Shown here: positions 1 through 64,000 of the stretch, piece after piece
Layout: each line of letters opens with the position of its first letter
Numbering within the stretch: the first letter of the stretch is position 1
Source of the DNA: a virus
Length of the DNA: 64,000 nucleotides
Strand: one strand, 5' to 3'
IMG/VR virus record: IMGVR_UViG_3300032236_002285
Span: 372,001 to 436,000 of that record
Made by a program: the position numbers and the translations under genes
The notes under the pieces: generated by a model
What the model was told of the DNA's origin: nothing
The model's database searches: none
The model's input: only the letters and a program-made list of their open reading frames with translations

Positions 1-1286
1 GATCAAGTGGCTCATCAGGCTCTTCTGGATTAAATGGCACTTCAGGTTCAAGTGGCACTTCAGGTTCAAGCGGAACATCTGGATCAAGTGGTTCATCCGG
101 AACAAGCTACAATGGAACATCAAACTATTTATATGCTACAAGAACTGTAACACAAACAATCGCTTCAGGTACTTGGTCTAATAGAGATATTATATTTAAT
201 ACTAAAAATACTGGTAGTGGTATAACTTATGCGACTGCTAGTGGTATTGCTTCTTTAACAGGTGGTAGAGTTTATAAAATAAATGCTGGTGTTTCTTGGA
301 ATATATTTGCTAGTAATTATGTATTACAAATTGGATTATATGATAGTTCTAATAACTTATTAAGTCCGGTATTTGAAAGTTTACCACCAACATCAACCAG
401 TAACAATGTATCTGAACAGATGCTTGATTTTATATATGCTCCTGTAAGTAATACTGATGTTAAAATTAGAACAACTGGTAATACTACAGCTTTGAGTGGT
501 GAAAATGTTAGAGGTGATGTTGCTACTTTCTTCTCTATTGTTGAAGTTGGTAATAACTCAGGTACAAGTGGTTTACTTTCATTAACTGGTGCGACAAATA
601 ATGGTTTAATTACATTAAATGGTTCAGCTCCTAATGGTACAGTTGAATCTAATCTAACATTTGATGGTACAACTTTAACAGTTACAGGTACGGTGAGTAC
701 TACAAATAACGCTACTTTTGGTGGTCAAATAACAATTGGTAAAACAACTGCTGCACTTAATGAAGGAGGTCAGATTGATTTAGCAACTGCACCAAGTGGT
801 GGTTTAACTGGTAGTACTGTTACTTTAGATATTTATGCTGATAAATTTAGAATATTTGAAGCTGGTGGTAATAATAGAGGTGTTAGTATTGACCTTAGTA
901 AGGCTCCTAATACTGTTGGTGGTGAATTGATGTGGAAAACTGGTGGTTATGTGAATGCGGGTTCGTATGTAACTTTAGATAACTTAAAAGCAACAGTAAC
1001 AACATCGGGTAATCGTGGGTTAAGTTTGGCTACTGTAGCAGGAACAGTTAGTAGTACAATAAGTGGTTCATATGCACTCTATGCTGGTGGTATCAGTGGT
1101 ACATCTAATGCTTTAACAATAACAACAACAGCAAGTAGTTCATTATTTAGTTGGAACTTTACTGGTCAAGGTGACACAGCAACATATATTATTAATGATA
1201 CGACAAATAGTAGAGTATATCGTATAATATTAATGATAGGTGGTAGTTATAATAATAACTTGATTACAATTGAAAGATTAGTTTAA
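1..1286 (+). CDS. Tail-fibre-like structural protein with Gly-Ser/Thr repeat (5' partial)
   Basis: The frame is open from the left edge (first full codon at base 3), so the gene starts before this window and the ATG at 420 is only an internal methionine. The first ~35 codons are a collagen-like run of G-S-S and G-T-S triplets. After that comes a long Gly/Thr/Asn-rich beta-type region with phrases such as TFDGTTLTVTG that are common in trimeric phage tail fibres. There are no cysteines or membrane segments. A run of leader-type genes follows after 37 nt. I infer a virion fibre or whisker protein that may contact the host surface. The exact role is unknown because the N-terminal attachment domain lies outside the window. 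Confidence 0.7.
   Translation, partial: SSGSSGSSGLNGTSGSSGTSGSSGTSGSSGSSGTSYNGTSNYLYATRTVTQTIASGTWSNRDIIFNTKNTGSGITYATASGIASLTGGRVYKINAGVSWNIFASNYVLQIGLYDSSNNLLSPVFESLPPTSTSNNVSEQMLDFIYAPVSNTDVKIRTTGNTTALSGENVRGDVATFFSIVEVGNNSGTSGLLSLTGATNNGLITLNGSAPNGTVESNLTFDGTTLTVTGTVSTTNNATFGGQITIGKTTAALNEGGQIDLATAPSGGLTGSTVTLDIYADKFRIFEAGGNNRGVSIDLSKAPNTVGGELMWKTGGYVNAGSYVTLDNLKATVTTSGNRGLSLATVAGTVSSTISGSYALYAGGISGTSNALTITTTASSSLFSWNFTGQGDTATYIINDTTNSRVYRIILMIGGSYNNNLITIERLV
3..110 (+). repeat. Tandem short repeat coding for Gly-Ser-Ser/Gly-Thr-Ser triplets
   Basis: Near-identical units of about 18 nt (variants of tcaggttcaagtggcact) repeat in frame at the left edge. They encode a collagen-like G-x-S tract at the start of the visible part of the tail-fibre gene. 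Such tracts can expand or contract by slippage and may set fibre length. Confidence 0.75.
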
Positions 1287-1290
1287 CATT

Positions 1291-1303
1291 TTTAATATAT
1301 AAG
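1291..1303 (+). promoter_or_regulatory. Phage-type AT-rich promoter motif (TTTAATATATAAG)
   Basis: This is a full match to a motif found before many genes here. It lies 20 nt before the ATG of the first leader gene (1324) and would drive the 1324-6677 run. It resembles a -10-like phage late promoter. Its function is inferred only from recurrence and position. Confidence 0.55.
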
Positions 1304-1323
1304 AAAGAAATAATATTTACAAT

Positions 1324-2088
1324 ATGAAATACTTAAAAAGATTTAACGAAGAACTTAAACCAAGTACATATATGTCTGCTGCTAAAAAGCTAACAGCAAT
1401 TGGTCATACAGGTAGAGCCAATGCTCTAAAAGATTGGGCGAATGAAACTGAAAAAAGAGAAGAGATGTCTAAGTGGAAGGATCGTTTACAAGACTATGGT
1501 CTTTTTGGTTCTTATAAGATGAATATTGTTAATCCAGAAACTGAAGAAAAATTTACAGGTGATTTTTACTTAGATATTAATTTTGATGAAATGGCATTTG
1601 AGGATAGCTTTGAATATGAGAAAGAAAATAATCCAGATAATATTAAAGGTGTTTCTATTTTATTTTTTATTGGTTTAATTCCAACATCTGAAGAAACACT
1701 TAGAAAATGTATGGAGATTATGCCTTGTGCAGAGTTTGGTAATGGTATGTTCTGGGGTATGAGTTGTGGTTTAGACTTACAAATTCTAAACGATAGATTA
1801 ACATTTACTAAATTCAGTTTAGATGATTATGATGATAACCTATCAGGTAATGTTTCTTTTGCTGATAGAGCTTCTGCTGGTAAATTCAAAACTTTATTAA
1901 AGAATATATTTAGTAATCCAGAATTAAACTATCCAAGTGGATATACAGATGTTGAATATATGTACCAAAAATTAGAACAAGTAGTTTGTATTAGACAATC
2001 ATTCTCATCTGATTATGGATTTGAATTAAAACAAGTGGCTGATTTTATTAATGCTCAGTCACCAAATACAATGTATAAAACTATTTAA
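1324..2088 (+). CDS. Leader-bearing protein, paralogue family A
   Basis: This 254-residue protein has no recognised domain. It opens with the leader MKYLKRFNEELKPS, followed by a helical segment with the family-A signature S-A-A-x-K-L-x-x-[IL]-G-H-x-x-R at about residues 18-32. The same signature occurs in the genes at 2440 and 4675, and all three continue with a similar 'G-x-F-Y-[IL]-[DEN]' strand and a C-terminal section. They are therefore clear paralogues of 250-273 residues. It is first in a run of nine leader genes behind a phage-type promoter. I infer a head-packaged internal protein; the function after delivery is unknown. Confidence 0.75.
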   Translation: MKYLKRFNEELKPSTYMSAAKKLTAIGHTGRANALKDWANETEKREEMSKWKDRLQDYGLFGSYKMNIVNPETEEKFTGDFYLDINFDEMAFEDSFEYEKENNPDNIKGVSILFFIGLIPTSEETLRKCMEIMPCAEFGNGMFWGMSCGLDLQILNDRLTFTKFSLDDYDDNLSGNVSFADRASAGKFKTLLKNIFSNPELNYPSGYTDVEYMYQKLEQVVCIRQSFSSDYGFELKQVADFINAQSPNTMYKTI

Positions 2089-2089
2089 T

Positions 2090-2440
2090 ATGAAACACTT
2101 AAAGAAATATGAAACCTTTAGTCCATATGATGATGAGCCACTAACAAGAGCGGAAGAAATCTTTGGAAAACAAACAAGATTAGAAAAACAATTTTCTGAA
2201 ATTATGATAGATGGTTTATCTAGCGACGATGTTGATGTTGCTCACTATTGGTCTACAATTAATGCTATTGTGGTAAATATAAAAGAAGATAAACTTCTTG
2301 ATGAAACATCAATTAAAGAATTACAACACAGAGTAGTAGAAGGTGAAAACCCAACAGAAGTTATAAATGATATTTGTTCAAGAATAAAAAAGCCTACTAG
2401 TGAAGTACAAAGACTATTAAAAAAACTAAATTCATTTTAA
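2090..2440 (+). CDS. Leader-bearing small protein
   Basis: This is a 116-residue protein. I chose the ATG at 2090, one base after the upstream stop, because it gives the leader MKHLKKYETFSP; an earlier in-frame ATG at 2051 would only add 13 atypical residues inside the upstream gene. The rest is charged and mainly helical, with no recognised domain. It overlaps the next gene by one base (TAATG), which suggests translational coupling. I infer the same packaging fate as its leader-bearing neighbours. Confidence 0.7.
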   Translation: MKHLKKYETFSPYDDEPLTRAEEIFGKQTRLEKQFSEIMIDGLSSDDVDVAHYWSTINAIVVNIKEDKLLDETSIKELQHRVVEGENPTEVINDICSRIKKPTSEVQRLLKKLNSF

Positions 2441-3261
2441 TGAAACATCTTAAAAGTATTAATGAATTAAAATCAAGCACTTTTAGAAATGCTGCTACTA
2501 AATTGAAGCAGTTAGGTCATATTAGAAGAAGTCAAGAAATTGAATCTCATGCTATTGATGTTGAGGAGAGAGAAGAAAAAGCAAGAATTGAACAAAGAAC
2601 TAAATGGTTAAAAGAACAAGCACCATTTAGATTACAATATTATAAAACAAAATATAACTCAGCCACTAAATCACATGAAAAGGATTTATTATGTGAAGGT
2701 AACTTTTATATAGAACCTTCTTTTGATGATGGTTGGTTCTCAGATTCAGGATATGATTATAGAGGTGAAGGTGGTAGATATAGTTTATTTATGTACTTTG
2801 AATTTGGTACTACTCCAGCTGATGTGGAAACTGCAAATACTTGGAAATCAATTGAATCTAAGTTATCAGAAGAAGCATATGATGGAATTTATTATGGTAC
2901 AAGATTAGGTATTGAAATTATACCAGAAGGTAATGCTTCAGTTGTTTCTAATGGTAAATGTTACTGGGAGTCAAGAGATAATGATATTTTTATCTTTGCT
3001 AATAGATCAGAAGCTATGAGATTTAAGAAACTTTTAATAGAAGCTCTTGAAGGTAAAATTGAATGGGGTAAAAACAAATGGAATGTGAAAGGTATTATAT
3101 CTTGTTTTGATAGATACTTTTTAAACGATGCTAATTATATACAAAGAAAAATAGATAAAGGTGAAACTCCTGAAGAACCTCTTTTTACAAAAGAAGATAT
3201 GCCTAAATTAATTAACACTCTTAAAACAGGGTTAAGTGTAAATCAATTATATAAAAACTAA
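2440..3261 (+). CDS. Leader-bearing protein, paralogue family A
   Basis: This 273-residue paralogue of the genes at 1324 and 4675 starts with the leader MKHLKSINELKSS. The family-A signature (AATKLKQLGHIRRSQEI) follows at about residues 18-34. A charged helix and a mixed alpha/beta domain come next. The start overlaps the previous stop by one base, and the stop overlaps the next start. No catalytic motif is visible. It is probably a structural or effector protein delivered with the virion; the function is unknown. Confidence 0.75.
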   Translation: MKHLKSINELKSSTFRNAATKLKQLGHIRRSQEIESHAIDVEEREEKARIEQRTKWLKEQAPFRLQYYKTKYNSATKSHEKDLLCEGNFYIEPSFDDGWFSDSGYDYRGEGGRYSLFMYFEFGTTPADVETANTWKSIESKLSEEAYDGIYYGTRLGIEIIPEGNASVVSNGKCYWESRDNDIFIFANRSEAMRFKKLLIEALEGKIEWGKNKWNVKGIISCFDRYFLNDANYIQRKIDKGETPEEPLFTKEDMPKLINTLKTGLSVNQLYKN

Positions 3262-4190
3262 TGAGATATTTAAAAACATATGAACTATTTGGATTTGGTT
3301 CTAAGAAATCAAAAACTTGGCAAGAAAAGTTCCAAGACATATACAATTGGTATTTAAAGAATAAAGATAAAAAAGATATCCGATCTATTGATTTACCACA
3401 TGCTGATGTTAAAGATGACTCTTTATCAATATCACAAGGTTTAGATAATCATTTGGTTTTCTATGGTAAAATAAAAGGTGGTAACAGACATATGGAATTA
3501 GTTGATTTCTCTGAAGCTGATTATGCTGATCCAAAATCAACAAAAGGTGTTTATCCAATCACTCAAGAAGTTTATGATGAGTATGAGAAAAAGATTCAAG
3601 AGATATCAGATTGGTTAGATGCTAGAAGTGAAAAAGAGTTTGGTAAGTCAGATAGTATTATTTCAGATGATGGTGAATTAAACTTAGATTTTGATGAAGC
3701 GGATTTAGCTTTAGAAGAAATAAATGATAAGATAAAATCTGAATTAGATATCATTGGTAAAGAATATGAATTTGAAATGTCTTACCATCTTTGGACATCT
3801 AAATCAACAAATGAATTAATAGTTGAAAGAATACAATTAGCTATTGATGACTTAAAATTTGGTTTTGGTGGTAATAGATTTTATTGTCAATTATTCACAA
3901 AAGATCCATTCGGTGAAAGAGCTGATATCTGGTTAGAGTCATATTCCTCTTCAGAGTATTATGACTTTGATGAACACAAGTGGCCTTATAGTGATGATAA
4001 AGATAAGATTATTAGAATGTCAACTATTAAAAAAGAGATGACTAGAAAAGAAGAAAGAGATTTTGAAAAGAATAGAAAATATCCTTATGCTTTTGCTTAT
4101 GATATTACACCTTGTAAATGGGAATCTATGGAGCTAGTAAAAGAGATTACTTCTCTATTACAACAAATGAATGATAGTATAAAGAAATGA
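3261..4190 (+). CDS. Leader-bearing protein
   Basis: This 309-residue protein starts with MRYLKTYELFGFGSKK, one of the cleanest copies of the leader. The remainder is acidic and helical with no domain I recognise. It overlaps the preceding and following genes by 1 and 4 bases. The '[IL]-x-E' cleavage pattern seen in several other leaders is less clear here (YELFG). I infer a head-internal protein from the leader only. Confidence 0.7.
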   Translation: MRYLKTYELFGFGSKKSKTWQEKFQDIYNWYLKNKDKKDIRSIDLPHADVKDDSLSISQGLDNHLVFYGKIKGGNRHMELVDFSEADYADPKSTKGVYPITQEVYDEYEKKIQEISDWLDARSEKEFGKSDSIISDDGELNLDFDEADLALEEINDKIKSELDIIGKEYEFEMSYHLWTSKSTNELIVERIQLAIDDLKFGFGGNRFYCQLFTKDPFGERADIWLESYSSSEYYDFDEHKWPYSDDKDKIIRMSTIKKEMTRKEERDFEKNRKYPYAFAYDITPCKWESMELVKEITSLLQQMNDSIKK

Positions 4191-4678
4191 GATACTTAGA
4201 AAAATTCAAATCATTTGAAAATGTTTCTGTTATAAATTCATATATTCAAGATATAAATGATATTTTACTAGAATTAAGTGATTATAACTGGGTTATTCTA
4301 GTTGACTATGTTCCAAAAAGATGGGAAAATCCAAGTGCAAACTATACAATAAAATCCGACTACATCGGTGTAGTTATCAAAAAGAAGCAAAATAAATCAC
4401 AATCAAGATATCCAGAAGGATCTGAGTTCAAATTCTCTGATGTTTCTGATTATATACATAGAATAGTAGATTATTTTATGACAAATGACTATAGAATTAG
4501 GATTTGTGAATTAAATAATGCTTGGTACAATGGTATGCCAGGTCACTCAGAGAAAGGTATATGGTCTGATTGGACCGATTCAGAGATGCCTGAATTAGAT
4601 AAAAACATTTTGGGCATAGAAATTAATATATACTTACAAGGTGCTAACCTTGACGATTTTAAATATAAATTTAGATGA
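4187..4678 (+). CDS. Leader-bearing protein, paralogue family B
   Basis: This 163-residue protein has the leader MRYLEKFKSFENV. A helix with an 'I-[ND]-D-I-L-L-E-L-S-D' pattern is followed by beta strands (W-V-I-L-V-D-Y). The same layout appears in the short genes at 5454, 5864 and 6309, which I group as family B, although identity is low. The start overlaps the upstream stop by 4 bases. The function is unknown. Confidence 0.65.
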   Translation: MRYLEKFKSFENVSVINSYIQDINDILLELSDYNWVILVDYVPKRWENPSANYTIKSDYIGVVIKKKQNKSQSRYPEGSEFKFSDVSDYIHRIVDYFMTNDYRIRICELNNAWYNGMPGHSEKGIWSDWTDSEMPELDKNILGIEINIYLQGANLDDFKYKFR

Positions 4679-5454
4679 GATACTTAAACAAATATAATGA
4701 AGAGTTGAAGTCAGATGTTTATAAATCTGCTGCTGATAAATTAACAAAATTAGGTCATATTAAAAGACCTGAAGAGTTAATGAAGTGGCATGAAATCACT
4801 AAGCAAAAAGAAATTGATGCTTCTAAATTAGCAACTCTTAAAGATTGTGAACAAATGGGTGTTTATCAACTTTCTCTTTCATATAGAAAAGGTGGTCAAG
4901 ATTTTAAGTATAAAGGTGATTTCTATATCAATCTTTCTTTTGACGGCTATAATTTAGATGAACAATACCCAGAGTGGAAAGAAGGTCAAGGTAATCTTTG
5001 GATTAGCTTTAGTTTTGGTGTTATACCTGTAGATGATGAAGGTAAAGAGTTTTGTAAGAATGTAGTAGAATCAATAATCGGATTGGGTGGTGATAAAATA
5101 ACTTATTGGTTAGGTGCTTTTTGGTTAAATATAAGTAAATCAATAGAAATAAATCCTTCTACAGGATTACCAGCAGAAGAATTGAAATTCGTACCAGAAA
5201 ATAAAAGTTACTTTGAAGAGTATGAAGGTAGTTGGCACTTAGATAATAGAGCATCTGCTATAAAATTCAAAAATACTTTATATCAAATATTTAGTGGTGA
5301 TATTATTATAAGAGAAACACCGAGTGTTCCAGGTGGAATGAAAGAGCAAATAATAGATGAACTTTGTAATAATAGAGGTCACGATATTGATGAGTTTGAA
5401 GCTATTATGAACTCTATTAAAGTTCTGAATATAAATAAATTGTATAAAGATTAA
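4675..5454 (+). CDS. Leader-bearing protein, paralogue family A
   Basis: This 259-residue protein is the third member of family A. Its leader MRYLNKYNEELKSD is followed by SAADKLTKLGHIKRPEELMKW, aligning directly with 1324-2088 and 2440-3261. A mixed alpha/beta region contains 'G-D-F-Y-I-N-L-S-F-D'. The gene is coupled to both neighbours by stop/start overlaps. The triplication suggests a gene family expanding inside the leader-gene island. No enzymatic motif is seen. Confidence 0.75.
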   Translation: MRYLNKYNEELKSDVYKSAADKLTKLGHIKRPEELMKWHEITKQKEIDASKLATLKDCEQMGVYQLSLSYRKGGQDFKYKGDFYINLSFDGYNLDEQYPEWKEGQGNLWISFSFGVIPVDDEGKEFCKNVVESIIGLGGDKITYWLGAFWLNISKSIEINPSTGLPAEELKFVPENKSYFEEYEGSWHLDNRASAIKFKNTLYQIFSGDIIIRETPSVPGGMKEQIIDELCNNRGHDIDEFEAIMNSIKVLNINKLYKD

Positions 5455-5867
5455 TGAAACACTTAAAAACATTTGAATCACTATATGAACTACCGGTTAT
5501 TTTAGAGTTAAAAGATATGGCTCTTGAACTAACTGATATGTTTTTTAATGTTCAAATATTCAAGGATAATCCAAAACAAAAGAACTATAACGGCATCATA
5601 GATGTTGAATATGATGTTAGTGTTATAATTACATATGATAAAGGTTTGGGAATTTTTGGATATGGTAACTTTACAATGATAGATGACTTAAAAAGTTTCT
5701 TATTCAGAGCTATCGGTTATATGAAAGATAATGGCTATCAATTTGAAACTCATTCAAATATGGGTAGCTTACATTTTACTGATGATGGTAGAGTAATCAT
5801 TTCCAGCGGTGAAGCAAGAGCAAACTACCCATCATTCACAATGATAAATATATTATTTAAAAAATGA
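5454..5867 (+). CDS. Leader-bearing small protein, paralogue family B
   Basis: This 137-residue protein starts MKHLKTFESLYELP. A helix (L-K-D-M-A-L-E-L-T-D) is followed by alternating beta strands, the same layout as the genes at 4187, 5864 and 6309. The start overlaps the upstream stop (TAATG). There is no recognised domain. Packaging is inferred from the leader. Confidence 0.65.
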   Translation: MKHLKTFESLYELPVILELKDMALELTDMFFNVQIFKDNPKQKNYNGIIDVEYDVSVIITYDKGLGIFGYGNFTMIDDLKSFLFRAIGYMKDNGYQFETHSNMGSLHFTDDGRVIISSGEARANYPSFTMINILFKK

Positions 5868-6331
5868 GATACTTAAAAACATATGAAGGTTTGTTTGATT
5901 TCTTTAAGAAAAAGAAATCTAATAATGAATATAATGACATGATGGATAAGCAATCATATCTTAAAATTCATTTAGAAGATGTAAAAGATTGTTTTATTGA
6001 TTTATGCTCTTATAATTCTTATGATCTAAAAGCATTTATTAGTGGTGGTGAAATACAAGTTAATATTTATCCACTTAAAGATAAATTTATGAAACTTGAA
6101 GATTTGATGGAAACTTTTAGATTTACTGACTCATATATAACCGACTTAGGATTGAAAATTATTAGATACGAATTGTATATTAGTGGTAAATATGATGGTA
6201 TCAATTATATGGGAGATATCTATTATGATAAAATTTGGGAATTGGAACAAGCCCTGGATGAAGAAGGAACTAAACACATAGAAAGTTTATTAATAAGAAT
6301 TAAAAAATATGAAATACTTAAAACGATTTAA
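5864..6331 (+). CDS. Leader-bearing small protein, paralogue family B
   Basis: This 155-residue protein has the leader MRYLKTYEGLFDFFKKKK, with a basic patch just after it. The body shares the helix-then-strand layout of family B (D-V-K-D-C-F-I-D-L; I-Q-V-N-I-Y). Its end overlaps the next gene by 23 bases. The function is unknown. Confidence 0.65.
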   Translation: MRYLKTYEGLFDFFKKKKSNNEYNDMMDKQSYLKIHLEDVKDCFIDLCSYNSYDLKAFISGGEIQVNIYPLKDKFMKLEDLMETFRFTDSYITDLGLKIIRYELYISGKYDGINYMGDIYYDKIWELEQALDEEGTKHIESLLIRIKKYEILKTI

Positions 6332-6677
6332 TGAATCATCCGACTTTAATCCTGAAGAAATAATGAAAGAATTAACTCTTGAATTATTAGATGCTGGTTT
6401 ACAAGTTAATATTTATTCTGGTCAGTATAAATATTCTAATCATCCAAAATTTGAAGGTGAGTTACATGTTGAGATAACAGATAATGATAAAGTGTTTTGT
6501 AAAAACTATCCTGAAGATGATATGGATTGGTTATATGGTAAACCTATTATTATGAATTTCTTTGATGAACTAACCGATTTTGGTTTAATAAGAGACAAAG
6601 ATTATAAAGTATATGGTGGTGGACTAGGAGTTAATTTAGTCTTCCAGAAAGGTGGACTTAAAAAAGTTAAACTATAA
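6309..6677 (+). CDS. Leader-bearing small protein, paralogue family B, last of the run
   Basis: This 122-residue protein has the leader MKYLKRFNESSDF and a 'E-L-T-L-E-L-L-D-A-G-L-Q-V-N-I-Y' stretch that resembles the gene at 5454. The start lies 23 bases inside the preceding gene. A strong hairpin terminator follows directly, so this is probably the end of the 1324-6677 transcript. Confidence 0.65.
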   Translation: MKYLKRFNESSDFNPEEIMKELTLELLDAGLQVNIYSGQYKYSNHPKFEGELHVEITDNDKVFCKNYPEDDMDWLYGKPIIMNFFDELTDFGLIRDKDYKVYGGGLGVNLVFQKGGLKKVKL

Positions 6678-6702
6678 CCTGAAAATCTTTCAGGTTTTTT
6701 TA
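6676..6702 (+). terminator. Rho-independent terminator
   Basis: The hairpin AACCTGAAA-atc-TTTCAGGTT is followed by a T run, immediately after the stop at 6677. It closes the leader-gene run. Confidence 0.8.
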
Positions 6703-6703
6703 T

Positions 6704-6724
6704 TATCTTTGCTGAATATATAGG
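6704..6724 (+). promoter_or_regulatory. Possible promoter elements before the CCA-adding enzyme gene
   Basis: A TATCTTTG box (6704-6711), of the Bacteroidota -7 type, is followed by AATATATAGG (6715-6724), a variant of the phage motif. They sit just before the ATG at 6728. No good TTTG -33 box is seen, because that position falls in the terminator hairpin. Confidence 0.35.
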
Positions 6725-6727
6725 TAT

Positions 6728-7897
6728 ATGAAATTAAAAAGATATAATCAATTTTTAGAATCTAAATCTGATATGTGGGACATTATTCCACAATCAGTTA
6801 AAGAGTTACATGAATTATTTCAATCAGCTGGTAAGAAACTTTACTTAGTTGGTGGTTCAGTGCGTGACTTCTTAACTGGTGATAAGCCAAAAGATTTTGA
6901 CCTAGCAACTGACGCACTTCCGGATGAAGTATTAGAAATCGTTGGTGATCAATTTAGAACTAACCTTCAAGGTAAGGCATTTGGTGTAGTTGTTGTTTAC
7001 ACTAAAGAAGTTCCAGAAGGAATGGAGATTGCTACATTCAGACAAGATGTTAGTAAAGGTCGTAACCCAGAAGTTAAACTAGGTGTTACTATTGAAGATG
7101 ATGTTAAACGTAGAGATCTAACATACAACTCTCTTTTTTATGATTTAGATACAAGACAAATCGTTGACTTAGTTGGTGGTAAAGAAGATTTACAATCTGG
7201 TGTTACTAGAATGGTTGGTGATCCAATTGAAAGATTTGATGAAGATTCATTAAGAATTTTAAGAGCATTTAGATTTGCTTCAAGATACGAACATCCTTTA
7301 CATAAAGATACTGAGAAGGCAATTGAGAAAAGAAAACAACTTCAAAACATTGACCCAGAAACTGGTGAAATGAAAAGAATTTCTCAAGAAAGAGTTTGGG
7401 AAGAAATGAAGAAAGCTTGGAAACAAGCCAAAGATTATAGATACTATTTATCATTCTTTACTAAGTTTGATATGTGGGAAGAAGTATTTCCAGGTGCTAA
7501 CATCAATACTAACTTAGTTGATAGTAAAGATTTTGTAGTTGTTATTGCTAACTTATTTAAGAACGAAAGTCCTATTGGATTGGCTGACAAGTTGGCTCAA
7601 GAATATAAGATTGAATTAGAGTTGGCGACTAAAGTAGCTTTCTTAATTTCTTTATTAAATTTCAAAGTAGAAGATGTATTTGACATCTACAAGAAAAGAC
7701 AACAATGTGCTATCACTGATGCTACTATTTTAGAGTGGTTGAAAGTGGAAGGTATTGATACTAATGAACTAATTAAGTTTGTTGAATACAGACCAAGTGT
7801 ATCGGCTCAAGAACTAATGTCTCAAGGATTCAAGGGTAAAGAACTTGGAATTGAAATCAAAAGATTAGAGGTAGAAAAATTTAAACAAATGTTATGA
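6728..7897 (+). CDS. cca: CCA tRNA nucleotidyltransferase carrying the N-terminal leader
   Basis: This class II CCA-adding enzyme adds or repairs the 3' CCA of tRNAs. The class II head is clear: GGSVRD at about residues 42-47, the metal-binding D-F-D at 56-58, the R-R-D-L-T-Y-N motif, and 'RFDEDSLRILRAFRFASRY' for the head/neck region. At 389 residues it is full length. The first ~14 residues (MKLKRYNQFLESKS) match the leader of the preceding genes and lie outside the catalytic domain. None of the three tRNAs in this window encodes CCA, so a phage CCA enzyme has an obvious job. Head packaging of the enzyme is inferred from the leader alone. Confidence 0.9.
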   Translation: MKLKRYNQFLESKSDMWDIIPQSVKELHELFQSAGKKLYLVGGSVRDFLTGDKPKDFDLATDALPDEVLEIVGDQFRTNLQGKAFGVVVVYTKEVPEGMEIATFRQDVSKGRNPEVKLGVTIEDDVKRRDLTYNSLFYDLDTRQIVDLVGGKEDLQSGVTRMVGDPIERFDEDSLRILRAFRFASRYEHPLHKDTEKAIEKRKQLQNIDPETGEMKRISQERVWEEMKKAWKQAKDYRYYLSFFTKFDMWEEVFPGANINTNLVDSKDFVVVIANLFKNESPIGLADKLAQEYKIELELATKVAFLISLLNFKVEDVFDIYKKRQQCAITDATILEWLKVEGIDTNELIKFVEYRPSVSAQELMSQGFKGKELGIEIKRLEVEKFKQML

Positions 7898-8298
7898 AAA
7901 AATTCACAGAAAGTATTGAATCTATAAAAAAAGTACCATCAGAAACTTTAAAGTATTTTGACCTATTTCCTCTATTAAAAGGTTTAGAGTCAGAGAGACC
8001 TGGTATTAAAGAAAGAGTTTGGGAATGGATGTGTGATGAATGGGATGCTGCCTTTAAGCCATATAATGGTAGAATTTCAAGTATTAATTTATTTTTCTAT
8101 GGTATTGGTGATGAATATCCGAATGATTATTTGAATCAATATCCTGATGAACTTGAACATTGTAAAAAGATACACCCTGAAGCTTTTGTAGAAGGTTCAA
8201 AGGAAAAAGAACTAAGATTAGATTTGAATCTAATCTGGTCAGTATATGAAGAAGAGATTGAAGATCCAGAATCTTTTAGTGTAAAGGTTTTTTGGTAA
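7894..8298 (+). CDS. Hypothetical protein
   Basis: This 134-residue acidic protein overlaps the CCA-enzyme stop by 4 bases (ATGA). Its N-terminus (MKKFTESIESIKK) is at best a weak form of the leader. A tryptophan-rich patch (R-V-W-E-W-M-C-D-E-W-D) is the most distinctive part. No domain is recognised. Confidence 0.6.
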   Translation: MKKFTESIESIKKVPSETLKYFDLFPLLKGLESERPGIKERVWEWMCDEWDAAFKPYNGRISSINLFFYGIGDEYPNDYLNQYPDELEHCKKIHPEAFVEGSKEKELRLDLNLIWSVYEEEIEDPESFSVKVFW

Positions 8299-8315
8299 AA
8301 AAAAATTATAAATTA

Positions 8316-8540
8316 ATGAGACATTTAAAAACATTCAAACTATTTGAAGAAGCGGTTCCGAAACCGTTAAAAAAGTTTCCTACAGAACCGGCTGTTCATT
8401 GGAATTATCTAATGAAAGTTCTAGAAGATGCTGGTATTAACCCACATGATGGTTTAGTGAAAGGACAGAGAGATACTTATTTTCAGGACTTTTTGCTAAA
8501 TGTGCTAGTAGAGATAATGTTGTTTTCCCTAATATGTTAG
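8316..8540 (+). pseudogene. Leader-bearing protein, 5' part of a frameshifted gene
   Basis: I chose the ATG at 8316 because it gives the leader MRHLKTFKLFEEA; an upstream ATG at 8292 adds only eight lysine-rich residues. The frame runs normally to about ...DTYFQDF at ~8490, then continues in a shifted frame and stops at 8540 after unlikely sequence. Reading one extra T in the run at 8486-8490 would continue as FFAKCASRDNVVFPN straight into the ATG at 8534. This is therefore probably the first quarter of one ~320-residue gene broken by a 1-nt indel or by assembly or sequencing error. Confidence 0.6.
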
Positions 8541-9289
8541 ACATTGAAGGTTGGTCTAAAGAAGGTCAAAGTGATGCTAGATATAAGAATTTTATCTTTG
8601 GTGAATCTGTGTTTCTTTTACCAATAAGCTACGATGGTTCTAATGATGCGGTAGAAGCAGTTCAAAAGAAAAAGAGCTTTCTTGATAATATGAGAGATTT
8701 CGCCAGACAAATGGGTAAATCTAAAGCAGAGGAAGATAAGTTTGTTCAAGATGCTGAGAAACATACACATTTTGGACCAAGTGGATACGACTGGGCTAAC
8801 CCAGCACTTAAAGTTATTCATGATAAATTAGGACAATATTACAGGAATGATAAATTAAGAGTTTGGTTCCCTAAAGATAGAGATTATGATCCTTGGGAAG
8901 GTATGGACTATCCACATAAATATAATGTAGTTGGTGATTTAGATAGACCAAATGGTGTTTATTTCCTTTCTGATATTGAGAAGTTTATTGATGATAAATA
9001 TGGTATTAAAGATGAACTATTCTATAAGTTTATTATTGATAATCAATATATTGAAGGTCGTTATTGGGAAAGAGTTTGGTCTCTTTCAACTGAAGATGAA
9101 AATGGGAAAGATACTGGAAATAAACTTCAGAAATCCAACTTTGGTCAATATGGAATGGAACCAACTGAAAACATTCTTGATATGTTGAATATCATAGAGC
9201 ATGAGTTTGGTGATGAAATTCAATCAACTGATTATGAAGGATTCCCAATCTATGTAGATTATTACAAAAAAGTAGAACCAAAATATTAA
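8534..9289 (+). CDS. Hypothetical protein, probably the 3' part of the frameshifted leader gene
   Basis: The 251 residues from the ATG at 8534 have good coding character and no recognised domain. The same frame is open upstream to about 8453, where it would fuse with the leader ORF at 8316. A restored protein would be about 320 residues with an N-terminal leader. The 2H phosphoesterase gene starts 2 nt after its stop. If the frameshift is real, this part would be expressed only by reinitiation or frameshifting. Confidence 0.6.
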   Translation: MLDIEGWSKEGQSDARYKNFIFGESVFLLPISYDGSNDAVEAVQKKKSFLDNMRDFARQMGKSKAEEDKFVQDAEKHTHFGPSGYDWANPALKVIHDKLGQYYRNDKLRVWFPKDRDYDPWEGMDYPHKYNVVGDLDRPNGVYFLSDIEKFIDDKYGIKDELFYKFIIDNQYIEGRYWERVWSLSTEDENGKDTGNKLQKSNFGQYGMEPTENILDMLNIIEHEFGDEIQSTDYEGFPIYVDYYKKVEPKY

Positions 9290-9290
9290 T

Positions 9291-9755
9291 ATGACTTATT
9301 ACTTAACATACTTAAAAGACACAATTGGCAACAATTATGTAGGAATTAATATTCCTGAAGCTATTGTTGAACCACATTTAGAAAAACTAAAAGAGATTTT
9401 AGGTGAAGAAGATTTTCAAATCTTTACACAAAATCAAAAGATGAGAGACCACGGTCACTATCATATCACCGTTATTAATGTAATGGATTGTAACCGCCTT
9501 TCAAAAGAAATGGGTATGGCTAACTTTGTTAAGTCAGTTGAACTTGCTTTTGAGTACCCAGTAGAAGATTTAGAAATGTTAGGTGTTGGTAAAGCTTCTA
9601 AGAACGATAATACGGCTTACTTTATAGTTTGTTCATCTGATAGTTTAGATGCTGTTAGAACTCGTTTTAACCTACCTAAACAAGACTTCCACGTTACTTT
9701 GGGATTCAATGCTAAGGATGTATTTGGTGTTCCAAAAAATGAGGTAATATTTTAA
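9291..9755 (+). CDS. 2H phosphoesterase-like protein
   Basis: This 154-residue protein has two H-x-T motifs, H-Y-H-I-T at about residue 57 and F-H-V-T-L-G-F at about residue 133. The spacing is typical of the 2H phosphoesterase (LigT/CPDase) fold, in which the paired histidines hydrolyse 2',3'-cyclic or 2'-5' phosphodiester bonds. Phage members of this fold act in RNA end processing or, as in Acb1, cleave cyclic oligonucleotide signals of CBASS defence. The length is close to that of T4 Acb1, but I cannot assign it to that subfamily by eye. A tRNA-end role is also possible given the nearby CCA enzyme. Confidence 0.7.
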   Translation: MTYYLTYLKDTIGNNYVGINIPEAIVEPHLEKLKEILGEEDFQIFTQNQKMRDHGHYHITVINVMDCNRLSKEMGMANFVKSVELAFEYPVEDLEMLGVGKASKNDNTAYFIVCSSDSLDAVRTRFNLPKQDFHVTLGFNAKDVFGVPKNEVIF

Positions 9756-9806
9756 AACTTTTCTTCTTTTAAAGAATAAGAAAAAATAAAAATAATAAAT
9801 TAAAAT

Positions 9807-10085
9807 ATGGAATTGTATAACTATTATAGCCTTGATGAATGTCCAGAAAGAAAGGTTATTAAAAAAAGACTAACACAACTTCAAGATGAAGGTAGAATTG
9901 AATTTGAAATAGATGGTGATGTTCTTAAATTAACTGATTTGGATTTAGATGAAAATGAAGTTGCTGAATTAATTGAAATGTTTGATAAATATGATGCTTT
10001 TCCTTATCCAGATTATGAAGAAGGATTGGATGATGAAGAAGAGGATGACGACTACTACGATAATTACGATGAAGATGATTATTAA
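9807..10085 (+). CDS. Small highly acidic protein
   Basis: This 92-residue protein has a helical N-terminal half (K-V-I-K-K-R-L-T-Q-L) and a C-terminus almost entirely of Asp, Glu and Tyr. Strongly acidic tails of this kind are seen in DNA mimics and in chaperone-like partners of basic proteins, but nothing here decides between them. It is followed by the CoaE-like kinase 13 nt downstream. Confidence 0.6.
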   Translation: MELYNYYSLDECPERKVIKKRLTQLQDEGRIEFEIDGDVLKLTDLDLDENEVAELIEMFDKYDAFPYPDYEEGLDDEEEDDDYYDNYDEDDY

Positions 10086-10097
10086 TACTTAATAAAA

Positions 10098-10682
10098 ATG
10101 ATTAAAATAGGAATTACGGGAGAAATGGGAAGCGGGAAAACCTTCTGTTCTAAGATATTTGAACAATTGGGAGTTCCTGTTTTTTATTCTGATGATATTT
10201 CAAAGTCTATAGTAAATACAAACAAAGCTTTGAAGCAAGAACTAACTCAAGAGTTTGGTAATATTTATGATGAAAATTCAATGATAGTTCCAAAACTACT
10301 AAGAGATATTGTATTTGTTAAAGGTGGTGAGCAAAAGCTAAAAATGTTGAATAAAATAATTCATCCTTATGTATTTAATGAATTTGAATTGTTCTGTAAT
10401 AAAAACTCTAGCAGTCCTTATATTATTGCTGAAACCGCACTTCTTTATGAAAGTAACATGAGAAGATATGTTGATAAAGTTATTTATGTTTGTGTAGAAG
10501 AGCAAACAAGAATCCAAAGAACATTCAAAAGAAGTGGTTATTCTGAACAAGAATATAAAGAAAGAATGAAATATCAGATTAATCCAGAAACAAAGAAAAA
10601 ACTATCAAATTTCATTATTTATAATAATGATGGTGATGATGTTAATAAACAAATTTTAGAAATACATAATACTTTAAAATAA
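10098..10682 (+). CDS. Dephospho-CoA kinase-like P-loop kinase
   Basis: This 194-residue protein has a Walker A G-E-M-G-S-G-K-T at residues 8-15 and 'YSDDISKSI' matching the DADxI region of CoaE. It also has 'AETALLYES' (the PLLFE-type motif) and 'QTRIQRTFKRSGYSEQEYKERMKYQ' in the lid region. CoaE phosphorylates dephospho-CoA; some phage relatives in this superfamily phosphorylate deoxynucleotides instead. It is last in its transcript, since a bidirectional terminator follows. Family assignment is fairly safe, substrate is not. Confidence 0.75.
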   Translation: MIKIGITGEMGSGKTFCSKIFEQLGVPVFYSDDISKSIVNTNKALKQELTQEFGNIYDENSMIVPKLLRDIVFVKGGEQKLKMLNKIIHPYVFNEFELFCNKNSSSPYIIAETALLYESNMRRYVDKVIYVCVEEQTRIQRTFKRSGYSEQEYKERMKYQINPETKKKLSNFIIYNNDGDDVNKQILEIHNTLK

Positions 10683-10712
10683 AAAAGACCAATCATTGAT
10701 TGGTCTTTTTTT
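10683..10712. terminator. Bidirectional Rho-independent terminator
   Basis: The hairpin AAGACCAATCA-ttg-TGATTGGTCTT is flanked by an A run and a T run. It separates the convergent CoaE-like gene (plus) and PiT gene (minus). Confidence 0.8.
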
Positions 10713-10724
10713 TTATTTTTAATA

Positions 10725-11786
10725 CTATCCAAATATATATCTAAATAGTAGGAATAATCCACCAGACATTACAATAGTGACAGGTAATGTTAATAACCAA
10801 GCAGATAATATAGTTTTGATTGTGTTTGTTTTTAAGTTAGTAACACCTTTGGAAGCCACCATTGAGCCAGCAATACCTGAACTTAAAATATGAGTTGTTG
10901 AAACTGGTAATTTAAACCAAGTAGATAAACCAATTGTTATAGCACCAACCAATTCAGCGGAAGCTCCTTGAGCATATGTTAGATGTGTTTTACCAATTTT
11001 CTCACCAATTGTAACAACAATTCTTTTCCAACCAATCATTGTTCCAAGACCAAGTGAAGCAGCAACCATCCACATAACCCAAGTTGGTGGGTGTGAAATC
11101 GTATCTAATGTATAAGCCGCAGGTAAGAAAGCCATTAGAATAATCATCACCAAGCCTATTCCTTTTTGTCCATCATTTCTACCGTGAAAGAATGATACTA
11201 AAGATGATGTTGTGAATAAAGTGGCTCTAATCCAAAACGGAGGTGGATTAACACCATCCGGTTCTTCAAATACATCTTTTCTTTTAACTACTTTTCTCAA
11301 GAACCACATTAGGAAGATAACTAAGCTGAAACCTAAAAGTGGTGATAAAACTAATGCTTTACCTATATCAATTGCTTTACCCCAATTAACTACATCAATA
11401 CCAGAATATAATGAGTAACCAACACCAACACCAAGTATTGAACCTATAAGAGTGTGAGATGATGAGGCGGGAATACCTTTATACCATGTGATTAGATTCC
11501 AGAAGATAGCAGTTGTGAGTAGAGCTGTAACCATCTGAATAACATGAGATGTGTTAGCATCTGTTAAAATTTCCTTTGGTATAAGACCAACGATTGCCAT
11601 TGTAACACCAACGCCACCAGTTATCAGACCTAGAAAGTTCATAAGACCTGACCAAACAACGGCTGTTGTTGGTTTAAGAGATTTTGTATAAATTACCGTT
11701 GCTACGGCATTTGCTGTGTCGTGAAATCCATTAACGAATTCATAAGCACAGGCTAATAATAGAAATAATACTAATAAGAATGTCAT
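10725..11786 (-). CDS. PiT-family inorganic phosphate transporter
   Basis: This 353-residue polytopic membrane protein carries PiT signatures: 'NGFHDTANAVAT' near the N-terminus (variant of GANDVANA), 'HGRNDGQKGIG' in the centre, and 'PVSTTHILSSGIAGS' near the C-terminus. About ten hydrophobic segments are visible. The family imports phosphate by ion symport. The gene lies 12 nt downstream of the DUF2490 barrel gene on the same strand, a pairing I recall from Bacteroidota genomes. In a phage this would be an auxiliary metabolic gene that feeds phosphate into nucleotide synthesis. Confidence 0.88.
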   Translation of the reverse strand: MTFLLVLFLLLACAYEFVNGFHDTANAVATVIYTKSLKPTTAVVWSGLMNFLGLITGGVGVTMAIVGLIPKEILTDANTSHVIQMVTALLTTAIFWNLITWYKGIPASSSHTLIGSILGVGVGYSLYSGIDVVNWGKAIDIGKALVLSPLLGFSLVIFLMWFLRKVVKRKDVFEEPDGVNPPPFWIRATLFTTSSLVSFFHGRNDGQKGIGLVMIILMAFLPAAYTLDTISHPPTWVMWMVAASLGLGTMIGWKRIVVTIGEKIGKTHLTYAQGASAELVGAITIGLSTWFKLPVSTTHILSSGIAGSMVASKGVTNLKTNTIKTILSAWLLTLPVTIVMSGGLFLLFRYIFG

Positions 11787-11798
11787 AATTTATTGTTT

Positions 11799-12638
11799 TT
11801 ATTTTTTAGTGAAAATTTTATTAAAGTTTTCAAATATAATGTATGCTTGTAAGATATTATTTTTTTCTAAATAATCAATAGTACCATATCTATTAGCATA
11901 TTGTAGACCATAACCTAACTCGAATCTCATAGGAACAGACATTTTTGGTTTATAACCTAATAAACAGAATGTTCTATTTTGGTCCCAAATTTTATTATCA
12001 GCTACATTCTTACCAACTGAGATAAACATCTCATTCCAAGTAGTTATATAAAATGTATTATCTTCTAACTTTTTATGATTTAGAGGAACAATTGCTCTTA
12101 CAAAATATCTAATTCTTCCTTTTTGAGCACTTGGTAAGTAATCATCACCTAATGAATATCCTAAACCCGTAGATGTATTATCAACCTTGTTACCCATAAA
12201 TCTATATTCAAATCTATACCTTTGATCAATAATAACTCTACCGATCTTATTACTTAATGTTACTTGAGGACATATTCTAAACTCTGGTTGGATCTTTGGC
12301 TTTCCACCACCTTCTAAAGAAGATGTATAAGTTTCCCAGAATCCAATAGGAGAAAGAGAAAATCTAACATTATCATTTAATTGATAATGAACCCATGGTC
12401 TATAAACATGTTGATATGGGTTCTCAAATATGTTTTTTGAAGTAGATAGATTACTTGGATCAGAACATCTGCGATATTGATAATCTAATTGCCACTTCCA
12501 TTTGTTTTTGATACTACCATTGATAACCGTCTCTGTCCAAAAAGAGTAACGATTAAATGATTGTCTTGTACTTTGTGCGTTTGATGCTATTGAAATTAAC
12601 AATAAAGCAACAACTAATAGTTTTTTCATTTTTTTCAT
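11799..12638 (-). CDS. DUF2490-type outer-membrane beta-barrel protein
   Basis: This 279-residue protein has a typical signal peptide (basic start, LLVVALLLISIA core, cleavage after NAQ). Many alternating aromatic/polar strands follow, and it ends near an aromatic residue, as in DUF2490 barrels. It is probably an outer-membrane channel or accessory protein for the adjacent phosphate permease. Two possible starts lie three codons apart (M-K-K-M-K-K); I took the first. It was probably acquired from the host together with the PiT gene. Confidence 0.75.
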   Translation of the reverse strand: MKKMKKLLVVALLLISIASNAQSTRQSFNRYSFWTETVINGSIKNKWKWQLDYQYRRCSDPSNLSTSKNIFENPYQHVYRPWVHYQLNDNVRFSLSPIGFWETYTSSLEGGGKPKIQPEFRICPQVTLSNKIGRVIIDQRYRFEYRFMGNKVDNTSTGLGYSLGDDYLPSAQKGRIRYFVRAIVPLNHKKLEDNTFYITTWNEMFISVGKNVADNKIWDQNRTFCLLGYKPKMSVPMRFELGYGLQYANRYGTIDYLEKNNILQAYIIFENFNKIFTKK

Positions 12639-12696
12639 TTTTATTTTTATAATCTATATATGATGTGTATTATTTACTATTTTATAAAAAAATCAG

Positions 12697-12767
12697 TTAA
12701 CAATTTGATAACTATTAATTAATATCGATATCTATTGAGTTTCACTCTATTATTATCAAATTGTTAA
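12697..12767. repeat. 15-bp perfect inverted repeat around an AT-rich core
   Basis: TTAACAATTTGATAA at 12697-12711 is mirrored exactly by TTATCAAATTGTTAA at 12753-12767. The 41-nt spacer contains ATATCGATAT. It may be an operator pair, a DNA-loop site or an origin-like element. It lies too far upstream of the genes to be a terminator. Confidence 0.6.
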
Positions 12768-12798
12768 GTTTATTTGTTATAGAAATTATTATCATAAA

Positions 12799-12830
12799 TT
12801 TGTCTAATTGAAAAATCTTTCGTATCTTTG
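12799..12830 (+). promoter_or_regulatory. Bacteroidota-type promoter (upstream of pair)
   Basis: TTTG (12799-12802), a 20-nt spacer and TATCTTTG (12823-12830) match the Bacteroidota housekeeping consensus TTTG-N19/20-TAnnTTTG. It points to the gene at 12965. Confidence 0.7.
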
Positions 12831-12889
12831 TATTCACAAAGGACGGGAACTAAGTAAGAGAAAAATAAAATAAAAAATCTCTTAAAAAT

Positions 12890-12920
12890 TTTGACAGAAT
12901 AAAAAAGTTCCTTATCTTTG
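12890..12920 (+). promoter_or_regulatory. Bacteroidota-type promoter (downstream of pair)
   Basis: TTTG (12890-12893), a 19-nt spacer and TATCTTTG (12913-12920) are a perfect match to the host consensus. It lies 44 nt before the ATG at 12965. Together with the upstream copy it predicts strong expression. Confidence 0.78.
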
Positions 12921-12964
12921 TATAACAAATCAGATAAATAACCACTACTAAAAATAAAAATATT

Positions 12965-13588
12965 ATGGCTACAAACTTATTCGCAAAAGCTAAAAAATCA
13001 GCACCAGCTAAAACAACTAAAGCTAAAGACCAGAAGGTTCGTCTTACCGTTGAAGACGCTAACTTCTTCGCTAATGTTCAAAAACTTGAAGAATTGAACG
13101 ACCAGATGAAAGCTGCTAAAGCTAAAGCTGATATGATTTCTGATGAAATTCGTGATGTGGCTAAAGAAGCTTGGCTTAAACAATACGAAACAACTGGTAA
13201 AAACCCTGAGTCAGTTATGGTTTGCCAAGAAAGTGGCTTAGATGTGGCTCAACTTATGTTTGTACCTACTGACAAGTATATTACAATCACTGAAGCTCGT
13301 GCTGAAGAACTTCGTGAAGCATATGGTGATGAAATCGTTACAGAAGATACAACTTTTGGATTCGATGCCACTATGATTGAAAAATATGGAGAAATTCTTT
13401 CTCGCCTTATTGAAGAATCTAATGAGATTGATGAAAAAGATAAGGAAAAAATTATCACTGCTAAAACTTCATACTCTGTTGCTAAAGGTACTATTGATAA
13501 CTTTACTAAGTATGGTGATGTAAACGAAGTGATGGATGCTGTAAAACCAGTAGTAGCACTTAAAAACGTAGAAATTATCAAAGGATAA
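12965..13588 (+). CDS. Highly expressed hypothetical protein
   Basis: This 207-residue protein has a Lys/Ala-rich N-terminus (AKAKKSAPAKTTKAKDQK), a helical coiled-coil-like segment (residues ~30-75) and an alpha/beta C-terminal part. Two tandem host-type promoters precede it. Its codons are richer in C-ending forms (cgt, ctt, acc, aac) than the neighbours, which fits high expression. The basic tail could bind nucleic acid, but I do not recognise the family. The tRNA pair follows within 50 nt and may be co-transcribed. Confidence 0.7.
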   Translation: MATNLFAKAKKSAPAKTTKAKDQKVRLTVEDANFFANVQKLEELNDQMKAAKAKADMISDEIRDVAKEAWLKQYETTGKNPESVMVCQESGLDVAQLMFVPTDKYITITEARAEELREAYGDEIVTEDTTFGFDATMIEKYGEILSRLIEESNEIDEKDKEKIITAKTSYSVAKGTIDNFTKYGDVNEVMDAVKPVVALKNVEIIKG

Positions 13589-13598
13589 TAAACTTTAT

Positions 13599-13629
13599 GA
13601 AAGTGAGAGAATATACATCTTTCACTTTC
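13599..13629 (+). other. Hairpin between the 12965 gene and the tRNAs
   Basis: GAAAGTGA (13599-13606) pairs with TCACTTTC (13622-13629) around a 15-nt loop, without a T run. It may be a processing or stability element separating the mRNA from the tRNAs. Confidence 0.4.
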
Positions 13630-13635
13630 AAACCT

Positions 13636-13721
13636 GGCCGGGTGGTGGAACTGGTAGACACGCAGGACTTAAAATCCTGTGGACCGAAAGGTCCGTGCGG
13701 GTTCGATTCCCGCCCCGGCTA
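13636..13721 (+). tRNA. tRNA-Leu (anticodon TAA)
   Basis: The acceptor stem GGCCGGG pairs with CCCGGCT (one G-U). The loop ACTTAAAAT places anticodon TAA. A long variable arm (GGACC-gaaa-GGTCC), typical of leucine tRNA, and a T-arm GCGGG-TTCGATT-CCCGC are present. CCA is not encoded after the discriminator A. Confidence 0.92.
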
Positions 13722-13734
13722 CAAAAAAATATAT

Positions 13735-13806
13735 GGTTCCATCGTTCAAAGGATAGGACATCTGCCTTCTAAGCAGAGAATCTAGGTTCGATTCCTAGTG
13801 GGACTA
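13735..13806 (+). tRNA. tRNA-Arg (anticodon TCT)
   Basis: The acceptor GGTTCCA pairs with TGGGACT with G-U pairs. The anticodon arm TCTGC-CTTCTAA-GCAGA gives TCT (reads AGA), and the T-arm is CTAGG-TTCGATT-CCTAG. CCA is not encoded. AGA is the favoured arginine codon in these genes, so the tRNA fits the codon use. Confidence 0.92.
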
Positions 13807-13810
13807 CTAA

Positions 13811-13841
13811 AAAAAAGAGACACTTAAAGTGTCTCTTTTTC
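13811..13841. terminator. Bidirectional terminator after the tRNA pair
   Basis: AGAGACACT-taa-AGTGTCTCT is flanked by an A run and a T run. On the minus strand it overlaps the last codons of the HNH gene, so it terminates both the tRNA and HNH transcripts. Confidence 0.8.
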
Positions 13842-14360
13842 TTTTATTTCATGGTGTATCTCTCTGTGACAATTAGCACAAACTAATATACACTTATCCA
13901 ATTCATTTTTTATTCTATCATCAAACTTATACTTCTTTAGATTTGATGGATTGAAATCTTTCTCATTTGGATCTAAATGATGAAAATCTAAAGCACCTTG
14001 GTACTTATTATACCCACATCTTGAACAACAACCACCTTTATAATCTATCATTTGAGATTTAATTTTTCTATTTCTTTCCATAGTTTGCTCGGTTGTACAA
14101 CTTTTACAATATGTTGCGCTATTTGCCTTACCTCTTCTCTGATGAAAGTTTTCAGTTTTAACATCACACTTACATCTTGGACAAAATCTTGTTTCACCAT
14201 ATTCGGTCTTTTCTAAAAATTTAAATGTTTTATAAGATGATTTTAATGAATACTTATCTTTCCAGTATCTAATAGTTGTTAATGACTTCCCAGTTAGTTT
14301 ACAAATTTTATTTAACGAAAGACCCTCTTGTAGGTATTTTTCTAATACTTCTTTTTCCAT
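13824..14360 (-). CDS. HNH endonuclease (probable free-standing homing nuclease)
   Basis: This 178-residue protein has an N-terminal helix-turn-helix-like part ('LSLNKICKLTGKSLTTIRYWKDKY'), two CxxC pairs (C-P-R-C, C-K-S-C) and a zinc-linked HNH core. The core shows C-S-R-C, then D-F-H-H-L-D-P, then C-A-N-C-H-R-E-I-H-H. HNH enzymes of this layout nick or cut DNA and often spread as selfish elements. Its place beside tRNA genes, convergent to them, fits an inserted homing gene. Confidence 0.85.
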   Translation of the reverse strand: MEKEVLEKYLQEGLSLNKICKLTGKSLTTIRYWKDKYSLKSSYKTFKFLEKTEYGETRFCPRCKCDVKTENFHQRRGKANSATYCKSCTTEQTMERNRKIKSQMIDYKGGCCSRCGYNKYQGALDFHHLDPNEKDFNPSNLKKYKFDDRIKNELDKCILVCANCHREIHHEIKEKETL

Positions 14361-14396
14361 AGTTTAGTGTATTTTATTTTTATTTTATCCTTTTAA

Positions 14397-14410
14397 CTAT
14401 ATATTAAAAA
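14397..14410 (-). promoter_or_regulatory. Phage-type promoter motif (TTTTTAATATATAG) for the HNH gene
   Basis: On the minus strand this matches the recurring TTTAATATATA motif. It lies 36 nt upstream of the HNH start. Confidence 0.45.
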
Positions 14411-14425
14411 ATATTTTTCCTTTTT

Positions 14426-14457
14426 CTTGTTTTATAAACTTTCTCGCTTTATATTTG
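14426..14457 (+). promoter_or_regulatory. Bacteroidota-type promoter
   Basis: CTTG (14426-14429), a 20-nt spacer and TATATTTG (14450-14457) match the host consensus with one change in the upstream box. It lies 28 nt before the gene at 14486. Confidence 0.6.
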
Positions 14458-14485
14458 TAAAACAATTCAGAACAATAAAAGAAAT

Positions 14486-14752
14486 ATGAAACGAATTAAT
14501 TTAGTATTACTTTTTGGTGCTATGCTTGTTTTTAGCTTAGGTTATATGACATCCCGTGTTATGTACACACCAGATAACTATACTAGAGTTATGTTTGAGA
14601 ATGACTCATTGAGGTTTACTAATCTTCAAAAAGATAGTACCATCTTTGAAATCTCAGAAGAAAAGTTATACTTCTCAACTCAGCTTGATGAAATGTATGA
14701 TGAGCTTGAATTTAAAAATAAAGAAATTGATTCATTGAGTAAAAAAAAGTAA
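14486..14752 (+). CDS. Small membrane-anchored coiled-coil protein
   Basis: This 88-residue protein has one N-terminal membrane segment (L-V-L-L-F-G-A-M-L-V-F-S-L-G-Y) and a charged, helical remainder ending K-N-K-E-I-D-S-L-S-K-K-K. The layout is compatible with an inner-membrane spanin-like protein or a host-membrane effector, but no partner gene is seen. It has its own host-type promoter, which argues for early or middle expression. Confidence 0.6.
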   Translation: MKRINLVLLFGAMLVFSLGYMTSRVMYTPDNYTRVMFENDSLRFTNLQKDSTIFEISEEKLYFSTQLDEMYDELEFKNKEIDSLSKKK

Positions 14753-14820
14753 GTGTGCCTCGTCAAGCCTCTTGTCTTGAACAACGTAACGAGTGGGGAA
14801 GGTTAACACTGACGCACCCA
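14752..14820 (+). ncRNA. Possible structured RNA before the tRNA-Met gene
   Basis: This gene-free stretch is GC-richer than its surroundings. AGTGT (14752-14756) can pair with ACACT (14806-14810). Inside, CTCGT/ACGAG (14759-14763, 14789-14793) and CAAG/CTTG (14764-14767, 14776-14779) stack with a 9-nt bulge. It is directly upstream of a tRNA. It may be a degenerate tRNA or a small regulatory RNA. Confidence 0.4.
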
Positions 14821-14823
14821 ATC

Positions 14824-14897
14824 GGTCCCTTAGCTCAGTTGGTTAGAGCAACTCGCTCATAACGAGAAGGTCGGTGGTTCGAGCCCGCCAGGGACCA
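14824..14897 (+). tRNA. tRNA with CAT anticodon (Met or Ile2)
   Basis: The acceptor GGTCCCT pairs fully with AGGGACC. The D-arm is GCTC-AGTTGGTTA-GAGC, the anticodon loop CTCATAA gives CAT, and the T-arm is GGTGG-TTCGAGC-CCGCC. CCA is not encoded. It could be elongator Met or lysidine-modified Ile2; the sequence alone does not decide. Confidence 0.92.
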
Positions 14898-14916
14898 CAA
14901 AAAAAAAGAGTTAACT

Positions 14917-15099
14917 ATGGATTTCATGTTTACAAAAGAACAGATTGATATTTTGAAGCAACTACAAAAAAAATATCCAAATGATATGGAGTATGGTGCT
15001 TCTATAAGGTCGAAATTTATAGATGAATCTTTTACAAGAGCAATTCCAAATGATATGGAACTTGGAAAAGAATTCAGAAAAATATTTCAAAATTTATAA
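14917..15099 (+). CDS. Small hypothetical protein with an internal duplication
   Basis: This 60-residue protein contains two copies of a short motif, Y-P-N-D-M-E-Y-G-x-S-I-R (residues ~20-31) and I-P-N-D-M-E-L-G-K-E-F-R (residues ~44-55). It starts 19 nt after the tRNA-Met gene and may be co-transcribed with it. The function is unknown. Confidence 0.5.
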   Translation: MDFMFTKEQIDILKQLQKKYPNDMEYGASIRSKFIDESFTRAIPNDMELGKEFRKIFQNL

Positions 15100-15106
15100 A
15101 ATAAAT

Positions 15107-15137
15107 TTTGTTAGTTCAAAAAAAGTTACTACATTTG
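15107..15137 (+). promoter_or_regulatory. Bacteroidota-type promoter
   Basis: TTTG (15107-15110), a 19-nt spacer and TACATTTG (15130-15137) are an exact host consensus match, 30 nt before the AAA+ gene at 15168. Confidence 0.75.
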
Positions 15138-15167
15138 TATAAATAATTAAAAACAAAAAAATCAGAT

Positions 15168-16301
15168 ATGGCTGAAATGACTAAATCTACAATGCCTCAA
15201 TCAATGGTTGAGAATCTTTCAAAGTTAACTGCGAAAGAACGTAAATACTTTGCCGTGATGTGGGCTAAGTATGGTGTATTAAACATTACATCTAAACCCG
15301 GTGTTGCGAAGTCTGCTATTGGTAAATCAATTGCCGATAAAATGAACTTCCGTTATATGGACTTACGTTTATCAATGGTTGACGAAACTGACGTAGGTTT
15401 GTACCCAGCTGTTAACGAAATTGAAGTTGATGGTAAAATGGTAAAATGTTTGGACTTCGTTGTTCCTCGTTGGGCAATTGAAGCTAACAAACAACCAACC
15501 ATCATTCACTTTGAAGAGTTGAACCGTGCTTCTCAGCAAGTTCGTAATGCCGCTCTTCAAATCTTACTTGAGCGTCAAATTGGTGTTGATTTCAAATTCA
15601 ACGATAATGTTTTGATGATGTCTTCTGGTAACTTAGGTGACGAAGACGGAACAGACGTTGAAGAATTTGACTCTGCTTTGAATAACCGTTTGGTTCACAT
15701 CAACCACACCTTGAGTGTAGAAGAATGGTTAGGTGACTTTGCTGTTGCTAATTGTCACAAGTTAATCACTTCTTTCATTAAAGCTCACCCAGAGCAAATG
15801 TATAAGTCAAGTGAGAACACTAAAGCTTACGCTACTCCACGTTCTTGGACTATGATGTCTAAGTTCATCACTGAAAACTTTGGTCAAGATGCTTCACCTC
15901 GTGATTTCTTACCTTTGTTGAAAGAAGTAGCAAGTGGTTACCTTGGTAACTCTGCTGTGAAGTTTGTTCAATACTGCGAAGATATGTTGAATATCTCTAT
16001 CAACGATGTAATCAACAACTACGATGGTATCAAGAAAGACCTTGAGAAATACAACCGTGATAAGAACTCTGAATTGATTCAATCATTGAAAGAGATTGAC
16101 ATCACCAAGTTGAATAAGAAACAACTTGACAACGTTGTAAAATTCTTGAACAACGTGGGTGACGATGAAAAGACAGCTTACTTGCTTTACATCTTAGATA
16201 ACATCGCAGATGTAACAAACCCAACCTTGAAAGCTTTCTTGCTTCAGTTCGAAGACCTTCTTCGCACTATCAAGAAAATCAACAAGCCTGGTAGTAAGTA
16301 A
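15168..16301 (+). CDS. MoxR-like AAA+ ATPase
   Basis: This 377-residue protein has a MoxR-type Walker A, S-K-P-G-V-A-K-S at residues 42-49, where the usual first glycine is serine. Walker B is H-F-E-E-L-N-R at 114-120, and a sensor-1-like M-S-S-G-N-L sits near 150, followed by 'FDSALNNRLVHI', a typical arginine-finger region. MoxR ATPases remodel or load partner proteins, often together with a VWA-domain partner, which I do not see here. Codon use is rich in C-ending codons and a perfect host promoter precedes it, so expression should be high. The gene ends at a strong terminator. Confidence 0.85.
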   Translation: MAEMTKSTMPQSMVENLSKLTAKERKYFAVMWAKYGVLNITSKPGVAKSAIGKSIADKMNFRYMDLRLSMVDETDVGLYPAVNEIEVDGKMVKCLDFVVPRWAIEANKQPTIIHFEELNRASQQVRNAALQILLERQIGVDFKFNDNVLMMSSGNLGDEDGTDVEEFDSALNNRLVHINHTLSVEEWLGDFAVANCHKLITSFIKAHPEQMYKSSENTKAYATPRSWTMMSKFITENFGQDASPRDFLPLLKEVASGYLGNSAVKFVQYCEDMLNISINDVINNYDGIKKDLEKYNRDKNSELIQSLKEIDITKLNKKQLDNVVKFLNNVGDDEKTAYLLYILDNIADVTNPTLKAFLLQFEDLLRTIKKINKPGSK

Positions 16302-16323
16302 TCGGAACAGCCAATCTGAATTC

Positions 16324-16358
16324 AAGGGGGTATCATGAACTTGATATCCCCTTTTTTT
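16324..16358 (+). terminator. Rho-independent terminator
   Basis: The long hairpin AAGGGG(G)TATCA-tgaac-TTGATATCCCCTT is followed by a T run, 22 nt after the AAA+ stop. Confidence 0.85.
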
Positions 16359-16392
16359 CTAAACAAAATATCCATATATAGATATAACTAAT

Positions 16393-16650
16393 ATGGAAAT
16401 GTATCAAGTTCAACTGGTTCTAATTAACAAATTCGGTGAGTTCAAGGGCAAGCCTGCCGAAATCGATGAAGAAACATTACAGAGTTTGATTGAAATGTCT
16501 AAGACATTTTATATGAGCGGTGGATTTGAACTAACCTGCGAAGATAATAAATATGTTATATTCGCCCCTGAAATAGTAAAAGAATCTATTTTGGTAATAA
16601 ATAAAAAACTAATATCTGTTAACACAGAACAAGAAGAAGAAAATGTATAG
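16393..16650 (+). CDS. Small hypothetical protein
   Basis: This 85-residue protein has a strand-rich start (MEMYQVQLVLINKFGEF) and an acidic end. A phage-type motif variant (CATATATAGATATAAC) ends about 5-8 nt before its ATG. It overlaps the next gene by 8 bases. No domain is recognised. Confidence 0.6.
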   Translation: MEMYQVQLVLINKFGEFKGKPAEIDEETLQSLIEMSKTFYMSGGFELTCEDNKYVIFAPEIVKESILVINKKLISVNTEQEEENV

Positions 16651-17293
16651 AGCTAAATTCAAGAAGTTTGGTGGAGAATATATCCCAGACATCATACAAT
16701 ACTTAAAAGAAGCTATTGAAGCTGACCCAACGATCACTATTACCGTTGGTTGCGACTCTATTCAAAAGAGACGTAGAACCGTTTATGCTATAACTCTGAT
16801 GTTGTATAATCAAGACATTAGAAGAGGTGCGCATGTTGTTTTCTTCCGTGAGTCTTGTACTAAGATAAGAGATAATAACGAAAGACTTTACAAAGAAGCT
16901 CAATATCTACACGATGTTGCTACTTTTTTAGATAAGGAACTTTCTGACTTCTATGTTAGAAAAGACTTAACAGAAATTGAAAGAAAAAGATATAAGTTTC
17001 ACTTAGCAAAATGTAATGGTGAATACTCTGATATTCCGGTTCACTATGAAGATGGTGTTATGAAGGCTTTGAGTTTAAACCATGCTGATAATGTTGATTT
17101 CAGACTTGTTGATATTCATATTGATTTTAACCCATCAGAAGGAACAAAGAATGAAAGAGGTGTTAGTAAGAATAAATCTTATGCTTCTTATAAGTCTTAT
17201 GTACCTTGGTTAAGAGGTTTAGGTTTCAGAACCTGGGCTAAACCATCTGCTTTTGGTGCTACAACTGCTGCTGACCTTTTATTACAAGACTAA
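16643..17293 (+). CDS. DUF458 (YkuK-type) RNase H-like protein
   Basis: This 216-residue protein matches the DUF458 layout: 'ITVGCDSIQ' near residue 36 as the first acidic strand of an RNase H-like fold, a long charged helix, and 'VDIHIDFNPSEGTKNERGVS' near residue 165. The family is predicted to be a nuclease but its substrate is not established. It is followed by a short gene one base downstream. The assignment rests on recalled motifs. Confidence 0.7.
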   Translation: MYRAKFKKFGGEYIPDIIQYLKEAIEADPTITITVGCDSIQKRRRTVYAITLMLYNQDIRRGAHVVFFRESCTKIRDNNERLYKEAQYLHDVATFLDKELSDFYVRKDLTEIERKRYKFHLAKCNGEYSDIPVHYEDGVMKALSLNHADNVDFRLVDIHIDFNPSEGTKNERGVSKNKSYASYKSYVPWLRGLGFRTWAKPSAFGATTAADLLLQD

Positions 17294-17294
17294 T

Positions 17295-17603
17295 ATGTTC
17301 CAGATAAACTCAATGTTATTAATTAAGATGGGTTGGACAGAATACAAATGGGGTTATTCTAATAGCCCCTTTTTTGATGATCCAAATTTAGTTAAGTTTT
17401 ATATAAGAAAAGAAACTAAATACATTATTATAAAAGAAATTGAAAGAAAGAAACAAATATTAAAAAATTCATATAAATTTGTAGTTGGTGATAAAGAAAT
17501 TTATTTCAACTCAAATATGGAGTTATTAAAATTAGTTATTAATCACGAAGCTTGTAACGAAGAATATAAAAGACACTTTAAACTAAATAGAATATTAAAA
17601 TGA
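17295..17603 (+). CDS. Small hypothetical protein with the C-terminal tail motif
   Basis: This is a 102-residue basic protein. I chose the ATG at 17295, just after the upstream stop; the ATG at 17253 lies inside the DUF458 gene. The C-terminus, R-H-F-K-L-N-R-I-L-K, matches the tail shared by many small proteins in this window. It overlaps the next start by 4 bases. Confidence 0.6.
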   Translation: MFQINSMLLIKMGWTEYKWGYSNSPFFDDPNLVKFYIRKETKYIIIKEIERKKQILKNSYKFVVGDKEIYFNSNMELLKLVINHEACNEEYKRHFKLNRILK

Positions 17604-18193
17604 AAAAAGAAGTAAAAATATTAGGCTTATCATATAGCCAATCAAACACTGGATCATATGTGGTTGTTCTTTCTGAGAAGAAAGGTAAACGTAAATTACC
17701 TATAGTAATCAAGCCATCTGATGCTCAACAAATCGCACTTAAAATTGAAGGTGTTAAATCACCAAGACCCTTAACACATGACTTATTTAAAAGTGTTGTT
17801 GAAGCTTACACTATCGATGTTCAAGAAGTTTATATCTATGCTATACTCGAAGGTGTTTTCTATACGAAGTTAATTACATCCAACGGTTTAGATGAAGTTG
17901 AGATTGAATGTACTGCGGGTGATGGTATTGCTCTTTCGATTGTATTTGATTGTCCTTTGTATGCTTCTAAAGAAGTTTTAGAAATGTCAGGTGTTTATAT
18001 AAACGATGATGGTTCTACAATGAGTAACTCTGAAGTCGAAGTTGAAGATGATGAAGACTATGTAGAAGAACCAAAAAGGGTTGTATCTATTGAGAATCTA
18101 CAACATATGATGGAAGAAGCGCTTCGTAACGAAGAATATGAAATTGCGGCTGAAATCCGTGATAGAATTGCTAAGATGAAAGAGCAACAATAA
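17600..18193 (+). CDS. Bifunctional nuclease (BFN/DUF151) domain protein with C-terminal UVR motif
   Basis: This 197-residue protein starts with a BFN domain ('LPIVIKPSDAQQIALKIEG', 'RPLTHDLFKSVVEAY', then 'ARAGD-like TAGDGIALSI'). An acidic linker follows, and then a UVR motif ('LQHMMEEALRNEEYEIAAEIRDRI') near residues 165-192. This BFN-plus-UVR form of about 200 residues is typical of Bacteroidota chromosomes. Its function is not settled; DNase/RNase activity has been reported for plant BFN. It was probably taken from a host. Confidence 0.82.
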   Translation: MKKEVKILGLSYSQSNTGSYVVVLSEKKGKRKLPIVIKPSDAQQIALKIEGVKSPRPLTHDLFKSVVEAYTIDVQEVYIYAILEGVFYTKLITSNGLDEVEIECTAGDGIALSIVFDCPLYASKEVLEMSGVYINDDGSTMSNSEVEVEDDEDYVEEPKRVVSIENLQHMMEEALRNEEYEIAAEIRDRIAKMKEQQ

Positions 18194-18207
18194 AATAAAG
18201 ATTAATA

Positions 18208-19041
18208 ATGATTAGCTATATCGGTGGTAAAAGTAAAATAGGATGTTGGATTAGAAATTATATTCCTAATAATATAGAAACTTATGTAGAGCCTTTTAGT
18301 GGTGCTTTCTGGGTTTTCTTTAAATTAAATACTCCGAGTTTTAAAAACCTTAAAACCGTTGTTTATAATGATGTCAACCCACTAAATGTAAACCTTTTCT
18401 TATGTTTGAAAGAATATAAGAAGTTCTGGGAAATGACTCAAAACACACCTATTGAGAGTAAGGAGTTATTTGATAAATGTAAATCAGATATCTTTGATAC
18501 TGATTTTGTATTAGATATGAATAACCCTAACTTTGATATTGCTTTCAAGTATGCTTATGTGTTAAGTCAAGTTTGGTCAGGTACTGACCCAAGAAAAGGA
18601 AATCTTATTCTAAAAGGTGGTTATGAAGGTAAAGATGGTACTTACAAATCTAAGTTTGAAATCTTTAGAAGTAAACTAATTGATCCTAAATGGCAAAAAT
18701 ATCTTGACTCAATTACTAATATTGAGAATATGGATTTTGAAGATGTTGTTAAAAAATACGACTCACCAACAACTTATTTTTATTGTGACCCACCATACTT
18801 CAAAACCGAAGACTACTATATCAACCATAGTTTTGGTATTCAAACACATGAAAGATTGGCTAACTGCTTAAAATCTATTCAAGGTAAGTTTTCACTGAGT
18901 TACTATCATTTTGATTTATTAGATGAATGGTTTCCGGTAACAGAATACACTTGGAAAAATAAAGAGTTTGCTAAAACAGCAATGGCTGTTCCAGGAAAAG
19001 CTCAAACCAAAGGTATAGAGCTCTTAATAATGAACTATTGA
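18208..19041 (+). CDS. D12-class DNA adenine N6-methyltransferase
   Basis: This 277-residue protein has 'YIGGKSKI' at the N-terminus, the AdoMet motif 'EPFSGAF' near residue 30, and the catalytic D-P-P-Y near residue 194 in 'YFYCDPPYF'. It is a Dam-like enzyme that methylates adenine in DNA, probably to protect phage DNA from restriction or to mark it. A second, distinct D12 enzyme is encoded at 59789. Its recognition site cannot be read from the sequence. Confidence 0.88.
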   Translation: MISYIGGKSKIGCWIRNYIPNNIETYVEPFSGAFWVFFKLNTPSFKNLKTVVYNDVNPLNVNLFLCLKEYKKFWEMTQNTPIESKELFDKCKSDIFDTDFVLDMNNPNFDIAFKYAYVLSQVWSGTDPRKGNLILKGGYEGKDGTYKSKFEIFRSKLIDPKWQKYLDSITNIENMDFEDVVKKYDSPTTYFYCDPPYFKTEDYYINHSFGIQTHERLANCLKSIQGKFSLSYYHFDLLDEWFPVTEYTWKNKEFAKTAMAVPGKAQTKGIELLIMNY

Positions 19042-19042
19042 T

Positions 19043-19387
19043 ATGATACTTTTAACCAGTCAGTTATTATTTGAAAACTCTAAAACTTGGCCAAATCGTC
19101 TACAACGGATATTAACATCAATTGTTTATGATGAAACTGGCAATAGATTTGTTAAAATAAGTCAAAAAATATCAGCTGAGCTAACACAAGATTTATCATC
19201 ATCTAACCCCATCGTTGATATTATGGATGTAATTAATTTAGATTATGTAGATTATGTTTTCAATGAAGAAGAAATTGAAGAAATATTTGAAATGGTAGAC
19301 GATGTTCCGGATAATGATATAGTTAGAAAAGCAAAAGAATTTATTGTTTCTTATAGAAGAAATAAAAAAATAGACAAATTATTATGA
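19043..19387 (+). CDS. Hypothetical protein with the C-terminal tail motif
   Basis: This 114-residue protein starts one base after the Dam gene. The N-terminus (MILLTSQLLFENSK) is a weak leader-like form. The C-terminus Y-R-R-N-K-K-I-D-K-L-L matches the shared small-protein tail. The middle is acidic. No domain is recognised. Confidence 0.6.
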   Translation: MILLTSQLLFENSKTWPNRLQRILTSIVYDETGNRFVKISQKISAELTQDLSSSNPIVDIMDVINLDYVDYVFNEEEIEEIFEMVDDVPDNDIVRKAKEFIVSYRRNKKIDKLL

Positions 19388-19698
19388 GGTACAAAAAGAT
19401 AATTAAGGAATGGAATGAAGCAACGCCTAAAGAAGTTTGGGAAGGAGTTAGAGATAATTTTCTTTTTGGATTTATTGGTGCAACACTGGTTGTATTTATT
19501 GCAACTAAAATAGATTTCGCAGTTTTGATTGGATACTTTACCTACTATATGTTTATGGGTAGAATTGTTAACCGTCCTAAATATGTAACTGACTTAGGTA
19601 AGTTAATTGTATTTCCAATACCATCAGCGATAGGTGCTTTCACCGGATATAAAATATCATACTTGATGATAGAATTTATAAGTCAAGTATTAAAATAA
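19384..19698 (+). CDS. Small membrane protein
   Basis: This 104-residue protein has a charged start (MRYKKIIKEWNEA) and two or three membrane segments (residues ~30-60 and ~76-98). It overlaps the upstream gene by 4 bases and is the last gene before a bidirectional terminator. No family is recognised; a holin-like or membrane-remodelling role is only a possibility. Confidence 0.6.
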   Translation: MRYKKIIKEWNEATPKEVWEGVRDNFLFGFIGATLVVFIATKIDFAVLIGYFTYYMFMGRIVNRPKYVTDLGKLIVFPIPSAIGAFTGYKISYLMIEFISQVLK

Positions 19699-19727
19699 AA
19701 AACCCTCATTGATTGAGGGTTTTTTTA
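19699..19727. terminator. Bidirectional terminator
   Basis: AACCCTCA-ttga-TTGAGGGTT is flanked by A and T runs, between convergent genes ending at 19698 (plus) and 19725 (minus). Confidence 0.82.
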
Positions 19728-20285
19728 TTCATCATAAGTAAAATTCATACTTATTATTATTCTCTTTTGATTACTTAGATTCTTTGTAACACAATGTGGT
19801 AGTGTTGAATCAAATAATATAAATTTACCAGTCTCGGCTTTTTCAGTGTACATTCTTGAAACAAATGGATTCTCATCACATTTGAAAACTATATCACCGC
19901 TATTTTCCGGCACATCAACATAATAAACGGCACTTACTTTAGCACCTGCTTGATAATTATAATGAGTAGCGTGGTCGTGCCAGTTTGTACTTTCATTATG
20001 TTCATGTACAACCGCCCAAACAACTTCATTGATATCTTGTGACGGTACTGGTTTAAGTTTATCTCCATATTGTTGATAAAACTTATCCATAATAGTATTC
20101 ATTAGATTTTTTACTTCTGGATAGAAATCTAATCTAATGTCTTCATTTCTTATACTTTCTGGATCTTCTTCCATAAATTTACCTTCTTCATAGTTTCTTA
20201 GGATATTTGCTTTAAGTTTAGCATTATCTATATTATCTAAATAACCAGTAAGATATTCAACCGTGTGTAAAACTTTAACTTCCAT
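19725..20285 (-). CDS. Putative 2OG-Fe(II) oxygenase
   Basis: This 186-residue protein resembles the TIGR02466-type phage/bacterial oxygenase group. 'NWHDHATHYN' (residues ~101-110) would supply the first histidine and acid. 'VSAVYYVDVPENSGDIVF' forms the jelly-roll strand, 'FDSTLPHCV' supplies the distal histidine near residue 164, and a downstream Arg could bind 2-oxoglutarate. The substrate is unknown; hydroxylation of protein or DNA modification are both possible. It is one base downstream of the 11-mer-repeat gene, so the two are probably co-expressed. Confidence 0.72.
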   Translation of the reverse strand: MEVKVLHTVEYLTGYLDNIDNAKLKANILRNYEEGKFMEEDPESIRNEDIRLDFYPEVKNLMNTIMDKFYQQYGDKLKPVPSQDINEVVWAVVHEHNESTNWHDHATHYNYQAGAKVSAVYYVDVPENSGDIVFKCDENPFVSRMYTEKAETGKFILFDSTLPHCVTKNLSNQKRIIISMNFTYDE

Positions 20286-20286
20286 A

Positions 20287-21144
20287 TTACATTGATAATG
20301 CTTTGCTAAATCCGTTGGGACAAGTTGATGTACAAATTAATGTAGCAACAACTGGTGCCACTGCTGCGCCGATAGCGATACCAACACCAGCTGGTGTAGC
20401 CCAAAGAGCCGCACAATCTAAACTATAATATATGCAGTTGGAAATTACATTTTTTAATAACTTAGCATTTACAGAACCTTTAACACCCGGTATTAATAAG
20501 AAAGCATCAACACAAACTTCAGCCATTGCTGTTGCAACCGCCATCTTAGCCGCCATATCTGCTGTATATAATACAGGAGTAGCCATAAATGACAATGAAG
20601 TTGATGTAATTGTTCCAGGATCACCAGGAGCTGGTTTTGGAGTGAAGTAAGTAACAACACCTAAAGAGATTGCTGATGTTAAAGCAAGACGACAAGCGTT
20701 CTCATCTAACCATTGATAAGCTTCTTCAGCAACATCTTTAAGAACTTCAACACCTGCGATTACTTGTTTTTCAACTTGTCTACTTAGATCATTAAATTCT
20801 TTTGATGTTGTGTCTAGGCCAGCTTTAGCCAATTCTTCTGTACTTTTAAGAACGGTAGCTTGTATAGACTCGGTTCTTTTAATTGTATCATTTGCAAAAT
20901 CAACAGCGTAATTATAAGTATCTTTTGTGATATCAATAACTTTATTTGTTGTATCTACAATTGCATTACCAGCGTCTACAGCTGTTTTTTCAATTGCATT
21001 ACCTGCATCTGTTGTAGTTTTTTCAATCGCTTTGCCGGTATCAGTGGCTGTTTTTTCGATTGCTTTACCGGTATCTTTAGCACCTTTATCGATTGCTTTA
21101 CCGGCATCTTTGAATCCTTTACTGATAGATTTTCCCCATCCCAT
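20287..21144 (-). CDS. Repeat protein with amphipathic 11-mers and a hydrophobic C-terminal half
   Basis: In this 285-residue protein, residues ~11-65 are five tandem 11-residue units of the form [KTV]-D-[AT]-G-[KN]-A-I-[EDV]-[KD]-[GT]-[AT], as in LEA, apolipoprotein or synuclein-type amphipathic helices. A helical linker follows, then three hydrophobic stretches (about residues 150-170, 182-215 and 245-275) rich in Ala/Gly. The design suggests membrane association or insertion. A phage-type motif variant lies upstream. No homologous family is recognised. Confidence 0.7.
   Translation of the reverse strand: MGWGKSISKGFKDAGKAIDKGAKDTGKAIEKTATDTGKAIEKTTTDAGNAIEKTAVDAGNAIVDTTNKVIDITKDTYNYAVDFANDTIKRTESIQATVLKSTEELAKAGLDTTSKEFNDLSRQVEKQVIAGVEVLKDVAEEAYQWLDENACRLALTSAISLGVVTYFTPKPAPGDPGTITSTSLSFMATPVLYTADMAAKMAVATAMAEVCVDAFLLIPGVKGSVNAKLLKNVISNCIYYSLDCAALWATPAGVGIAIGAAVAPVVATLICTSTCPNGFSKALSM
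20945..21115 (-). repeat. 33-nt imperfect tandem repeats inside the 11-mer-repeat gene
   Basis: Units of about 33 nt (for example gattgctttaccggtatc with variations, plus-strand view) recur five times. They encode the 11-residue helical repeats. Divergence between units shows that the duplication is not very recent. Confidence 0.7.
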
Positions 21145-21169
21145 TTCGTTTATAATTATTTTTTATAAT

Positions 21170-21181
21170 TTATATATCTAA
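21170..21181 (-). promoter_or_regulatory. Phage-type promoter variant (TAGATATATAAA)
   Basis: This AT-rich motif on the minus strand lies about 25 nt before the start of the 11-mer-repeat gene (21144). It is a partial match to the recurring motif. Confidence 0.35.
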
Positions 21182-21232
21182 TGAGGTGAAGTCTGTTTTT
21201 TAATAAATAAATTATAAAATTATAAATTGTCT

Positions 21233-21463
21233 ATGAAATTTAAAATTGGAGATGTCGTAATTAAAACCACAGGTGGTAATAAAATGACGGTATCTGATAA
21301 TATAAAAGACGGTGTTTATAAATGCCTTTGGTTCGTTGAAAGTTCTTTAAACGAATCAATATTTAAAGAAGAAGATATCGTTACTCTGAGTGAGTATAAA
21401 AGATTTCTAAAAACAGAAGAAAGAGAAGATAAAATTAATCAGCTACTTAAAGATTCCAATTAA
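21233..21463 (+). CDS. DUF2158 (YodC-like) small protein with the tail motif
   Basis: This is a 76-residue protein. I chose the ATG at 21233 over a TTG two codons upstream. 'FKIGDVVIKTTGGNKMTV' and the later 'CLWF' match the YodC/DUF2158 pattern (GDVVxLKSGGPxMTV...CxWF), a small beta-barrel of unknown function. The C-terminus E-E-R-E-D-K-I-N-Q-L-L carries the shared small-protein tail. The last codons overlap the convergent gene on the minus strand. Confidence 0.72.
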   Translation: MKFKIGDVVIKTTGGNKMTVSDNIKDGVYKCLWFVESSLNESIFKEEDIVTLSEYKRFLKTEEREDKINQLLKDSN

Positions 21464-22235
21464 CATTAGTTAATTTAGGTTCTGTATAAAGAGCACTAGA
21501 ATAGTACCCATCAAATACTTCTCTGTATTTTTCCATCCACTCATCAATATTAGGAATATTCATTTCTTCCATTTTTCTACCTAACCCAGTGGACATATAA
21601 GCTTGTAGCTCATCTGGTAAAACGTGATCAGCATAACCATATTCAGTGATACATTTAAACATAGAATCCTTAACAACACTATCACATTCATTATTTAATT
21701 GAGTCATTGCTGATTTATATTCTGGTAATGTAAAGTACATAGCATGAGCAAATTCGTGTTCAAGTAAATGATTAGCCAACTCATCAACACCTAAAAGATA
21801 ATAATTATGATCTCCCTCAACTTCTTTAATAGCTGATATAATAGATAACATTATTTTATCATAGGTATTAATTTCATCCTCAGGTACATTAAACATACAC
21901 TCTTCTAAAACATTAGATGGAATATTAAATCCAGACCAATCAGAACCATAAGTAAACTCTTGTTTACCATAATGTTGCTTGTAGATATCCATATACTTTG
22001 ATACCTTAAATTGTTTACCAATTATCTCATCAAATGCTGATTCATAAAACTCTTGAGATCTCATAAAAACCATAGCTCTAGAATGAGAATCATTAATCTT
22101 AACGGCCCAAATATGTTGACCACAATGATATAACTCAATTTTATTTAAGAAGTCTTCAGTTTTAGGAGCCAATAAGTGAGATGGGTCCGTAATTAATTTT
22201 TCTAAAAATAGTTTGTATGTTTTAATTATTCTCAT
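21447..22235 (-). CDS. Leader-bearing zincin-like metalloprotease (HEFAH)
   Basis: This 262-residue protein has the leader MRIIKTYKLFLEKL. A zinc-protease active-site helix follows, with 'LLEHEFAHAMYF' giving H-E-x-x-H at residues 160-164. About 45 residues later comes D-E-L-Q-A-Y, which could supply the third zinc ligand (Glu near 209) in a gluzincin-like E-x-x-A pattern. It overlaps the upstream protease-like gene by 4 bases, so both form one operon. I infer a head-packaged peptidase. The exact family is not recognised, and activity is unproven. Confidence 0.65.
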   Translation of the reverse strand: MRIIKTYKLFLEKLITDPSHLLAPKTEDFLNKIELYHCGQHIWAVKINDSHSRAMVFMRSQEFYESAFDEIIGKQFKVSKYMDIYKQHYGKQEFTYGSDWSGFNIPSNVLEECMFNVPEDEINTYDKIMLSIISAIKEVEGDHNYYLLGVDELANHLLEHEFAHAMYFTLPEYKSAMTQLNNECDSVVKDSMFKCITEYGYADHVLPDELQAYMSTGLGRKMEEMNIPNIDEWMEKYREVFDGYYSSALYTEPKLTNVNWNL

Positions 22236-23305
22236 AATCTTGTATTATTTTTTAATGAATATAGTTTTATTATGTTTTTTTGTAATTTTTCACCAGAACG
22301 ATTGATTCTTTTTTGAATAAATGATAAAAACTTATCAACCGACATTGATCTAATAGCTTCTCCTGATAATGTAGGCTTATCTTGTTTATAAGCAATTGAC
22401 TCTTCTCTTCTATTTATTAACTCATTAGCGAGTCCGTTTTTCATTCTCTTCAACATCATATCAACATCAGCATCTGGATAAACACTTAGGATTTTATCAG
22501 ACATTTTTTGCTTAAAAGTTTTAGCATCAAATTCTTTCATTCTTTTTGCGAATCTCCAAGTTGGTGCTTTTTCTTTTACCTCTTCTATATCATATCTTTT
22601 AACATAAGGCCAAGCATCTTGAGTCATTGCGTTCATCTCATGTGGTTCACTCCAATAAATATAAAAGCCAATCTCATCATACCATATTTTCCAAATATCT
22701 TTTCTTATTTTAGCTCTATTAACATCTAAACCAAAAGTAACATCAGTTGATAACTGACCTTTATTTTTCTTCATTCTATTCCAACCTTCATATCCATGAT
22801 TTAACTCATGTGTTATAGAGGATTCAACTTCAATTGATAAACCCTCTCTATCATTAAATGAATCAGAAATAACAGCACCAATTTCAAGTACCAAGTGAAT
22901 AGTAACATCAGATCTATCATCAATACTAGGTCTAATTTCTGAACCACCTTCTTCTCCAATATTATAACAAGCACCAGTTCCAACAAATTTCTTTAATAAT
23001 CCTGTAGTTGGAAACCTTTTATTATAATTATCATCAGTCATTACTTTTATTGAATAAGTAACCTTCATTGATGAAATAGGGTATTTGGGCCAAAATTCAC
23101 TATTAATAAATAACGATAAGTCTTCTTTATTATACTCCTTTATAACTGAGTAATCTCTATTATCATTCTTATCGGCTAATTCATCTTCCTTAATAAATGA
23201 ATCAAAGCACTGATTAAACTCGTCTAATAGGAACTGATTATAAATTAGAGTAGCTTCTGCTACACCATGTGCTTCAAATAATTGATATGATTTTATATGT
23301 TTCAT
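22232..23305 (-). CDS. Leader-bearing zincin-like metalloprotease (HELNH)
   Basis: This 357-residue protein starts MKHIKSYQLFEAHG, in which L-F-E|A fits the T4 prohead-protease site. 'SSITHELNHGYEGW' gives H-E-x-x-H at residues 166-170. 'EPHEMNAMTQ' near 220-228 offers the same E-x-x-A third-ligand pattern as the downstream gene. A ~130-residue basic helical C-terminal region follows. A phage-type promoter sits 4 nt before the ATG. Two adjacent proteases with packaging-type leaders suggest cleavage of host proteins early after injection, or of head proteins. Confidence 0.65.
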   Translation of the reverse strand: MKHIKSYQLFEAHGVAEATLIYNQFLLDEFNQCFDSFIKEDELADKNDNRDYSVIKEYNKEDLSLFINSEFWPKYPISSMKVTYSIKVMTDDNYNKRFPTTGLLKKFVGTGACYNIGEEGGSEIRPSIDDRSDVTIHLVLEIGAVISDSFNDREGLSIEVESSITHELNHGYEGWNRMKKNKGQLSTDVTFGLDVNRAKIRKDIWKIWYDEIGFYIYWSEPHEMNAMTQDAWPYVKRYDIEEVKEKAPTWRFAKRMKEFDAKTFKQKMSDKILSVYPDADVDMMLKRMKNGLANELINRREESIAYKQDKPTLSGEAIRSMSVDKFLSFIQKRINRSGEKLQKNIIKLYSLKNNTRL

Positions 23306-23308
23306 TTC

Positions 23309-23322
23309 GTTATATATTAAAA
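23309..23322 (-). promoter_or_regulatory. Phage-type promoter motif, short-spacing class
   Basis: TTTTAATATATAAC on the minus strand ends only about 4 nt before the ATG of the protease gene at 23305. A -10-like role would give an almost leaderless mRNA. Confidence 0.55.
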
Positions 23323-23408
23323 TAGATTAAGAATTTTTCCGGTTTGTATTGAAATAACTTCTTTAGAAATATTTGTATTTTCATTAAAAGTGTACCAACG
23401 CTTAATCA

Positions 23409-23424
23409 TATAATATATATTAAA
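23409..23424 (+). promoter_or_regulatory. Phage-type motif variant before the 23426 gene
   Basis: ATAATATATATTAAAT ends directly before the ATG at 23426. It is near-palindromic, so direction is ambiguous. Confidence 0.35.
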
Positions 23425-23425
23425 T

Positions 23426-23770
23426 ATGAAACTTGATATCAATGAAATTTACCACAATTATATTGTGAGAGTTGTAGTATTTGCTCTCTTTACTTTTAAG
23501 AGACAGATAAGACAACCTAATATTTATAAGATGTCTGTTATAGCTTTTACTATTAAAAGATTGCCTTGGAAAATTAATTTAGTAATTGATACAGGATTAA
23601 AACTAGATAAAGAAGATGAAAGAGAAATACTACTTAATGAAATATTAGAAGGTATTGAAACAGATTATTTATCAACCGTTACCGTTACATTTATCACACC
23701 ACTAAAAGAAGTTACTATGAGTGTGGATTTAAGTGATGAAGAAAAATACGAACACTATCTTTATTCTTAA
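23426..23770 (+). CDS. Hypothetical protein
   Basis: This 114-residue protein has a hydrophobic/basic N-terminal half (VVVFALFTFKRQIRQ) and an acidic C-terminus. It is the only plus-strand gene in the 19.7-25.0 kb minus block and overlaps the end of the kinase gene by 4 bases. No domain is recognised. Confidence 0.5.
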   Translation: MKLDINEIYHNYIVRVVVFALFTFKRQIRQPNIYKMSVIAFTIKRLPWKINLVIDTGLKLDKEDEREILLNEILEGIETDYLSTVTVTFITPLKEVTMSVDLSDEEKYEHYLYS

Positions 23771-25008
23771 TACTCAAAATTAACTTCAGCTCTTCTGTAG
23801 TTTAAGTCAAATGAACTAAATCCAAAGATATCACAGATTCTTTGAAATTTATCCTCACAACTTTCTTCAGATGGTAGTTGACCATCATAAGCATAAGAGC
23901 TAAATTCTATTTTAGTTTCTGAGTCGCCTATTTTTAGACTATCTACTCTGAATCCTAATTTTTCAATTTCATATTTTAAATCAACTTCGTCGGGTAATTC
24001 AAAGTTATCATGTTGAATACTTGGTCTACTGAATTCAAAAAATATATTAAATACTTTATTAACTTCAAAACCAGATAAAGTCCAACCATCATCTCCTAAT
24101 CTACCTACTGCAGATTGCATATTTTCTAATATAACCATTAAGTTATTATAAGTGGCATCTTTAGGTGAATAAACAATACTGAACTTACTAACGGTTTTAT
24201 TTTTAGATACAAGAACTGGTTTGAAATTTTGATATCTTATATTTTTTTCAAGATAATCTGAGTATGTCATATTACCGGTAGAAGACTTGAAGGTAATCTT
24301 TTCACCTTCATCAATAAAGTCCAACATAGTATCAACTATCTTATCAACTTCATTGTGTGTATCAGTTGATTCTTTGATAAAAGAAACATATTTATCAACC
24401 TTTCTTTTCTTTAATTTACCATTATCAAACTTATAGTATTTATACTTACCATCTTTATTAAGAACCACATAAAAAGAATCGGGTTTAATATATTTTAGAT
24501 AAGACTTTGTTGTTTGTAATTGAGTTGAGTAAACATAATCAATATAATCTTCATCTGCTTTATGACCACCCATCTCACCTCTTGTTAGGTTTTGCTTTTT
24601 AGCTGTTGACAAATCAATTAAAATAAGAATAAAAATAACATTATAACCATACTTGTGAGCATCCTTAGTAATCTCAAAAATGTTTTTATCATTTGATCCG
24701 GTTGTATCGTAGATAAAGTTTTGACCGGTTCTTAAATATGATTTTAGATGTGTAATATTTAATTCTGATGCGCCTTGATGATATTTAGATTTATCTTTAC
24801 TAAGTATATATGAAACATCATCGGTTGAAAACTTTCTAATATTAGAATTATAAGGCAAGATATTGTTATTAGCAAATGTAGATTTACCAGAGCCTGGAAT
24901 GCCAAGTAAAACTATACCTAGCTTTTCCTTTTGTCTAATATCGGGTATAGGATCATTCTTTGACCACTCTTCATTTATAAACCCTTCAAAATTGTTAATA
25001 ACTCTCAT
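23767..25008 (-). CDS. Leader-bearing P-loop kinase (zeta-toxin/PNK-like)
   Basis: This 413-residue protein has the leader MRVINNFEGFINEEW, with an I-N-E|E site. The kinase domain (residues ~28-190) has Walker A G-I-P-G-S-G-K-S at 36-43, 'FIYDTTGSN' at about 98-106 (Walker-B-like strand with a substrate Asp), and a basic lid 'LTRGEMGGHKA'. This pattern fits the AAA_33/zeta-toxin/polynucleotide-kinase group. The C-terminal ~200 residues are not recognised. Possible substrates include RNA or DNA ends, UDP-sugars and small molecules. The leader suggests delivery with the virion. Confidence 0.75.
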   Translation of the reverse strand: MRVINNFEGFINEEWSKNDPIPDIRQKEKLGIVLLGIPGSGKSTFANNNILPYNSNIRKFSTDDVSYILSKDKSKYHQGASELNITHLKSYLRTGQNFIYDTTGSNDKNIFEITKDAHKYGYNVIFILILIDLSTAKKQNLTRGEMGGHKADEDYIDYVYSTQLQTTKSYLKYIKPDSFYVVLNKDGKYKYYKFDNGKLKKRKVDKYVSFIKESTDTHNEVDKIVDTMLDFIDEGEKITFKSSTGNMTYSDYLEKNIRYQNFKPVLVSKNKTVSKFSIVYSPKDATYNNLMVILENMQSAVGRLGDDGWTLSGFEVNKVFNIFFEFSRPSIQHDNFELPDEVDLKYEIEKLGFRVDSLKIGDSETKIEFSSYAYDGQLPSEESCEDKFQRICDIFGFSSFDLNYRRAEVNFEY

Positions 25009-25011
25009 CTT

Positions 25012-25024
25012 GATATATATTAAA
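25012..25024 (-). promoter_or_regulatory. Phage-type promoter motif, short-spacing class
   Basis: TTTAATATATATC on the minus strand ends 3-4 nt before the kinase ATG (25008). Confidence 0.5.
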
Positions 25025-25038
25025 TTTTAGGTAATCAT

Positions 25039-25069
25039 TTTGTTTTTGATAAAAAATTACTTATCTTTG
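25039..25069 (+). promoter_or_regulatory. Bacteroidota-type promoter
   Basis: TTTG (25039-25042), a 19-nt spacer and TATCTTTG (25062-25069) are an exact consensus match, 16 nt before the ATG at 25086. It would drive the 25086-26660 genes. Confidence 0.75.
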
Positions 25070-25085
25070 TGTAAATAATTTAGAT

Positions 25086-25943
25086 ATGAAAGGTTTTAGA
25101 CCATATAACAAGGCAGATATTTTCAACACACTTGATAATATCACAATCACTAAAAATGAAAACAACCAGGTTATCACCAGTTATGGCGGTCGAGTAATCA
25201 ACATTACCAATGTCTCTAATCGTTACGAGATATTTGATATTGTTAAGTATCTAAAGGATAAAATTGAATCTATCGAAAAAAACTTTACCATAAGTAAATA
25301 CTCTCTTGGTCTTACAAGAGGTCGCCAATCACTAACTTTAGTTTCTGATGAAGTAGAAGTTGGTGGTGTTAAGTTTCATAAAACCTTTTACATTCTAAAC
25401 TCAACTGATAAATCTCGTAGACTTCACTTCAGTGCTGGTCTACATTCTGATAAATTTTATTTTATTGGCGCTAATAATGTTGGTTTGACTAAACTACATT
25501 TAAAAGGTGTTACACAAGCCGCAGAGGATGCTTCTGCTGCTCTTAATGGTGAAACATTTGATGAGCAAATTGAATCACTAAATTCATTAGTAGGACATCG
25601 TATTCAATTTTCTAAAATTCGTCAAGTAATTCTTGGTGATAAGCAAGATGTTCCACAAATTAATCACCGTAAGTTTGATGCTTTTAAGAACTCTATTAGA
25701 TATGCTAGCTCTGATAATAAAATCACTTTAACCAGTGACCAAAGAAATCAGTTGTTTACAGAGTCGGAAAAGCTTACTACTATTCAACATGATTTTTATA
25801 TTGATGCTTTCTTTGCTTTTCAAATTTATATGAGATTGTTTAATAAGCAAGATGCTCATATTATCAAGAATGAAACGGCTCGTATTATGAAAATAACTCA
25901 ATGGGCGGTTCGTAATAACGTTTTAGAATCACTTGGTATCTAA
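25086..25943 (+). CDS. Hypothetical protein of early/middle type
   Basis: This 285-residue protein has mixed alpha/beta character ('HKTFYILNSTDKSRRLHFSAGL' in the middle) and a helical C-terminus. A perfect host promoter precedes it, and its codon use is richer in CGT/C-ending codons than late genes. I do not recognise the family. It is coupled to the 70-residue gene that follows by a one-base overlap. Confidence 0.65.
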   Translation: MKGFRPYNKADIFNTLDNITITKNENNQVITSYGGRVINITNVSNRYEIFDIVKYLKDKIESIEKNFTISKYSLGLTRGRQSLTLVSDEVEVGGVKFHKTFYILNSTDKSRRLHFSAGLHSDKFYFIGANNVGLTKLHLKGVTQAAEDASAALNGETFDEQIESLNSLVGHRIQFSKIRQVILGDKQDVPQINHRKFDAFKNSIRYASSDNKITLTSDQRNQLFTESEKLTTIQHDFYIDAFFAFQIYMRLFNKQDAHIIKNETARIMKITQWAVRNNVLESLGI

Positions 25944-26155
25944 TGAAATTTGACCACGATATATTATTTCAGTTCCTATCAGAGGAAGATCAAAAATCAT
26001 TTATGGTTTGGGACAATGTTATTATTAACTATGCCGGAAACATTTTGGCAACTTTCAGATCACCATTTGATGAGAGAATTGTAATACCATTTGAAGAATA
26101 CCAAATGAAGTTGAAACAAAAAGAAAGAGAAATTAAGTTAAATAAAATATTATAA
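25943..26155 (+). CDS. Small protein with the C-terminal tail motif
   Basis: This 70-residue protein starts on the last base of the upstream stop (TAATG). The body is beta-rich (VIINYAGNILATFRSPFDERIVIP). The C-terminus K-E-R-E-I-K-L-N-K-I-L is a very clean copy of the shared tail. The function is unknown. Confidence 0.65.
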   Translation: MKFDHDILFQFLSEEDQKSFMVWDNVIINYAGNILATFRSPFDERIVIPFEEYQMKLKQKEREIKLNKIL

Positions 26156-26156
26156 A

Positions 26157-26660
26157 ATGTTAAGAGAAGATAATTCAGGGTTTGTTCATTTCCCGTTGCC
26201 ATCTAAAATGATAAACCGTTTAGAAACCGGTAAAACATTTGTGTATCTTGTAGCATTTGATGCTGAAGATGTTTCAAACAATGCTTATGAGTTATCTAAT
26301 CTTAGGTTGGTTTTACCCGGTACTTTCATTGCTGATGATATTAGTATGAGAGCTAAACCAAAAGGTGGTAAAATGTCAATTGATGAATTGATTAAGAATA
26401 ATCTAAAAGATGATGAATATGATAATCTTTATTTCCCAAATTCAGGTGATAAAGATGATCTTAAAAAAATGATGTCTATTCCTTTAACAACTTGTATCTG
26501 TATGGGTTGGTCTGAATATACATTTGATATAAAAGATGATTTAGGGTTTTGGAGTGCTTCATTCCGTGACTTAACCAATGAGGGTAGAAAACTTTACTAC
26601 TCAATAAAAAAGTTACACAATAATAAAGAAGTTAGAATTCTAACATTTAGCAATATTTAA
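26157..26660 (+). CDS. Hypothetical protein
   Basis: This 167-residue protein is two bases downstream of the previous gene. It has beta-rich segments ('KTFVYLVAFDAEDVSNNAYELSN') and a middle acidic helix. There is no recognised domain. It is the last gene of the short run started by the promoter at 25039. Confidence 0.6.
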   Translation: MLREDNSGFVHFPLPSKMINRLETGKTFVYLVAFDAEDVSNNAYELSNLRLVLPGTFIADDISMRAKPKGGKMSIDELIKNNLKDDEYDNLYFPNSGDKDDLKKMMSIPLTTCICMGWSEYTFDIKDDLGFWSASFRDLTNEGRKLYYSIKKLHNNKEVRILTFSNI

Positions 26661-26692
26661 CTTGCTAAATTAAAAATTAAGAATTAAATTTG
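26661..26692 (+). promoter_or_regulatory. Bacteroidota-type promoter
   Basis: CTTG (26661-26664), a 20-nt spacer and TAAATTTG (26685-26692), 13 nt before the ATG at 26706. The upstream box has one mismatch. Confidence 0.5.
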
Positions 26693-26705
26693 TAAAAAAA
26701 TATTT

Positions 26706-28112
26706 ATGCCATACGAAAGAAAAACATTTGATTTAGTCATATCTGAAGAGTTGAGGAGTGTGTTATCAGAAATTGAGTCTGATTCACAGGTAGCAAAATT
26801 GTTGCTAAAGAAAAGACATGATAAAGATGATTTGGTCGAAGACCCAATCAATTTTATTTCAGTTGCGCATGATAAAACAAAAATCTCTTATCTAACTACA
26901 GATAGGATTGCTAAAATTGAAGATCCTTCTCAATATTGGTCTTCTTCTCGTAGATTTGCCGCTAAGCCAGGTGGATTTATCTCAAAACTATTCAAAGATA
27001 TTCCAGCTAAAGAGGTAGAGAAATTCTCTAATCTTTATCGCGCTCAATCCAATAAACCTAAATTTGAATTAAAAATAGTTGAGGGTGGTGAAATCCTTAA
27101 ATACTATCATTATAAGTCTTATCTTGATGAAAGAGGTACGCTTGGTGCTTCTTGTATGAAACACGATAGTTGTCAAAACTTCCTTGATATCTATATAAAC
27201 AATAATAACATCGTTAAGATGTTAGTTATGTTAAATAATGATGGTATGTTGATGGGTCGTGCTCTTCTTTGGAATTTTGATAGTAATAAAATTATGGATC
27301 GTATTTATACGATTTCTGATGAAGAACTTGTTTTCCATTTCAAGAAATGGGCAACTGACAATGGCTATCTTTATAAATCAGAACAAAACTGGTACAACAC
27401 TCTTAATTTTGAAAACCTTTCAACATCTAAACAAGAGTTGAAGCTTAAAATTAAATTGAATAACTCTTCTGTTAGAAGGTTTCCTTATGTTGATACTTTC
27501 AAGTTTTTAGACGAAGAAAATGGCTTATTACTAAACTATATACCAGATGGTGATTTTAGAACTTTGTGTGCTTCTGATGGTAGTAAGTATGGCTCTGACT
27601 ATTTAATATTTGATGGCATTGATAGAGTGTTGAGACATAGAGGTGATAGTGTTTATCTAAGATATTTAGATATCAGAACACATGCTAATAATGCTCGTTA
27701 CTCTGATATTAATGATGAATATATCTTACACAAAGATTGTAACTATGATGAAGATTTAGGTGATTATATCTTCAACAAGAATAACGATAAGTATAATAAT
27801 GCTGAAAGAATTCAAGAAAGAAGAGACTATCTTAAAAATAGAAGAGAAGAGATGGAAAAAAGAGAATCTTCAAGTAGGTCTAAAAAAAGAAATAGCTGGA
27901 TAGAAGAAATTATCAATAATAATGACTTATCAGATGAAGGTATCCGTGAGGTATATAATCGCATGACAAGCATGACTGGTATTCCGCGAGGTTATTTTGG
28001 AAGCTTTGATTATTTTGATGCTAGTGATATTTCTATAAGAGAAGAAAGACAAGAAACTCAATCTGAAGATCATTCGGAACCAACTCAAGAAACAGAAATA
28101 ACTGAACTATAA
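26706..28112 (+). CDS. Large hypothetical protein
   Basis: This 468-residue protein is unlike any family I can name. A central part ('GTLGASCMKHDSCQNFLDIY', then 'GMLMGRALLWNFDSNKIMDRIYT') is well structured with conserved-looking Cys/His residues. The last ~100 residues are charged and low in complexity with an acidic tail. It has its own promoter and terminator, so it is a single-gene unit, probably early or middle. Confidence 0.65.
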   Translation: MPYERKTFDLVISEELRSVLSEIESDSQVAKLLLKKRHDKDDLVEDPINFISVAHDKTKISYLTTDRIAKIEDPSQYWSSSRRFAAKPGGFISKLFKDIPAKEVEKFSNLYRAQSNKPKFELKIVEGGEILKYYHYKSYLDERGTLGASCMKHDSCQNFLDIYINNNNIVKMLVMLNNDGMLMGRALLWNFDSNKIMDRIYTISDEELVFHFKKWATDNGYLYKSEQNWYNTLNFENLSTSKQELKLKIKLNNSSVRRFPYVDTFKFLDEENGLLLNYIPDGDFRTLCASDGSKYGSDYLIFDGIDRVLRHRGDSVYLRYLDIRTHANNARYSDINDEYILHKDCNYDEDLGDYIFNKNNDKYNNAERIQERRDYLKNRREEMEKRESSSRSKKRNSWIEEIINNNDLSDEGIREVYNRMTSMTGIPRGYFGSFDYFDASDISIREERQETQSEDHSEPTQETEITEL

Positions 28113-28115
28113 AAC

Positions 28116-28143
28116 AAAACCCTCGTCAAGAGGGTTTTTTATT
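28116..28143 (+). terminator. Rho-independent terminator
   Basis: AAAACCCTC-gtcaa-GAGGGTTTT is followed by T's, just after the stop at 28112. Confidence 0.82.
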
Positions 28144-28193
28144 TTAAACTTTATCACTATTTCCGTATAAAACATAAAAATATAGTATGATAG

Positions 28194-28946
28194 ATGATAG
28201 AATTGCTACGCAATCAACTAGAGTGTTTTAACGACTTACAATTTGAATTTGATCCTAAATTACATAGATATACATACGAAGGTGAGCCTTTTGTTTCTGT
28301 AACTCGATTCATACAACAATTTCACAAGCCATTTGAACAAGACTATTGGTCTAAAGTAAAAGCCGATCAGGCCGGTGTTCCACAAGATTGGATATTAGCC
28401 GAATGGAAAAAATTAAATGATTATGCTAATGAAGTTGGTACCGACACTCACCAATGGATTGAAGATTACTTTAATCAAATTTGGAAACCTCTTCCTAATA
28501 ACTTAGATGTTATACACCGTATTAATAAATTTAATAAGATTTATGCTAAACATCTTTATAAACTTGAGCCTCTAAAGTTTGAGGTGAGAGTATTTTCAAA
28601 AAGATGGAAAATAGCCGGAATGATTGACTCTTTATTTGTTTATAGAGGAAAGATTTACATTCTTGACTGGAAAACAAATAAAGACTTTACAGATAATAAC
28701 CATAAGAAAGGCACCTATGAGAAACTACTTGCGCCTTTTCAAGATTACTATAAAAATCATCTAAACGAATACTCAATACAACTATCTATGTATGCCTTAA
28801 TTTTAGAAGAGTGGGGCTTTCAAGTAGGTGGCGCTTACATAGTTCATATTGGACCTGGTGATGAAGAAGCAGAACTATATAAAGTAGTTGACATGAGAGA
28901 CAACCTAAAATTATTTTTAAATGGATCTATACAGGAGTCTAACTAA
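28194..28946 (+). CDS. PD-(D/E)XK-type nuclease (RecB/Cas4-like)
   Basis: This 250-residue protein has the nuclease core 'GMIDSLFVYRGKIYILDWKTNK' near residues 142-163, with the metal-binding Asp in G-x-x-D and the D-W-K motif. The following 'YSIQLSMYALILEE' matches the downstream QxxxY motif of RecB-like nucleases. A histidine in 'GTDTHQWIEDYF' upstream fits the same family. It probably degrades or processes DNA in replication or recombination. The next gene overlaps its end by 26 bases. Confidence 0.82.
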   Translation: MIELLRNQLECFNDLQFEFDPKLHRYTYEGEPFVSVTRFIQQFHKPFEQDYWSKVKADQAGVPQDWILAEWKKLNDYANEVGTDTHQWIEDYFNQIWKPLPNNLDVIHRINKFNKIYAKHLYKLEPLKFEVRVFSKRWKIAGMIDSLFVYRGKIYILDWKTNKDFTDNNHKKGTYEKLLAPFQDYYKNHLNEYSIQLSMYALILEEWGFQVGGAYIVHIGPGDEEAELYKVVDMRDNLKLFLNGSIQESN

Positions 28947-29226
28947 TAGTGATGATTTTTTAAACTACTTCTGTGATGTATTAGAAGATAATATATCAAC
29001 TAAAGCAGGTTATAAGGTTAATATTAGTTTCAAGAAACATGACATGTCTATATTCTTTTTTATAGATGGATCGTCTATACTACAAGTAATACCTGATAAA
29101 GATTTACAATATACATATGCTCACGTTCCTTCTTATGAGAAGGAGATAAGACATTCAATTGGAGTAGCCGAGAAACAATATAAGAGAGATAAAACGATAG
29201 AAGAGATCATAAAAAAAGAGAGTTAA
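28921..29226 (+). CDS. Hypothetical protein
   Basis: This 101-residue protein overlaps the nuclease gene by 26 bases in another frame. It is an alpha/beta protein with a charged C-terminus (R-D-K-T-I-E-E-I-I-K-K-E-S), a looser version of the shared tail. A terminator hairpin overlaps its end. The function is unknown. Confidence 0.55.
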   Translation: MDLYRSLTNSDDFLNYFCDVLEDNISTKAGYKVNISFKKHDMSIFFFIDGSSILQVIPDKDLQYTYAHVPSYEKEIRHSIGVAEKQYKRDKTIEEIIKKES

Positions 29227-29243
29227 TTTAACTCTCTTTTTTA
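29212..29243 (+). terminator. Terminator between convergent genes
   Basis: AAAAGAGAGTTAA-ttt-AACTCTCTTTT is followed by T's. The stem starts inside the last codons of the 28921 gene. Confidence 0.75.
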
Positions 29244-29261
29244 TTTTTAGTATGTTTTGTA

Positions 29262-29744
29262 TTAAACATTTGGCTCAACTACTTCACCAGAAGCTACCTC
29301 TGTATAAAATAATCCTTTTTGTTTAATAACATCCAAGATAGTATTAGTAGCATCAATTCTATCTGTGTTAAAGATAACTTCCATCTTACCCATAACTAAA
29401 TCAATAGAGTTTTGGTTAGCCCACTCATCGATGATAACCGACAATTGATCATAAACACTTGTATTTAGATCTTCTGACATTTGCTTAAGTTGAGTTTTAA
29501 ATTCAGTATCAGCTTTCATTAGAGTATCTTGGATTTGTTTGAATTTCTCCATATCTCTTTTTTGAGATACTTCATCTACAATAAGACCTGATTGAGATCT
29601 TGTAATGATTGCTTGCATTTCTTTTCTAGAAGGTTCAACACTCTCCAACATTCTTCTTTTTTCAGATTCAATGTTTTTGTAACCATCAACATATGGTTGA
29701 AAATTTCTTGTTAAAACTTCAAAGTCTATTACTCTTAATTCCAT
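29262..29744 (-). CDS. Skp/OmpH-like coiled-coil protein without signal peptide
   Basis: This 160-residue protein has a central coiled coil (residues ~20-95), and its end follows the OmpH/Skp pattern: '[VI]-I-D-E-W-A-x-x-x-x-I-D-L-V-M' then 'R-I-D-A-T-N-x-I-L-D'. Skp is a periplasmic trimer that holds unfolded outer-membrane proteins. Here no signal peptide is present, so the protein should stay in the cytoplasm. It lies among putative virion genes and could be an assembly chaperone or scaffold. The family match is by eye. Confidence 0.62.
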   Translation of the reverse strand: MELRVIDFEVLTRNFQPYVDGYKNIESEKRRMLESVEPSRKEMQAIITRSQSGLIVDEVSQKRDMEKFKQIQDTLMKADTEFKTQLKQMSEDLNTSVYDQLSVIIDEWANQNSIDLVMGKMEVIFNTDRIDATNTILDVIKQKGLFYTEVASGEVVEPNV

Positions 29745-29758
29745 TTAAAATATTTTTT

Positions 29759-29774
29759 CTTATTATAGATTAAA
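29759..29774 (-). promoter_or_regulatory. Phage-type promoter variant (TTTAATCTATAATAAG)
   Basis: One base differs from the core motif. It lies about 14 nt upstream of the Skp-like start at 29744. Confidence 0.35.
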
Positions 29775-29787
29775 TTGATATAAATGT

Positions 29788-30339
29788 TTAAGAAAGAAGA
29801 TAATCAACAGCTATTTTATATCTGTTTAATAAATTAGTATCTTCTGAGTAAGCAGCATCTGTTGTATCAACAATAATACTAGATGTTGCACCTTGTTTTG
29901 TGACTTCTAAATAAGTTACTCTTGATCCGATTACTTTAGCAAATTGTTTATTTTGTAGATAGTAACTAGAATCTGGAGAGAATTGATCTACCTCAACTAT
30001 CTGACCAATTGTTTGATTTGTTGAATCTAAATGAATATCAAATCCCATTTGATAAAGACTTTTCTTATCCATTAAAGCTTTTATTTTCTTTGATACAGAT
30101 GGGTTTGTTTGGAATAAAATACTTTCCCATGTTTTGTTTTTAACATCAACTATACTTTGAAAATCGGTAATATCAATACTATATTTGTAATATAATGTCA
30201 ATTCAAAATAATTATAATCACCTTTTGTAATTAAGTCATCTATCAATGTATGATACTCATAGATGTATTCTCTGCCTTTAGTAGCAAGTTTATCTATTTG
30301 AGAATATATTTTATTAATTTTCTTTTTATCTGGACTCAT
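29788..30339 (-). CDS. Hypothetical protein, possibly virion-associated
   Basis: This 183-residue protein has a helical N-terminal half and a beta-rich C-terminal half ('FAKVIGSRVTYLEVTKQGATSSIIVDTTD'). It sits between a Skp-like gene and a leader gene, with a phage-type promoter 2-3 nt before its ATG. Late expression and a virion or assembly role are inferred from context only. Confidence 0.55.
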   Translation of the reverse strand: MSPDKKKINKIYSQIDKLATKGREYIYEYHTLIDDLITKGDYNYFELTLYYKYSIDITDFQSIVDVKNKTWESILFQTNPSVSKKIKALMDKKSLYQMGFDIHLDSTNQTIGQIVEVDQFSPDSSYYLQNKQFAKVIGSRVTYLEVTKQGATSSIIVDTTDAAYSEDTNLLNRYKIAVDYLLS

Positions 30340-30341
30340 AT

Positions 30342-30357
30342 CTTATATATTAAAAAA
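30342..30357 (-). promoter_or_regulatory. Phage-type promoter motif fused to a terminator T-tract
   Basis: TTTTTTAATATATAAG on the minus strand ends 2-3 nt before the ATG at 30339. Its T's are also the U-run of the terminator for the upstream gene (30384-31511). Confidence 0.55.
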
Positions 30358-30380
30358 TCCGAACTTGTGATTCGGATTTT
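30350..30380 (-). terminator. Terminator of the 30384-31511 gene
   Basis: On the minus strand AAAATCCGAA-tcacaag-TTCGGATTTT is followed by TT, right after the stop of the leader gene. Confidence 0.75.
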
Positions 30381-30383
30381 AAT

Positions 30384-31511
30384 TTATTTAGCTTCTTCGC
30401 CACCTAATTGTTTTTCAATTTCGGTTATCTTATCTTTATTTGCTTCTGGTTCTTGATATAGTTTAGCTATATCATCTAACTTTTTAATCGCTTCAGGATT
30501 TTTAGTTTTTACATCTGCTAAAGTTTTAACTAAATCTTCTTGACCTTCTGCTTTTTCAACCTCACCTTCAGCTTTCATAAGTATGTCAGCTATAGTTTTA
30601 GTAAAGTCAGCACCTTCAAAAGAAACTTTATCACCTTCAATTTTAGAAATCTTTTTAATTCCAATTTCATCAGTTTGAAGTTCTTTCATTTTACCTTCAT
30701 TTGTTTTTTTCTTATCGTCATCTGTTAAAGCATCCCATTTAGCCTGGTCAAATTTATCTCTTTTATAAACTACGGTATCACCTACTTTATAATCCTGAGT
30801 CGCACCCGCTCCACCAAATGTTATTTTTTTAGCCTCAAGATTTTTATTCAACTCGTCTATCGTTATAGCTTTTTCAAACTTAACCAATTGAGGAATTAAA
30901 GTTTTTTCAACCCAATTTATAATTGCGTCTTTTTTCTTTTTACCATCATTTGCTGCCGCTAATAACTTTTTAACATCAGGAAGATGTGTAGTATCCTTTA
31001 AGTCAACATTAATCTTTTTAGGATCAACTTTACCATCAGTTGGGCCACCAGCAAATTTATATTGAGCTATTGCCTTATTTCTAATTGTTTCAAAAACATA
31101 TTGAGTATCAGCAGGTAACCAGTTCATTGGTTCACCTTTTTTTGGTGGATATTTTTTATTAAGAGCATCTAACATTGGTTTTAATCCTTGTTTTCCTAAA
31201 GCACCTGTTTCTGGATTAAGTATACCATCAACAAGAGTTAAACAATCTTGATCATTAGCCTCTGGTCTTTTTTTGAACTCCTCCATTTGTTGTTTAAACA
31301 TATAAGAATCATCTGTTGGATTTAAGGTATTTGTGCTTATCCATTTTGTTATATCTTCTTGCTTAGGATTTGCACCAAGCTTGTCTAATTCGGCAATAGC
31401 TTTATTCCAAAGATTCTTAAAAAAGTTAATAACACCACCTAATAATTCTTCATTAACAGGCTCCGTGTTTTTTAGTTTTCTATGAGACTCGAATGTTTTA
31501 ATATACTTCAT
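30384..31511 (-). CDS. Leader-bearing Lys-rich protein
   Basis: This 375-residue protein has the leader MKYIKTFESHRKLKN, with a later 'VNEELLGG' as a possible processing site. The body is Lys/Asp/Glu-rich, with an SH3-like strand region ('YKVGDTVVYKR') near residue 240 and a helical acidic C-terminus. The composition resembles small internal head proteins. No enzyme motif is seen. It has its own promoter variant (31534-31550) and terminator. Confidence 0.65.
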   Translation of the reverse strand: MKYIKTFESHRKLKNTEPVNEELLGGVINFFKNLWNKAIAELDKLGANPKQEDITKWISTNTLNPTDDSYMFKQQMEEFKKRPEANDQDCLTLVDGILNPETGALGKQGLKPMLDALNKKYPPKKGEPMNWLPADTQYVFETIRNKAIAQYKFAGGPTDGKVDPKKINVDLKDTTHLPDVKKLLAAANDGKKKKDAIINWVEKTLIPQLVKFEKAITIDELNKNLEAKKITFGGAGATQDYKVGDTVVYKRDKFDQAKWDALTDDDKKKTNEGKMKELQTDEIGIKKISKIEGDKVSFEGADFTKTIADILMKAEGEVEKAEGQEDLVKTLADVKTKNPEAIKKLDDIAKLYQEPEANKDKITEIEKQLGGEEAK

Positions 31512-31533
31512 AAATTAATAATTTATTTATTTA

Positions 31534-31550
31534 GTGTATATATTTATTTT
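31534..31550 (-). promoter_or_regulatory. Phage-type promoter variant (AAAATAAATATATACAC)
   Basis: Minus strand, about 22 nt upstream of the ATG at 31511. It is a weaker match to the recurring AT-rich motif. Confidence 0.35.
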
Positions 31551-31602
31551 CTTAAACCAAATACTTAAATTTTCATATAAACTTCAAATAACTAATTTTA
31601 TA

Positions 31603-32073
31603 ATGGAACAAATCAATTCACTTAATCAAGTCGCTGACTTTCACAGGACATTTAATGCACCTATTTTAGATACACCTCAAATCCCATCTGAACAAAGATG
31701 CCAACTTCGTGTTAATCTTTTACAAGAAGAATTAAATGAACTATCACAAGCTATTAAAGACAATGATATTGTAGAAATCGCAGATGCTCTTTGTGATATT
31801 CAATACGTTCTTTCCGGTGCTGTATTAGAATTTGGCTTAGGTGAAAAATTTGTTGAGTTATTCAATGAAGTTCAAAGAAGTAATATGTCTAAAGCTTGTT
31901 CAACTGAAGAAGAGGCTCAAAGAACTTTAGAACACTATAAACAAAAAGATGGCACTGAAGGTTACTACAAACAAGTAGGAGATAAATGGGTTGCTTATAG
32001 AAACGGTGATGATAAAGTATTAAAATCAGTTGGGTATTCAGCTGCAAATATAAAGGGGATGTTGAATGATTAG
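31603..32073 (+). CDS. MazG-like nucleotide pyrophosphohydrolase
   Basis: This is a 156-residue protein. I chose the ATG at 31603 because the upstream in-frame extension is hydrophobic and unlike the family. The all-alpha NTP-PPase core shows 'LLQEELNELSQAI' and 'EIADALCDIQYVLSG', the paired E-x-x-E and E-x-x-D metal-binding helices. The family hydrolyses (d)NTPs to monophosphates; phage forms may tune nucleotide pools or remove ppGpp-type signals. It overlaps the next gene by 8 bases. Confidence 0.85.
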   Translation: MEQINSLNQVADFHRTFNAPILDTPQIPSEQRCQLRVNLLQEELNELSQAIKDNDIVEIADALCDIQYVLSGAVLEFGLGEKFVELFNEVQRSNMSKACSTEEEAQRTLEHYKQKDGTEGYYKQVGDKWVAYRNGDDKVLKSVGYSAANIKGMLND

Positions 32074-32392
32074 TGATTATGTTGAATACAAACTAAGACT
32101 AAAAGTAACAACTCATCTTAGATTAGCCGGGCTTGATACTAATGTTGATATATCATCATTGGTTGAAAAGGTTAAAGAAATGGGTGACTATAAAATAAGT
32201 TGGCAAGAGAATATACCAGTTGCTATAAATATGTTTGACTTTCCACATAAAGTAGAAGTTGATTTTGGTAAGTACTTTATTTTAAACGAAGATGGTAGTT
32301 TTAAGCAGCAACTTTATTCATCAGAGTTTATAGATTTTTCTCTAAAAGAAATGAGAGAATATAGATTAAGTAAAATATTAAAAGAGTTATGA
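32066..32392 (+). CDS. Small hypothetical protein with the C-terminal tail motif
   Basis: This 108-residue alpha/beta protein ends M-R-E-Y-R-L-S-K-I-L-K-E-L, a match to the shared tail plus three residues. It overlaps both neighbours (8 and 4 bases). The function is unknown. Confidence 0.6.
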   Translation: MISDYVEYKLRLKVTTHLRLAGLDTNVDISSLVEKVKEMGDYKISWQENIPVAINMFDFPHKVEVDFGKYFILNEDGSFKQQLYSSEFIDFSLKEMREYRLSKILKEL

Positions 32393-33381
32393 AAACAATC
32401 TTAGTAACAGGTGGATCAGGTTATATTGGATCACACACGGTAGTAGAGTTATTAAAAAACCCAGAATATGATGTTATCATTGTTGATAACTTCTCAAATT
32501 CAAACCCAGAGATAGTTAACCGTCTTTATGAGGTAACTCAAAGACCTATAAAAATCTACCACAGAGATTGTAGAGATCAATTAGATGATATTCTTTCTCA
32601 ACATAAAGTAGATGGTATTATTCACTTTGCTGCTTATAAGTCTGTTGGTGAATCAGTTGAAAGTCCAATACAATACTATGATAATAATATTAATTCTTTG
32701 TTGAATATGTTAGATACTGCTAAGTATTTTGGTATTAAAAACTTTGTATTCTCTTCTTCTTGTGCTCTTTATGGTAATCTAAAAGAACTACCAGCAACAG
32801 AAGAGTCTCCACTATCTGAGCCAGAGTCACCTTATGCCAATACTAAATTAATGGGTGAACAAATTCTGAAGGATTTTTCAAAAGCCAATCCAGATATAAA
32901 AATTATATCTTTAAGATACTTTAATCCGGTTGGCGCTCACGAATCTGGTCTAATAGGTGAATCACCAATTAACAAACCAAATAATATCCTACCAGTAATT
33001 TGCAACTCAGCAGAAACTAAAGAAGAAATGTTAGTTTTTGGTGGTGATTATCCAACAAAAGATGGGACTTGTATTAGAGATTATGTTCATGTTTCTGATA
33101 TTGCTGAAGCTCATGTTAAAGCTTTTGAATATTCAAGTGATAAACCCTATGATGTTTTTAACTTAGGATCAAATAATGGCGTTTCAGTCTTAGATATAAT
33201 AAACTCATTTGAAAGAGTTAATAATGTTAAGGTTAATTATAAGATAAGTGATAGAAGAGAAGGTGATATTATTCAGATATATTCCGATTCAAGTAAAGCA
33301 AAGATAATTGGTTGGGAACCAAAAAGAAGTGTTGATGATATGGTTTCAAGTGCTTGGAAATGGTATAAAAATAAAATTTAA
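32389..33381 (+). CDS. galE: UDP-glucose 4-epimerase-like SDR enzyme
   Basis: This 330-residue extended SDR has the NAD-binding T-G-G-S-G-Y-I-G-S-H at residues 7-16, 'HFAAYKSVGESV', the catalytic S-S-C and Y-A-N-T-K (Y-x-x-x-K), and 'RYFNPVGAH'. The GalE-specific 'DGTCIRDYVHVSDIAEAH' follows. It interconverts UDP-glucose and UDP-galactose (or the GlcNAc forms). With the GT2 glycosyltransferase at 40516 it may feed glycan or DNA/protein glycosylation. Confidence 0.93.
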   Translation: MKTILVTGGSGYIGSHTVVELLKNPEYDVIIVDNFSNSNPEIVNRLYEVTQRPIKIYHRDCRDQLDDILSQHKVDGIIHFAAYKSVGESVESPIQYYDNNINSLLNMLDTAKYFGIKNFVFSSSCALYGNLKELPATEESPLSEPESPYANTKLMGEQILKDFSKANPDIKIISLRYFNPVGAHESGLIGESPINKPNNILPVICNSAETKEEMLVFGGDYPTKDGTCIRDYVHVSDIAEAHVKAFEYSSDKPYDVFNLGSNNGVSVLDIINSFERVNNVKVNYKISDRREGDIIQIYSDSSKAKIIGWEPKRSVDDMVSSAWKWYKNKI

Positions 33382-33394
33382 TTAAAATATTTTG

Positions 33395-33402
33395 TATATT
33401 TG
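33395..33402 (+). promoter_or_regulatory. Possible host-type -7 box
   Basis: TATATTTG just before the ATG at 33407. No TTTG box is found at the right distance, so it is a weak candidate. Confidence 0.3.
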
Positions 33403-33406
33403 CATT

Positions 33407-33769
33407 ATGAATATTTCCAATCGAGAAAAGAAAAGACGACAACATTCAAAAGAATTAAACTCTTTTAGAAATAAAATGGGTAAACATATTGTTTGGTTTG
33501 ACTCTTTGTCAACAACGAAGCAATATGATTTGCTATTTGGTTGGAAAAGAGAGAAGAAAACAAACAAGTTACAATCACCTGAAGAAAAAACAATCTTGAG
33601 ACCAACCTATGTTGGTTACAGAAGAAAAATGGTAAAACAAAAAATCACTTCTTATCCAGCGTCACTTAAACACTTTATAATTAAATGTAGAATGAACCCA
33701 AATTTCCAACCTCATAAAACAAGAGTTAGGGATGCGGCAATCGATATACTTTTAAATAACAAAAAATAA
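33407..33769 (+). CDS. Basic hypothetical protein
   Basis: This is a 120-residue protein. I chose the ATG at 33407 (MNISNREKKRRQ); a start five codons upstream would sit inside the promoter-like box. It is strongly basic throughout, with R/K-rich N-terminal and central parts, which suggests nucleic-acid binding. No domain is recognised. The PRPP synthetase gene follows 13 nt later. Confidence 0.55.
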   Translation: MNISNREKKRRQHSKELNSFRNKMGKHIVWFDSLSTTKQYDLLFGWKREKKTNKLQSPEEKTILRPTYVGYRRKMVKQKITSYPASLKHFIIKCRMNPNFQPHKTRVRDAAIDILLNNKK

Positions 33770-33782
33770 TAAAAAATATAGT

Positions 33783-34745
33783 ATGAAAATCTTTAGTGGA
33801 TCATCAAGTCAAGTTCTCACAGATCAGATTTGTGAAATTTTAAATCAAGAGTTGAAAAGTTTCTCCTCAATGGGTATCACCAACGGTGAAATTAAACCAG
33901 GTAAATTACAAATTGATAAATTCTCAGATGGTGAGATTTTACCATTATTCAATGAATCAGTTAGAGACGAGCATGTTTTCTTTGTCAGTACAACAAATAG
34001 TTCTGATAATATTGTTGAAACACTTCTTGTAATTGATGCCGCTAAAAGAGCTGGTTGTAAATCATTTACTTTAATTGCGCCATTTCAAGGCTATTCTCGT
34101 CAAGATAAAACAGACCATCTTCGTTCATCAATTGGTTCTAAAATGCTGGCGGATGTTTTAACATCCGCAGGTATGACAAGAATTATGACAATTGACTTAC
34201 ACGCATCAGCTATTCAAGGTTTTTATAATGTTCCTGTTATTCACTTAAATGGTAACAAAATCTTTATTGATTATATTAAAGATCACAAAATTGAAGATTT
34301 AACAATTGTGGCACCAGACCAGGGAGCCGTTAAAAGAGCTTCTGATTTTTGTAAAGCTTTTCCAGATGCTACTTTTGCTATGATTAATAAGAAAAGAATT
34401 AAACCAAATGAAGTTCACTCAATGGAATTGGTCGGTGATGTTAGTGGTCGCAATGTTGTTATCGTTGATGATATGGCAGATACGCTAGGTACAATGAAAA
34501 AAGCCGCTGAACTTCTTATGAAAAATGGTGCTAAATCAGTTAGGGCAATTGCCACACATGGTGTTTTAAGTGGTAAAGCATATGAAAACTTAGAATCATC
34601 TGTTTTAACTGAGTTGTTAGTATCAGACTCTATTCCAGCTAAAGCTTCACCTAAATTAAAAGTTATATCTTGCGATAGACTTATTGCTAAATCTATTTGG
34701 GGTTTGGTTAATAGAGTAAGTATTCATGAACTAAATGTAATTTAA
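33783..34745 (+). CDS. prs: Ribose-phosphate pyrophosphokinase (PRPP synthetase)
   Basis: This 320-residue protein shows the Prs landmarks: 'KFSDGEILP' near the N-terminus, 'LIAPFQGYSRQDK' (the PYxGYARQDR loop), 'MTIDLHASAIQGFY', and the PRPP-binding 'VVIVDDMADTLGT' near residue 230. It makes PRPP from ribose 5-phosphate and ATP for purine, pyrimidine and NAD synthesis. It fits the neighbouring folate genes as a nucleotide-supply module. It overlaps the next gene by one base. Confidence 0.93.
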   Translation: MKIFSGSSSQVLTDQICEILNQELKSFSSMGITNGEIKPGKLQIDKFSDGEILPLFNESVRDEHVFFVSTTNSSDNIVETLLVIDAAKRAGCKSFTLIAPFQGYSRQDKTDHLRSSIGSKMLADVLTSAGMTRIMTIDLHASAIQGFYNVPVIHLNGNKIFIDYIKDHKIEDLTIVAPDQGAVKRASDFCKAFPDATFAMINKKRIKPNEVHSMELVGDVSGRNVVIVDDMADTLGTMKKAAELLMKNGAKSVRAIATHGVLSGKAYENLESSVLTELLVSDSIPAKASPKLKVISCDRLIAKSIWGLVNRVSIHELNVI

Positions 34746-35368
34746 TGAGTTACTTAAATGAAATAAAAGCTTATATGAGAGATATTAATCTTGACATCCT
34801 AATGAATTGCCCGGATGTCAAGATTGATATTTCTAAACGATACAAAAATAAGTTTCGTCTTTTTTATCCAAGCCGTAAACTTATTAAGTATGTAACTAAT
34901 ATCGGTGGTGTACTAACCGGTTCAAGAGCTATTCGTTGTTATACAATTGGTGGTAAACCAATTCTTGAAAGAAAAGTAGATGATTGGGATTTTATTGTTA
35001 CTCTTGATATGGCTTTTAAGATTTGCGCAGATATGGGTATAGATGAAATTCCACAAGTTGATAACGTAATAAGTATTAGAAATCAAAGAATGTGGAGACA
35101 TCCTGATTACTCTGAAGCTTATCGAGTTGGTCCAGTTGATGTTCAATTAATTGTGAAAGAAGAACTTCCAGACTATACAGAGATTGATGGTGTTAGAATT
35201 TCTAACTTTGGTTATTCAGTTTCACAAAAAATTGGATTGACTACCGAGTTACAAAGTAAACTTACTGGTGAAAAATCTGAATATGATGAACACTATCACA
35301 AACACATTTCTGATATGAAAGAAATGATTATAAAATTTAATAGTTTAAAATGGAAACAACCGGCGTAG
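34745..35368 (+). CDS. Putative nucleotidyltransferase-fold protein
   Basis: This 207-residue protein contains 'GGVLTGSRAIRCY' followed about 20 residues later by 'DDWDFIVT'. The pattern resembles the G-S ... D-x-D of nucleotidyltransferase folds (D-W-D-F). The rest is not recognised. It is coupled to prs and overlaps folD by 19 bases. The activity is uncertain and the motif may be coincidental. Confidence 0.55.
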   Translation: MSYLNEIKAYMRDINLDILMNCPDVKIDISKRYKNKFRLFYPSRKLIKYVTNIGGVLTGSRAIRCYTIGGKPILERKVDDWDFIVTLDMAFKICADMGIDEIPQVDNVISIRNQRMWRHPDYSEAYRVGPVDVQLIVKEELPDYTEIDGVRISNFGYSVSQKIGLTTELQSKLTGEKSEYDEHYHKHISDMKEMIIKFNSLKWKQPA

Positions 35369-36261
35369 CAAATATATTAGACGGTAAATTAGTATCTAAC
35401 CACATACTTGATGGTGTTAGAGAGAATGTTGATAAACATGTAAATGAATCAAAAGAAAAGTTAGGCTATACAATCGCAAGACCAAGTATGGCTATCGTTC
35501 TTGTTGGTAACAATCCTGCTTCTGAATCATATGTTAAAGGCAAATTAAAAGCTTGTGAGAAAGCCGGTATCAATCATCATCTAATTAGATTTGATGAATC
35601 AATATCTGCTTTTGATTTATTAACAGAAGTTAAGAACTTAAACAAATCTTCTTATGATGGTTTCATTGTTCAACTTCCTTTACCAGAACATATCAAACCA
35701 GAGCCAATTATCAATGAGATAAGTGCTTACAAAGATATTGATGGGTTTCATCCACTTAACTTTGGTAAGATGGCTTTAGGTCAAAAAGCAATGAGACCAG
35801 CAACTGCTTATGGTATTCTAAAGTTGTTAGAGTATTATCAACTTGAAACAAAAGGTAAACATGTGGTTGTTATTGGTCGTTCAAATATTGTCGGTAAACC
35901 TATTTCTATTATGCTTGGTAATGACTTTAACATCGGACGAGCTACTGTTACCTCATGTGATATTAACACTCCCAAATCGCTTCTAATTGAAGAATGTCAA
36001 AAAGCAGATATCGTTATTGTAGCTGTTGGTAAGCCTTGTTTAGTAACGGCTGATATGATTAAAGAAGGTGCTGTTGTGATTGATGTTGGTATTAATAAAT
36101 TAGAATCAGGTAAGTTAGTTGGTGATTGTGACTTTGGCGCGATTGCTGAGAAAGCAAGTTGGGTTACTCCGGTACCAGGCGGTGTTGGACCAATGACTAT
36201 ATCTGGTTTGATTCTAAATACTTATGAAGCTTGGAAAATGAAAAACTTTATCAATGAATAA
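35350..36261 (+). CDS. folD: Bifunctional methylenetetrahydrofolate dehydrogenase/cyclohydrolase
   Basis: This 303-residue FolD shows 'ILVG-like IVLVGNNPASESYVKGKLKACEKAGI', the catalytic Y and K in Y-V-K-G-K, 'DGFIVQLPLPEHI', 'KDIDGFHPLNFG', 'VVVIGRSNIVGKP' for NAD(P) binding and 'TPVPGGVGPMT' near the C-terminus. It converts 5,10-methylene-THF to 10-formyl-THF. With the DHFR at 41696 it makes a phage-encoded folate arm for thymidylate and purine synthesis. Confidence 0.94.
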   Translation: METTGVANILDGKLVSNHILDGVRENVDKHVNESKEKLGYTIARPSMAIVLVGNNPASESYVKGKLKACEKAGINHHLIRFDESISAFDLLTEVKNLNKSSYDGFIVQLPLPEHIKPEPIINEISAYKDIDGFHPLNFGKMALGQKAMRPATAYGILKLLEYYQLETKGKHVVVIGRSNIVGKPISIMLGNDFNIGRATVTSCDINTPKSLLIEECQKADIVIVAVGKPCLVTADMIKEGAVVIDVGINKLESGKLVGDCDFGAIAEKASWVTPVPGGVGPMTISGLILNTYEAWKMKNFINE

Positions 36262-36499
36262 AGTAATGTGTGTTAGTAATAAGGGTTGGGAACCTCTTCC
36301 GATAACAATCGGTAAGATTTATGATGTTATTAGGTTAGAGAATATACCATTCTCACCACATAGGTATGATGATCCAAGTGGTCCTTTTTATTTAATCAAG
36401 TGTGACAATAAAGAATTAAAACATATTGATGCTAATAGATTTCGTGAGTTAACATTAGATGAGAAAAGAGAATTAAAACTTGAAGATTTGGGAATATGA
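36254..36499 (+). CDS. Small beta-barrel-like protein with the C-terminal tail motif
   Basis: This 81-residue protein opens with strands around 'ITIGKIYDVIRLE' and later 'YLIKCDNKELKHIDANRF', very close in pattern to the gene at 63711 ('YVIKCDDGKFRKMDAKHF'). The two are therefore paralogues. The C-terminus D-E-K-R-E-L-K-L-E-D-L-G-I belongs to the shared tail in its '-LGI' form. It overlaps both neighbours. The function is unknown. Confidence 0.65.
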   Translation: MNKVMCVSNKGWEPLPITIGKIYDVIRLENIPFSPHRYDDPSGPFYLIKCDNKELKHIDANRFRELTLDEKRELKLEDLGI

Positions 36500-36825
36500 T
36501 GCTAAATTGTAGCAGTGAAGAGTCTAAACAAGTGTGTCAAATTATTAATGAATTTGACAAACATAGAGAAAATTATATAAAAGTTTTTAATGTTGAGTTA
36601 ACAAAAGGTAAAGTTTCTAATAGAATACATATCGGTGCACCATTAAGACAAGTAGAAGTTAATTGTTTTAAAGTAAGACATTCAAGTGAATTTGCTTACA
36701 ATAAAGTTTCAACTGGTACACGATATATCTATGAAGGTGATATATTATACACAGAGATTTATAAATGGTATAATAGACATCTACGAGACAATAAATTAGA
36801 AGAATTATTTAATGGAATTTTATAA
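36496..36825 (+). CDS. Small hypothetical protein with the C-terminal tail motif
   Basis: This 109-residue protein starts with ATGATG; either ATG (36496 or 36499) could be used. The body is alpha/beta. The C-terminus L-R-D-N-K-L-E-E-L-F-N-G-I-L matches the shared tail. It overlaps the next gene by 14 bases. Confidence 0.6.
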   Translation: MMLNCSSEESKQVCQIINEFDKHRENYIKVFNVELTKGKVSNRIHIGAPLRQVEVNCFKVRHSSEFAYNKVSTGTRYIYEGDILYTEIYKWYNRHLRDNKLEELFNGIL

Positions 36826-37105
36826 CTTATTTAAGTTAGTATTTTCAATTGTAATTTATATTATATTATCACCAATCATTATTCCTATTTTATTAATCAA
36901 TGAAGTAAGATGGAATAAAGGTGTTTGTAGAAAGTGTAACTCTGATAGATATGATTTAGATTTCAGACCAGATAAGTTTATTAACCATCACTATGTTTGT
37001 AAGAAGTGTGGATATAGATTCTTATCATCAAGACATAGAATTCAACCGAGTAATAATCAATTAAAAACTCTGATAAGAGAAAATAAGATAAATAAAATAT
37101 TATAA
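36812..37105 (+). CDS. Membrane-anchored zinc-ribbon protein with the C-terminal tail motif
   Basis: In this 97-residue protein, one long hydrophobic N-terminal segment (residues ~8-30) is followed by a zinc ribbon with C-R-K-C near residue 39 and C-K-K-C near 63. The tail is I-R-E-N-K-I-N-K-I-L, a clean copy of the shared motif. The cytoplasmic ribbon and tail would face the cell interior. The function is unknown. Confidence 0.65.
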   Translation: MEFYNLFKLVFSIVIYIILSPIIIPILLINEVRWNKGVCRKCNSDRYDLDFRPDKFINHHYVCKKCGYRFLSSRHRIQPSNNQLKTLIRENKINKIL

Positions 37106-37106
37106 A

Positions 37107-37370
37107 ATGATTTACCCATCAAGAATAAAAGGTCAGGAATATCCTCTTAGTAAAGGGGATATTGTTGTTTGTATAACTGAGAATTTTGGTGAGTTTACTT
37201 TTGGTAAAAAATATACTTTATACTCTGACTTTGATGGTAATACTTTACCAATTACATCAGATTTAGGTAATCAACCATTACCTTGTTACTACGCACCAAC
37301 TGGATATTATTTTCTACCTCTTCATATCTGGAGAGAATTAAAAATAAACAAAGTATTAGAAAATGAGTAA
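37107..37370 (+). CDS. Small SH3-like protein with the C-terminal tail motif
   Basis: This 87-residue protein has 'YPLSKGDIVVCITENFGEFTFGKKYTLY', which looks like a small beta-barrel of the same sort as 36254, 37539 and 63493. The tail is W-R-E-L-K-I-N-K-V-L-E-N-E. It overlaps the following 59-residue gene by 8 bases. The function is unknown. Confidence 0.62.
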   Translation: MIYPSRIKGQEYPLSKGDIVVCITENFGEFTFGKKYTLYSDFDGNTLPITSDLGNQPLPCYYAPTGYYFLPLHIWRELKINKVLENE

Positions 37371-37542
37371 AGTGACAAAAGAAGAACTTGAAAGATATAA
37401 AAAAATCTTAGCAAATGAAATATCAGCTTTTTTAAAAGAATGTCCAATTTGTAAACAAAAGTTCAAAGATTTTTTAGATATCAAAATCATTTGCACTAAT
37501 TGTGATAGAGAAGAGAAACTAAACAAAGTATTAGAAAAATGA
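37363..37542 (+). CDS. Tiny zinc-ribbon protein with the C-terminal tail motif
   Basis: This 59-residue ORF fits exactly between its neighbours (8- and 4-base overlaps). A helical start (M-S-K-V-T-K-E-E-L-E-R-Y) is followed by C-P-I-C near residue 27 and C-T-N-C near residue 46, a small zinc ribbon. It ends R-E-E-K-L-N-K-V-L-E-K, the shared tail. The position in the tight series and the matching tail argue that it is real. Confidence 0.68.
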   Translation: MSKVTKEELERYKKILANEISAFLKECPICKQKFKDFLDIKIICTNCDREEKLNKVLEK

Positions 37543-37763
37543 TAAAAGTAGGAGATAGAGTTAGAAACATCAGAGTAGAAGTATATAAAGATGAACCTAT
37601 AATTGTGATTGATAAATCTTGGAGAGATAGATATCATATTAAATACCTAAATGTTTATACGGTTCAGAATACAAATATGTTATCTTGGGTTGATGAAGGT
37701 GATATAACTTTAGATATAGAATATTATAGAAATCTTAAATTAGAAAAATTATTAAATGAATAA
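37539..37763 (+). CDS. Small SH3-like protein with the C-terminal tail motif
   Basis: This 74-residue protein with 'VGDRVRNIRVEVYKDEPIIVI' resembles the KOW/SH3-like small barrels at 37107 and 63493. The C-terminus is Y-Y-R-N-L-K-L-E-K-L-L-N-E. It overlaps the MazG-fusion gene by 8 bases. The function is unknown. Confidence 0.62.
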   Translation: MIKVGDRVRNIRVEVYKDEPIIVIDKSWRDRYHIKYLNVYTVQNTNMLSWVDEGDITLDIEYYRNLKLEKLLNE

Positions 37764-38757
37764 TATAAACGATTTTATTAAAACCTTATCAATTAAAGAT
37801 AAGAAGACGCTTTCACAGAAAGGTCTTAAACTTGTAGAAGAAGTAGGTGAGCTAGCAAGAGTTATTTTACCTTATGATTCTGCTCACGGAACTAATCATA
37901 GATTTATTGACAGAGAAGCAATACTTGAAGAAGTAGTTGATGTTTATCTAACAAACATTTCAATTGCTCACTCATTAGGATTCACTGATGAGGAGTTTAA
38001 TGATATGTTGAGTAAGAAGTCAGAGAAGTGGTCTCAGTTACAAGCAAGTGAGGAAAAGGCTGAGTTCCCTCTACCTTTTGAAATTCATGTAACAATTGAA
38101 TCACCTAGTTCTATTGATAAATTCAAACAATCTTGTTCTTTAATTGAAGTTAAACCGATTGTAATTGATTTAGAGATTAATGATGGCTCTATTATTAAAG
38201 ATGTTATGACATCTTCTAAACACTTTGGTGATAACAGAACAGCTTATGAAGAATCAAAAAGAATCTGTAGAGAGTTAGAACTACAAGGTTTTAGAGTTTT
38301 GAGAAATAAAATAGAAAGTGTGCCTTGGCATCCAGCCGCTCCGGTTATTTCAACTGGTAAAGAGATTCCAAATGGTTGTTACTTTGAGGCACACATTGGT
38401 GTTGTTATTAAACCTGAAGAAAAAGATAAATTAAGTGACTTTGTTAAATATCTTGTGAAAACATCTTGCCTATTTAAGTCTGAATACTTATCAAAAAATA
38501 CAATTCCATTGTCAGGAACAGCCAAACTATCACAAAATTTCTTTAAGAAGTCTAAAGATGGTAATGAGTTTATCAATATGTTAACTTATAGAAGTAATAA
38601 ATGTGGTTCTGATAACTTCAAACTAGAAGTTGAGAGTATTAAAAATAGCTTACAAGAAGAAGGATTTGAATTTGAAAAAGTTGAAGTTGAATACGCTGTG
38701 TATGATACAAATGTAACACACGACGCAAAATGGATTTTAGGATATGAAGTCGCTTGA
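37756..38757 (+). CDS. MazG-like domain fused to an unknown C-terminal domain
   Basis: This 333-residue protein begins with a MazG-like pyrophosphohydrolase core ('KGLKLVEEVGELARVI' and 'EEVVDVYLTNISIAHSLG', residues ~22-85), giving the paired E-x-x-E and E-x-x-D helices. The C-terminal ~225 residues show two similar stretches, 'PFEIHVTIES' (~106) and 'YFEAHIGVVI' (~210), suggesting a duplicated ferredoxin-like domain of unknown function. This fusion may target the hydrolase to a particular nucleotide. It overlaps the next gene by 14 bases. Confidence 0.72.
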   Translation: MNNINDFIKTLSIKDKKTLSQKGLKLVEEVGELARVILPYDSAHGTNHRFIDREAILEEVVDVYLTNISIAHSLGFTDEEFNDMLSKKSEKWSQLQASEEKAEFPLPFEIHVTIESPSSIDKFKQSCSLIEVKPIVIDLEINDGSIIKDVMTSSKHFGDNRTAYEESKRICRELELQGFRVLRNKIESVPWHPAAPVISTGKEIPNGCYFEAHIGVVIKPEEKDKLSDFVKYLVKTSCLFKSEYLSKNTIPLSGTAKLSQNFFKKSKDGNEFINMLTYRSNKCGSDNFKLEVESIKNSLQEEGFEFEKVEVEYAVYDTNVTHDAKWILGYEVA

Positions 38758-39133
38758 TATTAGAACTATACAAAATTGGGTAAATCAAACACAAGTTGTT
38801 TGGTTACCTGACTTTGCTGAGATATTAGATATATCTTTTGATGAATGGGGTAGTAATTTAAACATACTATATCAGTTTGACTATCAGTTAGCCGGTACCA
38901 ATCAAAAAATGTTTAACATTTGGATAATGGATTCTAAAAACATATGTCCACCACCAGGTGACTTTTATAAATTCTTTGGAACAGTTGAAAAAAGATTTTC
39001 AGAAGTAAATTTGGCTAATGCTAATAACGGTAGAACAATCACGGTTGATACAGTAACAAAGTGTTATATTTTTATAGAAGAAGTAAAAACAATTGCTGAA
39101 AACAGAGAAGAAAAATTAAACGAAATACTATGA
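38744..39133 (+). CDS. Hypothetical protein with the C-terminal tail motif
   Basis: This 129-residue protein starts inside the previous gene. The body has aromatic-rich strands and no known domain. The C-terminus N-R-E-E-K-L-N-E-I-L is a clean copy of the shared tail. It overlaps the DUF1937 gene by 4 bases. Confidence 0.6.
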   Translation: MKSLDIRTIQNWVNQTQVVWLPDFAEILDISFDEWGSNLNILYQFDYQLAGTNQKMFNIWIMDSKNICPPPGDFYKFFGTVEKRFSEVNLANANNGRTITVDTVTKCYIFIEEVKTIAENREEKLNEIL

Positions 39134-39474
39134 CAAAAATATATTTAGCCATTCCGTATTCAAGATACGAAGAAAAAAGTTTTAAGTTAGCCAATGAAAT
39201 TGCGGCTCAGTTAATTAACATGGGACACGTTGTTTTCTCACCAATCAGTATGTCACATCCGATTGCTGTTCACGGCAATCTAAAAGGTGACTGGGAAACC
39301 TGGAAAAGAATTGATTTTGAATTCATTAAGTGGTGTGATGAGGTAGTAGTTGTAAACTTTGATGAAGAAGCTGTTGCTAATTCAACTGGTGTTCAAGGTG
39401 AATTAGAATTTGCTAAAGAACTTGGTAAAAATATCAGATATTACTATGACAGGCCACGAGTGGAAAATAACTGA
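39130..39474 (+). CDS. DUF1937 / nucleoside deoxyribosyltransferase-like protein
   Basis: This 114-residue protein has 'IYLAIPYS' at the start, 'AAQLINMGHVVFSPISMSHPIA', 'IDFEFIKWCDEVVV' and a final 'STGVQGELEFAKELG'. These match the DUF1937/DUF4406 relatives of nucleoside 2-deoxyribosyltransferase, a Rossmann-like fold that binds nucleosides. It may act in nucleotide salvage or in sensing. Unlike its tiny neighbours it lacks the C-terminal tail. Confidence 0.75.
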   Translation: MTKIYLAIPYSRYEEKSFKLANEIAAQLINMGHVVFSPISMSHPIAVHGNLKGDWETWKRIDFEFIKWCDEVVVVNFDEEAVANSTGVQGELEFAKELGKNIRYYYDRPRVENN

Positions 39475-39475
39475 T

Positions 39476-39730
39476 ATGATTGAAAAAGGATTGGTCAGCT
39501 ATGTTAAAGGTGAAAAGGTTGTCTTATTCCGCAGAAAATCAAATGGTTATCCGAAAGGAATCAAAGATGGTGTTGAATACACTATAAGAGGAATCTATGG
39601 TGAAGGTATTGAAGTTGCTTTAAATTCTTCTGATGGTGTGGGTTGGTTACAATCCATAAAAGTCCACAAGACATATATGATACCTAAATATGCCTTGAGA
39701 GATATAAATCTTAAAAAACTTCTTAATTAA
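39476..39730 (+). CDS. Small protein with the C-terminal tail motif
   Basis: This is an 84-residue protein. I chose the ATG at 39476, one base past the upstream stop; an in-frame ATG at 39446 would overlap the previous gene by 29 bases and cannot be excluded. The body is beta-rich and the end is A-L-R-D-I-N-L-K-K-L-L-N, a variant of the shared tail. It converges with the GIY-YIG gene. The function is unknown. Confidence 0.58.
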   Translation: MIEKGLVSYVKGEKVVLFRRKSNGYPKGIKDGVEYTIRGIYGEGIEVALNSSDGVGWLQSIKVHKTYMIPKYALRDINLKKLLN

Positions 39731-40455
39731 TTTCTTTTTGGTTGCTTACCATCATACCTTTTACCATCTTTAAATCTTGTTGAAGTTCTAACACCAGCAT
39801 CATGTAAAATTCTACTGGTTATCATAATAGTTAAACCTTCCTCTTCAGATATTTCTTTAATGGTTTTACCATTTTCATATTTAGATATTACAGAATTTAT
39901 TTTATCATCTTCAAGTTTTATAGAGTTTGTTAATTTAACCATATCTTTATCTATATTAATATTATTTGATTTAAAAAATCTTGATAGTCTTTGTCTTGAT
40001 ATATTATATTTTTTAGAAATTTCTCTAATTGATATTTTATTATTTAGATAATCATCTAATATAGATTTTGATATAATTCCTGATATATCTACATAATAGT
40101 TTTCAGAGTCATATCCTTTTGAAGTTAGTTGCTGTTTTATTATATCAAGCCTTCTTGGGTTATTAGATATAGTATCACCACCATCACCGCCCGTAGATGT
40201 ATTATATCCATTTTTTATAGAGTCATATTTTAAAATAAATTCTATTTCTTTTTGATTTATTATGTCTATATCCTCTGTCTCAAAAATAATTTCCCATTTT
40301 ATTGAATCAAAGCCATATTTATTTATAGCATTTGTAAGTTTTGTATTATAATATCGTGTACTATAAGAGTGTTTGATTTTTCTACTATCAAAGTCTTTAC
40401 TTTTACCAATATAAACTTTACCATTTGGAAATTCTGCTTTATATATAACAAACAT
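39727..40455 (-). CDS. GIY-YIG endonuclease (probable homing nuclease)
   Basis: This 242-residue protein has the GIY-YIG core 'VIYKAEFPNGKVYIGKSKD' in the first 25 residues, then a catalytic Arg/Glu region ('SRKIKHSY', 'EIEFILKYDS'). The C-terminal two thirds contain two helix-turn-helix-like repeats ('ISIREISKKYNISRQRLSRFF' and 'KTIKEISEEEGLTIMITSRIL') for DNA binding. It is a single gene on the opposite strand inside a plus-strand operon, as expected for a free-standing homing endonuclease. Confidence 0.87.
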   Translation of the reverse strand: MFVIYKAEFPNGKVYIGKSKDFDSRKIKHSYSTRYYNTKLTNAINKYGFDSIKWEIIFETEDIDIINQKEIEFILKYDSIKNGYNTSTGGDGGDTISNNPRRLDIIKQQLTSKGYDSENYYVDISGIISKSILDDYLNNKISIREISKKYNISRQRLSRFFKSNNINIDKDMVKLTNSIKLEDDKINSVISKYENGKTIKEISEEEGLTIMITSRILHDAGVRTSTRFKDGKRYDGKQPKRN

Positions 40456-40456
40456 A

Positions 40457-40470
40457 GATTATATATTAAA
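40457..40470 (-). promoter_or_regulatory. Phage-type promoter motif, short-spacing class
   Basis: TTTAATATATAATC on the minus strand, directly next to the ATG of the GIY-YIG gene (40455). Confidence 0.5.
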
Positions 40471-40515
40471 CAAAGTGAACTCTTAGAACTATAATTAAAA
40501 AAACATAATAAATAG

Positions 40516-41694
40516 ATGCCAAAATTAATTTTAAATACTATCGTTAAAGATGAATCACATTGTATTTTAACAATGTTAAAATCAGCTATACAAATATCAG
40601 ATGCTATAGTTATAGCAGACACTGGTTCTACTGATGGAACACAAGAAATAATTAGAAAATTTGGAGAGGAAAATAATATTCCAACATATGTCGTTGAAAG
40701 ACCATTTGATGACTTTGAGAAAAGTAGAAATTTTGGAATGGAGAAGGCAAGAGAAATTGTAAAAGAGTTAGGTTGGAATCCAAATGATTGTTGGACTTGG
40801 TGGTGTGATGCTGATGAAACTATTATAGTTGATTCAAAGTTTGATAAAAAACAATTTGTTAATGACCTTTATATGATAAACACATACATAGGTCAAATGA
40901 AATATACAAGAAATACATTTGCTAGAGTTTCAAAACCTTTTAGGTTTTATGGTCCAATTCACGAGTTCATTGTTTGTGATGACCAAAACATCACATCTGG
41001 TTTAGCAACTGATATTCACGTTGATGTTAAGATGATTGGTGCTTCTTGGCAAGGTGATATCCCAACTAAATATAAGAACCACGCTTTTGTATTAGAAAAG
41101 TACATTGATGCTAATCGTCAAGATCCTCGTTGGATTTTCTATACAGCTCAGTCATATCACGACTCTGCTTCTATTCCTGATAATAAAGAAGAAAATGAAG
41201 AAAGATTGCGTAGAGCAATGAAGTATTACAAAGAACGTGTTAATAGACCGGATGGTTATGCTGAAGAGGTTTACTATTCACAGTTCCGTATTGGTACTAT
41301 TATGCGTGCTATGGAAGAACCTTGGAACTTAACACACCAAGAGTTATTGAAAGCTTATAATATGGATCCAATGAGAGGTGAATCTATTAAGATTATCATT
41401 GATTACTACTTACAAATGAATGAGTGGAATATGGCTTATTTATATTCTAAGTTTGCTAAATTAAACTTCCACGGTAAGAATCCTTATCCTAATAGATTAT
41501 TATTTGTTGATGAAGCTCTTTATGTTTGGAAATTTGCTGAAGCTCACGCCGCTTCTTGTTTCTACACAGGTAGAATGGATGAGGCTAAAGCATCATTTAC
41601 TGAGATAATGCAAATATCTAAAACAAGTCCTCAGTACTTTACACCAGAAGATATGGCTAAGATCCAACAAAACGCACAATTCTTCTTAAAGTAA
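40516..41694 (+). CDS. Family 2 glycosyltransferase with a helical repeat C-terminus
   Basis: This 392-residue protein has 'TIVKDESHCI' at the start, 'IADTGSTDGTQEI' near residues 33-45 and the D-x-D region 'WWCDADET' near 95-102, which define the GT-A fold. Residues ~190-390 are helical and TPR-like, as in several bacterial GT2 proteins. It transfers a sugar from a nucleotide-sugar donor; the acceptor (DNA base, virion protein or host glycan) is unknown. GalE at 32389 could supply the donor. The DHFR gene follows one base later. Confidence 0.87.
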   Translation: MPKLILNTIVKDESHCILTMLKSAIQISDAIVIADTGSTDGTQEIIRKFGEENNIPTYVVERPFDDFEKSRNFGMEKAREIVKELGWNPNDCWTWWCDADETIIVDSKFDKKQFVNDLYMINTYIGQMKYTRNTFARVSKPFRFYGPIHEFIVCDDQNITSGLATDIHVDVKMIGASWQGDIPTKYKNHAFVLEKYIDANRQDPRWIFYTAQSYHDSASIPDNKEENEERLRRAMKYYKERVNRPDGYAEEVYYSQFRIGTIMRAMEEPWNLTHQELLKAYNMDPMRGESIKIIIDYYLQMNEWNMAYLYSKFAKLNFHGKNPYPNRLLFVDEALYVWKFAEAHAASCFYTGRMDEAKASFTEIMQISKTSPQYFTPEDMAKIQQNAQFFLK

Positions 41695-41695
41695 A

Positions 41696-42175
41696 ATGGT
41701 AAAGATAATAGTAGCAATGTCTGAGAATAGAGTTATTGGAAACAATAATGAATTGATATGGAAACTATCATCTGACCTCAAACGATTCAAAGAGTTAACT
41801 ACAGGACATCCGGTTGTGATGGGTAGAAAGACCTATGAATCAATTGGTAGACCTCTTCCTAATAGAAGAAACATAATCATAACAAGAAATTCAGAATATG
41901 AAGTTGAAGGTTGTGAGATTGTTTCTTCATTAGAAGAGGCTTTACTTTTAACAGGTAGCAACTGTTTTATTATAGGTGGTGGAGAAATCTATAAACAATC
42001 ATTAGAAATAGCTGATAAGATATATCTAACAGTAGTTCATAAAGACTTTGAAGGTGATACATCATTTCCAGAATTGGATGAAACCTGGGCCAAGTTAGAT
42101 GTCAAAGACTTCACATCTGATGAGAAGAATGAATATGATTATTCATTTATTGAATACGAAAGATATCAGTTTTAA
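41696..42175 (+). CDS. folA: Dihydrofolate reductase
   Basis: This 159-residue protein is full length for bacterial DHFR. 'IIVAMSENRVIGNNNELIWKLSSDLKRFK' covers the N-terminal folate site (catalytic acid in S-S-D-L-K-R-F). 'VVMGRKTYESIGRPLPNRRNIIITR' and 'CFIIGGGEIYKQSL' bind NADPH. It regenerates tetrahydrofolate, complements the folD gene upstream, and probably supports phage thymidylate synthesis. Confidence 0.95.
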   Translation: MVKIIVAMSENRVIGNNNELIWKLSSDLKRFKELTTGHPVVMGRKTYESIGRPLPNRRNIIITRNSEYEVEGCEIVSSLEEALLLTGSNCFIIGGGEIYKQSLEIADKIYLTVVHKDFEGDTSFPELDETWAKLDVKDFTSDEKNEYDYSFIEYERYQF

Positions 42176-42242
42176 AATAAGAAACCCATTCATTTCTGAA
42201 TGGGTCAGTCAAGGGATGCTATCCTAAGAGGGGTTCTTATTT
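42175..42242. terminator. Branched terminator/structured RNA between convergent genes
   Basis: The outer arms AAATAAGAA (42175-42183) and TTCTTATTT (42234-42242) can pair. Inside are CCCATTCA-tttc-TGAATGGG (42185-42204) and a short GGAT/ATCC hairpin (42214-42224). The arrangement can terminate in both directions and is more elaborate than other terminators here. Confidence 0.6.
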
Positions 42243-42767
42243 ACAAGATTTTATAATAGAAGAAATCTCAGCTTTAATTTTACCTAACTCTTCATATCCT
42301 AATTCTTTAGGGAATTTATTACCTACTTTCTTAACACCAACATAGTCAGCTCTAAACATTACTTGACCAACGTGTTCATCACAACAATGAATCTCCAAGT
42401 CATCACCTACTTGTTTAGTTTTACAATCTTTATTTGATTCAATAATATCTTTGATTTTCTTTCTGAAAGAATCTCTCTTATCAGCTTTAACTTCTTTATG
42501 TTTATCTTTAGTTCTTACTGACTTCTCAGCAACACCTTCACCTAACCAACTTGGTTTGCCCATACCATCTTGCCAACCACCTTTTGAGTCAGAGTCATCA
42601 TATCTTTCATCATCTCTTGGATACATTCCATCTGGATCTTCTTTCTGAGATCTTTTTATTCTTTTTTCTCTTTTCTCAGCATCCTCTTTAGCTTTGTGTG
42701 GAAAATTAGAGATAGCTGTTTTTTCTGCTGGAGATAACTCCTCATTAAATCTCTTTAAGTATTTCAT
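42237..42767 (-). CDS. Leader-bearing charged protein
   Basis: This 176-residue protein has the leader MKYLKRFNEELSPAEK, nearly identical to that of the gene at 1324. A very charged, probably disordered middle (K/R/D/E-rich, residues ~25-95) is followed by a small C-terminal domain with 'DDLEIHCCDEHVGQVMF' and a final S-C-K. The composition fits an internal head protein. The function is unknown. Confidence 0.65.
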   Translation of the reverse strand: MKYLKRFNEELSPAEKTAISNFPHKAKEDAEKREKRIKRSQKEDPDGMYPRDDERYDDSDSKGGWQDGMGKPSWLGEGVAEKSVRTKDKHKEVKADKRDSFRKKIKDIIESNKDCKTKQVGDDLEIHCCDEHVGQVMFRADYVGVKKVGNKFPKELGYEELGKIKAEISSIIKSCK

Positions 42768-42790
42768 ATTTTAATATGTATTTTTATAAT

Positions 42791-42803
42791 GTATATATAA
42801 AAT
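42791..42803 (-). promoter_or_regulatory. Phage-type promoter variant (ATTTTATATATAC)
   Basis: Minus strand, about 23 nt upstream of the leader gene start at 42767. It is a partial match to the motif. Confidence 0.4.
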
Positions 42804-42811
42804 TTTACTGC

Positions 42812-42840
42812 ATAAAAAAACTCACCGAAGTGAGTTTCTT
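42812..42840 (-). terminator. Rho-independent terminator
   Basis: On the minus strand AAACTCAC-ttcg-GTGAGTTT is followed by T's, right after the stop of the 42844-43494 gene. Confidence 0.8.
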
Positions 42841-42843
42841 AAA

Positions 42844-43494
42844 TTATTTACTTAAAAGTTTTATTAAGTCTTCTGTGATTTTAGTAATCATCTTTTTACC
42901 TTCAACTTCTAATAAAGGAATGTTTTTAACCATTGAGTATTTATCATTACCATCAACAACTATTTTAGAAATAGCTTCAATGAACTTTTTATCTTTACCA
43001 TATTTCTTAGTATAGTATCCTTTTAACTCGTTAACGAATTTAGATAAATCAACACCTTCTTTGTAGTTATATTTAACCATTTGAAGTTCGTTGTCTTGCT
43101 TCTCAACCATAATATACCAAATAGACTTCTTAGAAACTTTAACATTCTCAAGGAAGTTATAAGCTTTAGATGCTTTAGTATTCTTAGGGAACTTAGCAAC
43201 CTTACCAGTGAAGTTTACATTTTCATGTGTTTTATCACCTTTCATTTCAATATCATTTTCAAATTCATCTTCGTCAGAAGGTAAATCTACCGTTTGATCT
43301 TGAGGAATCAAGTTTTTTCTTGAAGCTGGTTTTTCGATTTTTTTAGAATCTTTAGGCACATTAGGATTTGCTGGCAAATCTGAATCAGTAGCCGGTTGAG
43401 CGTCTAACGAAGGATTAACCTCTTCAATCTTAGATTTGCTCTTGATATCTGAGAATTTCTTAAATCCAACAATCTTTTTGTTTTCTTCTGCCAT
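42844..43494 (-). CDS. Hypothetical protein, possibly virion-associated
   Basis: This 216-residue protein has a disordered Pro/Asp-rich N-terminal third and a structured C-terminal part ('SIWYIMVEKQDNELQMVKYNYKEGVDLSKF'). It contains a leader-like internal phrase, V-G-F-K-K-F-S-D-I-K-S, at residues ~9-19. It has its own phage-type promoter 20 nt upstream (43515-43529) and terminator. The role is unknown; late expression is inferred. Confidence 0.6.
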   Translation of the reverse strand: MAEENKKIVGFKKFSDIKSKSKIEEVNPSLDAQPATDSDLPANPNVPKDSKKIEKPASRKNLIPQDQTVDLPSDEDEFENDIEMKGDKTHENVNFTGKVAKFPKNTKASKAYNFLENVKVSKKSIWYIMVEKQDNELQMVKYNYKEGVDLSKFVNELKGYYTKKYGKDKKFIEAISKIVVDGNDKYSMVKNIPLLEVEGKKMITKITEDLIKLLSK

Positions 43495-43514
43495 TTGATT
43501 TTATTACGTTTTGT

Positions 43515-43529
43515 CTATTATATATTAAA
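43515..43529 (-). promoter_or_regulatory. Phage-type promoter motif, long-spacing class
   Basis: TTTAATATATAATAG on the minus strand, 20 nt before the ATG at 43494. Confidence 0.55.
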
Positions 43530-43559
43530 TAAATTATTTAGTTTTCTTGATTTTTAAAA

Positions 43560-43811
43560 TTATCTTTGTCTATAGTGATATTTGTCTACCATATAGTTCT
43601 TCCAGTTCTTCATAATGTTCATTTGGTCAAACAAAATAGCTACCAATGGTTGCATTTTATTTAGCCAATTATTCATTAAGTCATTTTGAAAAATGTAAGG
43701 TGACAAAGACTTATCAAGTATAACCTCATCATATTTCACAAAATTAGTATCATCATCATGAAGATGTTTCATATGATATAATTCTGGTAACTGATTCTTT
43801 TCGTATAACAT
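43560..43811 (-). CDS. Small hypothetical protein
   Basis: This 83-residue protein is rich in Met, Asn, His and Leu, with no recognised domain. A phage-type motif (43814-43830) directly precedes the ATG, just downstream of the baseplate gene's stop. It may be a small baseplate or assembly protein by location only. Confidence 0.5.
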   Translation of the reverse strand: MLYEKNQLPELYHMKHLHDDDTNFVKYDEVILDKSLSPYIFQNDLMNNWLNKMQPLVAILFDQMNIMKNWKNYMVDKYHYRQR

Positions 43812-43813
43812 AT

Positions 43814-43830
43814 CTTATATATTATTAAAC
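43814..43830 (-). promoter_or_regulatory. Phage-type promoter variant, short-spacing class
   Basis: GTTTAATAATATATAAG on the minus strand ends 2 nt before the ATG at 43811 and overlaps the last codons of the baseplate gene. Confidence 0.45.
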
Positions 43831-45555
43831 AGCGGGTCTGTTTTTAGCATCTATAGTTCCTTTCTTAATAATATTAACAGATTTCAAACCATTGCCATCT
43901 ATATCATCAGAATAATAAACACCATTTCTATCAAACCAACCACCTCTAATAATAGGAATTTCATTTGGTTCGAATATGATATCACCTAAAATAGGATCAA
44001 GACCTTTAACATCACTATATGAATAATCAGGATTCATGTTAGAAATTGATATATCAGTTTGGTAACTTGAGTTATACATATTTAATTTATTTTGAGCATC
44101 GGTCATTGCTTGTGTATGATAATCCTCATTCTTTTTAGATATAATTTGAATATCAACTGAGTGAATATCTTGTATGCTTGAAAGAGCTCTAATTAAATCT
44201 AATTTAGGTATTCTATCAATTCTGGTTAAATTCAAAAAGTAATCAGAAATAGCTTGTAATATTTGAGAATTAACAGAATCATCTAAAGCATCTGAATAAG
44301 ACATCACATAGACATTCATCACATAATATGATAAGTCAGGTGATTTAATTCTATACTTCTTAGTTAATTGTAAGTTACCACCCGCCTTCAAATAAGTATC
44401 TATCTTTGATATCTCATAAGCATCTAAACTAAAAGCCGCAATATCAATCGTAAAATAATCAGAATCTGGACTTTTGAACAATTTAATATTTGGTGTTGCC
44501 ACTATGAAAATTGTTCCTGTTTGCTCATAAGCATTAACATGTGAGAAAACACCTAATTTTTTAATCTCATAAGCATATTGTTGAGGCAAACCTAATACGA
44601 AGTTATTAGAAGCAATAGGAAGAATGTTTTTAGTAAACATCAAATCCTCTTTATCAGCGCCAAAATTAATATCAGTGTAAATATCAACATCAAATACTTT
44701 TGTTATATCTAGTGTGTCACCATTACCATCAAATACATCTTCTACAAACTTCCAATCATTTCTAGTTCTTCTGAAGATATTACCATTAGAACCATTAGTT
44801 TTTAAGTAGTTAATTTGTATTACAGAACCTATTGGAGGAATAGCACCGAATCCACTATTACCAAATACAACATCAATACCACCGTTGAATCCAGTTCTAA
44901 CAACACAAGCGTTTTCATCTGGAATCATCTCCCAAATGTGTTTTTTTATTGACCAATAAACACCATTAACTAAAACTTCAACATTAAAATTTTCGACATC
45001 TTGATTAGCTGACTCTGAAAAGTTAAAAGTTTGTAAAGAAGTTCCATCACCTGTTCTAGTATTTTGAACCCACTCACCTTGAATTATTGGTAAGAAAAAT
45101 TGATAGTTAGGAGTTATTTTATGACTAACTCTTTCAGTACCTATATTAAGAATATAACTTAAACTATTAGTTATGTTTTTAATTCTGGTTCTATTTATAA
45201 TAACAACTCTACCACCTGGTATATCAGTTCCTAAATCTACATTACTTTTCAATGTCAGCCTTAATGTACCAGTAGCACTAATAGCTCTACCTGGATTATG
45301 ACCAGCAAAAATAGCAGCATTTCTAATAATTCTTTCATTTATTGAGTTATTATCACCAAGATCAAACTGATTAATAGCATTCTTCAAATATAAGAATGAC
45401 AACTGATGTAGATTTTCTAAAACAGATAAAATCTGACCATAAGGTGATGCAGGACTATAAAGGATGTTGCCTTTATTATGCTCGTTTCTAAGGAAAGTTT
45501 CTATATCAGCTTTGATATTTGAGTATGTAATCTGTATGAAATTATTTAATGCCAT
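43825..45555 (-). CDS. Baseplate wedge protein (gp6 / baseplate J-like)
   Basis: This 576-residue protein shows the baseplate-J/gp6 hallmark 'VVFGNSGFGAIPPIGSVIQINYLKTNGSNGN' in short matching pieces near residues 225-255. A helical N-terminus ('YGQILSVLENLHQLSFLYLKNAI') and a C-terminal region with 'YSDALDDSVNSQILQAISDYF', typical of the wedge protein, complete the match. In contractile-tail phages it forms the inner baseplate ring, so this supports a myovirus. It follows the 110-residue gene by 11 nt. Confidence 0.82.
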   Translation of the reverse strand: MALNNFIQITYSNIKADIETFLRNEHNKGNILYSPASPYGQILSVLENLHQLSFLYLKNAINQFDLGDNNSINERIIRNAAIFAGHNPGRAISATGTLRLTLKSNVDLGTDIPGGRVVIINRTRIKNITNSLSYILNIGTERVSHKITPNYQFFLPIIQGEWVQNTRTGDGTSLQTFNFSESANQDVENFNVEVLVNGVYWSIKKHIWEMIPDENACVVRTGFNGGIDVVFGNSGFGAIPPIGSVIQINYLKTNGSNGNIFRRTRNDWKFVEDVFDGNGDTLDITKVFDVDIYTDINFGADKEDLMFTKNILPIASNNFVLGLPQQYAYEIKKLGVFSHVNAYEQTGTIFIVATPNIKLFKSPDSDYFTIDIAAFSLDAYEISKIDTYLKAGGNLQLTKKYRIKSPDLSYYVMNVYVMSYSDALDDSVNSQILQAISDYFLNLTRIDRIPKLDLIRALSSIQDIHSVDIQIISKKNEDYHTQAMTDAQNKLNMYNSSYQTDISISNMNPDYSYSDVKGLDPILGDIIFEPNEIPIIRGGWFDRNGVYYSDDIDGNGLKSVNIIKKGTIDAKNRPAV

Positions 45556-45566
45556 AAAGCTATTTA

Positions 45567-45899
45567 TTATTTATTTACTTCTTTTAAGTAATCTTCAGAA
45601 AACCTATTTTTTTCAAAGATTTCTTTAATATCAGATGTGATATCATCAACACTTGAAAATCTTTCAACAAAATCTGAACTTTCATTAAGTGGATTTTCTG
45701 AATATCTCCAAGGGAAACTATAATTCTCTAAATCTTTCTTAGTCATAATCATTTTGACCTCTTTACCTTCATTGATAACAGAAACCTCAATGTAACTACC
45801 ATATTTTAAGTTTGATTTTTCTTCTATTTTAATCTCTGCGTTATAAAACTGCGAAAGAAGATCGCTATGAATCTTATTAATATTATATTTCAAGTCCAT
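45567..45899 (-). CDS. Small hypothetical protein upstream of the baseplate gene
   Basis: This 110-residue protein has a beta-rich middle ('GSYIEVSVINEGKEVKMIM') and an acidic helical end. It lies where T4-like phages carry gp25-type or other small baseplate genes, but I do not see the gp25 motif. It is first in the operon, with a phage-type promoter 18 nt upstream. Confidence 0.55.
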   Translation of the reverse strand: MDLKYNINKIHSDLLSQFYNAEIKIEEKSNLKYGSYIEVSVINEGKEVKMIMTKKDLENYSFPWRYSENPLNESSDFVERFSSVDDITSDIKEIFEKNRFSEDYLKEVNK

Positions 45900-45917
45900 T
45901 TTTATTAATTTATTTTA

Positions 45918-45930
45918 TTTATATATTAAA
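45918..45930 (-). promoter_or_regulatory. Phage-type promoter motif for the baseplate operon
   Basis: TTTAATATATAAA on the minus strand, 18 nt before the ATG at 45899. It is a full match. Confidence 0.58.
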
Positions 45931-45977
45931 TTGGAGCCACCACTTACTTATTTTTTAATAAAAGAGTTTCAATAATA

Positions 45978-45990
45978 AATATATACTCCT
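45978..45990 (+). promoter_or_regulatory. Phage-type promoter variant (AAATATATACTCC)
   Basis: Plus strand, 18 nt before the ATG at 46008; divergent from the baseplate operon promoter. Confidence 0.4.
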
Positions 45991-46007
45991 ATAAAATATA
46001 ATTAAAG

Positions 46008-46727
46008 ATGGATATAAAAGATATAGCAGACCTTTTAGGTAAATACGGTTTTAAAGGAACCTTATTTGCTGTTTTTGTTTTTTTACTGGTTACTATGTTG
46101 AAAAGCAACTGGTTTAGTGGTGTAATGAGTAAGTTGTCTGATAAGTTTGTTGAAAAGTTTATGAGAAGCAAGGTTAAAGAAGTTAACTCTCATGTTAAAT
46201 CAATTACTGACTCTGATATAACAAATCATGATATATTCAACTATATTGACTTCTGGACTTATTCTAAGGTTCCTACTATTCAATTCTCAACTGAGTATAG
46301 AACCGTAGTATTTAGAAAATATTTAACAATATATCTTAAATCATACAAAAAGAAAATATCAGATTTTGTAAATAGCAAAGAATATCAAGCTATGGATGAT
46401 GCTAAGGTTTGGAAAGCGTTACTTGATTTAATTAATCAAATTGTCTTTGATTACGAAAGAGAGATGATAGATGCTGGTTTACCTAAGATTGTTGTTGATA
46501 AAATGAAGGCTAAAAACAATGATACAATTACTTTAACAATAGATTTAATTGAGGGTATTTGTAACTCACAATTTTATGATTCGGATAAAAACTTCTTAAA
46601 AGTTTATTCTATTCTAAATATTTTATTATCAGTTTTAGAAAATACAATTTCTAATTCCGAAAATGTTTGTAATTCTATTAACGGTCAGTTAAAAGGATTA
46701 AAATTTGATGGAAAAATTGAACCGTAA
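46008..46727 (+). CDS. Membrane-anchored hypothetical protein
   Basis: This 239-residue protein has one N-terminal membrane segment (G-T-L-F-A-V-F-V-F-L-L-V-T-M-L, residues ~17-31) and a helical soluble domain. No family is recognised. It is followed by a leader gene 4 nt later. Confidence 0.6.
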   Translation: MDIKDIADLLGKYGFKGTLFAVFVFLLVTMLKSNWFSGVMSKLSDKFVEKFMRSKVKEVNSHVKSITDSDITNHDIFNYIDFWTYSKVPTIQFSTEYRTVVFRKYLTIYLKSYKKKISDFVNSKEYQAMDDAKVWKALLDLINQIVFDYEREMIDAGLPKIVVDKMKAKNNDTITLTIDLIEGICNSQFYDSDKNFLKVYSILNILLSVLENTISNSENVCNSINGQLKGLKFDGKIEP

Positions 46728-46731
46728 TGAA

Positions 46732-47169
46732 ATGAAACACTTAAAATCATATAAGATCTACGAAAGTGATAATGTTTGTACTACTTGTAACGGAACTGGT
46801 GAAGTAGATAGAGAGATTAATATGTGGGGTGATATGGGTAGATATGAGTGTGAGGATTGTAATGGAACTGGTAAACTAAGCACTCAATCATTTACAAAAG
46901 ATTTAAGATCATTCACAGATGAATCTCAATCAGAATTGAAATCATTACTGGATAAGTATGAAATAAAATACGGCGCTGTTTTACCTAAAGTTGAAAGATA
47001 TTCTGATAATCATGAAGATGTTGAGAAGGTAGAAATAGAAGCTCAGTTATACTCAACTTCTACATTAACTAAAGAATTACTTGAAGAAATAAATGAAAAA
47101 TATGTTGATTATAATATTCATTTTGATACTTACAATCACTTATATCTAATGGTTTATAAACTTTACTAA
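46732..47169 (+). CDS. Leader-bearing protein with a DnaJ-type zinc finger
   Basis: This is a 145-residue protein. I chose the ATG at 46732 because it gives the leader MKHLKSYKIYESDN, with an I-Y-E|S site; an upstream in-frame ATG lies inside the previous gene. Residues 16-46 carry C-T-T-C-N-G-T-G and C-E-D-C-N-G-T-G, two CxxCxGxG halves of one DnaJ-type zinc site. The C-terminal part is a small alpha/beta domain. It may bind unfolded protein or nucleic acid after delivery. A separate J-domain protein is encoded at 49690. Confidence 0.75.
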   Translation: MKHLKSYKIYESDNVCTTCNGTGEVDREINMWGDMGRYECEDCNGTGKLSTQSFTKDLRSFTDESQSELKSLLDKYEIKYGAVLPKVERYSDNHEDVEKVEIEAQLYSTSTLTKELLEEINEKYVDYNIHFDTYNHLYLMVYKLY

Positions 47170-47711
47170 TCCATAAAATCATAAATATCATCTGGTAAAA
47201 ATTCTGGATCAGTTATTTTTAAATCATAGTCTCTAAAGTCTCCGAAGTCAATATCATCAGCATCTAGTCTTCTTGTAATTGAGTCATTTTTATCTTGTCG
47301 TCCTAATAGTCTTGACTCTCTAACCTCTCTATCAATATCAAGATAAACAACAAAGCAACCTTCTCTCATCTCAGGTGTTAAGTTAGTAAACTCACCAGGT
47401 GTCATAATAAATACTTGTGACTCATTGAATTCTTGTAAGGTTATACCATAGTACCATGTTTCTGGTTCTCTACCATCAGGTGTAACATAAAATGTTTGGT
47501 AAGCTAAAAATTTATTTTCATTTATAGATTGTGTAAACTCATAATCAGATACAAAATTGTAAGTAATACCTTGTTCTTCATTTAGTCTTTGAGGTCTTGT
47601 TGTCCATTTAAGACAAGCTTTTAATCCTTTTTCAACAAGCTTTCTCATTAAGAAGTCCTTACCTGAACCAGATTTACCTAAAATAATTAGTTTCTCATTT
47701 TTAACATTCAT
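47166..47711 (-). CDS. Guanylate kinase-like nucleotide kinase
   Basis: This 181-residue protein has a P-loop G-K-S-G-S-G-K-D at residues 12-19, then 'TTRPQRLNEEQGITYNFVS' (the GMP-binding T-T-R-x-x-R-x-x-E), then 'YYGITLQEF' and 'LDIDREVRESRLLGR' for the lid. It fits the GMP kinase fold and probably phosphorylates (d)GMP or another NMP. It converges with the leader gene, overlapping by 4 bases. Confidence 0.82.
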   Translation of the reverse strand: MNVKNEKLIILGKSGSGKDFLMRKLVEKGLKACLKWTTRPQRLNEEQGITYNFVSDYEFTQSINENKFLAYQTFYVTPDGREPETWYYGITLQEFNESQVFIMTPGEFTNLTPEMREGCFVVYLDIDREVRESRLLGRQDKNDSITRRLDADDIDFGDFRDYDLKITDPEFLPDDIYDFMD

Positions 47712-47771
47712 TATATTGTTAATAAATTTATTAATTATAATTTGTAAATATGAAAAAGTTTAAGTATTGAA

Positions 47772-47786
47772 TTTTTAATATATACT
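47772..47786 (+). promoter_or_regulatory. Phage-type promoter motif (TTTTTAATATATACT)
   Basis: Plus strand, 18 nt before the ATG of the LamG-type fibre gene at 47805. Confidence 0.55.
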
Positions 47787-47804
47787 AAAAACAAATAATA
47801 ATAT

Positions 47805-48848
47805 ATGTCAGTTGGTACAAAATATGCTACAGCCTTTACGAATGGTGTTACAATTCCAGGTTTTACTAATATTGGTAAAGTTGCCATAGATACAAACCCA
47901 GGTGTCGGAGATTATACACTCGGTAACTTTGTTGGTGGTATAAATGGCTCATATGACTACACTTCATATATTATTATATCTGATACAACTACAGCTCTTA
48001 TTGATAATAGAAGCACTGGTAATCACACGGGTTCGGCTTTACCTAATCAACCAACATTTTTTGCTTCTAAATTTAAAACTGATGAAAGTTTTTTAAGAAT
48101 GGTTAATAGACTACCAGCAAGATCAGGTCAAACTGCTTTTACTGATCCTTTATTAGCTTCTTCCTGGCTTAGGTCAAATGGTTATTGGACTACTTATGTA
48201 ACACCGGTACTATCATTAGATGCTGGTAACCCAGCAAGTTACCCAGGAACCGGAAATACATGGACTGATACTATTGGTGGTAAAACATTCAATTTATATA
48301 ATGGCGTTGGTTACGATCCAAACAATGGTGGTAAGTTTTATTTTTATGCACCAGCGGGTCAATATGCTGAGTGTAATACAAGTTTACCTGATTTAAATAC
48401 TTGGTCAGTTGGTGTTTGGCACTATTATACTGGTCAAAATATTGGTTCTGGTATGTGTATTGTAACTGAAGTTTACCCAGGAGTAAATAATAATATAAAC
48501 TACTCTTTAGGAGATAACGATACTGGCGGTGATATAAGTGCAGGATTTTTTGATGGCGCTTGGAGAGTAAGTAATCCTTATAGTTTAACACCTAATAATT
48601 GGTATTATATCGTTGGTACCTATGATGGTAGTACAATTAGTCTTTATGTTAATGGTAGTCTAGTACAATCAAATAATTATAATGGTTACCCAATATCATC
48701 CCAGGGTGGTATAAGATTAATGAGAAGATGGGATAATCCTGATTATTGGGATGGTTATTTATCTACGGTTGATATTTATGATCAAGCATTAGATTCATCA
48801 AAGATATCATCTATCTTTAATTCAACTAAATCAAGATTTGGTTTGTAA
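47805..48848 (+). CDS. Tail-fibre-like protein with a LamG/concanavalin-like domain
   Basis: In this 347-residue protein the N-terminal ~130 residues are a Gly/Thr-rich structural part. From 'PVLSLDAGNPASYPGTGNTW' (~residue 131) a laminin-G/lectin-like domain follows, with 'NNWYYIVGTYDGSTISLYVNGSLV' and 'GYLSTVDIYDQALDSSKISSIF', typical of LamG_3 sandwich domains that bind glycans. It probably helps the virion bind the host surface. It has its own phage-type promoter. Confidence 0.78.
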   Translation: MSVGTKYATAFTNGVTIPGFTNIGKVAIDTNPGVGDYTLGNFVGGINGSYDYTSYIIISDTTTALIDNRSTGNHTGSALPNQPTFFASKFKTDESFLRMVNRLPARSGQTAFTDPLLASSWLRSNGYWTTYVTPVLSLDAGNPASYPGTGNTWTDTIGGKTFNLYNGVGYDPNNGGKFYFYAPAGQYAECNTSLPDLNTWSVGVWHYYTGQNIGSGMCIVTEVYPGVNNNINYSLGDNDTGGDISAGFFDGAWRVSNPYSLTPNNWYYIVGTYDGSTISLYVNGSLVQSNNYNGYPISSQGGIRLMRRWDNPDYWDGYLSTVDIYDQALDSSKISSIFNSTKSRFGL

Positions 48849-48850
48849 TA

Positions 48851-49096
48851 TTATCTAATTGGTTTGTAATTAGGAATAGCACCTTTGTAATTAGTGTTAC
48901 CTTTTCTGATTTCTTCATGTTCAGCTTCTACTGCTGCTTGATATTCAGGATCATTCTTTTCATCCTGTTTACAATTCATACAAATAACATCTTCATTAAA
49001 CATAGACATTGTAGTAACACCATTAGTTGGCTCACCACATCTATCACAGATAGATTTATTCATTTCAAATGATTCGTATGTTTTTAAGTGTTTCAT
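48851..49096 (-). CDS. Leader-bearing zinc-ribbon protein
   Basis: This 81-residue protein starts with the leader MKHLKTYESFEMNK. It has a zinc ribbon with C-D-R-C (residues ~17-20) and C-M-N-C (~39-42), then a charged helix. The start overlaps the upstream stop by one base. As one of the smallest leader proteins, it shows how the leader is attached to an independent small domain. Confidence 0.72.
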   Translation of the reverse strand: MKHLKTYESFEMNKSICDRCGEPTNGVTTMSMFNEDVICMNCKQDEKNDPEYQAAVEAEHEEIRKGNTNYKGAIPNYKPIR

Positions 49097-49608
49097 TATT
49101 TCTTAATAGTATTGATATCATTCTTTTGAAAGTCATCAAAACTCATAACTTTCTTTTCACCATTTTTAGATTGACCTGATGTGAAATCTTGTTTTTTAGC
49201 AAAAACACTTTTAAGAGCTTTTAAGTCTAATTTTTTAGTTCTTGATTTCTTACCGGTTCTTGGTCCGTGGTCATTACCCATTGGTGCTGGTATTTTCTGA
49301 AATACTCTATTAGCACCACTTGGATTATAAGGAACATCAACATCACCTGAACCTGTTGTACCACCGTGAGATGCCCAACTTGTACCAATTGTAGCACCTG
49401 CTAAACCTGAAGGTTGAGCATTAACAACAGCACCCATACCACCAACAGCTGGACCACCAGTAGCAGAAGTACCACCACCATCTTCAAGAAGACTTTCTCT
49501 GTTTGATATTTTCTCACAAAGTTTCAAATACCCTTCTTCAGAAGAAAGATTTTCTTTTTCCATTGTTTCTTTTAAAAGATGTAATTGGTATAATGATAAT
49601 TGATTCAT
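49096..49608 (-). CDS. Gly-rich hypothetical virion-type protein
   Basis: This 170-residue protein has a helical N-terminus, a Gly/Ala/Thr-rich disordered centre (residues ~43-100) and a basic C-terminus. The end contains K-V-M-S-F-D-D-F-Q-K-N-D, a leader-like phrase near the C-terminus. It is first in a two-gene operon with the leader zinc-ribbon gene, with a phage-type promoter 3 nt upstream. It is probably virion-associated; the function is unknown. Confidence 0.55.
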   Translation of the reverse strand: MNQLSLYQLHLLKETMEKENLSSEEGYLKLCEKISNRESLLEDGGGTSATGGPAVGGMGAVVNAQPSGLAGATIGTSWASHGGTTGSGDVDVPYNPSGANRVFQKIPAPMGNDHGPRTGKKSRTKKLDLKALKSVFAKKQDFTSGQSKNGEKKVMSFDDFQKNDINTIKK

Positions 49609-49611
49609 AAA

Positions 49612-49624
49612 CTTATATATTAAA
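49612..49624 (-). promoter_or_regulatory. Phage-type promoter motif, short-spacing class
   Basis: TTTAATATATAAG on the minus strand ends 3 nt before the ATG at 49608. It is a full match. Confidence 0.58.
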
Positions 49625-49664
49625 TATTAAACTCACTATTTTGTTTTCAACAAAAGCAGTGACT

Positions 49665-49678
49665 AATTATATATAAAC
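49665..49678 (+). promoter_or_regulatory. Phage-type promoter variant (AATTATATATAAAC)
   Basis: Plus strand, 11 nt before the ATG of the J-domain gene at 49690. Confidence 0.35.
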
Positions 49679-49689
49679 TACCTATTTGT

Positions 49690-50322
49690 ATGAGCAAGAT
49701 AAAACAACTTGAGATTAAAAAACTATTGAAAGAGTTAGATTTTATTGAATCTGATTATAACTATAAAAGTGAAATAATAAATGAGGCTGATAGTAATTTC
49801 ATTAAAACGGTTAATGATCTACTTGAAGAGCATCCATTATTAAAAGAGGTATTTGACAAAAAAATTAATAGTAAGCTAGATCAAATATTTGAAAAAAAAT
49901 CAGAACAGATAAAAGAAAAGATTGAAGTTGATATCGAAAAAGAAAATCAAGAGGAAGTATTTGAAGATGTTATAATTGAAAAGTTTGTAGATGATAAGGT
50001 TAAAAAACTTTATAGAGAAATAGCTAAACTAACACATCCAGATAGAGTCAGTAATAAAAAACTAAACGACCTGTATATTAAAGCAACCGATTGCTATCAT
50101 AACAATGATAGACCCGGAACTTATACTATTTGTGATGAGTTAGATATAGACTATGAACCAGATGATTCAGATAATCAAATGATAAGTAGTAAGATTTCTA
50201 GCATTAAAGGTAAGATTAATTTCATAGAATCAACTATGACTTGGAATTGGTACCACTCAAATGATGAAAAAGAAAAAGAACAAATGGTGTTAAGATATAT
50301 TAAAAATAGATTAGATAATTGA
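49690..50322 (+). CDS. J-domain (DnaJ-like) protein
   Basis: This 210-residue protein has a coiled-coil N-terminal half (residues ~1-95) followed by 'VKKLYREIAKLTHPDRVSNKKLNDLYIKATDCY'-type sequence in short pieces, with the diagnostic H-P-D near residue 117. J-domains stimulate Hsp70 (DnaK) ATPase, so this protein may recruit host DnaK for virion assembly or replication. The Gly/Phe region and zinc finger of full DnaJ are absent. It converges with the leader gene at 50311 with a 12-base overlap. Confidence 0.8.
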   Translation: MSKIKQLEIKKLLKELDFIESDYNYKSEIINEADSNFIKTVNDLLEEHPLLKEVFDKKINSKLDQIFEKKSEQIKEKIEVDIEKENQEEVFEDVIIEKFVDDKVKKLYREIAKLTHPDRVSNKKLNDLYIKATDCYHNNDRPGTYTICDELDIDYEPDDSDNQMISSKISSIKGKINFIESTMTWNWYHSNDEKEKEQMVLRYIKNRLDN

Positions 50323-50943
50323 TATTTTAACTTTTCTTTCGTTTAATAATGATTGTAACTCATCTTTTCTGAAAAATCTCTTATAAATATCGTTTTCCTT
50401 ATCAAGGTTTTGAAGTTCCCAAGTATTACCATCAGCTGTTGTGTAGATATAATTCTCGTCACCATCTGCAACTTCAATAGTTTTAGATGAAAGTTTATCA
50501 TAAAACTTTTTAACATCACCATTAATTTGAAATAGTTTAACATCTTCCCAGTCTTTATTAGTTTCATTCCATGTTTGAAAAGCAATATAAACAGGGTTTT
50601 CTAGTTCATTGGAATTAATATCATAAATAAACATCCATTTACAAGGTTTATTGACAAATGTTTGATAATCTTCTGTATTTTGAACTGGTGACTTTTTCAA
50701 ACCTAAAGAAGATAGAGAATTAATAAATTCTATGTTATCTGATAAAAAGTCTAAAGTAAGTCTACCTTGATAAAAATCTTTAGGTAATTTTAAAGTATCA
50801 AAAATATCTTTTTCTTCAGCTGAAATAGCCGAAAGAAGCACATCATGCCATATATTCATCGATTCTAGTATATCAACTGACATAGTAACCAAGTCGATAA
50901 CTAAAGATTCTTTGAATTGTTTGTATGTTTTTATTGTCTTCAT
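50311..50943 (-). CDS. Leader-bearing protein
   Basis: This 210-residue protein has the leader MKTIKTYKQFKESL, the copy most like the T4-type MKTYxEF form. The body is alpha/beta with no recognised domain ('CKWMFIYDINSNELENPVYIAFQTW' in short pieces). It is transcribed divergently from the leader gene at 50999, from a shared palindromic promoter. A head-internal location is inferred from the leader. Confidence 0.68.
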   Translation of the reverse strand: MKTIKTYKQFKESLVIDLVTMSVDILESMNIWHDVLLSAISAEEKDIFDTLKLPKDFYQGRLTLDFLSDNIEFINSLSSLGLKKSPVQNTEDYQTFVNKPCKWMFIYDINSNELENPVYIAFQTWNETNKDWEDVKLFQINGDVKKFYDKLSSKTIEVADGDENYIYTTADGNTWELQNLDKENDIYKRFFRKDELQSLLNERKVKISII

Positions 50944-50960
50944 AAAAAAAGAATTAATAC

Positions 50961-50980
50961 TTTTAATATATATATTAAAA
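50961..50980. promoter_or_regulatory. Palindromic bidirectional phage-type promoter
   Basis: TTTTAATATA-TATATTAAAA is a perfect 20-bp palindrome. Each half is a full copy of the phage-type motif facing opposite leader genes, 17 nt from the ATG at 50943 (minus) and 18 nt from the ATG at 50999 (plus). Confidence 0.65.
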
Positions 50981-50998
50981 TACTACATCACAAATCGA

Positions 50999-52372
50999 AT
51001 GAAATGGTTGAGAGGTTATAAATTATTCAAAGAAGCTAAGCAAGAAAAATCTTATAAGAATTTAATTAATGAGATATGTACTTGTATGGTACTCTTAAAC
51101 AATGAATTCTTAGATAATTTATTAGATAGAGGATTGAAAGCAAGATATTCTGAAAACTCAGAAATATTTGTTACTGACTTAAAAAATTTGTTATTAGCTA
51201 AGAATAGATTGAATTTAGGTAAGTTTGAAGGTGATACTTGTATTGCTGATGATGAGCTAGCAAAGGTTAATATGGCTTTTGATGGTATTGAGTTTGATAT
51301 TGAGAAAGATTGGGATAAATTAGTTTCTGCTAGAACAACTGCTAGAAATATTATTGATAAGTTATTATTAGATTCTAAACTAAAACCAGAGATGATTAAA
51401 AATATCTACTGGATTGGTCCTAATAAAGATACCGATCATGAGGAAGATATAGTTATAGAAGATAAAAATGGTCAACAATATAGTTTTTACTTAAATAAAA
51501 ATCTTGCTACACAAAAAACTGCTTCATTTAGTTTATTTGCTGATGACTTGATTGGTGCTGATATTGATAAATTATATAAAGATGAGTATTTACCTAAATG
51601 GGATAAATTAACTCAAGAATGGATTAGATTAATCTATGAGAATGCTAATAAAAATATTCAACAATTAATTGAGAAGTTTATTGACCCTAAAAGAATTGAT
51701 ACAATTGGTTATTTTGAATACTATGACATAAGACATAAAGACCCAAAATTCAAACACTTAGGTGAATTTGTTAGAGAGTTTGAAAAGAATATTTTAAAGT
51801 TTTCAGATTTAATGTCTGAAATATGGAAGAATAAAGATAATTGCTTTATGGACTCAAATAGAGTTACTAAGGAATGGATGGAAGTTAAAATAGTTATTCT
51901 TAACTCTAAAATTCTTGAGAATCTATTAACAACAAGTCTTAAATCAAATCATGTTGATGATATTCAAAAAGTTGAAGATAGTTGGAAATTGGCTGGTGGA
52001 ACCGTTAAGATGAAACTATTTAAGACTTTAGTTGAAAAAATGGGTTGTCTAGAAAGACCTGTTTACTTCTTGGGTAAAAATGGTGACATCTTTAATCTAG
52101 TCCCATCAAGAGAATTCTTTAGAGAAAACTATGATGACTTAAATATTAAATTTGATTATCATGTTAACTTTAATGTTAGTGACGAAGAAGAGAATAATGA
52201 TTTCACAATTAAAATAAAACTAGAGTTAGATGACAACACATTGATAGATATGTTTGTTATAGTTAAATTCTCTGGTGGTGAAATGTCTGGTAAATTATCA
52301 GCTAAATATAAATTTGATATCGCTGATAACTTTAATTATTTAATTTCCAAAAAACAATCTAGTGTTGAATAA
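50999..52372 (+). CDS. Leader-bearing large protein
   Basis: This is a 457-residue protein. I chose the ATG at 50999, which gives the leader MKWLRGYKLFKEAKQ with an F-K-E|A site; the frame is open further upstream, but that part crosses the promoter and the divergent gene. The body is helical and acidic, with a beta-rich C-terminal ~80 residues ('FTIKIKLELDDNTLIDMFVIVKF'). It is the largest leader protein here. No enzyme motif is seen. Confidence 0.68.
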   Translation: MKWLRGYKLFKEAKQEKSYKNLINEICTCMVLLNNEFLDNLLDRGLKARYSENSEIFVTDLKNLLLAKNRLNLGKFEGDTCIADDELAKVNMAFDGIEFDIEKDWDKLVSARTTARNIIDKLLLDSKLKPEMIKNIYWIGPNKDTDHEEDIVIEDKNGQQYSFYLNKNLATQKTASFSLFADDLIGADIDKLYKDEYLPKWDKLTQEWIRLIYENANKNIQQLIEKFIDPKRIDTIGYFEYYDIRHKDPKFKHLGEFVREFEKNILKFSDLMSEIWKNKDNCFMDSNRVTKEWMEVKIVILNSKILENLLTTSLKSNHVDDIQKVEDSWKLAGGTVKMKLFKTLVEKMGCLERPVYFLGKNGDIFNLVPSREFFRENYDDLNIKFDYHVNFNVSDEEENNDFTIKIKLELDDNTLIDMFVIVKFSGGEMSGKLSAKYKFDIADNFNYLISKKQSSVE

Positions 52373-52392
52373 ATTTTAGGAATACATGATAT

Positions 52393-52405
52393 AAAAATAT
52401 ATATC
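52393..52405 (+). promoter_or_regulatory. Phage-type promoter variant (AAAAATATATATC)
   Basis: Plus strand, 18 nt before the ATG of the 1431-residue structural gene. Confidence 0.45.
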
Positions 52406-52423
52406 TAAAATTCTTAAAATTAA

Positions 52424-55400
52424 ATGGCTTTACCTGGTTTATTTCCACTTTACCCCGATCCAATACCAATGAAATATCAAGTTTCATTAGGTCTACCGCC
52501 TCTTCCGGTAAGTGAAATAACTAAGTCAATTGGTATAACTTCATCAAGCTCATTTTTAGTTCCTAATATTGAATATCTTCAAAAGTTTATTGAAGGTGAT
52601 TTAGGAATTGCTGATAAGGCAGTAAAAGAAACATTATATAAAAACTTTAATGACCCTATTGCTCAGAATAATGATAAAGTATTCAAAAGCTATGCTAGTC
52701 TAAATCAAATTGACATACCAGATATTAATAAGTATAAAGTAGATGGTAAAATAAAATTCCCTAAAGAAGATGTAACAGCTCCTAATTTAGATGGCATTGG
52801 ATTCAAAGCATTTGAGAAAACCATTATGACTTCTATCTTTGAAACTCAGAAACCATATCTTGAAGTTGCTAAATTAGTTATTGCTAATGTTGCTAAAATA
52901 GAAGACATAACCGCAAGAGTCATGCCTTTATTGGGTGTTCCTCTTAAAACTAAATCGCTAAAACCAACAGGTAATAGTGGTGCGGGTGATAGACCTAAAG
53001 CAATTGGTTATCAAAATGGTGATGAGTTAAAGAAAGCTCTTTCTCAATTACAAACACTAACTAATCAAGGATCAAAGATAAAAATAGATAAAAATGGTAA
53101 TGCTACTCAAAGTATAACACCAACCGGAACAGCAAGCGTTTCGGGTAACGGTGATAATACAAACTGGCAGATACTATCAAGTGTTTATTCAACTGGTAAA
53201 TTCATACCAGGCATAGACTATCAATATACTTATATTGATTTACCAAGCCAAACAAAGAACACACCAGAAACAGCTGACTTAAATTTAGGAGATGATGATC
53301 CATATAGTGGTTATAAACCAGAGAGAATAATATTGGGTATATTTAGATCGGATGGAACGCCATTAGATCCTAATGAATATCTAAAGACTATTGGTTCAAA
53401 TGGCAATAATATAACATATAATGAAACAAATTTCAAAAGAGCTGATTGGGTATTAAAATCACCGAAGTGGCATTTACCACCATATCTTTCAGATACAAGA
53501 TCGGCTATTTACTCTTGGCCGGCATTTGGCTCACCAACATATAAGTGGAAAGGTCCTTTATTATTAACTCAAGATAGTAAGACGAAACCAGCGGATGGTT
53601 GGGAAATAATGAAATATGAAAAAGGAGATAAGAATGTAATTACCGGAGATGACGCTATCGAAGGTGACCCAATAATAACTGGGTTTGATACTAATCAAAT
53701 TAATGAGTATAAGTCTTATTTTACCGATACGGTTAAATATAAAATGAATCAATCTGATGGTTTAGAACAAACAGAAAAAGATCAATATTCTAATGAAATA
53801 ATTAGCAAACTAAATATTCAATCACATCTTCAAAATGTTTACTTATATGGTCAATCAAAGTCATCTGTTTACAAACAAATTAATAATAAACCGGCTTACC
53901 CTGAATCATTAAAAATATCTTTTAAGCCTTTTCAGATATATTCAGCATCGGCTTCTCAAGATGTTAATCTTGCTGCTTATAATAAATCAGTGGGTTTACA
54001 ACCAGGATTTATTTGGATTGATCCAGAATCTGATTATGAAACAAAGATAATAAGAGTTGATCCTACAACTAAAATTGCTTTTGAAGAGGGAAAAGGTCAG
54101 CCTCAAATTTCATCAACAATTAAATCATTTGTTAAAAACAAAGCCAGTTTTAGTATATCTAATGGTCAAAACTTTAATATTGATATTCAAAAGAACGGCT
54201 TAGTAACGGAATCATTTACAAATGTTAATCAGTATGTTCTTGAAAATTGGAATTATAATTCAGATACTAATTTACCACCAGAAAATAGATTTGAGAATAC
54301 TAACTTTTATAACATCTCTATTTGGTCAACAACACCTACAAAAGACTATGTTAATAAATCAGGAACAATAGAATTAAATCCTGACTCCTACTATCGTGAG
54401 TTAGTTAGAGAAAATGATAAATGGCTATATAAATCATATATCTATGATAGCAATGGTGATAAATCTTATGTCGTGATATCAGATGGTGATATACTACTTA
54501 ATGATAATATGAAAACTAGAGTTAGAATTCAAAATGGTTATATTATAAGATGGTATTATGCTTATAATAGAGTATTTAATGCTACAAACCTACCCGCATT
54601 TGGAAAAGGAAGAAACTTAGTATTAAACTACACAAACGATTTGGATTCAAATTCTAACTTAATCATAAACACAACAGATACTGATATACCTTTATATCAA
54701 TTAAAAGTCGAAAATAGTGATTTTCCTTATGGTAAAATTATAGACCCATCAAAAATAACTAACGACAACTTAATTAAAGACCAATTATTCTCAAAAGGTA
54801 AGTATGGTCATGGTGATGCTGAAAATCCACAAGAGATAGAAGTTATACAAAGATATATGCTAACTGATTTAGACACAGAGTCTTATTATATCATAGAGGG
54901 AGTTTTAACAGAAAAAAATACACAAACTGACACGGTACCTTCAACAGGCGGCGCTGCGTCCGGTGGTGGTTATTATAGACTACCACATGCTTTAGGTGCG
55001 ACTAAAGTTTTCTTATCTTTATTAGTAGATATCTTTTCAAAGTTAATACCTCAAATAACTAAGATGATAGCTCTTTTCAAAAATCCAGGAAGTTTTATAA
55101 TAGACATTATACAAAGAAAGTTAGGTGAAGGTTTTTCTATTTTTTCTAAACAATCATTTGATACATTTGAAAAGGCAAAATCTATTTCAAATAAGAAAGT
55201 TGATAGCACCAATAGAGTATCCGATAAGGTTAATAGGCTTAAAGATACATTTAAAAACTCACCATTATCTAATGTGGTTTATGTTGATAAAAAAGGTAAT
55301 TACAAATTTTTACTTGATGGTGTAGCTATGTTACCATTTGAGATGTTTGGTTTAAGTATTCCTTTTGGTGCTGATTTGAACTTTTCTAATTTACCTGATG

Positions 55401-56719
55401 TGCCTATAAAATTAATAACAGATGTTAAAACAGCAAAAGCTAAAAATATTCAAGACTTCTTAAAACCTAAGTTAAAAGAATTTAACGGACCAGGTAGTAC
55501 CGGTGTTGCGCCAACAGGAGCAGGAAAGCTAGCACCTGGATTAAATATCTCAGATATAAAGTCAATTAAAGATGATCCTATTTATAATACTAATGTAAAT
55601 AATGGTAAAACCAATCCTAATGATTATCAGATTATTGATGTTAAATATTCAACTGGTTCTTATATAAATGGTGTGAATTATAATTATATTTATATTAATC
55701 AAGATGAAGATAAAATATTAACTGATGCTAATAATTTAGTAAATACTCCTAATGAAGCGGTCGATTTACCTAAGGCTCAAAAAACTTTACAGGATTTGAA
55801 TGATGCTCAAAAGAAAGACCCTACAAATGAGGCAATAAAAGATATGATTAATAAACTTAAAAATAAGTTAGCAAATCTTTCTGATAATACTCAACCAATT
55901 ATTAAAATGTTATTAGGCTTTGTTACAATACCTGTAAAAATAATTGGTGGTATAATAAGTTGGTTAATGGACTTTTTCAAAAGTCTAACAAATCCACTAA
56001 CACTACCTGCTAAAATAGCAGAATTATTATCTTTTAGTTGGCTCATGAAGTTTTTCACACCTATTGGTATGATGGAACTTATAGGATTTAAGTTTGAACC
56101 AGCTAAACTAGCAGAGTGGCTTGCCTTGGTTAAGGTACCAAGTGTAAAACCACCTAATATATCACCTAAAATACCAGATGGTTTTGATTTACCAAGTGCT
56201 CATTATTACAAGGATGCAACACCAAAAGGTAGATTTTTAATACCAGATGATTTTGATATAGCTGACTTAAATATGGTAATTGCTGCTCCGTTTATTCCTA
56301 AATTACCAACCTATACAGCTAGACAATTCAGAGAGAATCCAACAAGACCTATTAAGTTAATATTGCCTTTTCTTTGTTTCTTTGAAAAAATAATAAATGG
56401 TATAATTGATTTTATTTGGTCAACATTAGGTATAGAAGCTTTAATACCAGCACCTCATATAAAATTATGTAGTAATTCAGTAAATCCTAGTATAAGTGAT
56501 GCTGTTAAGATAGCTGATGACTTGAAGAAAACGGGAACTGAACCGGTTGCTACAGGTGGTACCTTTAGTAATGGTAGTAGCACTAATATACCAACAGATG
56601 CTGGGTTTTTATATGATATAACTCTTGATAATGGGACCGTAGTAAAAGGTTTAAACTATGAAGAAATGCAAAAGTATATTAAAGACCATGAGAATATTGG
56701 TTATGATTTTAAATTCTAA
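52424..56719 (+). CDS. Very large structural protein with a duplicated domain
   Basis: In this 1431-residue protein a domain with the pattern Q-I-[LI]-x-x-x-Y-S-T-G-x-[FY]-I-x-G-[IV]-x-Y-x-Y-x-Y-I occurs twice, near residues 248 and 1067. A third short echo (D-N-G-T-V-V-K-G-L-N-Y) is near the C-terminus. The middle is beta-rich with Asn/Asp/Tyr. The region ~860-895 and ~1155-1210 holds hydrophobic amphipathic helices ('TIPVKIIGGIISWLMDFF'). Size and layout fit a baseplate, tail-hub or membrane-contact virion protein. I cannot assign it to a known T4 counterpart. Confidence 0.6.
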   Translation: MALPGLFPLYPDPIPMKYQVSLGLPPLPVSEITKSIGITSSSSFLVPNIEYLQKFIEGDLGIADKAVKETLYKNFNDPIAQNNDKVFKSYASLNQIDIPDINKYKVDGKIKFPKEDVTAPNLDGIGFKAFEKTIMTSIFETQKPYLEVAKLVIANVAKIEDITARVMPLLGVPLKTKSLKPTGNSGAGDRPKAIGYQNGDELKKALSQLQTLTNQGSKIKIDKNGNATQSITPTGTASVSGNGDNTNWQILSSVYSTGKFIPGIDYQYTYIDLPSQTKNTPETADLNLGDDDPYSGYKPERIILGIFRSDGTPLDPNEYLKTIGSNGNNITYNETNFKRADWVLKSPKWHLPPYLSDTRSAIYSWPAFGSPTYKWKGPLLLTQDSKTKPADGWEIMKYEKGDKNVITGDDAIEGDPIITGFDTNQINEYKSYFTDTVKYKMNQSDGLEQTEKDQYSNEIISKLNIQSHLQNVYLYGQSKSSVYKQINNKPAYPESLKISFKPFQIYSASASQDVNLAAYNKSVGLQPGFIWIDPESDYETKIIRVDPTTKIAFEEGKGQPQISSTIKSFVKNKASFSISNGQNFNIDIQKNGLVTESFTNVNQYVLENWNYNSDTNLPPENRFENTNFYNISIWSTTPTKDYVNKSGTIELNPDSYYRELVRENDKWLYKSYIYDSNGDKSYVVISDGDILLNDNMKTRVRIQNGYIIRWYYAYNRVFNATNLPAFGKGRNLVLNYTNDLDSNSNLIINTTDTDIPLYQLKVENSDFPYGKIIDPSKITNDNLIKDQLFSKGKYGHGDAENPQEIEVIQRYMLTDLDTESYYIIEGVLTEKNTQTDTVPSTGGAASGGGYYRLPHALGATKVFLSLLVDIFSKLIPQITKMIALFKNPGSFIIDIIQRKLGEGFSIFSKQSFDTFEKAKSISNKKVDSTNRVSDKVNRLKDTFKNSPLSNVVYVDKKGNYKFLLDGVAMLPFEMFGLSIPFGADLNFSNLPDVPIKLITDVKTAKAKNIQDFLKPKLKEFNGPGSTGVAPTGAGKLAPGLNISDIKSIKDDPIYNTNVNNGKTNPNDYQIIDVKYSTGSYINGVNYNYIYINQDEDKILTDANNLVNTPNEAVDLPKAQKTLQDLNDAQKKDPTNEAIKDMINKLKNKLANLSDNTQPIIKMLLGFVTIPVKIIGGIISWLMDFFKSLTNPLTLPAKIAELLSFSWLMKFFTPIGMMELIGFKFEPAKLAEWLALVKVPSVKPPNISPKIPDGFDLPSAHYYKDATPKGRFLIPDDFDIADLNMVIAAPFIPKLPTYTARQFRENPTRPIKLILPFLCFFEKIINGIIDFIWSTLGIEALIPAPHIKLCSNSVNPSISDAVKIADDLKKTGTEPVATGGTFSNGSSTNIPTDAGFLYDITLDNGTVVKGLNYEEMQKYIKDHENIGYDFKF

Positions 56720-56739
56720 TAAACATTTTAGTAAGCTTC

Positions 56740-56749
56740 ATATATAACT
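56740..56749 (+). promoter_or_regulatory. Weak phage-type motif (CATATATAAC)
   Basis: Plus strand, about 23 nt before the ATG at 56772. It is a partial match only. Confidence 0.3.
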
Positions 56750-56771
56750 AAAAACATAAATTAAATTAAAA

Positions 56772-56993
56772 ATGGGAAAAGCAGCAAAAGAACACCGTAA
56801 GAAAGTTCAAGCAAGAAACAATCGCATCAATCAACAAAAGCAAAAAGTGCAAAAGATGCAAAAAGATTTTATCATGAATTTGATTAAGCAAGAGCAAGAA
56901 AAAGGAATGTTTGAGAATAATCCAAGTATTACACCAATGCCGGGATTGAATGGACCAGCAATCGATACAACAATAGAAGGACCTTCTATCTAA
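56772..56993 (+). CDS. Small basic protein
   Basis: This 73-residue protein has a very basic helical N-terminal half (K/R/Q-rich, residues 1-40) and a Pro/Gly-rich end (T-P-M-P-G-L-N-G-P). The pattern suggests nucleic-acid or virion binding. It is a single-gene unit between the large structural gene and a terminator. Confidence 0.6.
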   Translation: MGKAAKEHRKKVQARNNRINQQKQKVQKMQKDFIMNLIKQEQEKGMFENNPSITPMPGLNGPAIDTTIEGPSI

Positions 56994-56999
56994 TACTAT

Positions 57000-57179
57000 T
57001 TAAAATAAAAAAAAGGCTTTGCTTGGTTGAACTAATTTAGTTCTCTCAAACAGAGCCTTATTTATTTTAGCAACAAGATATTTTCTTGCTAGTTCCGTCT
57101 TAGGACAAGATGGCTTTTCCATCTTACACTTAATAAGGTACCAATTTGCTAAAAGAATCGAATCTATGTCTTGTTTCAT
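57000..57179 (-). CDS. Possible tiny gene
   Basis: This 59-residue ORF on the minus strand (MKQDIDSILLANWY...) fills an otherwise empty gap. A phage-type motif (57212-57225, TTTATATATAATC) lies ~33-45 nt upstream. The 3' half overlaps the terminator hairpin of the plus-strand gene, and the last residues (A-F-F-L-F) come from its T-tract complement, which lowers confidence. No domain is seen. Confidence 0.35.
   Translation of the reverse strand: MKQDIDSILLANWYLIKCKMEKPSCPKTELARKYLVAKINKALFERTKLVQPSKAFFLF
57013..57066 (+). terminator. Terminator with a nested hairpin
   Basis: AAGGCTTTG (57013-57021) pairs with CAGAGCCTT (57051-57059), and GAACT/AGTTC nests inside. A T-rich stretch follows. 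It ends the transcript of the small basic gene (stop at 56993). Confidence 0.65.
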
Positions 57180-57237
57180 TTAATATTTAAACTTTTAATG
57201 AGATTATATATAAAAAAATAAAATCAATTTTCTTATT

Positions 57238-58323
57238 TTGAAAAATAAATCTACATACACAACACCTACACTGAATCTTAATGTAAATAAAGATGATGCT
57301 GAATTAAATGACTTTTTATATTGTTGGGAACAATTTGGAACTCGTCCTAATAAAATAGTTATACATAATACATACTCAACAAAGCCATTTAACCAGCTTT
57401 TATCAGAGTTAATAATTGAAAAAAATTATTTTACAGAGATTTTACCAGCAGAAGATGAGTTTGTCATCAATGATAAAATGTTTGTTAAAATAACAGATGA
57501 AGTTTATTGCGCATATGTGGTTGTTGATAGAAAACATGAAAACTCTATTATCAGCGAACTAACATTCTTTTACAAATCAGAAGAAGATTTCAAAACTATT
57601 CAAGAAATTGTAGAAGATCTAAATACTTGCACACTTAATTTTCAAGAAGAAGAATCTAATAATCTAAATACAATTGCGCTAAGCACTACCAGTGGTTTAG
57701 AAATAGAGCCTATTGAAATGTCTGAGCTAGATATTGATAATTTTGATTTGTATTACACAAAGAGTACCGGTAAAGATATTAACAAACTAGTAAAAGAGAT
57801 TAAAAAATCTGATAAAGGTTTAAGTATATTATACGGTGAAAGAGGAACAGGTAAAACATCAGTTATTAACTTCTTAGCATCTAAACTTGATAGAATTGTA
57901 ATATTCATACCAAATAGTATGATTGAACACACTATAAACAATCCAGAGTTTAGAAAATTCTTAAAAAGATATACCAAACCGGTAATTGTAATTGATGATT
58001 GTGAGATGATGTTTCATGAATATTTTAATAAATCAAATATGTTTGTAAATAATCTTTTACAAATGGTAGATGGTTTCTTATCTGATTCAATGGAGGTAAA
58101 TGTAGTTGCTATATTTAATGTTAATAGTGATGATGAAATAGACCATTCTCTTTTAGAGTCAAATAACTTGATAAGAGTTATTGAATTTGATCATTTATCA
58201 TCTGAAGAAGCAACGGATTTATCTGAATTTATAGGATACAAAAAGCAATATAAAAACAAAACAAAGGTTTTAGATATAATAAGGAATAGAAAACCAAAGG
58301 ATGTGAAGGAGTTTGGTTTGTAA
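57238..58323 (+). CDS. AAA+ ATPase with TTG start
   Basis: In this 361-residue protein the only reasonable start that includes the whole open region is TTG at 57238; the first in-frame ATG is ~80 codons later. The N-terminal ~180 residues are an unrecognised domain. The ATPase part has Walker A G-E-R-G-T-G-K-T at about 200-207, Walker B 'VIVIDDCE' near 248 and a sensor-like 'VVAIFNVNSDDEID'. It may be a replication-associated or remodelling ATPase. Neighbouring genes give no clear partner. Confidence 0.72.
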   Translation: MKNKSTYTTPTLNLNVNKDDAELNDFLYCWEQFGTRPNKIVIHNTYSTKPFNQLLSELIIEKNYFTEILPAEDEFVINDKMFVKITDEVYCAYVVVDRKHENSIISELTFFYKSEEDFKTIQEIVEDLNTCTLNFQEEESNNLNTIALSTTSGLEIEPIEMSELDIDNFDLYYTKSTGKDINKLVKEIKKSDKGLSILYGERGTGKTSVINFLASKLDRIVIFIPNSMIEHTINNPEFRKFLKRYTKPVIVIDDCEMMFHEYFNKSNMFVNNLLQMVDGFLSDSMEVNVVAIFNVNSDDEIDHSLLESNNLIRVIEFDHLSSEEATDLSEFIGYKKQYKNKTKVLDIIRNRKPKDVKEFGL

Positions 58324-58326
58324 AAA

Positions 58327-58339
58327 AAATATATATACA
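58327..58339 (+). promoter_or_regulatory. Phage-type promoter variant, short-spacing class
   Basis: AAAATATATATAC directly before the ATG at 58341, just after the AAA+ stop. Confidence 0.4.
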
Positions 58340-58340
58340 C

Positions 58341-58682
58341 ATGATTTCAGAACTAAAAGATGACGAAATATTAGATTTCTTGATGACTTCCGACTTCGAA
58401 GATGATTATTCTCCAACAGAGCTAAAATATCTATTGGTTAAATGGAGATATTTTTACAGACTTCAAAACGGTGCGTTAGAAAGAAGGTCAGTTGATTTAG
58501 AAGGTAAAATAAGAATTTTAGAAGAAAAAGTTAATGCTCAAGAAAGAGAGAAAACAAATCTTCAAATTCAATTAGCTGATAGTCAAAACACCATCGATAG
58601 TATGAAAAACAGAAATCTTACCTTCAAGGAAAGATGGTCTGGAAAAATTATTCTAAAAGAAGATGAAAATACAAGAGTTTAA
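58341..58682 (+). CDS. Small coiled-coil protein
   Basis: This 113-residue protein has an acidic N-terminus followed by a clear coiled coil (residues ~52-95: L-E-G-K-I-R-I-L-E-E-K-V-N). The end overlaps the next gene by 20 bases. It could pair with the adjacent membrane coiled-coil protein. No family is recognised. Confidence 0.6.
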   Translation: MISELKDDEILDFLMTSDFEDDYSPTELKYLLVKWRYFYRLQNGALERRSVDLEGKIRILEEKVNAQEREKTNLQIQLADSQNTIDSMKNRNLTFKERWSGKIILKEDENTRV

Positions 58683-59787
58683 AAAACTAGAAGAGAAAAT
58701 AACGGGTCAAGACTTCAATAGAGGTTATAAAAACATTAATACTTTAATGCTTATACTTTCTATTTTTGGACACTTTGCCTCTATTTTCTTGGCTTATTTT
58801 ATGGTTTCTAAAGTTTTATCAGGTGCTATGACTGATAACCCTGTTGCTGTGTTCATAGCTTCAATCGTAATCCTTTCTGGATTAGAGTTATTAAAAAGAG
58901 ATATCTTTGATAAATTCAGTATTCAATACTTGAAATTCAAATCATTTACAAAAGAAGTTTTACCGCTTTTTATTTTAAGTGTTGCTATTATAAGTATATC
59001 TTTCTACTCATCTATATCAGGTGCTAAAGAGTTTTCATCTAAAGCCGCAGTGATTGAGCAAAACAAAAAAGAAGTGGTTAGTCAGTTTGCTGATAGTTTA
59101 ACTAAAATTTATGATGCTAAAGTATCTGAAATTGATAGTGAAATTAAATCAGATAAAGATAAAATTGATGCTAAAGATAAAGAACAAACAGATCTTGAAG
59201 CTATTCAACCACCTACTCGTTCTCAAAGATCTAGAATTAAAGACTTAAAAGATGAGAAGACTATTTTAAGAAATGAGATTACTAAATTTGAAAGTGATCA
59301 AAATAATATTAAAGCTGAGCTTGCTACTAAGTTAAAAGAACATGAAACTGAAGTAAGTAAAGATGCTGATAGTAAAAAGAAAGATAACAGCTCTAACTCT
59401 TTAGCATTTGTTTTAATATCAACTTTGATTGAATTGGTTATCTTAGCTGGTGTTTATTTCAATGAGTATTATAAATTCAGATCGTATAGAGAATTTAGAA
59501 ATAAAATTGAAAAAGATCCTAACTATCAAAAATGGATGCTTTACGACCAAATGTTACACATTGTTTACACAGAAGATTCTAAAATGAATCAAAAACTACC
59601 AGCTAATAAAGGTATTGCTGATATGTGTAAAGTAAATGATATCATTGTTATGCCTAAAGATATCACAGATTTCTTAAAAGTTATGAACGGTCTTGGTATT
59701 ATTAAAACATCTGGTTCAACTAGGTATATAAATAAGCAAAGAGATTTAGCTTTTGAGATTTTAAGAAGACATTTTAATATTCAATAA
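58663..59787 (+). CDS. Polytopic membrane protein with central coiled coil and C-terminal winged-helix-like part
   Basis: This 374-residue protein has hydrophobic segments at about residues 27-50, 62-78, 102-122 and 245-265. A charged coiled coil (~140-235) lies between the third and fourth segments. The C-terminal ~100 residues ('KGIADMCKVNDIIVMPKDITDFLKVMNGLGIIKT') read like a winged helix. Such a layout could tether DNA or a complex to the membrane. The closest thing to a family is unknown. The Dam gene follows one base later. Confidence 0.62.
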   Translation: MKIQEFKKLEEKITGQDFNRGYKNINTLMLILSIFGHFASIFLAYFMVSKVLSGAMTDNPVAVFIASIVILSGLELLKRDIFDKFSIQYLKFKSFTKEVLPLFILSVAIISISFYSSISGAKEFSSKAAVIEQNKKEVVSQFADSLTKIYDAKVSEIDSEIKSDKDKIDAKDKEQTDLEAIQPPTRSQRSRIKDLKDEKTILRNEITKFESDQNNIKAELATKLKEHETEVSKDADSKKKDNSSNSLAFVLISTLIELVILAGVYFNEYYKFRSYREFRNKIEKDPNYQKWMLYDQMLHIVYTEDSKMNQKLPANKGIADMCKVNDIIVMPKDITDFLKVMNGLGIIKTSGSTRYINKQRDLAFEILRRHFNIQ

Positions 59788-59788
59788 T

Positions 59789-60595
59789 ATGTATATAGAT
59801 TCTGTAATGAATTACACGGGAAGTAAATTCAAGCTACTTGAACAATTACTTCCCGTTTTTGATTATACAAAACCTTACTTTGTAGATGTATTTGCCGGTG
59901 GTGGCTCAATCTACACAAATGTCGTTGATAAGTATCAAAAGGTATTAGTCAATGATGTTATATCTGATTTAGTCGGAATACATCAAAATCTTCTATTAGG
60001 AGACGAAATTATTCAAACAACTAAAGAACTATGCCCGGGTAAAAATAACCCAACCAAGTTCGCCGAATTGAGAAATTCATACAATTTAGAACCAACACCT
60101 GCTAAACTTTGGGCTTTGATGTTATCATCAACTAATAATATGATGAGGTTCAATCAAAAGTTCAAGTATAATCAAACTTATGGTGATAGAGGTTGGAATG
60201 CTAACACTGATAAGAAGGTAGAAACATTTACTAATCATATCAGACAATACAAAGAAAGGATTAAATTCATTTCTAAACCATTTGATCAGATAGAGATATC
60301 TTCAAATAAAATTATGTTTTATTGTGATCCGCCATACAAAAACTCAAATGCTGGTTATAACGCATATTGGAAAAATGAAGATGAGGATAAGTTATATGAA
60401 TATCTAAAAAAAATAGACAACCATGGTTCTTCATTTATGGTATCTGGAGTTTTAAAACATAATAATATTGAATCTGAGTTGTTAAAAAAACTGATATCAG
60501 ATGGATATAAGTATAAAGAGTTAAGATTTGATTATAATAAGGTCTCAAGAGTTGGTAAAAAAGAAACAACGGAGATTATAGTTATGAACTATTAG
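59789..60595 (+). CDS. dam: D12-class DNA adenine N6-methyltransferase (Dam-like)
   Basis: This 268-residue protein has 'MNYTGSKFKLLEQLLPVF' at the N-terminus, the AdoMet motif 'FVDVFAGGGS' near residue 34 and the catalytic 'FYCDPPYKNS' near residue 180. This is close to the T4 Dam/DpnII-like group that methylates GATC, although the target must be tested. It differs clearly from the D12 enzyme at 18208. A possible second in-frame start (MNYTGSK) lies six codons downstream. Confidence 0.88.
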   Translation: MYIDSVMNYTGSKFKLLEQLLPVFDYTKPYFVDVFAGGGSIYTNVVDKYQKVLVNDVISDLVGIHQNLLLGDEIIQTTKELCPGKNNPTKFAELRNSYNLEPTPAKLWALMLSSTNNMMRFNQKFKYNQTYGDRGWNANTDKKVETFTNHIRQYKERIKFISKPFDQIEISSNKIMFYCDPPYKNSNAGYNAYWKNEDEDKLYEYLKKIDNHGSSFMVSGVLKHNNIESELLKKLISDGYKYKELRFDYNKVSRVGKKETTEIIVMNY

Positions 60596-60646
60596 ATATA
60601 TTTAAATATATTGATCCTCCCTATTAAAAATCCAAAGAAAGCGCAC

Positions 60647-60660
60647 TTTTTAATATATAA
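60647..60660 (+). promoter_or_regulatory. Phage-type promoter motif (TTTTTAATATATAA)
   Basis: Plus strand, 23 nt before the histone-like gene at 60684. It is a full match. Confidence 0.58.
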
Positions 60661-60683
60661 ACCATAAAAAATAAAAATAAATT

Positions 60684-60899
60684 ATGGAATACTTAGACAA
60701 ATACGATAAATTGGTTAAGTTACTTACAGAAGATTTTGAGATTGAAGGTAAGAATTTTAATCTAAAAGATGACTTTGAAAAGTTCTTCGTAAAAGGCAAC
60801 AAAACTGCAGGCACTCGTATTAGAAAAGCAATGCAAGAGTTAAAGAAATTATCTCAAGAAGTTAGAAATGATGTTCAAGAGTATAAAACTAAAATCTAA
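60684..60899 (+). CDS. Bacteroidota-type histone H1-like DNA-binding protein
   Basis: This 71-residue protein includes 'KGNKTAGTRIRKAMQELKKL' near residues 36-55, very close to the K-G-N-K-A-A-G-T-R-V-R-K-x-M-Q-x-L pattern of the small histone H1-like proteins that are abundant in Bacteroidota. An acidic/aromatic N-terminal helix precedes it. It probably binds DNA and may compact phage DNA in the cell or the head. It has its own phage-type promoter and a terminator, so it is a single-gene late-type unit. Confidence 0.82.
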   Translation: MEYLDKYDKLVKLLTEDFEIEGKNFNLKDDFEKFFVKGNKTAGTRIRKAMQELKKLSQEVRNDVQEYKTKI

Positions 60900-60911
60900 T
60901 GAAAAGATATT

Positions 60912-60940
60912 AAAACCCATCTCAAAAAGATGGGTTTTGC
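60912..60940 (+). terminator. Rho-independent terminator
   Basis: AAAACCCATCT-caaaa-AGATGGGTTTT is followed by gcTTTTT, after the histone-like gene. Its T-tract runs into the next promoter motif. Confidence 0.8.
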
Positions 60941-60953
60941 TTTTTAATATATA
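60941..60953 (+). promoter_or_regulatory. Phage-type promoter motif (TTTTTAATATATA)
   Basis: Plus strand, 23 nt before the ATG at 60977, abutting the preceding terminator. Confidence 0.55.
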
Positions 60954-60976
60954 ATTATACAAATAAGATTTATAAT

Positions 60977-61561
60977 ATGAAAAAGTTCAGTAACATATCA
61001 AACGTAAAGGTTTCAGAAGAACCTAAAATAGAAGTTAAACAATTAAACGAAGAAGAAATGTTTAAGGTTAAGGTAATGAACCTTATGGAACAACTTCTTT
61101 CTGTAAGAACTTATGGCCCGGTTGATAGATATCTAAGAGCCGGTAACATTAAAGTTGTTGGTAAAGAAATGTTTTTAGAAGCTTTAATGGACTTACTAAA
61201 AGATAAATCTTCAAAAGATGAAAAGAAAATATTAGAATCACTTAAAGCTGAAGTTTCCAACTGGGAAGTGATTGATTCTAAAATTGATGAAGTAAATCAA
61301 AAAATTGCTGAGAATCAAGAAAAGGATAAAATGATTCCTCATAGAAACAAGCTCAAATCTCTTTATAATAACTACGGTCAAGACGAAGAAATGTTTATGA
61401 ACATGGTTCAAGAAGCTTGTAACAAAATTACAAATAGCGAAACAGCTTATTTAAGAGGTTTAACAGCCGAATATATGGCTAATGAAGGTAAATACCCAAA
61501 AGAAGTATTTGCTAAAGTATCTGAATTATTTAAAGAAAAATCTAAACAATTAGGCTCATAA
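60977..61561 (+). CDS. Hypothetical helical protein
   Basis: This 194-residue, almost fully helical and charged protein has an N-terminus (MKKFSNISNVKVSEE) that is a weak leader-like form. It might be a scaffold- or head-type protein given its promoter class, but no family is recognised. A small gene follows 7 nt downstream. Confidence 0.6.
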   Translation: MKKFSNISNVKVSEEPKIEVKQLNEEEMFKVKVMNLMEQLLSVRTYGPVDRYLRAGNIKVVGKEMFLEALMDLLKDKSSKDEKKILESLKAEVSNWEVIDSKIDEVNQKIAENQEKDKMIPHRNKLKSLYNNYGQDEEMFMNMVQEACNKITNSETAYLRGLTAEYMANEGKYPKEVFAKVSELFKEKSKQLGS

Positions 61562-61568
61562 TTAATTA

Positions 61569-61823
61569 ATGACTGATCTAACAGACAATCAACTTGAAAA
61601 GCTTTATGCTATGTCTGAAATCCACTACAAATGGTTCCAGATATATTCTCCTGAGACTAAATATGAAGATGTTTTAAAGCTTAATCATATAAAGATGTTA
61701 AGTATAATGGAAGGTTGTTCTGATTGTTCAGAAGATATGTTAGATTTTATTTTTGATGCTATTATTAGAGATTATAAAGAAATGTTAAATGATTATTCAA
61801 TTGGCTTAGACGATATTATCTAA
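61569..61823 (+). CDS. Small acidic hypothetical protein
   Basis: This 84-residue helical protein contains C-S-D-C near residue 53. It converges with the zinc-finger gene on the minus strand, overlapping by 18 bases. The function is unknown. Confidence 0.55.
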   Translation: MTDLTDNQLEKLYAMSEIHYKWFQIYSPETKYEDVLKLNHIKMLSIMEGCSDCSEDMLDFIFDAIIRDYKEMLNDYSIGLDDII

Positions 61824-62186
61824 GTTCTTTCTTCTGCGATACTTTTGTTTTGACTTTTCCACTTCATCTTCGTTGTTTCCGTACATATAGTTATAATAAT
61901 AAAGAAGTGTTGCGTCTTGTAAGTTTTCTTTAATACAATCATCACAAATAGCAATCACGAATTGATCACCATCATGTGTTGAACCATAACCAGCGTCAAT
62001 GATATGAATTATACCATTATCAATCATTTCATTATTGACATTAACCAAACTACCATCTTCTCTTCTTTCTCTTTTCCAAATAACATCCTCTTCACTTTGA
62101 GGGGGTGAATCTTCAGTTGAGATTTTAGAACCCATTCTTGGTGTATAAGGAATTACATTATTTTTCTTACAACAGATGCAATACAT
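61806..62186 (-). CDS. Zinc-finger-type hypothetical protein
   Basis: This 126-residue protein has C-I-C-C at residues 3-6 and C-D-D-C near residue 84, a possible split zinc site. A strand-rich middle lies between, and the C-terminus is basic (K-Q-K-Y-R-R-R-K). It is last in the minus-strand operon that enters from the right edge. Its start overlaps the upstream stop by one base. Confidence 0.6.
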   Translation of the reverse strand: MYCICCKKNNVIPYTPRMGSKISTEDSPPQSEEDVIWKRERREDGSLVNVNNEMIDNGIIHIIDAGYGSTHDGDQFVIAICDDCIKENLQDATLLYYYNYMYGNNEDEVEKSKQKYRRRKNLDNIV

Positions 62187-62335
62187 TAGTTAAATATCTT
62201 TTTAATTTTTTTCATTCTTTTCTTTTCTCTACTTAATGGTCTGTTATAAGTTATAATAGAAGATATTCTTGTTTCTAAATTAGGTAGAAACCTTATTTTA
62301 GCACCTGGCTTTAACTCAAAGAATTCTTTTTTCAT
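62186..62335 (-). CDS. Tiny protein ending in the KKIKKIFN tail
   Basis: This 49-residue ORF (MKKEFFELKPGAKIRF...) is linked by overlaps of one and four bases to the genes on either side. It ends R-M-K-K-I-K-K-I-F-N, nearly the same as the ends of the next two upstream genes. The nested overlaps and the conserved tail support a real gene. Confidence 0.65.
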   Translation of the reverse strand: MKKEFFELKPGAKIRFLPNLETRISSIITYNRPLSREKKRMKKIKKIFN

Positions 62336-62517
62336 ATATCAAATATGTTTTTAATTTTTTTCATTCTTCTGCTTTGCTTAGAAGGAAACTTCATTGTCAT
62401 AAAAGATGGATAAATAATTCTATCGTAGTTTTTAATACTATCTTGAATTTTACCCTTCTGTTCTTTTCTAAGTGATGCTAGTTCTTCTAACATCTTCTTC
62501 ATTTGTTCTTCGTTCAT
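62332..62517 (-). CDS. Tiny protein ending in the KKIKNIFDI tail
   Basis: This 61-residue protein has a helical N-terminus (MNEEQMKKMLEELASLRKEQ) and the tail R-R-M-K-K-I-K-N-I-F-D-I. It overlaps both neighbours by four bases. The function is unknown; the tail is shared with the ORFs at 62186 and 62514. Confidence 0.62.
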   Translation of the reverse strand: MNEEQMKKMLEELASLRKEQKGKIQDSIKNYDRIIYPSFMTMKFPSKQSRRMKKIKNIFDI

Positions 62518-62657
62518 AGATTAAACAAGTTCTTTATTTTCTCTTTTCTTTTTGTTCGTCTTGATGGTAGAATAGTTACTGAATGTGTTAAAGAGGATAT
62601 ACCACCTTGTAATCCACTTGGTAAAGTAAAAACAAAATCAAAATTCTTTATATTCAT
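62514..62657 (-). CDS. Tiny protein ending in the KIKNLFNL tail
   Basis: This 47-residue ORF (MNIKNFDFVFTLPSGL...) overlaps the nucleotidyltransferase stop by four bases and the next gene's start by four bases. Its end, R-K-E-K-I-K-N-L-F-N-L, matches the tails of the two following genes. The beginning is beta-like and unrelated to theirs. Confidence 0.62.
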   Translation of the reverse strand: MNIKNFDFVFTLPSGLQGGISSLTHSVTILPSRRTKRKEKIKNLFNL

Positions 62658-63496
62658 TTCTCTGCTACTTTTCTAAAGTCAGTTAAGATAGTGTTTCTTA
62701 GTTCTCTGAACTCTTCATCTAATTCCTCCCAAGTCCATCTTTTTCTTTTAATCTTATCCCAAATAAAGTTAGCACAAGAAAAATCTGTAATACGACCTGA
62801 CGTTGCTATTTGAGTAGCAAACATAGGAATTCTCAATGAGTGAAAAAGAGATTTAACTCCGGTGTGGTATTCGTCAGTTAGTTCTAATTTCTTTTTGCAC
62901 TTGACCCAGCTATTAGAACTTATATGAGAAGTTGCGTGTCTGAGTTTAGCTAAGTTGATTTTGAAATTATCAAACTTGATAGTTTCTTTTAACTTAGCCC
63001 AATCTGGTGCCCAAATACATTCTAGATTGTTTATACGATGCCATTCTAAATCAGCTTTGAACTTATCAGGAGTGTAAACGTGAATGTTGAATAAACCATT
63101 ACGAATCTCAGTTGATTCAACAGAGTTGTTAGCGATCATAATAATATCCCAATCAGAATCAGAGGTAGCTGTTCCGTATACCTGAGACCCGAAGATGTAC
63201 ACGTTAAAGACCCGACTTGGGTGTATCTTTGATGCTTTAATTATTGTTTCTAATGTTGGTATCATTATCTTATCTATTTTAATATTTCTTACTGCTGATG
63301 GATCTAAACTCTCTAAAATCCCCTCAATACAATCTTGACAAAGAATTGAAACTCCACCATCTAATGTGTGTATAGAAGCACACTTCACAACGTGAGAGTC
63401 ACAACCATCACATATCTTATTATCATCAACAAACATTAGAGATGCTTTAAGTACTTGTGGTCTTTCTGGAAACTTAGATAAGTGTATTTTTCTCAT
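62654..63496 (-). CDS. Nucleotidyltransferase-domain protein with a zinc ribbon
   Basis: This 280-residue protein has a zinc ribbon near the N-terminus (C-D-G-C at ~30-33, C-Q-D-C at ~53-56). A minimal nucleotidyltransferase core follows: 'IFGSQVYGTATSDSDWDIIMI' in short form, i.e. G-S-x-x-Y-G-x-x-x-x-x-S-D-x-D near residues 101-117. The C-terminal half is helical. Proteins of this type transfer nucleotides to proteins, RNA or small molecules (MNT/kanamycin NTase-like). The target is unknown. Confidence 0.72.
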   Translation of the reverse strand: MRKIHLSKFPERPQVLKASLMFVDDNKICDGCDSHVVKCASIHTLDGGVSILCQDCIEGILESLDPSAVRNIKIDKIMIPTLETIIKASKIHPSRVFNVYIFGSQVYGTATSDSDWDIIMIANNSVESTEIRNGLFNIHVYTPDKFKADLEWHRINNLECIWAPDWAKLKETIKFDNFKINLAKLRHATSHISSNSWVKCKKKLELTDEYHTGVKSLFHSLRIPMFATQIATSGRITDFSCANFIWDKIKRKRWTWEELDEEFRELRNTILTDFRKVAEK

Positions 63497-63714
63497 ATTC
63501 CTAATTCTTTTAACTTGTCGTCTCTTAATTTACTAAGCAATTCATACTTACTACGAATGAATCTTGTTTCACCAATACAATTACCATTATCATCTTCTAA
63601 ATCAAGACCTCTAATGTCATCATCACCTGTAATAGTGAACTGATGTCCTTTCTTATATACTTTACCGTTAAATTCAAAGTCCTCTAAAAAAACTACTCTG
63701 TCTCCAATTCTCAT
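63493..63714 (-). CDS. Small SH3-like protein with the C-terminal tail motif
   Basis: This 73-residue protein has 'MRIGDRVVFLEDFEFNGKVYKKG', a KOW/SH3-like start similar to 37539. The C-terminus L-R-D-D-K-L-K-E-L-G-I belongs to the '-LGI' form of the shared tail. It is coupled to both neighbours by four-base overlaps. Confidence 0.65.
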   Translation of the reverse strand: MRIGDRVVFLEDFEFNGKVYKKGHQFTITGDDDIRGLDLEDDNGNCIGETRFIRSKYELLSKLRDDKLKELGI

Positions 63715-63953
63715 TTTAATATTTTATTTATTTGTTGTTCTCTAAATTCTTCTAACGTCATAAAATGTTTAGCATCCATCTTCCTAAACTTACCATCATC
63801 ACACTTGATAACATATGATGGTGCTACAGGTTTTAATGTAACTGGATCATAAATAACAGGAGTCAATTCACACTCATAAAAGCTACCTGGCTTTACATAG
63901 TAAGCCATTTCATCAACTGGTGATATAGTATCTTTAAGATAGAGTGTAGCCAT
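63711..63953 (-). CDS. Small protein, paralogue of the 36254 gene, with the C-terminal tail motif
   Basis: In this 80-residue protein 'YVIKCDDGKFRKMDAKHFMTL' aligns with 'YLIKCDNKELKHIDANRFREL' in the gene at 36254, so the two are paralogues 27 kb apart. The tail is F-R-E-Q-Q-I-N-K-I-L-K. A host-type -7 box lies just upstream. The function is unknown. Confidence 0.65.
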   Translation of the reverse strand: MATLYLKDTISPVDEMAYYVKPGSFYECELTPVIYDPVTLKPVAPSYVIKCDDGKFRKMDAKHFMTLEEFREQQINKILK

Positions 63954-63957
63954 TTTA

Positions 63958-63965
63958 CAAAGATA
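63958..63965 (-). promoter_or_regulatory. Host-type -7 box (TATCTTTG)
   Basis: TATCTTTG on the minus strand ends 4 nt before the ATG at 63953. No clear TTTG box lies at the expected distance, so it is only a candidate. Confidence 0.35.
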
Positions 63966-63976
63966 GTTATTTTTAT

Positions 63977-64000
63977 TTAGATTCCTAATTCACTTAACTT
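63977..64000 (-). CDS. 3' end of a small gene (partial) with the C-terminal tail motif
   Basis: The last seven codons before a TAA read K-L-S-E-L-G-I, the '-LGI' form of the shared tail seen at 36254 and 63493. The rest lies beyond the right edge. The identity rests on the tail match alone. Confidence 0.45.
   Translation of the reverse strand, partial: KLSELGI

What the first reader, a model, noticed from the sequence alone, without database searches (positions are those of the whole stretch)
1324..52372. A common N-terminal leader on about nineteen different proteins suggests a large head-packaged (possibly injected) effector set
Seen directly: genes at 1324, 2090, 2440, 3261, 4187, 4675, 5454, 5864, 6309, 6728, 8316, 22235(-), 23305(-), 25008(-), 31511(-), 42767(-), 46732, 49096(-), 50943(-) and 50999 start with M[KR]-x-[LI]-[KNER]-x-[YF]-x-x-[FLIE], followed in many by an E at positions 8-14. 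The bodies are unrelated, including a CCA enzyme, P-loop kinase, HExxH proteins and zinc ribbons. Known: T4 internal proteins carry a short N-terminal capsid-targeting sequence of MKTYxEF type that the prohead protease removes at [LI]-x-E. Several leaders here have a matching site, such as L-F-E|A at 22232 and F-K-E|A at 50999. Inference: these proteins are packaged in the head and processed, and many may enter the host with the DNA.
Basis: partly seen in the sequence, partly recalled or inferred. Interest (0 to 1): 0.88.

Follow-up and report, generated by a model that had tools for sequence, protein, structure and literature searches.

The report
Shared head-targeting leader in huge phages
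About one gene in nine of this huge bacterial virus begins with the same short peptide, which looks like an address label that sends otherwise unrelated proteins into the virus head, where a virus protease cuts it off; if so, the virus carries dozens of ready-made proteins, including tRNA enzymes, into each new host.

Summary
The window lies in a 476-kb huge-phage record. A model built only from the window's leaders finds 48 of 477 other genes in the record and 108 of 838 in a 635-kb relative, against under 1 in shuffled N-termini. Codon usage inside the leader is ordinary and upstream bases show no leader-specific conservation, so selection acts on the peptide.

Four sequence lines support a T4-type capsid-targeting sequence. 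(1) The leader ends in hydrophobic-x-E followed by S/A/G, far above control, resembling predicted propeptide sites of the capsid protein and protease. (2) The genome encodes a gp21-type protease fused to a scaffold with about 15 such sites. (3) Leader genes heading transcription units nearly always carry the promoter motif found before capsid, portal, protease, terminase and sheath genes. (4) Template-free N-terminus comparison finds lineage-specific leaders in other gp23-type phages and recovers T4's proven internal proteins.

Packaging, cleavage and injection were not tested. Bodies are mostly, not wholly, unrelated. A glutamyl-tRNA synthetase has the leader in one phage and not in another. 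Two contigs have leaders without a cleavage signature or detectable head genes. Verdict: a new, greatly expanded variant of T4's internal-protein system.

The parts
1324..2088 (+). leader protein MKYLKRFNE|E (254 aa), paralogue of 2440 and 4675; TTTAATATATAA promoter-type motif upstream
2090..2440 (+). leader protein MKHLKKYETF (116 aa)
2440..3261 (+). leader protein MKHLKSINE|L (273 aa)
3261..4190 (+). leader protein MRYLKTYELF (309 aa), no site in the first 18 residues
4187..4678 (+). leader protein MRYLEKFKSFE (163 aa)
4675..5454 (+). leader protein MRYLNKYNE|E (259 aa)
5454..5867 (+). leader protein MKHLKTFESLYE (137 aa), member of a paralogue family with ELxDxG-like motif
5864..6331 (+). 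leader protein MRYLKTYEGLF (155 aa)
6309..6677 (+). leader protein MKYLKRFNE|S (122 aa), paralogue of 5454
6728..7897 (+). CCA-adding enzyme with N-terminal extension MKLKRYNQFLE|S before the PolyA_pol domain
8316..8540 (+). leader protein MRHLKTFKLFEE|A (74 aa)
21447..22235 (-). leader protein MRIIKTYKLFLE|K (262 aa), contains HExxH
22232..23305 (-). leader protein MKHIKSYQLFE|A (357 aa), contains HExxH; promoter-type motif upstream
23767..25008 (-). P-loop kinase (AAA_33 / Zeta toxin / polynucleotide-kinase-like) with weaker leader MRVINNFEGFINE|E
30384..31511 (-). leader protein MKYIKTFESH (375 aa)
42237..42767 (-). leader protein MKYLKRFNE|E (176 aa); promoter-type motif upstream
46732..47169 (+). 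leader protein MKHLKSYKIYE|S with DnaJ-type zinc-ribbon motif (2 CxxC)
48851..49096 (-). leader protein MKHLKTYESFE (81 aa), two CxxC, weak ZZ/Lar-like match below cut-off
50311..50943 (-). leader protein MKTIKTYKQFKE|S (210 aa); promoter-type motif upstream
50999..52372 (+). leader protein MKWLRGYKLFKE|A (457 aa); promoter-type motif upstream

Best explanation
The leader is a capsid-targeting propeptide of the T4 internal-protein kind, spread over a large part of the phage's accessory proteome. Late in infection the leader proteins are made together with head and tail proteins. The basic, aromatic N-terminal peptide binds the scaffold core, which here is fused to the prohead protease, so the cargo is enclosed in the prohead. 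The protease then cuts after the conserved glutamate (hydrophobic-x-E|S/A/G), releasing the mature body, which stays in the head with the DNA. Some bodies probably enter the next host. Shown here: the leader, its restriction to N-termini, selection on the peptide, the site signature, the protease and scaffold genes, the shared promoter motif. Inferred: late timing, scaffold binding, cleavage, packaging, delivery.
For: Leader on 64 of 558 and 118 of 826 genes, absent from shuffles and almost absent from internal methionines. Synonymous codons in the leader broadly follow genome usage (threonine ACA is over-used) and upstream positions show no comparable leader-specific conservation. P1' is S/A/G in 82 of 150 sites against 133 of 805 control sites (p 2e-21); restricted to sites whose P1' lies outside the matrix, 43 of 68 (p 5e-16). 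The predicted capsid-protein site HSINE|NAY is unchanged in the 44 relatives printed and aligns with T4's FLTE|A; the protease begins MKPVLI[IV]E|N. Head maturation protease PHROG E 1e-31, Gp23 E 6e-27, portal E 4e-59; the protease profile aligns with T4 gp21. The scaffold half has a median of 15 such sites against 2.2 shuffled. Transcription-unit heads with the promoter motif: 27 of 28 leader genes against 82 of 242 others in this record, 41 of 47 against 97 of 334 in the relative, 18 of 20 against 66 of 172 in LR756501. The same template-free search finds lineage-specific leaders in LR756501, PAU, MA9V-2 and Lak-A1, and picks out T4 IpI, IpII and IpIII among T4's top N-termini. In PAU the leader is on head-operon genes annotated scaffolding and internal capsid protein. 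PAU's capsid protein is 520 of 585 residues when mature by N-terminal sequencing (PMC5646251), within one residue of LME64|N65.
Against: No virion proteomics was found for these uncultured phages. About half of the leader sites have F or Y at P3 where T4 gp21 takes L or I. 32 of 182 leaders have no site within 18 residues. Contigs G003 and G004 carry many leaders but no S/A/G enrichment (0.12 vs 0.10 and 0.14 vs 0.11) and no convincing head genes. PTm1 has the same kind of head genes and no leader family. The annotation of PAU internal capsid proteins is taken from the record; its basis is unknown. The structure prediction of the protease domain failed.
Confidence: 0.78

Rival explanations
1. 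The leader is a sorting signal for another phage structure or compartment (tail, membrane site, replication compartment), and is not removed.
For: G003 and G004 have the leader without the S/A/G signature and without detectable portal, protease or intact capsid genes; some leaders in this phage have no visible site.
Against: The P1' signature, the similar predicted capsid and protease sites and the PAU head-operon leaders all point to the prohead protease.
Confidence: 0.13
2. The leader is a translation-start or regulatory DNA/RNA element, or a start-codon composition bias.
For: Positions 2 and 5 are A-rich codons, usual near start sites; threonine at position 6 uses ACA more than expected; genes are often coupled by ATGA overlaps.
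Against: Synonymous codons otherwise vary as in the rest of the genome, upstream bases do not stand out against other genes, and most genes, including metabolic enzymes in the window, lack the leader.
Confidence: 0.03
3. The leader marks a recently duplicated gene family whose bodies diverged, without a present function.
For: Some bodies are paralogous (123 clusters for 182 bodies; a 12-member and a 7-member family).
Against: 91 bodies are singletons with no detectable relation; the site FLE|S is retained on a CCA enzyme in three phages while the first residues differ; the leader is present or absent on orthologous glutamyl-tRNA synthetases.
Confidence: 0.06

Closest known systems
T4 internal proteins IPI, IPII, IPIII and Alt with capsid-targeting sequence (PMC9026906, PMC3012670)
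   Same: Short N-terminal peptide shared by unrelated bodies; aromatic residues three apart (T4 positions 4 and 7, here 7 and 10 in 52-62% of leaders); glutamate at the predicted cut; gp21-type protease and gp23-type capsid; T4 IPs recovered by the same search.
   Different: 64 to about 120 proteins per genome instead of a handful; most leaders end F-E|S/A or F-N-E|S; P3 is often aromatic; protease and scaffold are fused in one protein; cargo includes a CCA enzyme, a glutamyl-tRNA synthetase and a kinase.
Ejection proteins of giant phages SPN3US and phiKZ (PMC5694885)
   Same: Many proteins packaged with the genome; prohead protease cuts after glutamate; two SPN3US proteins share an identical N-terminus.
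   Different: Several of their propeptides exceed 100 residues, and no short common leader over dozens of genes is described there.

Membership tests
T4 capsid-targeting (internal protein) system | short N-terminal peptide common to proteins with unrelated bodies | tested here: met
T4 capsid-targeting (internal protein) system | gp21-type prohead protease and gp23-type capsid protein in the same genome | tested here: met
T4 capsid-targeting (internal protein) system | L/I-x-E cleavage motif at the end of the leader | tested here: inconclusive
   hydrophobic-x-E with S/A/G at P1' strongly enriched, but L/I at P3 in only about half of sites
T4 capsid-targeting (internal protein) system | expression together with head genes | tested here: inconclusive
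   shared promoter motif strongly associated, but no transcript data
T4 capsid-targeting (internal protein) system | protein is inside the head and the leader is removed | not testable with these tools
   needs virion proteomics
T4 capsid-targeting (internal protein) system | mature protein is ejected into the host | not testable with these tools
   needs infection experiments

The most novel reading that the evidence does not exclude
Huge Bacteroidota phages carry the largest known set of head-packaged proteins, 60 to over 100 different ones per genome, addressed by one short leader whose sequence changes between lineages, so that the internal proteome of an uncultured phage can be read from its genome; it includes tRNA enzymes delivered before any phage gene is expressed.
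Probability: 0.55. Interest if true: 0.88.

Novelty: new variant of a known kind. Interest (0 to 1): 0.76.

Why it matters
It would turn a large group of unannotated genes of huge phages into predicted virion cargo, give a simple rule for reading the internal proteome of uncultured phages, and explain how such phages could start takeover, tRNA repair or counter-defence at once on infection. It also offers new packaging tags for protein delivery by phage heads. No report of such a set was found in the paper library searched, which lacks most subscription journals.

Tried and rejected
Start-codon bias and regulatory DNA: rejected by codon and upstream analysis. That ribosomal protein S21 extensions in huge phages are this leader: the S21 frames found are only 64-72 aa for a 55-position domain, leaving little room for leader plus linker. 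Structure prediction of the protease domain: pLDDT 37, unusable. PDB sequence search with the capsid protein: no match. Defence-system scan of the leader proteins outside the window: five single matches, none pursued. A paper search for co-injected proteins with a signal sequence gave nothing.

Full report
Setting. The window is positions 372001-436000 of a 476,236-base virus record, AT-rich, without close relatives in the phage collection except LR745206 (634,780 bases) at the DNA level; its capsid protein is 69-70% identical to those of LR745206 and LR756502. The five genomes over 634 kb of the huge-phage study belong to the Mahaphage clade and are predicted to infect Bacteroidetes (PMC7162821).

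Observation. All 20 listed genes exist with the stated N-termini. A matrix trained on the window's leaders alone finds 48 of 477 other genes of the record and 108 of 838 of LR745206 at 8 bits, against 0.5 and 0.8 in shuffled N-termini. The iterated matrix gives 64 of 558 and 118 of 826; internal methionines give 0 of 1996 and 3 of 2456. A template-free comparison of N-termini finds 93 and 182 genes with three or more similar N-termini against 0 and 1 shuffled; some of these are ordinary paralogues or signal peptides.

Level of selection. At each leader position synonymous codons occur broadly in genome proportions (threonine ACA at position 6 is the main exception), and the 36 bases upstream differ little from those of other genes. 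The conserved thing is the peptide.

Cleavage site. Among 150 leaders with a hydrophobic-x-E site in residues 8-18, the next residue is S, A or G in 82, against 133 of 805 internal sites of the same proteins. When P1' lies outside the matrix the enrichment is 43 of 68. Two endings dominate: [FY]NE|S and [IL]FE|[SA]. The predicted capsid-protein site is INE|N, unchanged in the 44 relatives printed; the protease starts MKPVLI[IV]E|N, recalling LIE-9 in T4 gp21 (PMC9026906). Predicted capsid sites in relatives are LNE|S (MA9V-2), MNE|N (LR756501), LNE|D (Lak-A1), LME|N (PAU) and, in T4, LTE|A (that this is T4's cut is from my own knowledge). For PAU, N-terminal sequencing gave a mature length of 520 of 585 residues (PMC5646251); LME64|N65 leaves 521.

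Machinery. Outside the window the record encodes a portal (54435-56162), a 720-residue protein that joins a head maturation protease to a repetitive scaffold-like half (59876-62038), and a Gp23-type capsid protein (62115-63809). The protease domain aligns with T4 gp21 over 146 columns (E 2e-5, probability 76%), and GEFDHP and VSSR are invariant in 28 relatives. The scaffold half repeats Y-[SA]-E-Y-[IL]-A-E, and has a median of 15 cleavage-type sites against 2.2 shuffled, as expected for a core that is cut up. The resemblance of this repeat to T4's targeting peptide is noted, not tested; it may be coiled-coil periodicity.

Promoter. [TC][TA]ATATATA precedes the capsid, portal, protease, terminase and sheath-like genes (also RNR and a peptidase) and not DNA polymerase, a helicase-like or a primase-like gene (several of these functions are assigned by eye). 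Among genes with at least a 35-base gap upstream, leader genes carry it in 27 of 28 (others 82 of 242); in LR745206 41 of 47 (97 of 334); in LR756501 18 of 20 (66 of 172); in G003 12 of 22 (30 of 115) and G004 19 of 31 (44 of 186). I infer a late promoter.

Relatives. Template-free search finds MI[KT][KRT]FKLFE|[SA] and FINE|S forms in LR756501 (56 of 474 genes in 400 kb), MKT[LI][ST]KLYE|[SA] in PAU (18 in 160 kb), MKTFF.FINE|S in MA9V-2 (6) and MNKxIKxLLE|S in Lak-A1 (part of 15). In PAU they include gp142 and gp154, annotated internal capsid protein, and gp152, annotated scaffolding. T4, the control, yields IpI, IpII and IpIII plus gp61.1, along with unrelated homing-endonuclease paralogues. 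PTm1 yields none.

Cargo. The 182 bodies form 123 clusters, 91 of them singletons. Known ones are a CCA-adding enzyme whose domain match starts after the leader, a polynucleotide-kinase-like P-loop protein, zinc-ribbon-like proteins, and outside the window a glutamyl-tRNA synthetase, a NUDIX, an OmpA-type and a Toprim-like protein. The synthetase has leader and a linker of about 40 residues here, while its orthologue in LR745206 starts at the catalytic core. Of 58 orthologous pairs with a leader in at least one phage, 42 have it in both; some of the 16 discordant pairs reflect start-codon choice.

Limits. No virion data; half of the sites have F/Y at P3; G003 and G004 have leaders but no site signature and no convincing head genes, so in them the leader may be uncut or the contigs incomplete. 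Gene calls are my own simple ORF scoring.

Noticed in passing
G003 (L238-L248) and G004 (L249-L265): 214-kb and 330-kb AT-rich contigs with 59 and 83-84 genes starting MK[YH][IL]K[TK][FY]E, no S/A/G after the glutamate, no portal or convincing protease, only a partial Gp23-like match; similar contigs G011, G012, G018 share one leader gene and also lack these genes.
   Followed up: partly
LR756501, locus L292:14863-18564 (-): A 1233-residue frame starts with the leader MITKFKLFE and contains a CCA-enzyme-like region at residues 764-955.
   Followed up: no
T4 AF158101 18966-19130 (-): Uncharacterised T4 gp61.1 begins MKTFKEFIKE, like a capsid-targeting sequence; a possible further T4 internal protein.
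   Followed up: no
Lak-A1 (L345-L364), about 311-313 kb of MK250015: Five tandem paralogues share the N-terminus MKxxIRxxVFETNSSSxH.
   Followed up: no
window 10725-11786, 10098-10682, 32389-33381, 33783-34745, 35350-36261, 41696-42175, 47166-47711: Phosphate transporter, dephospho-CoA kinase, sugar epimerase, PRPP synthase, FolD, DHFR and guanylate kinase, all without leader.
   Followed up: partly
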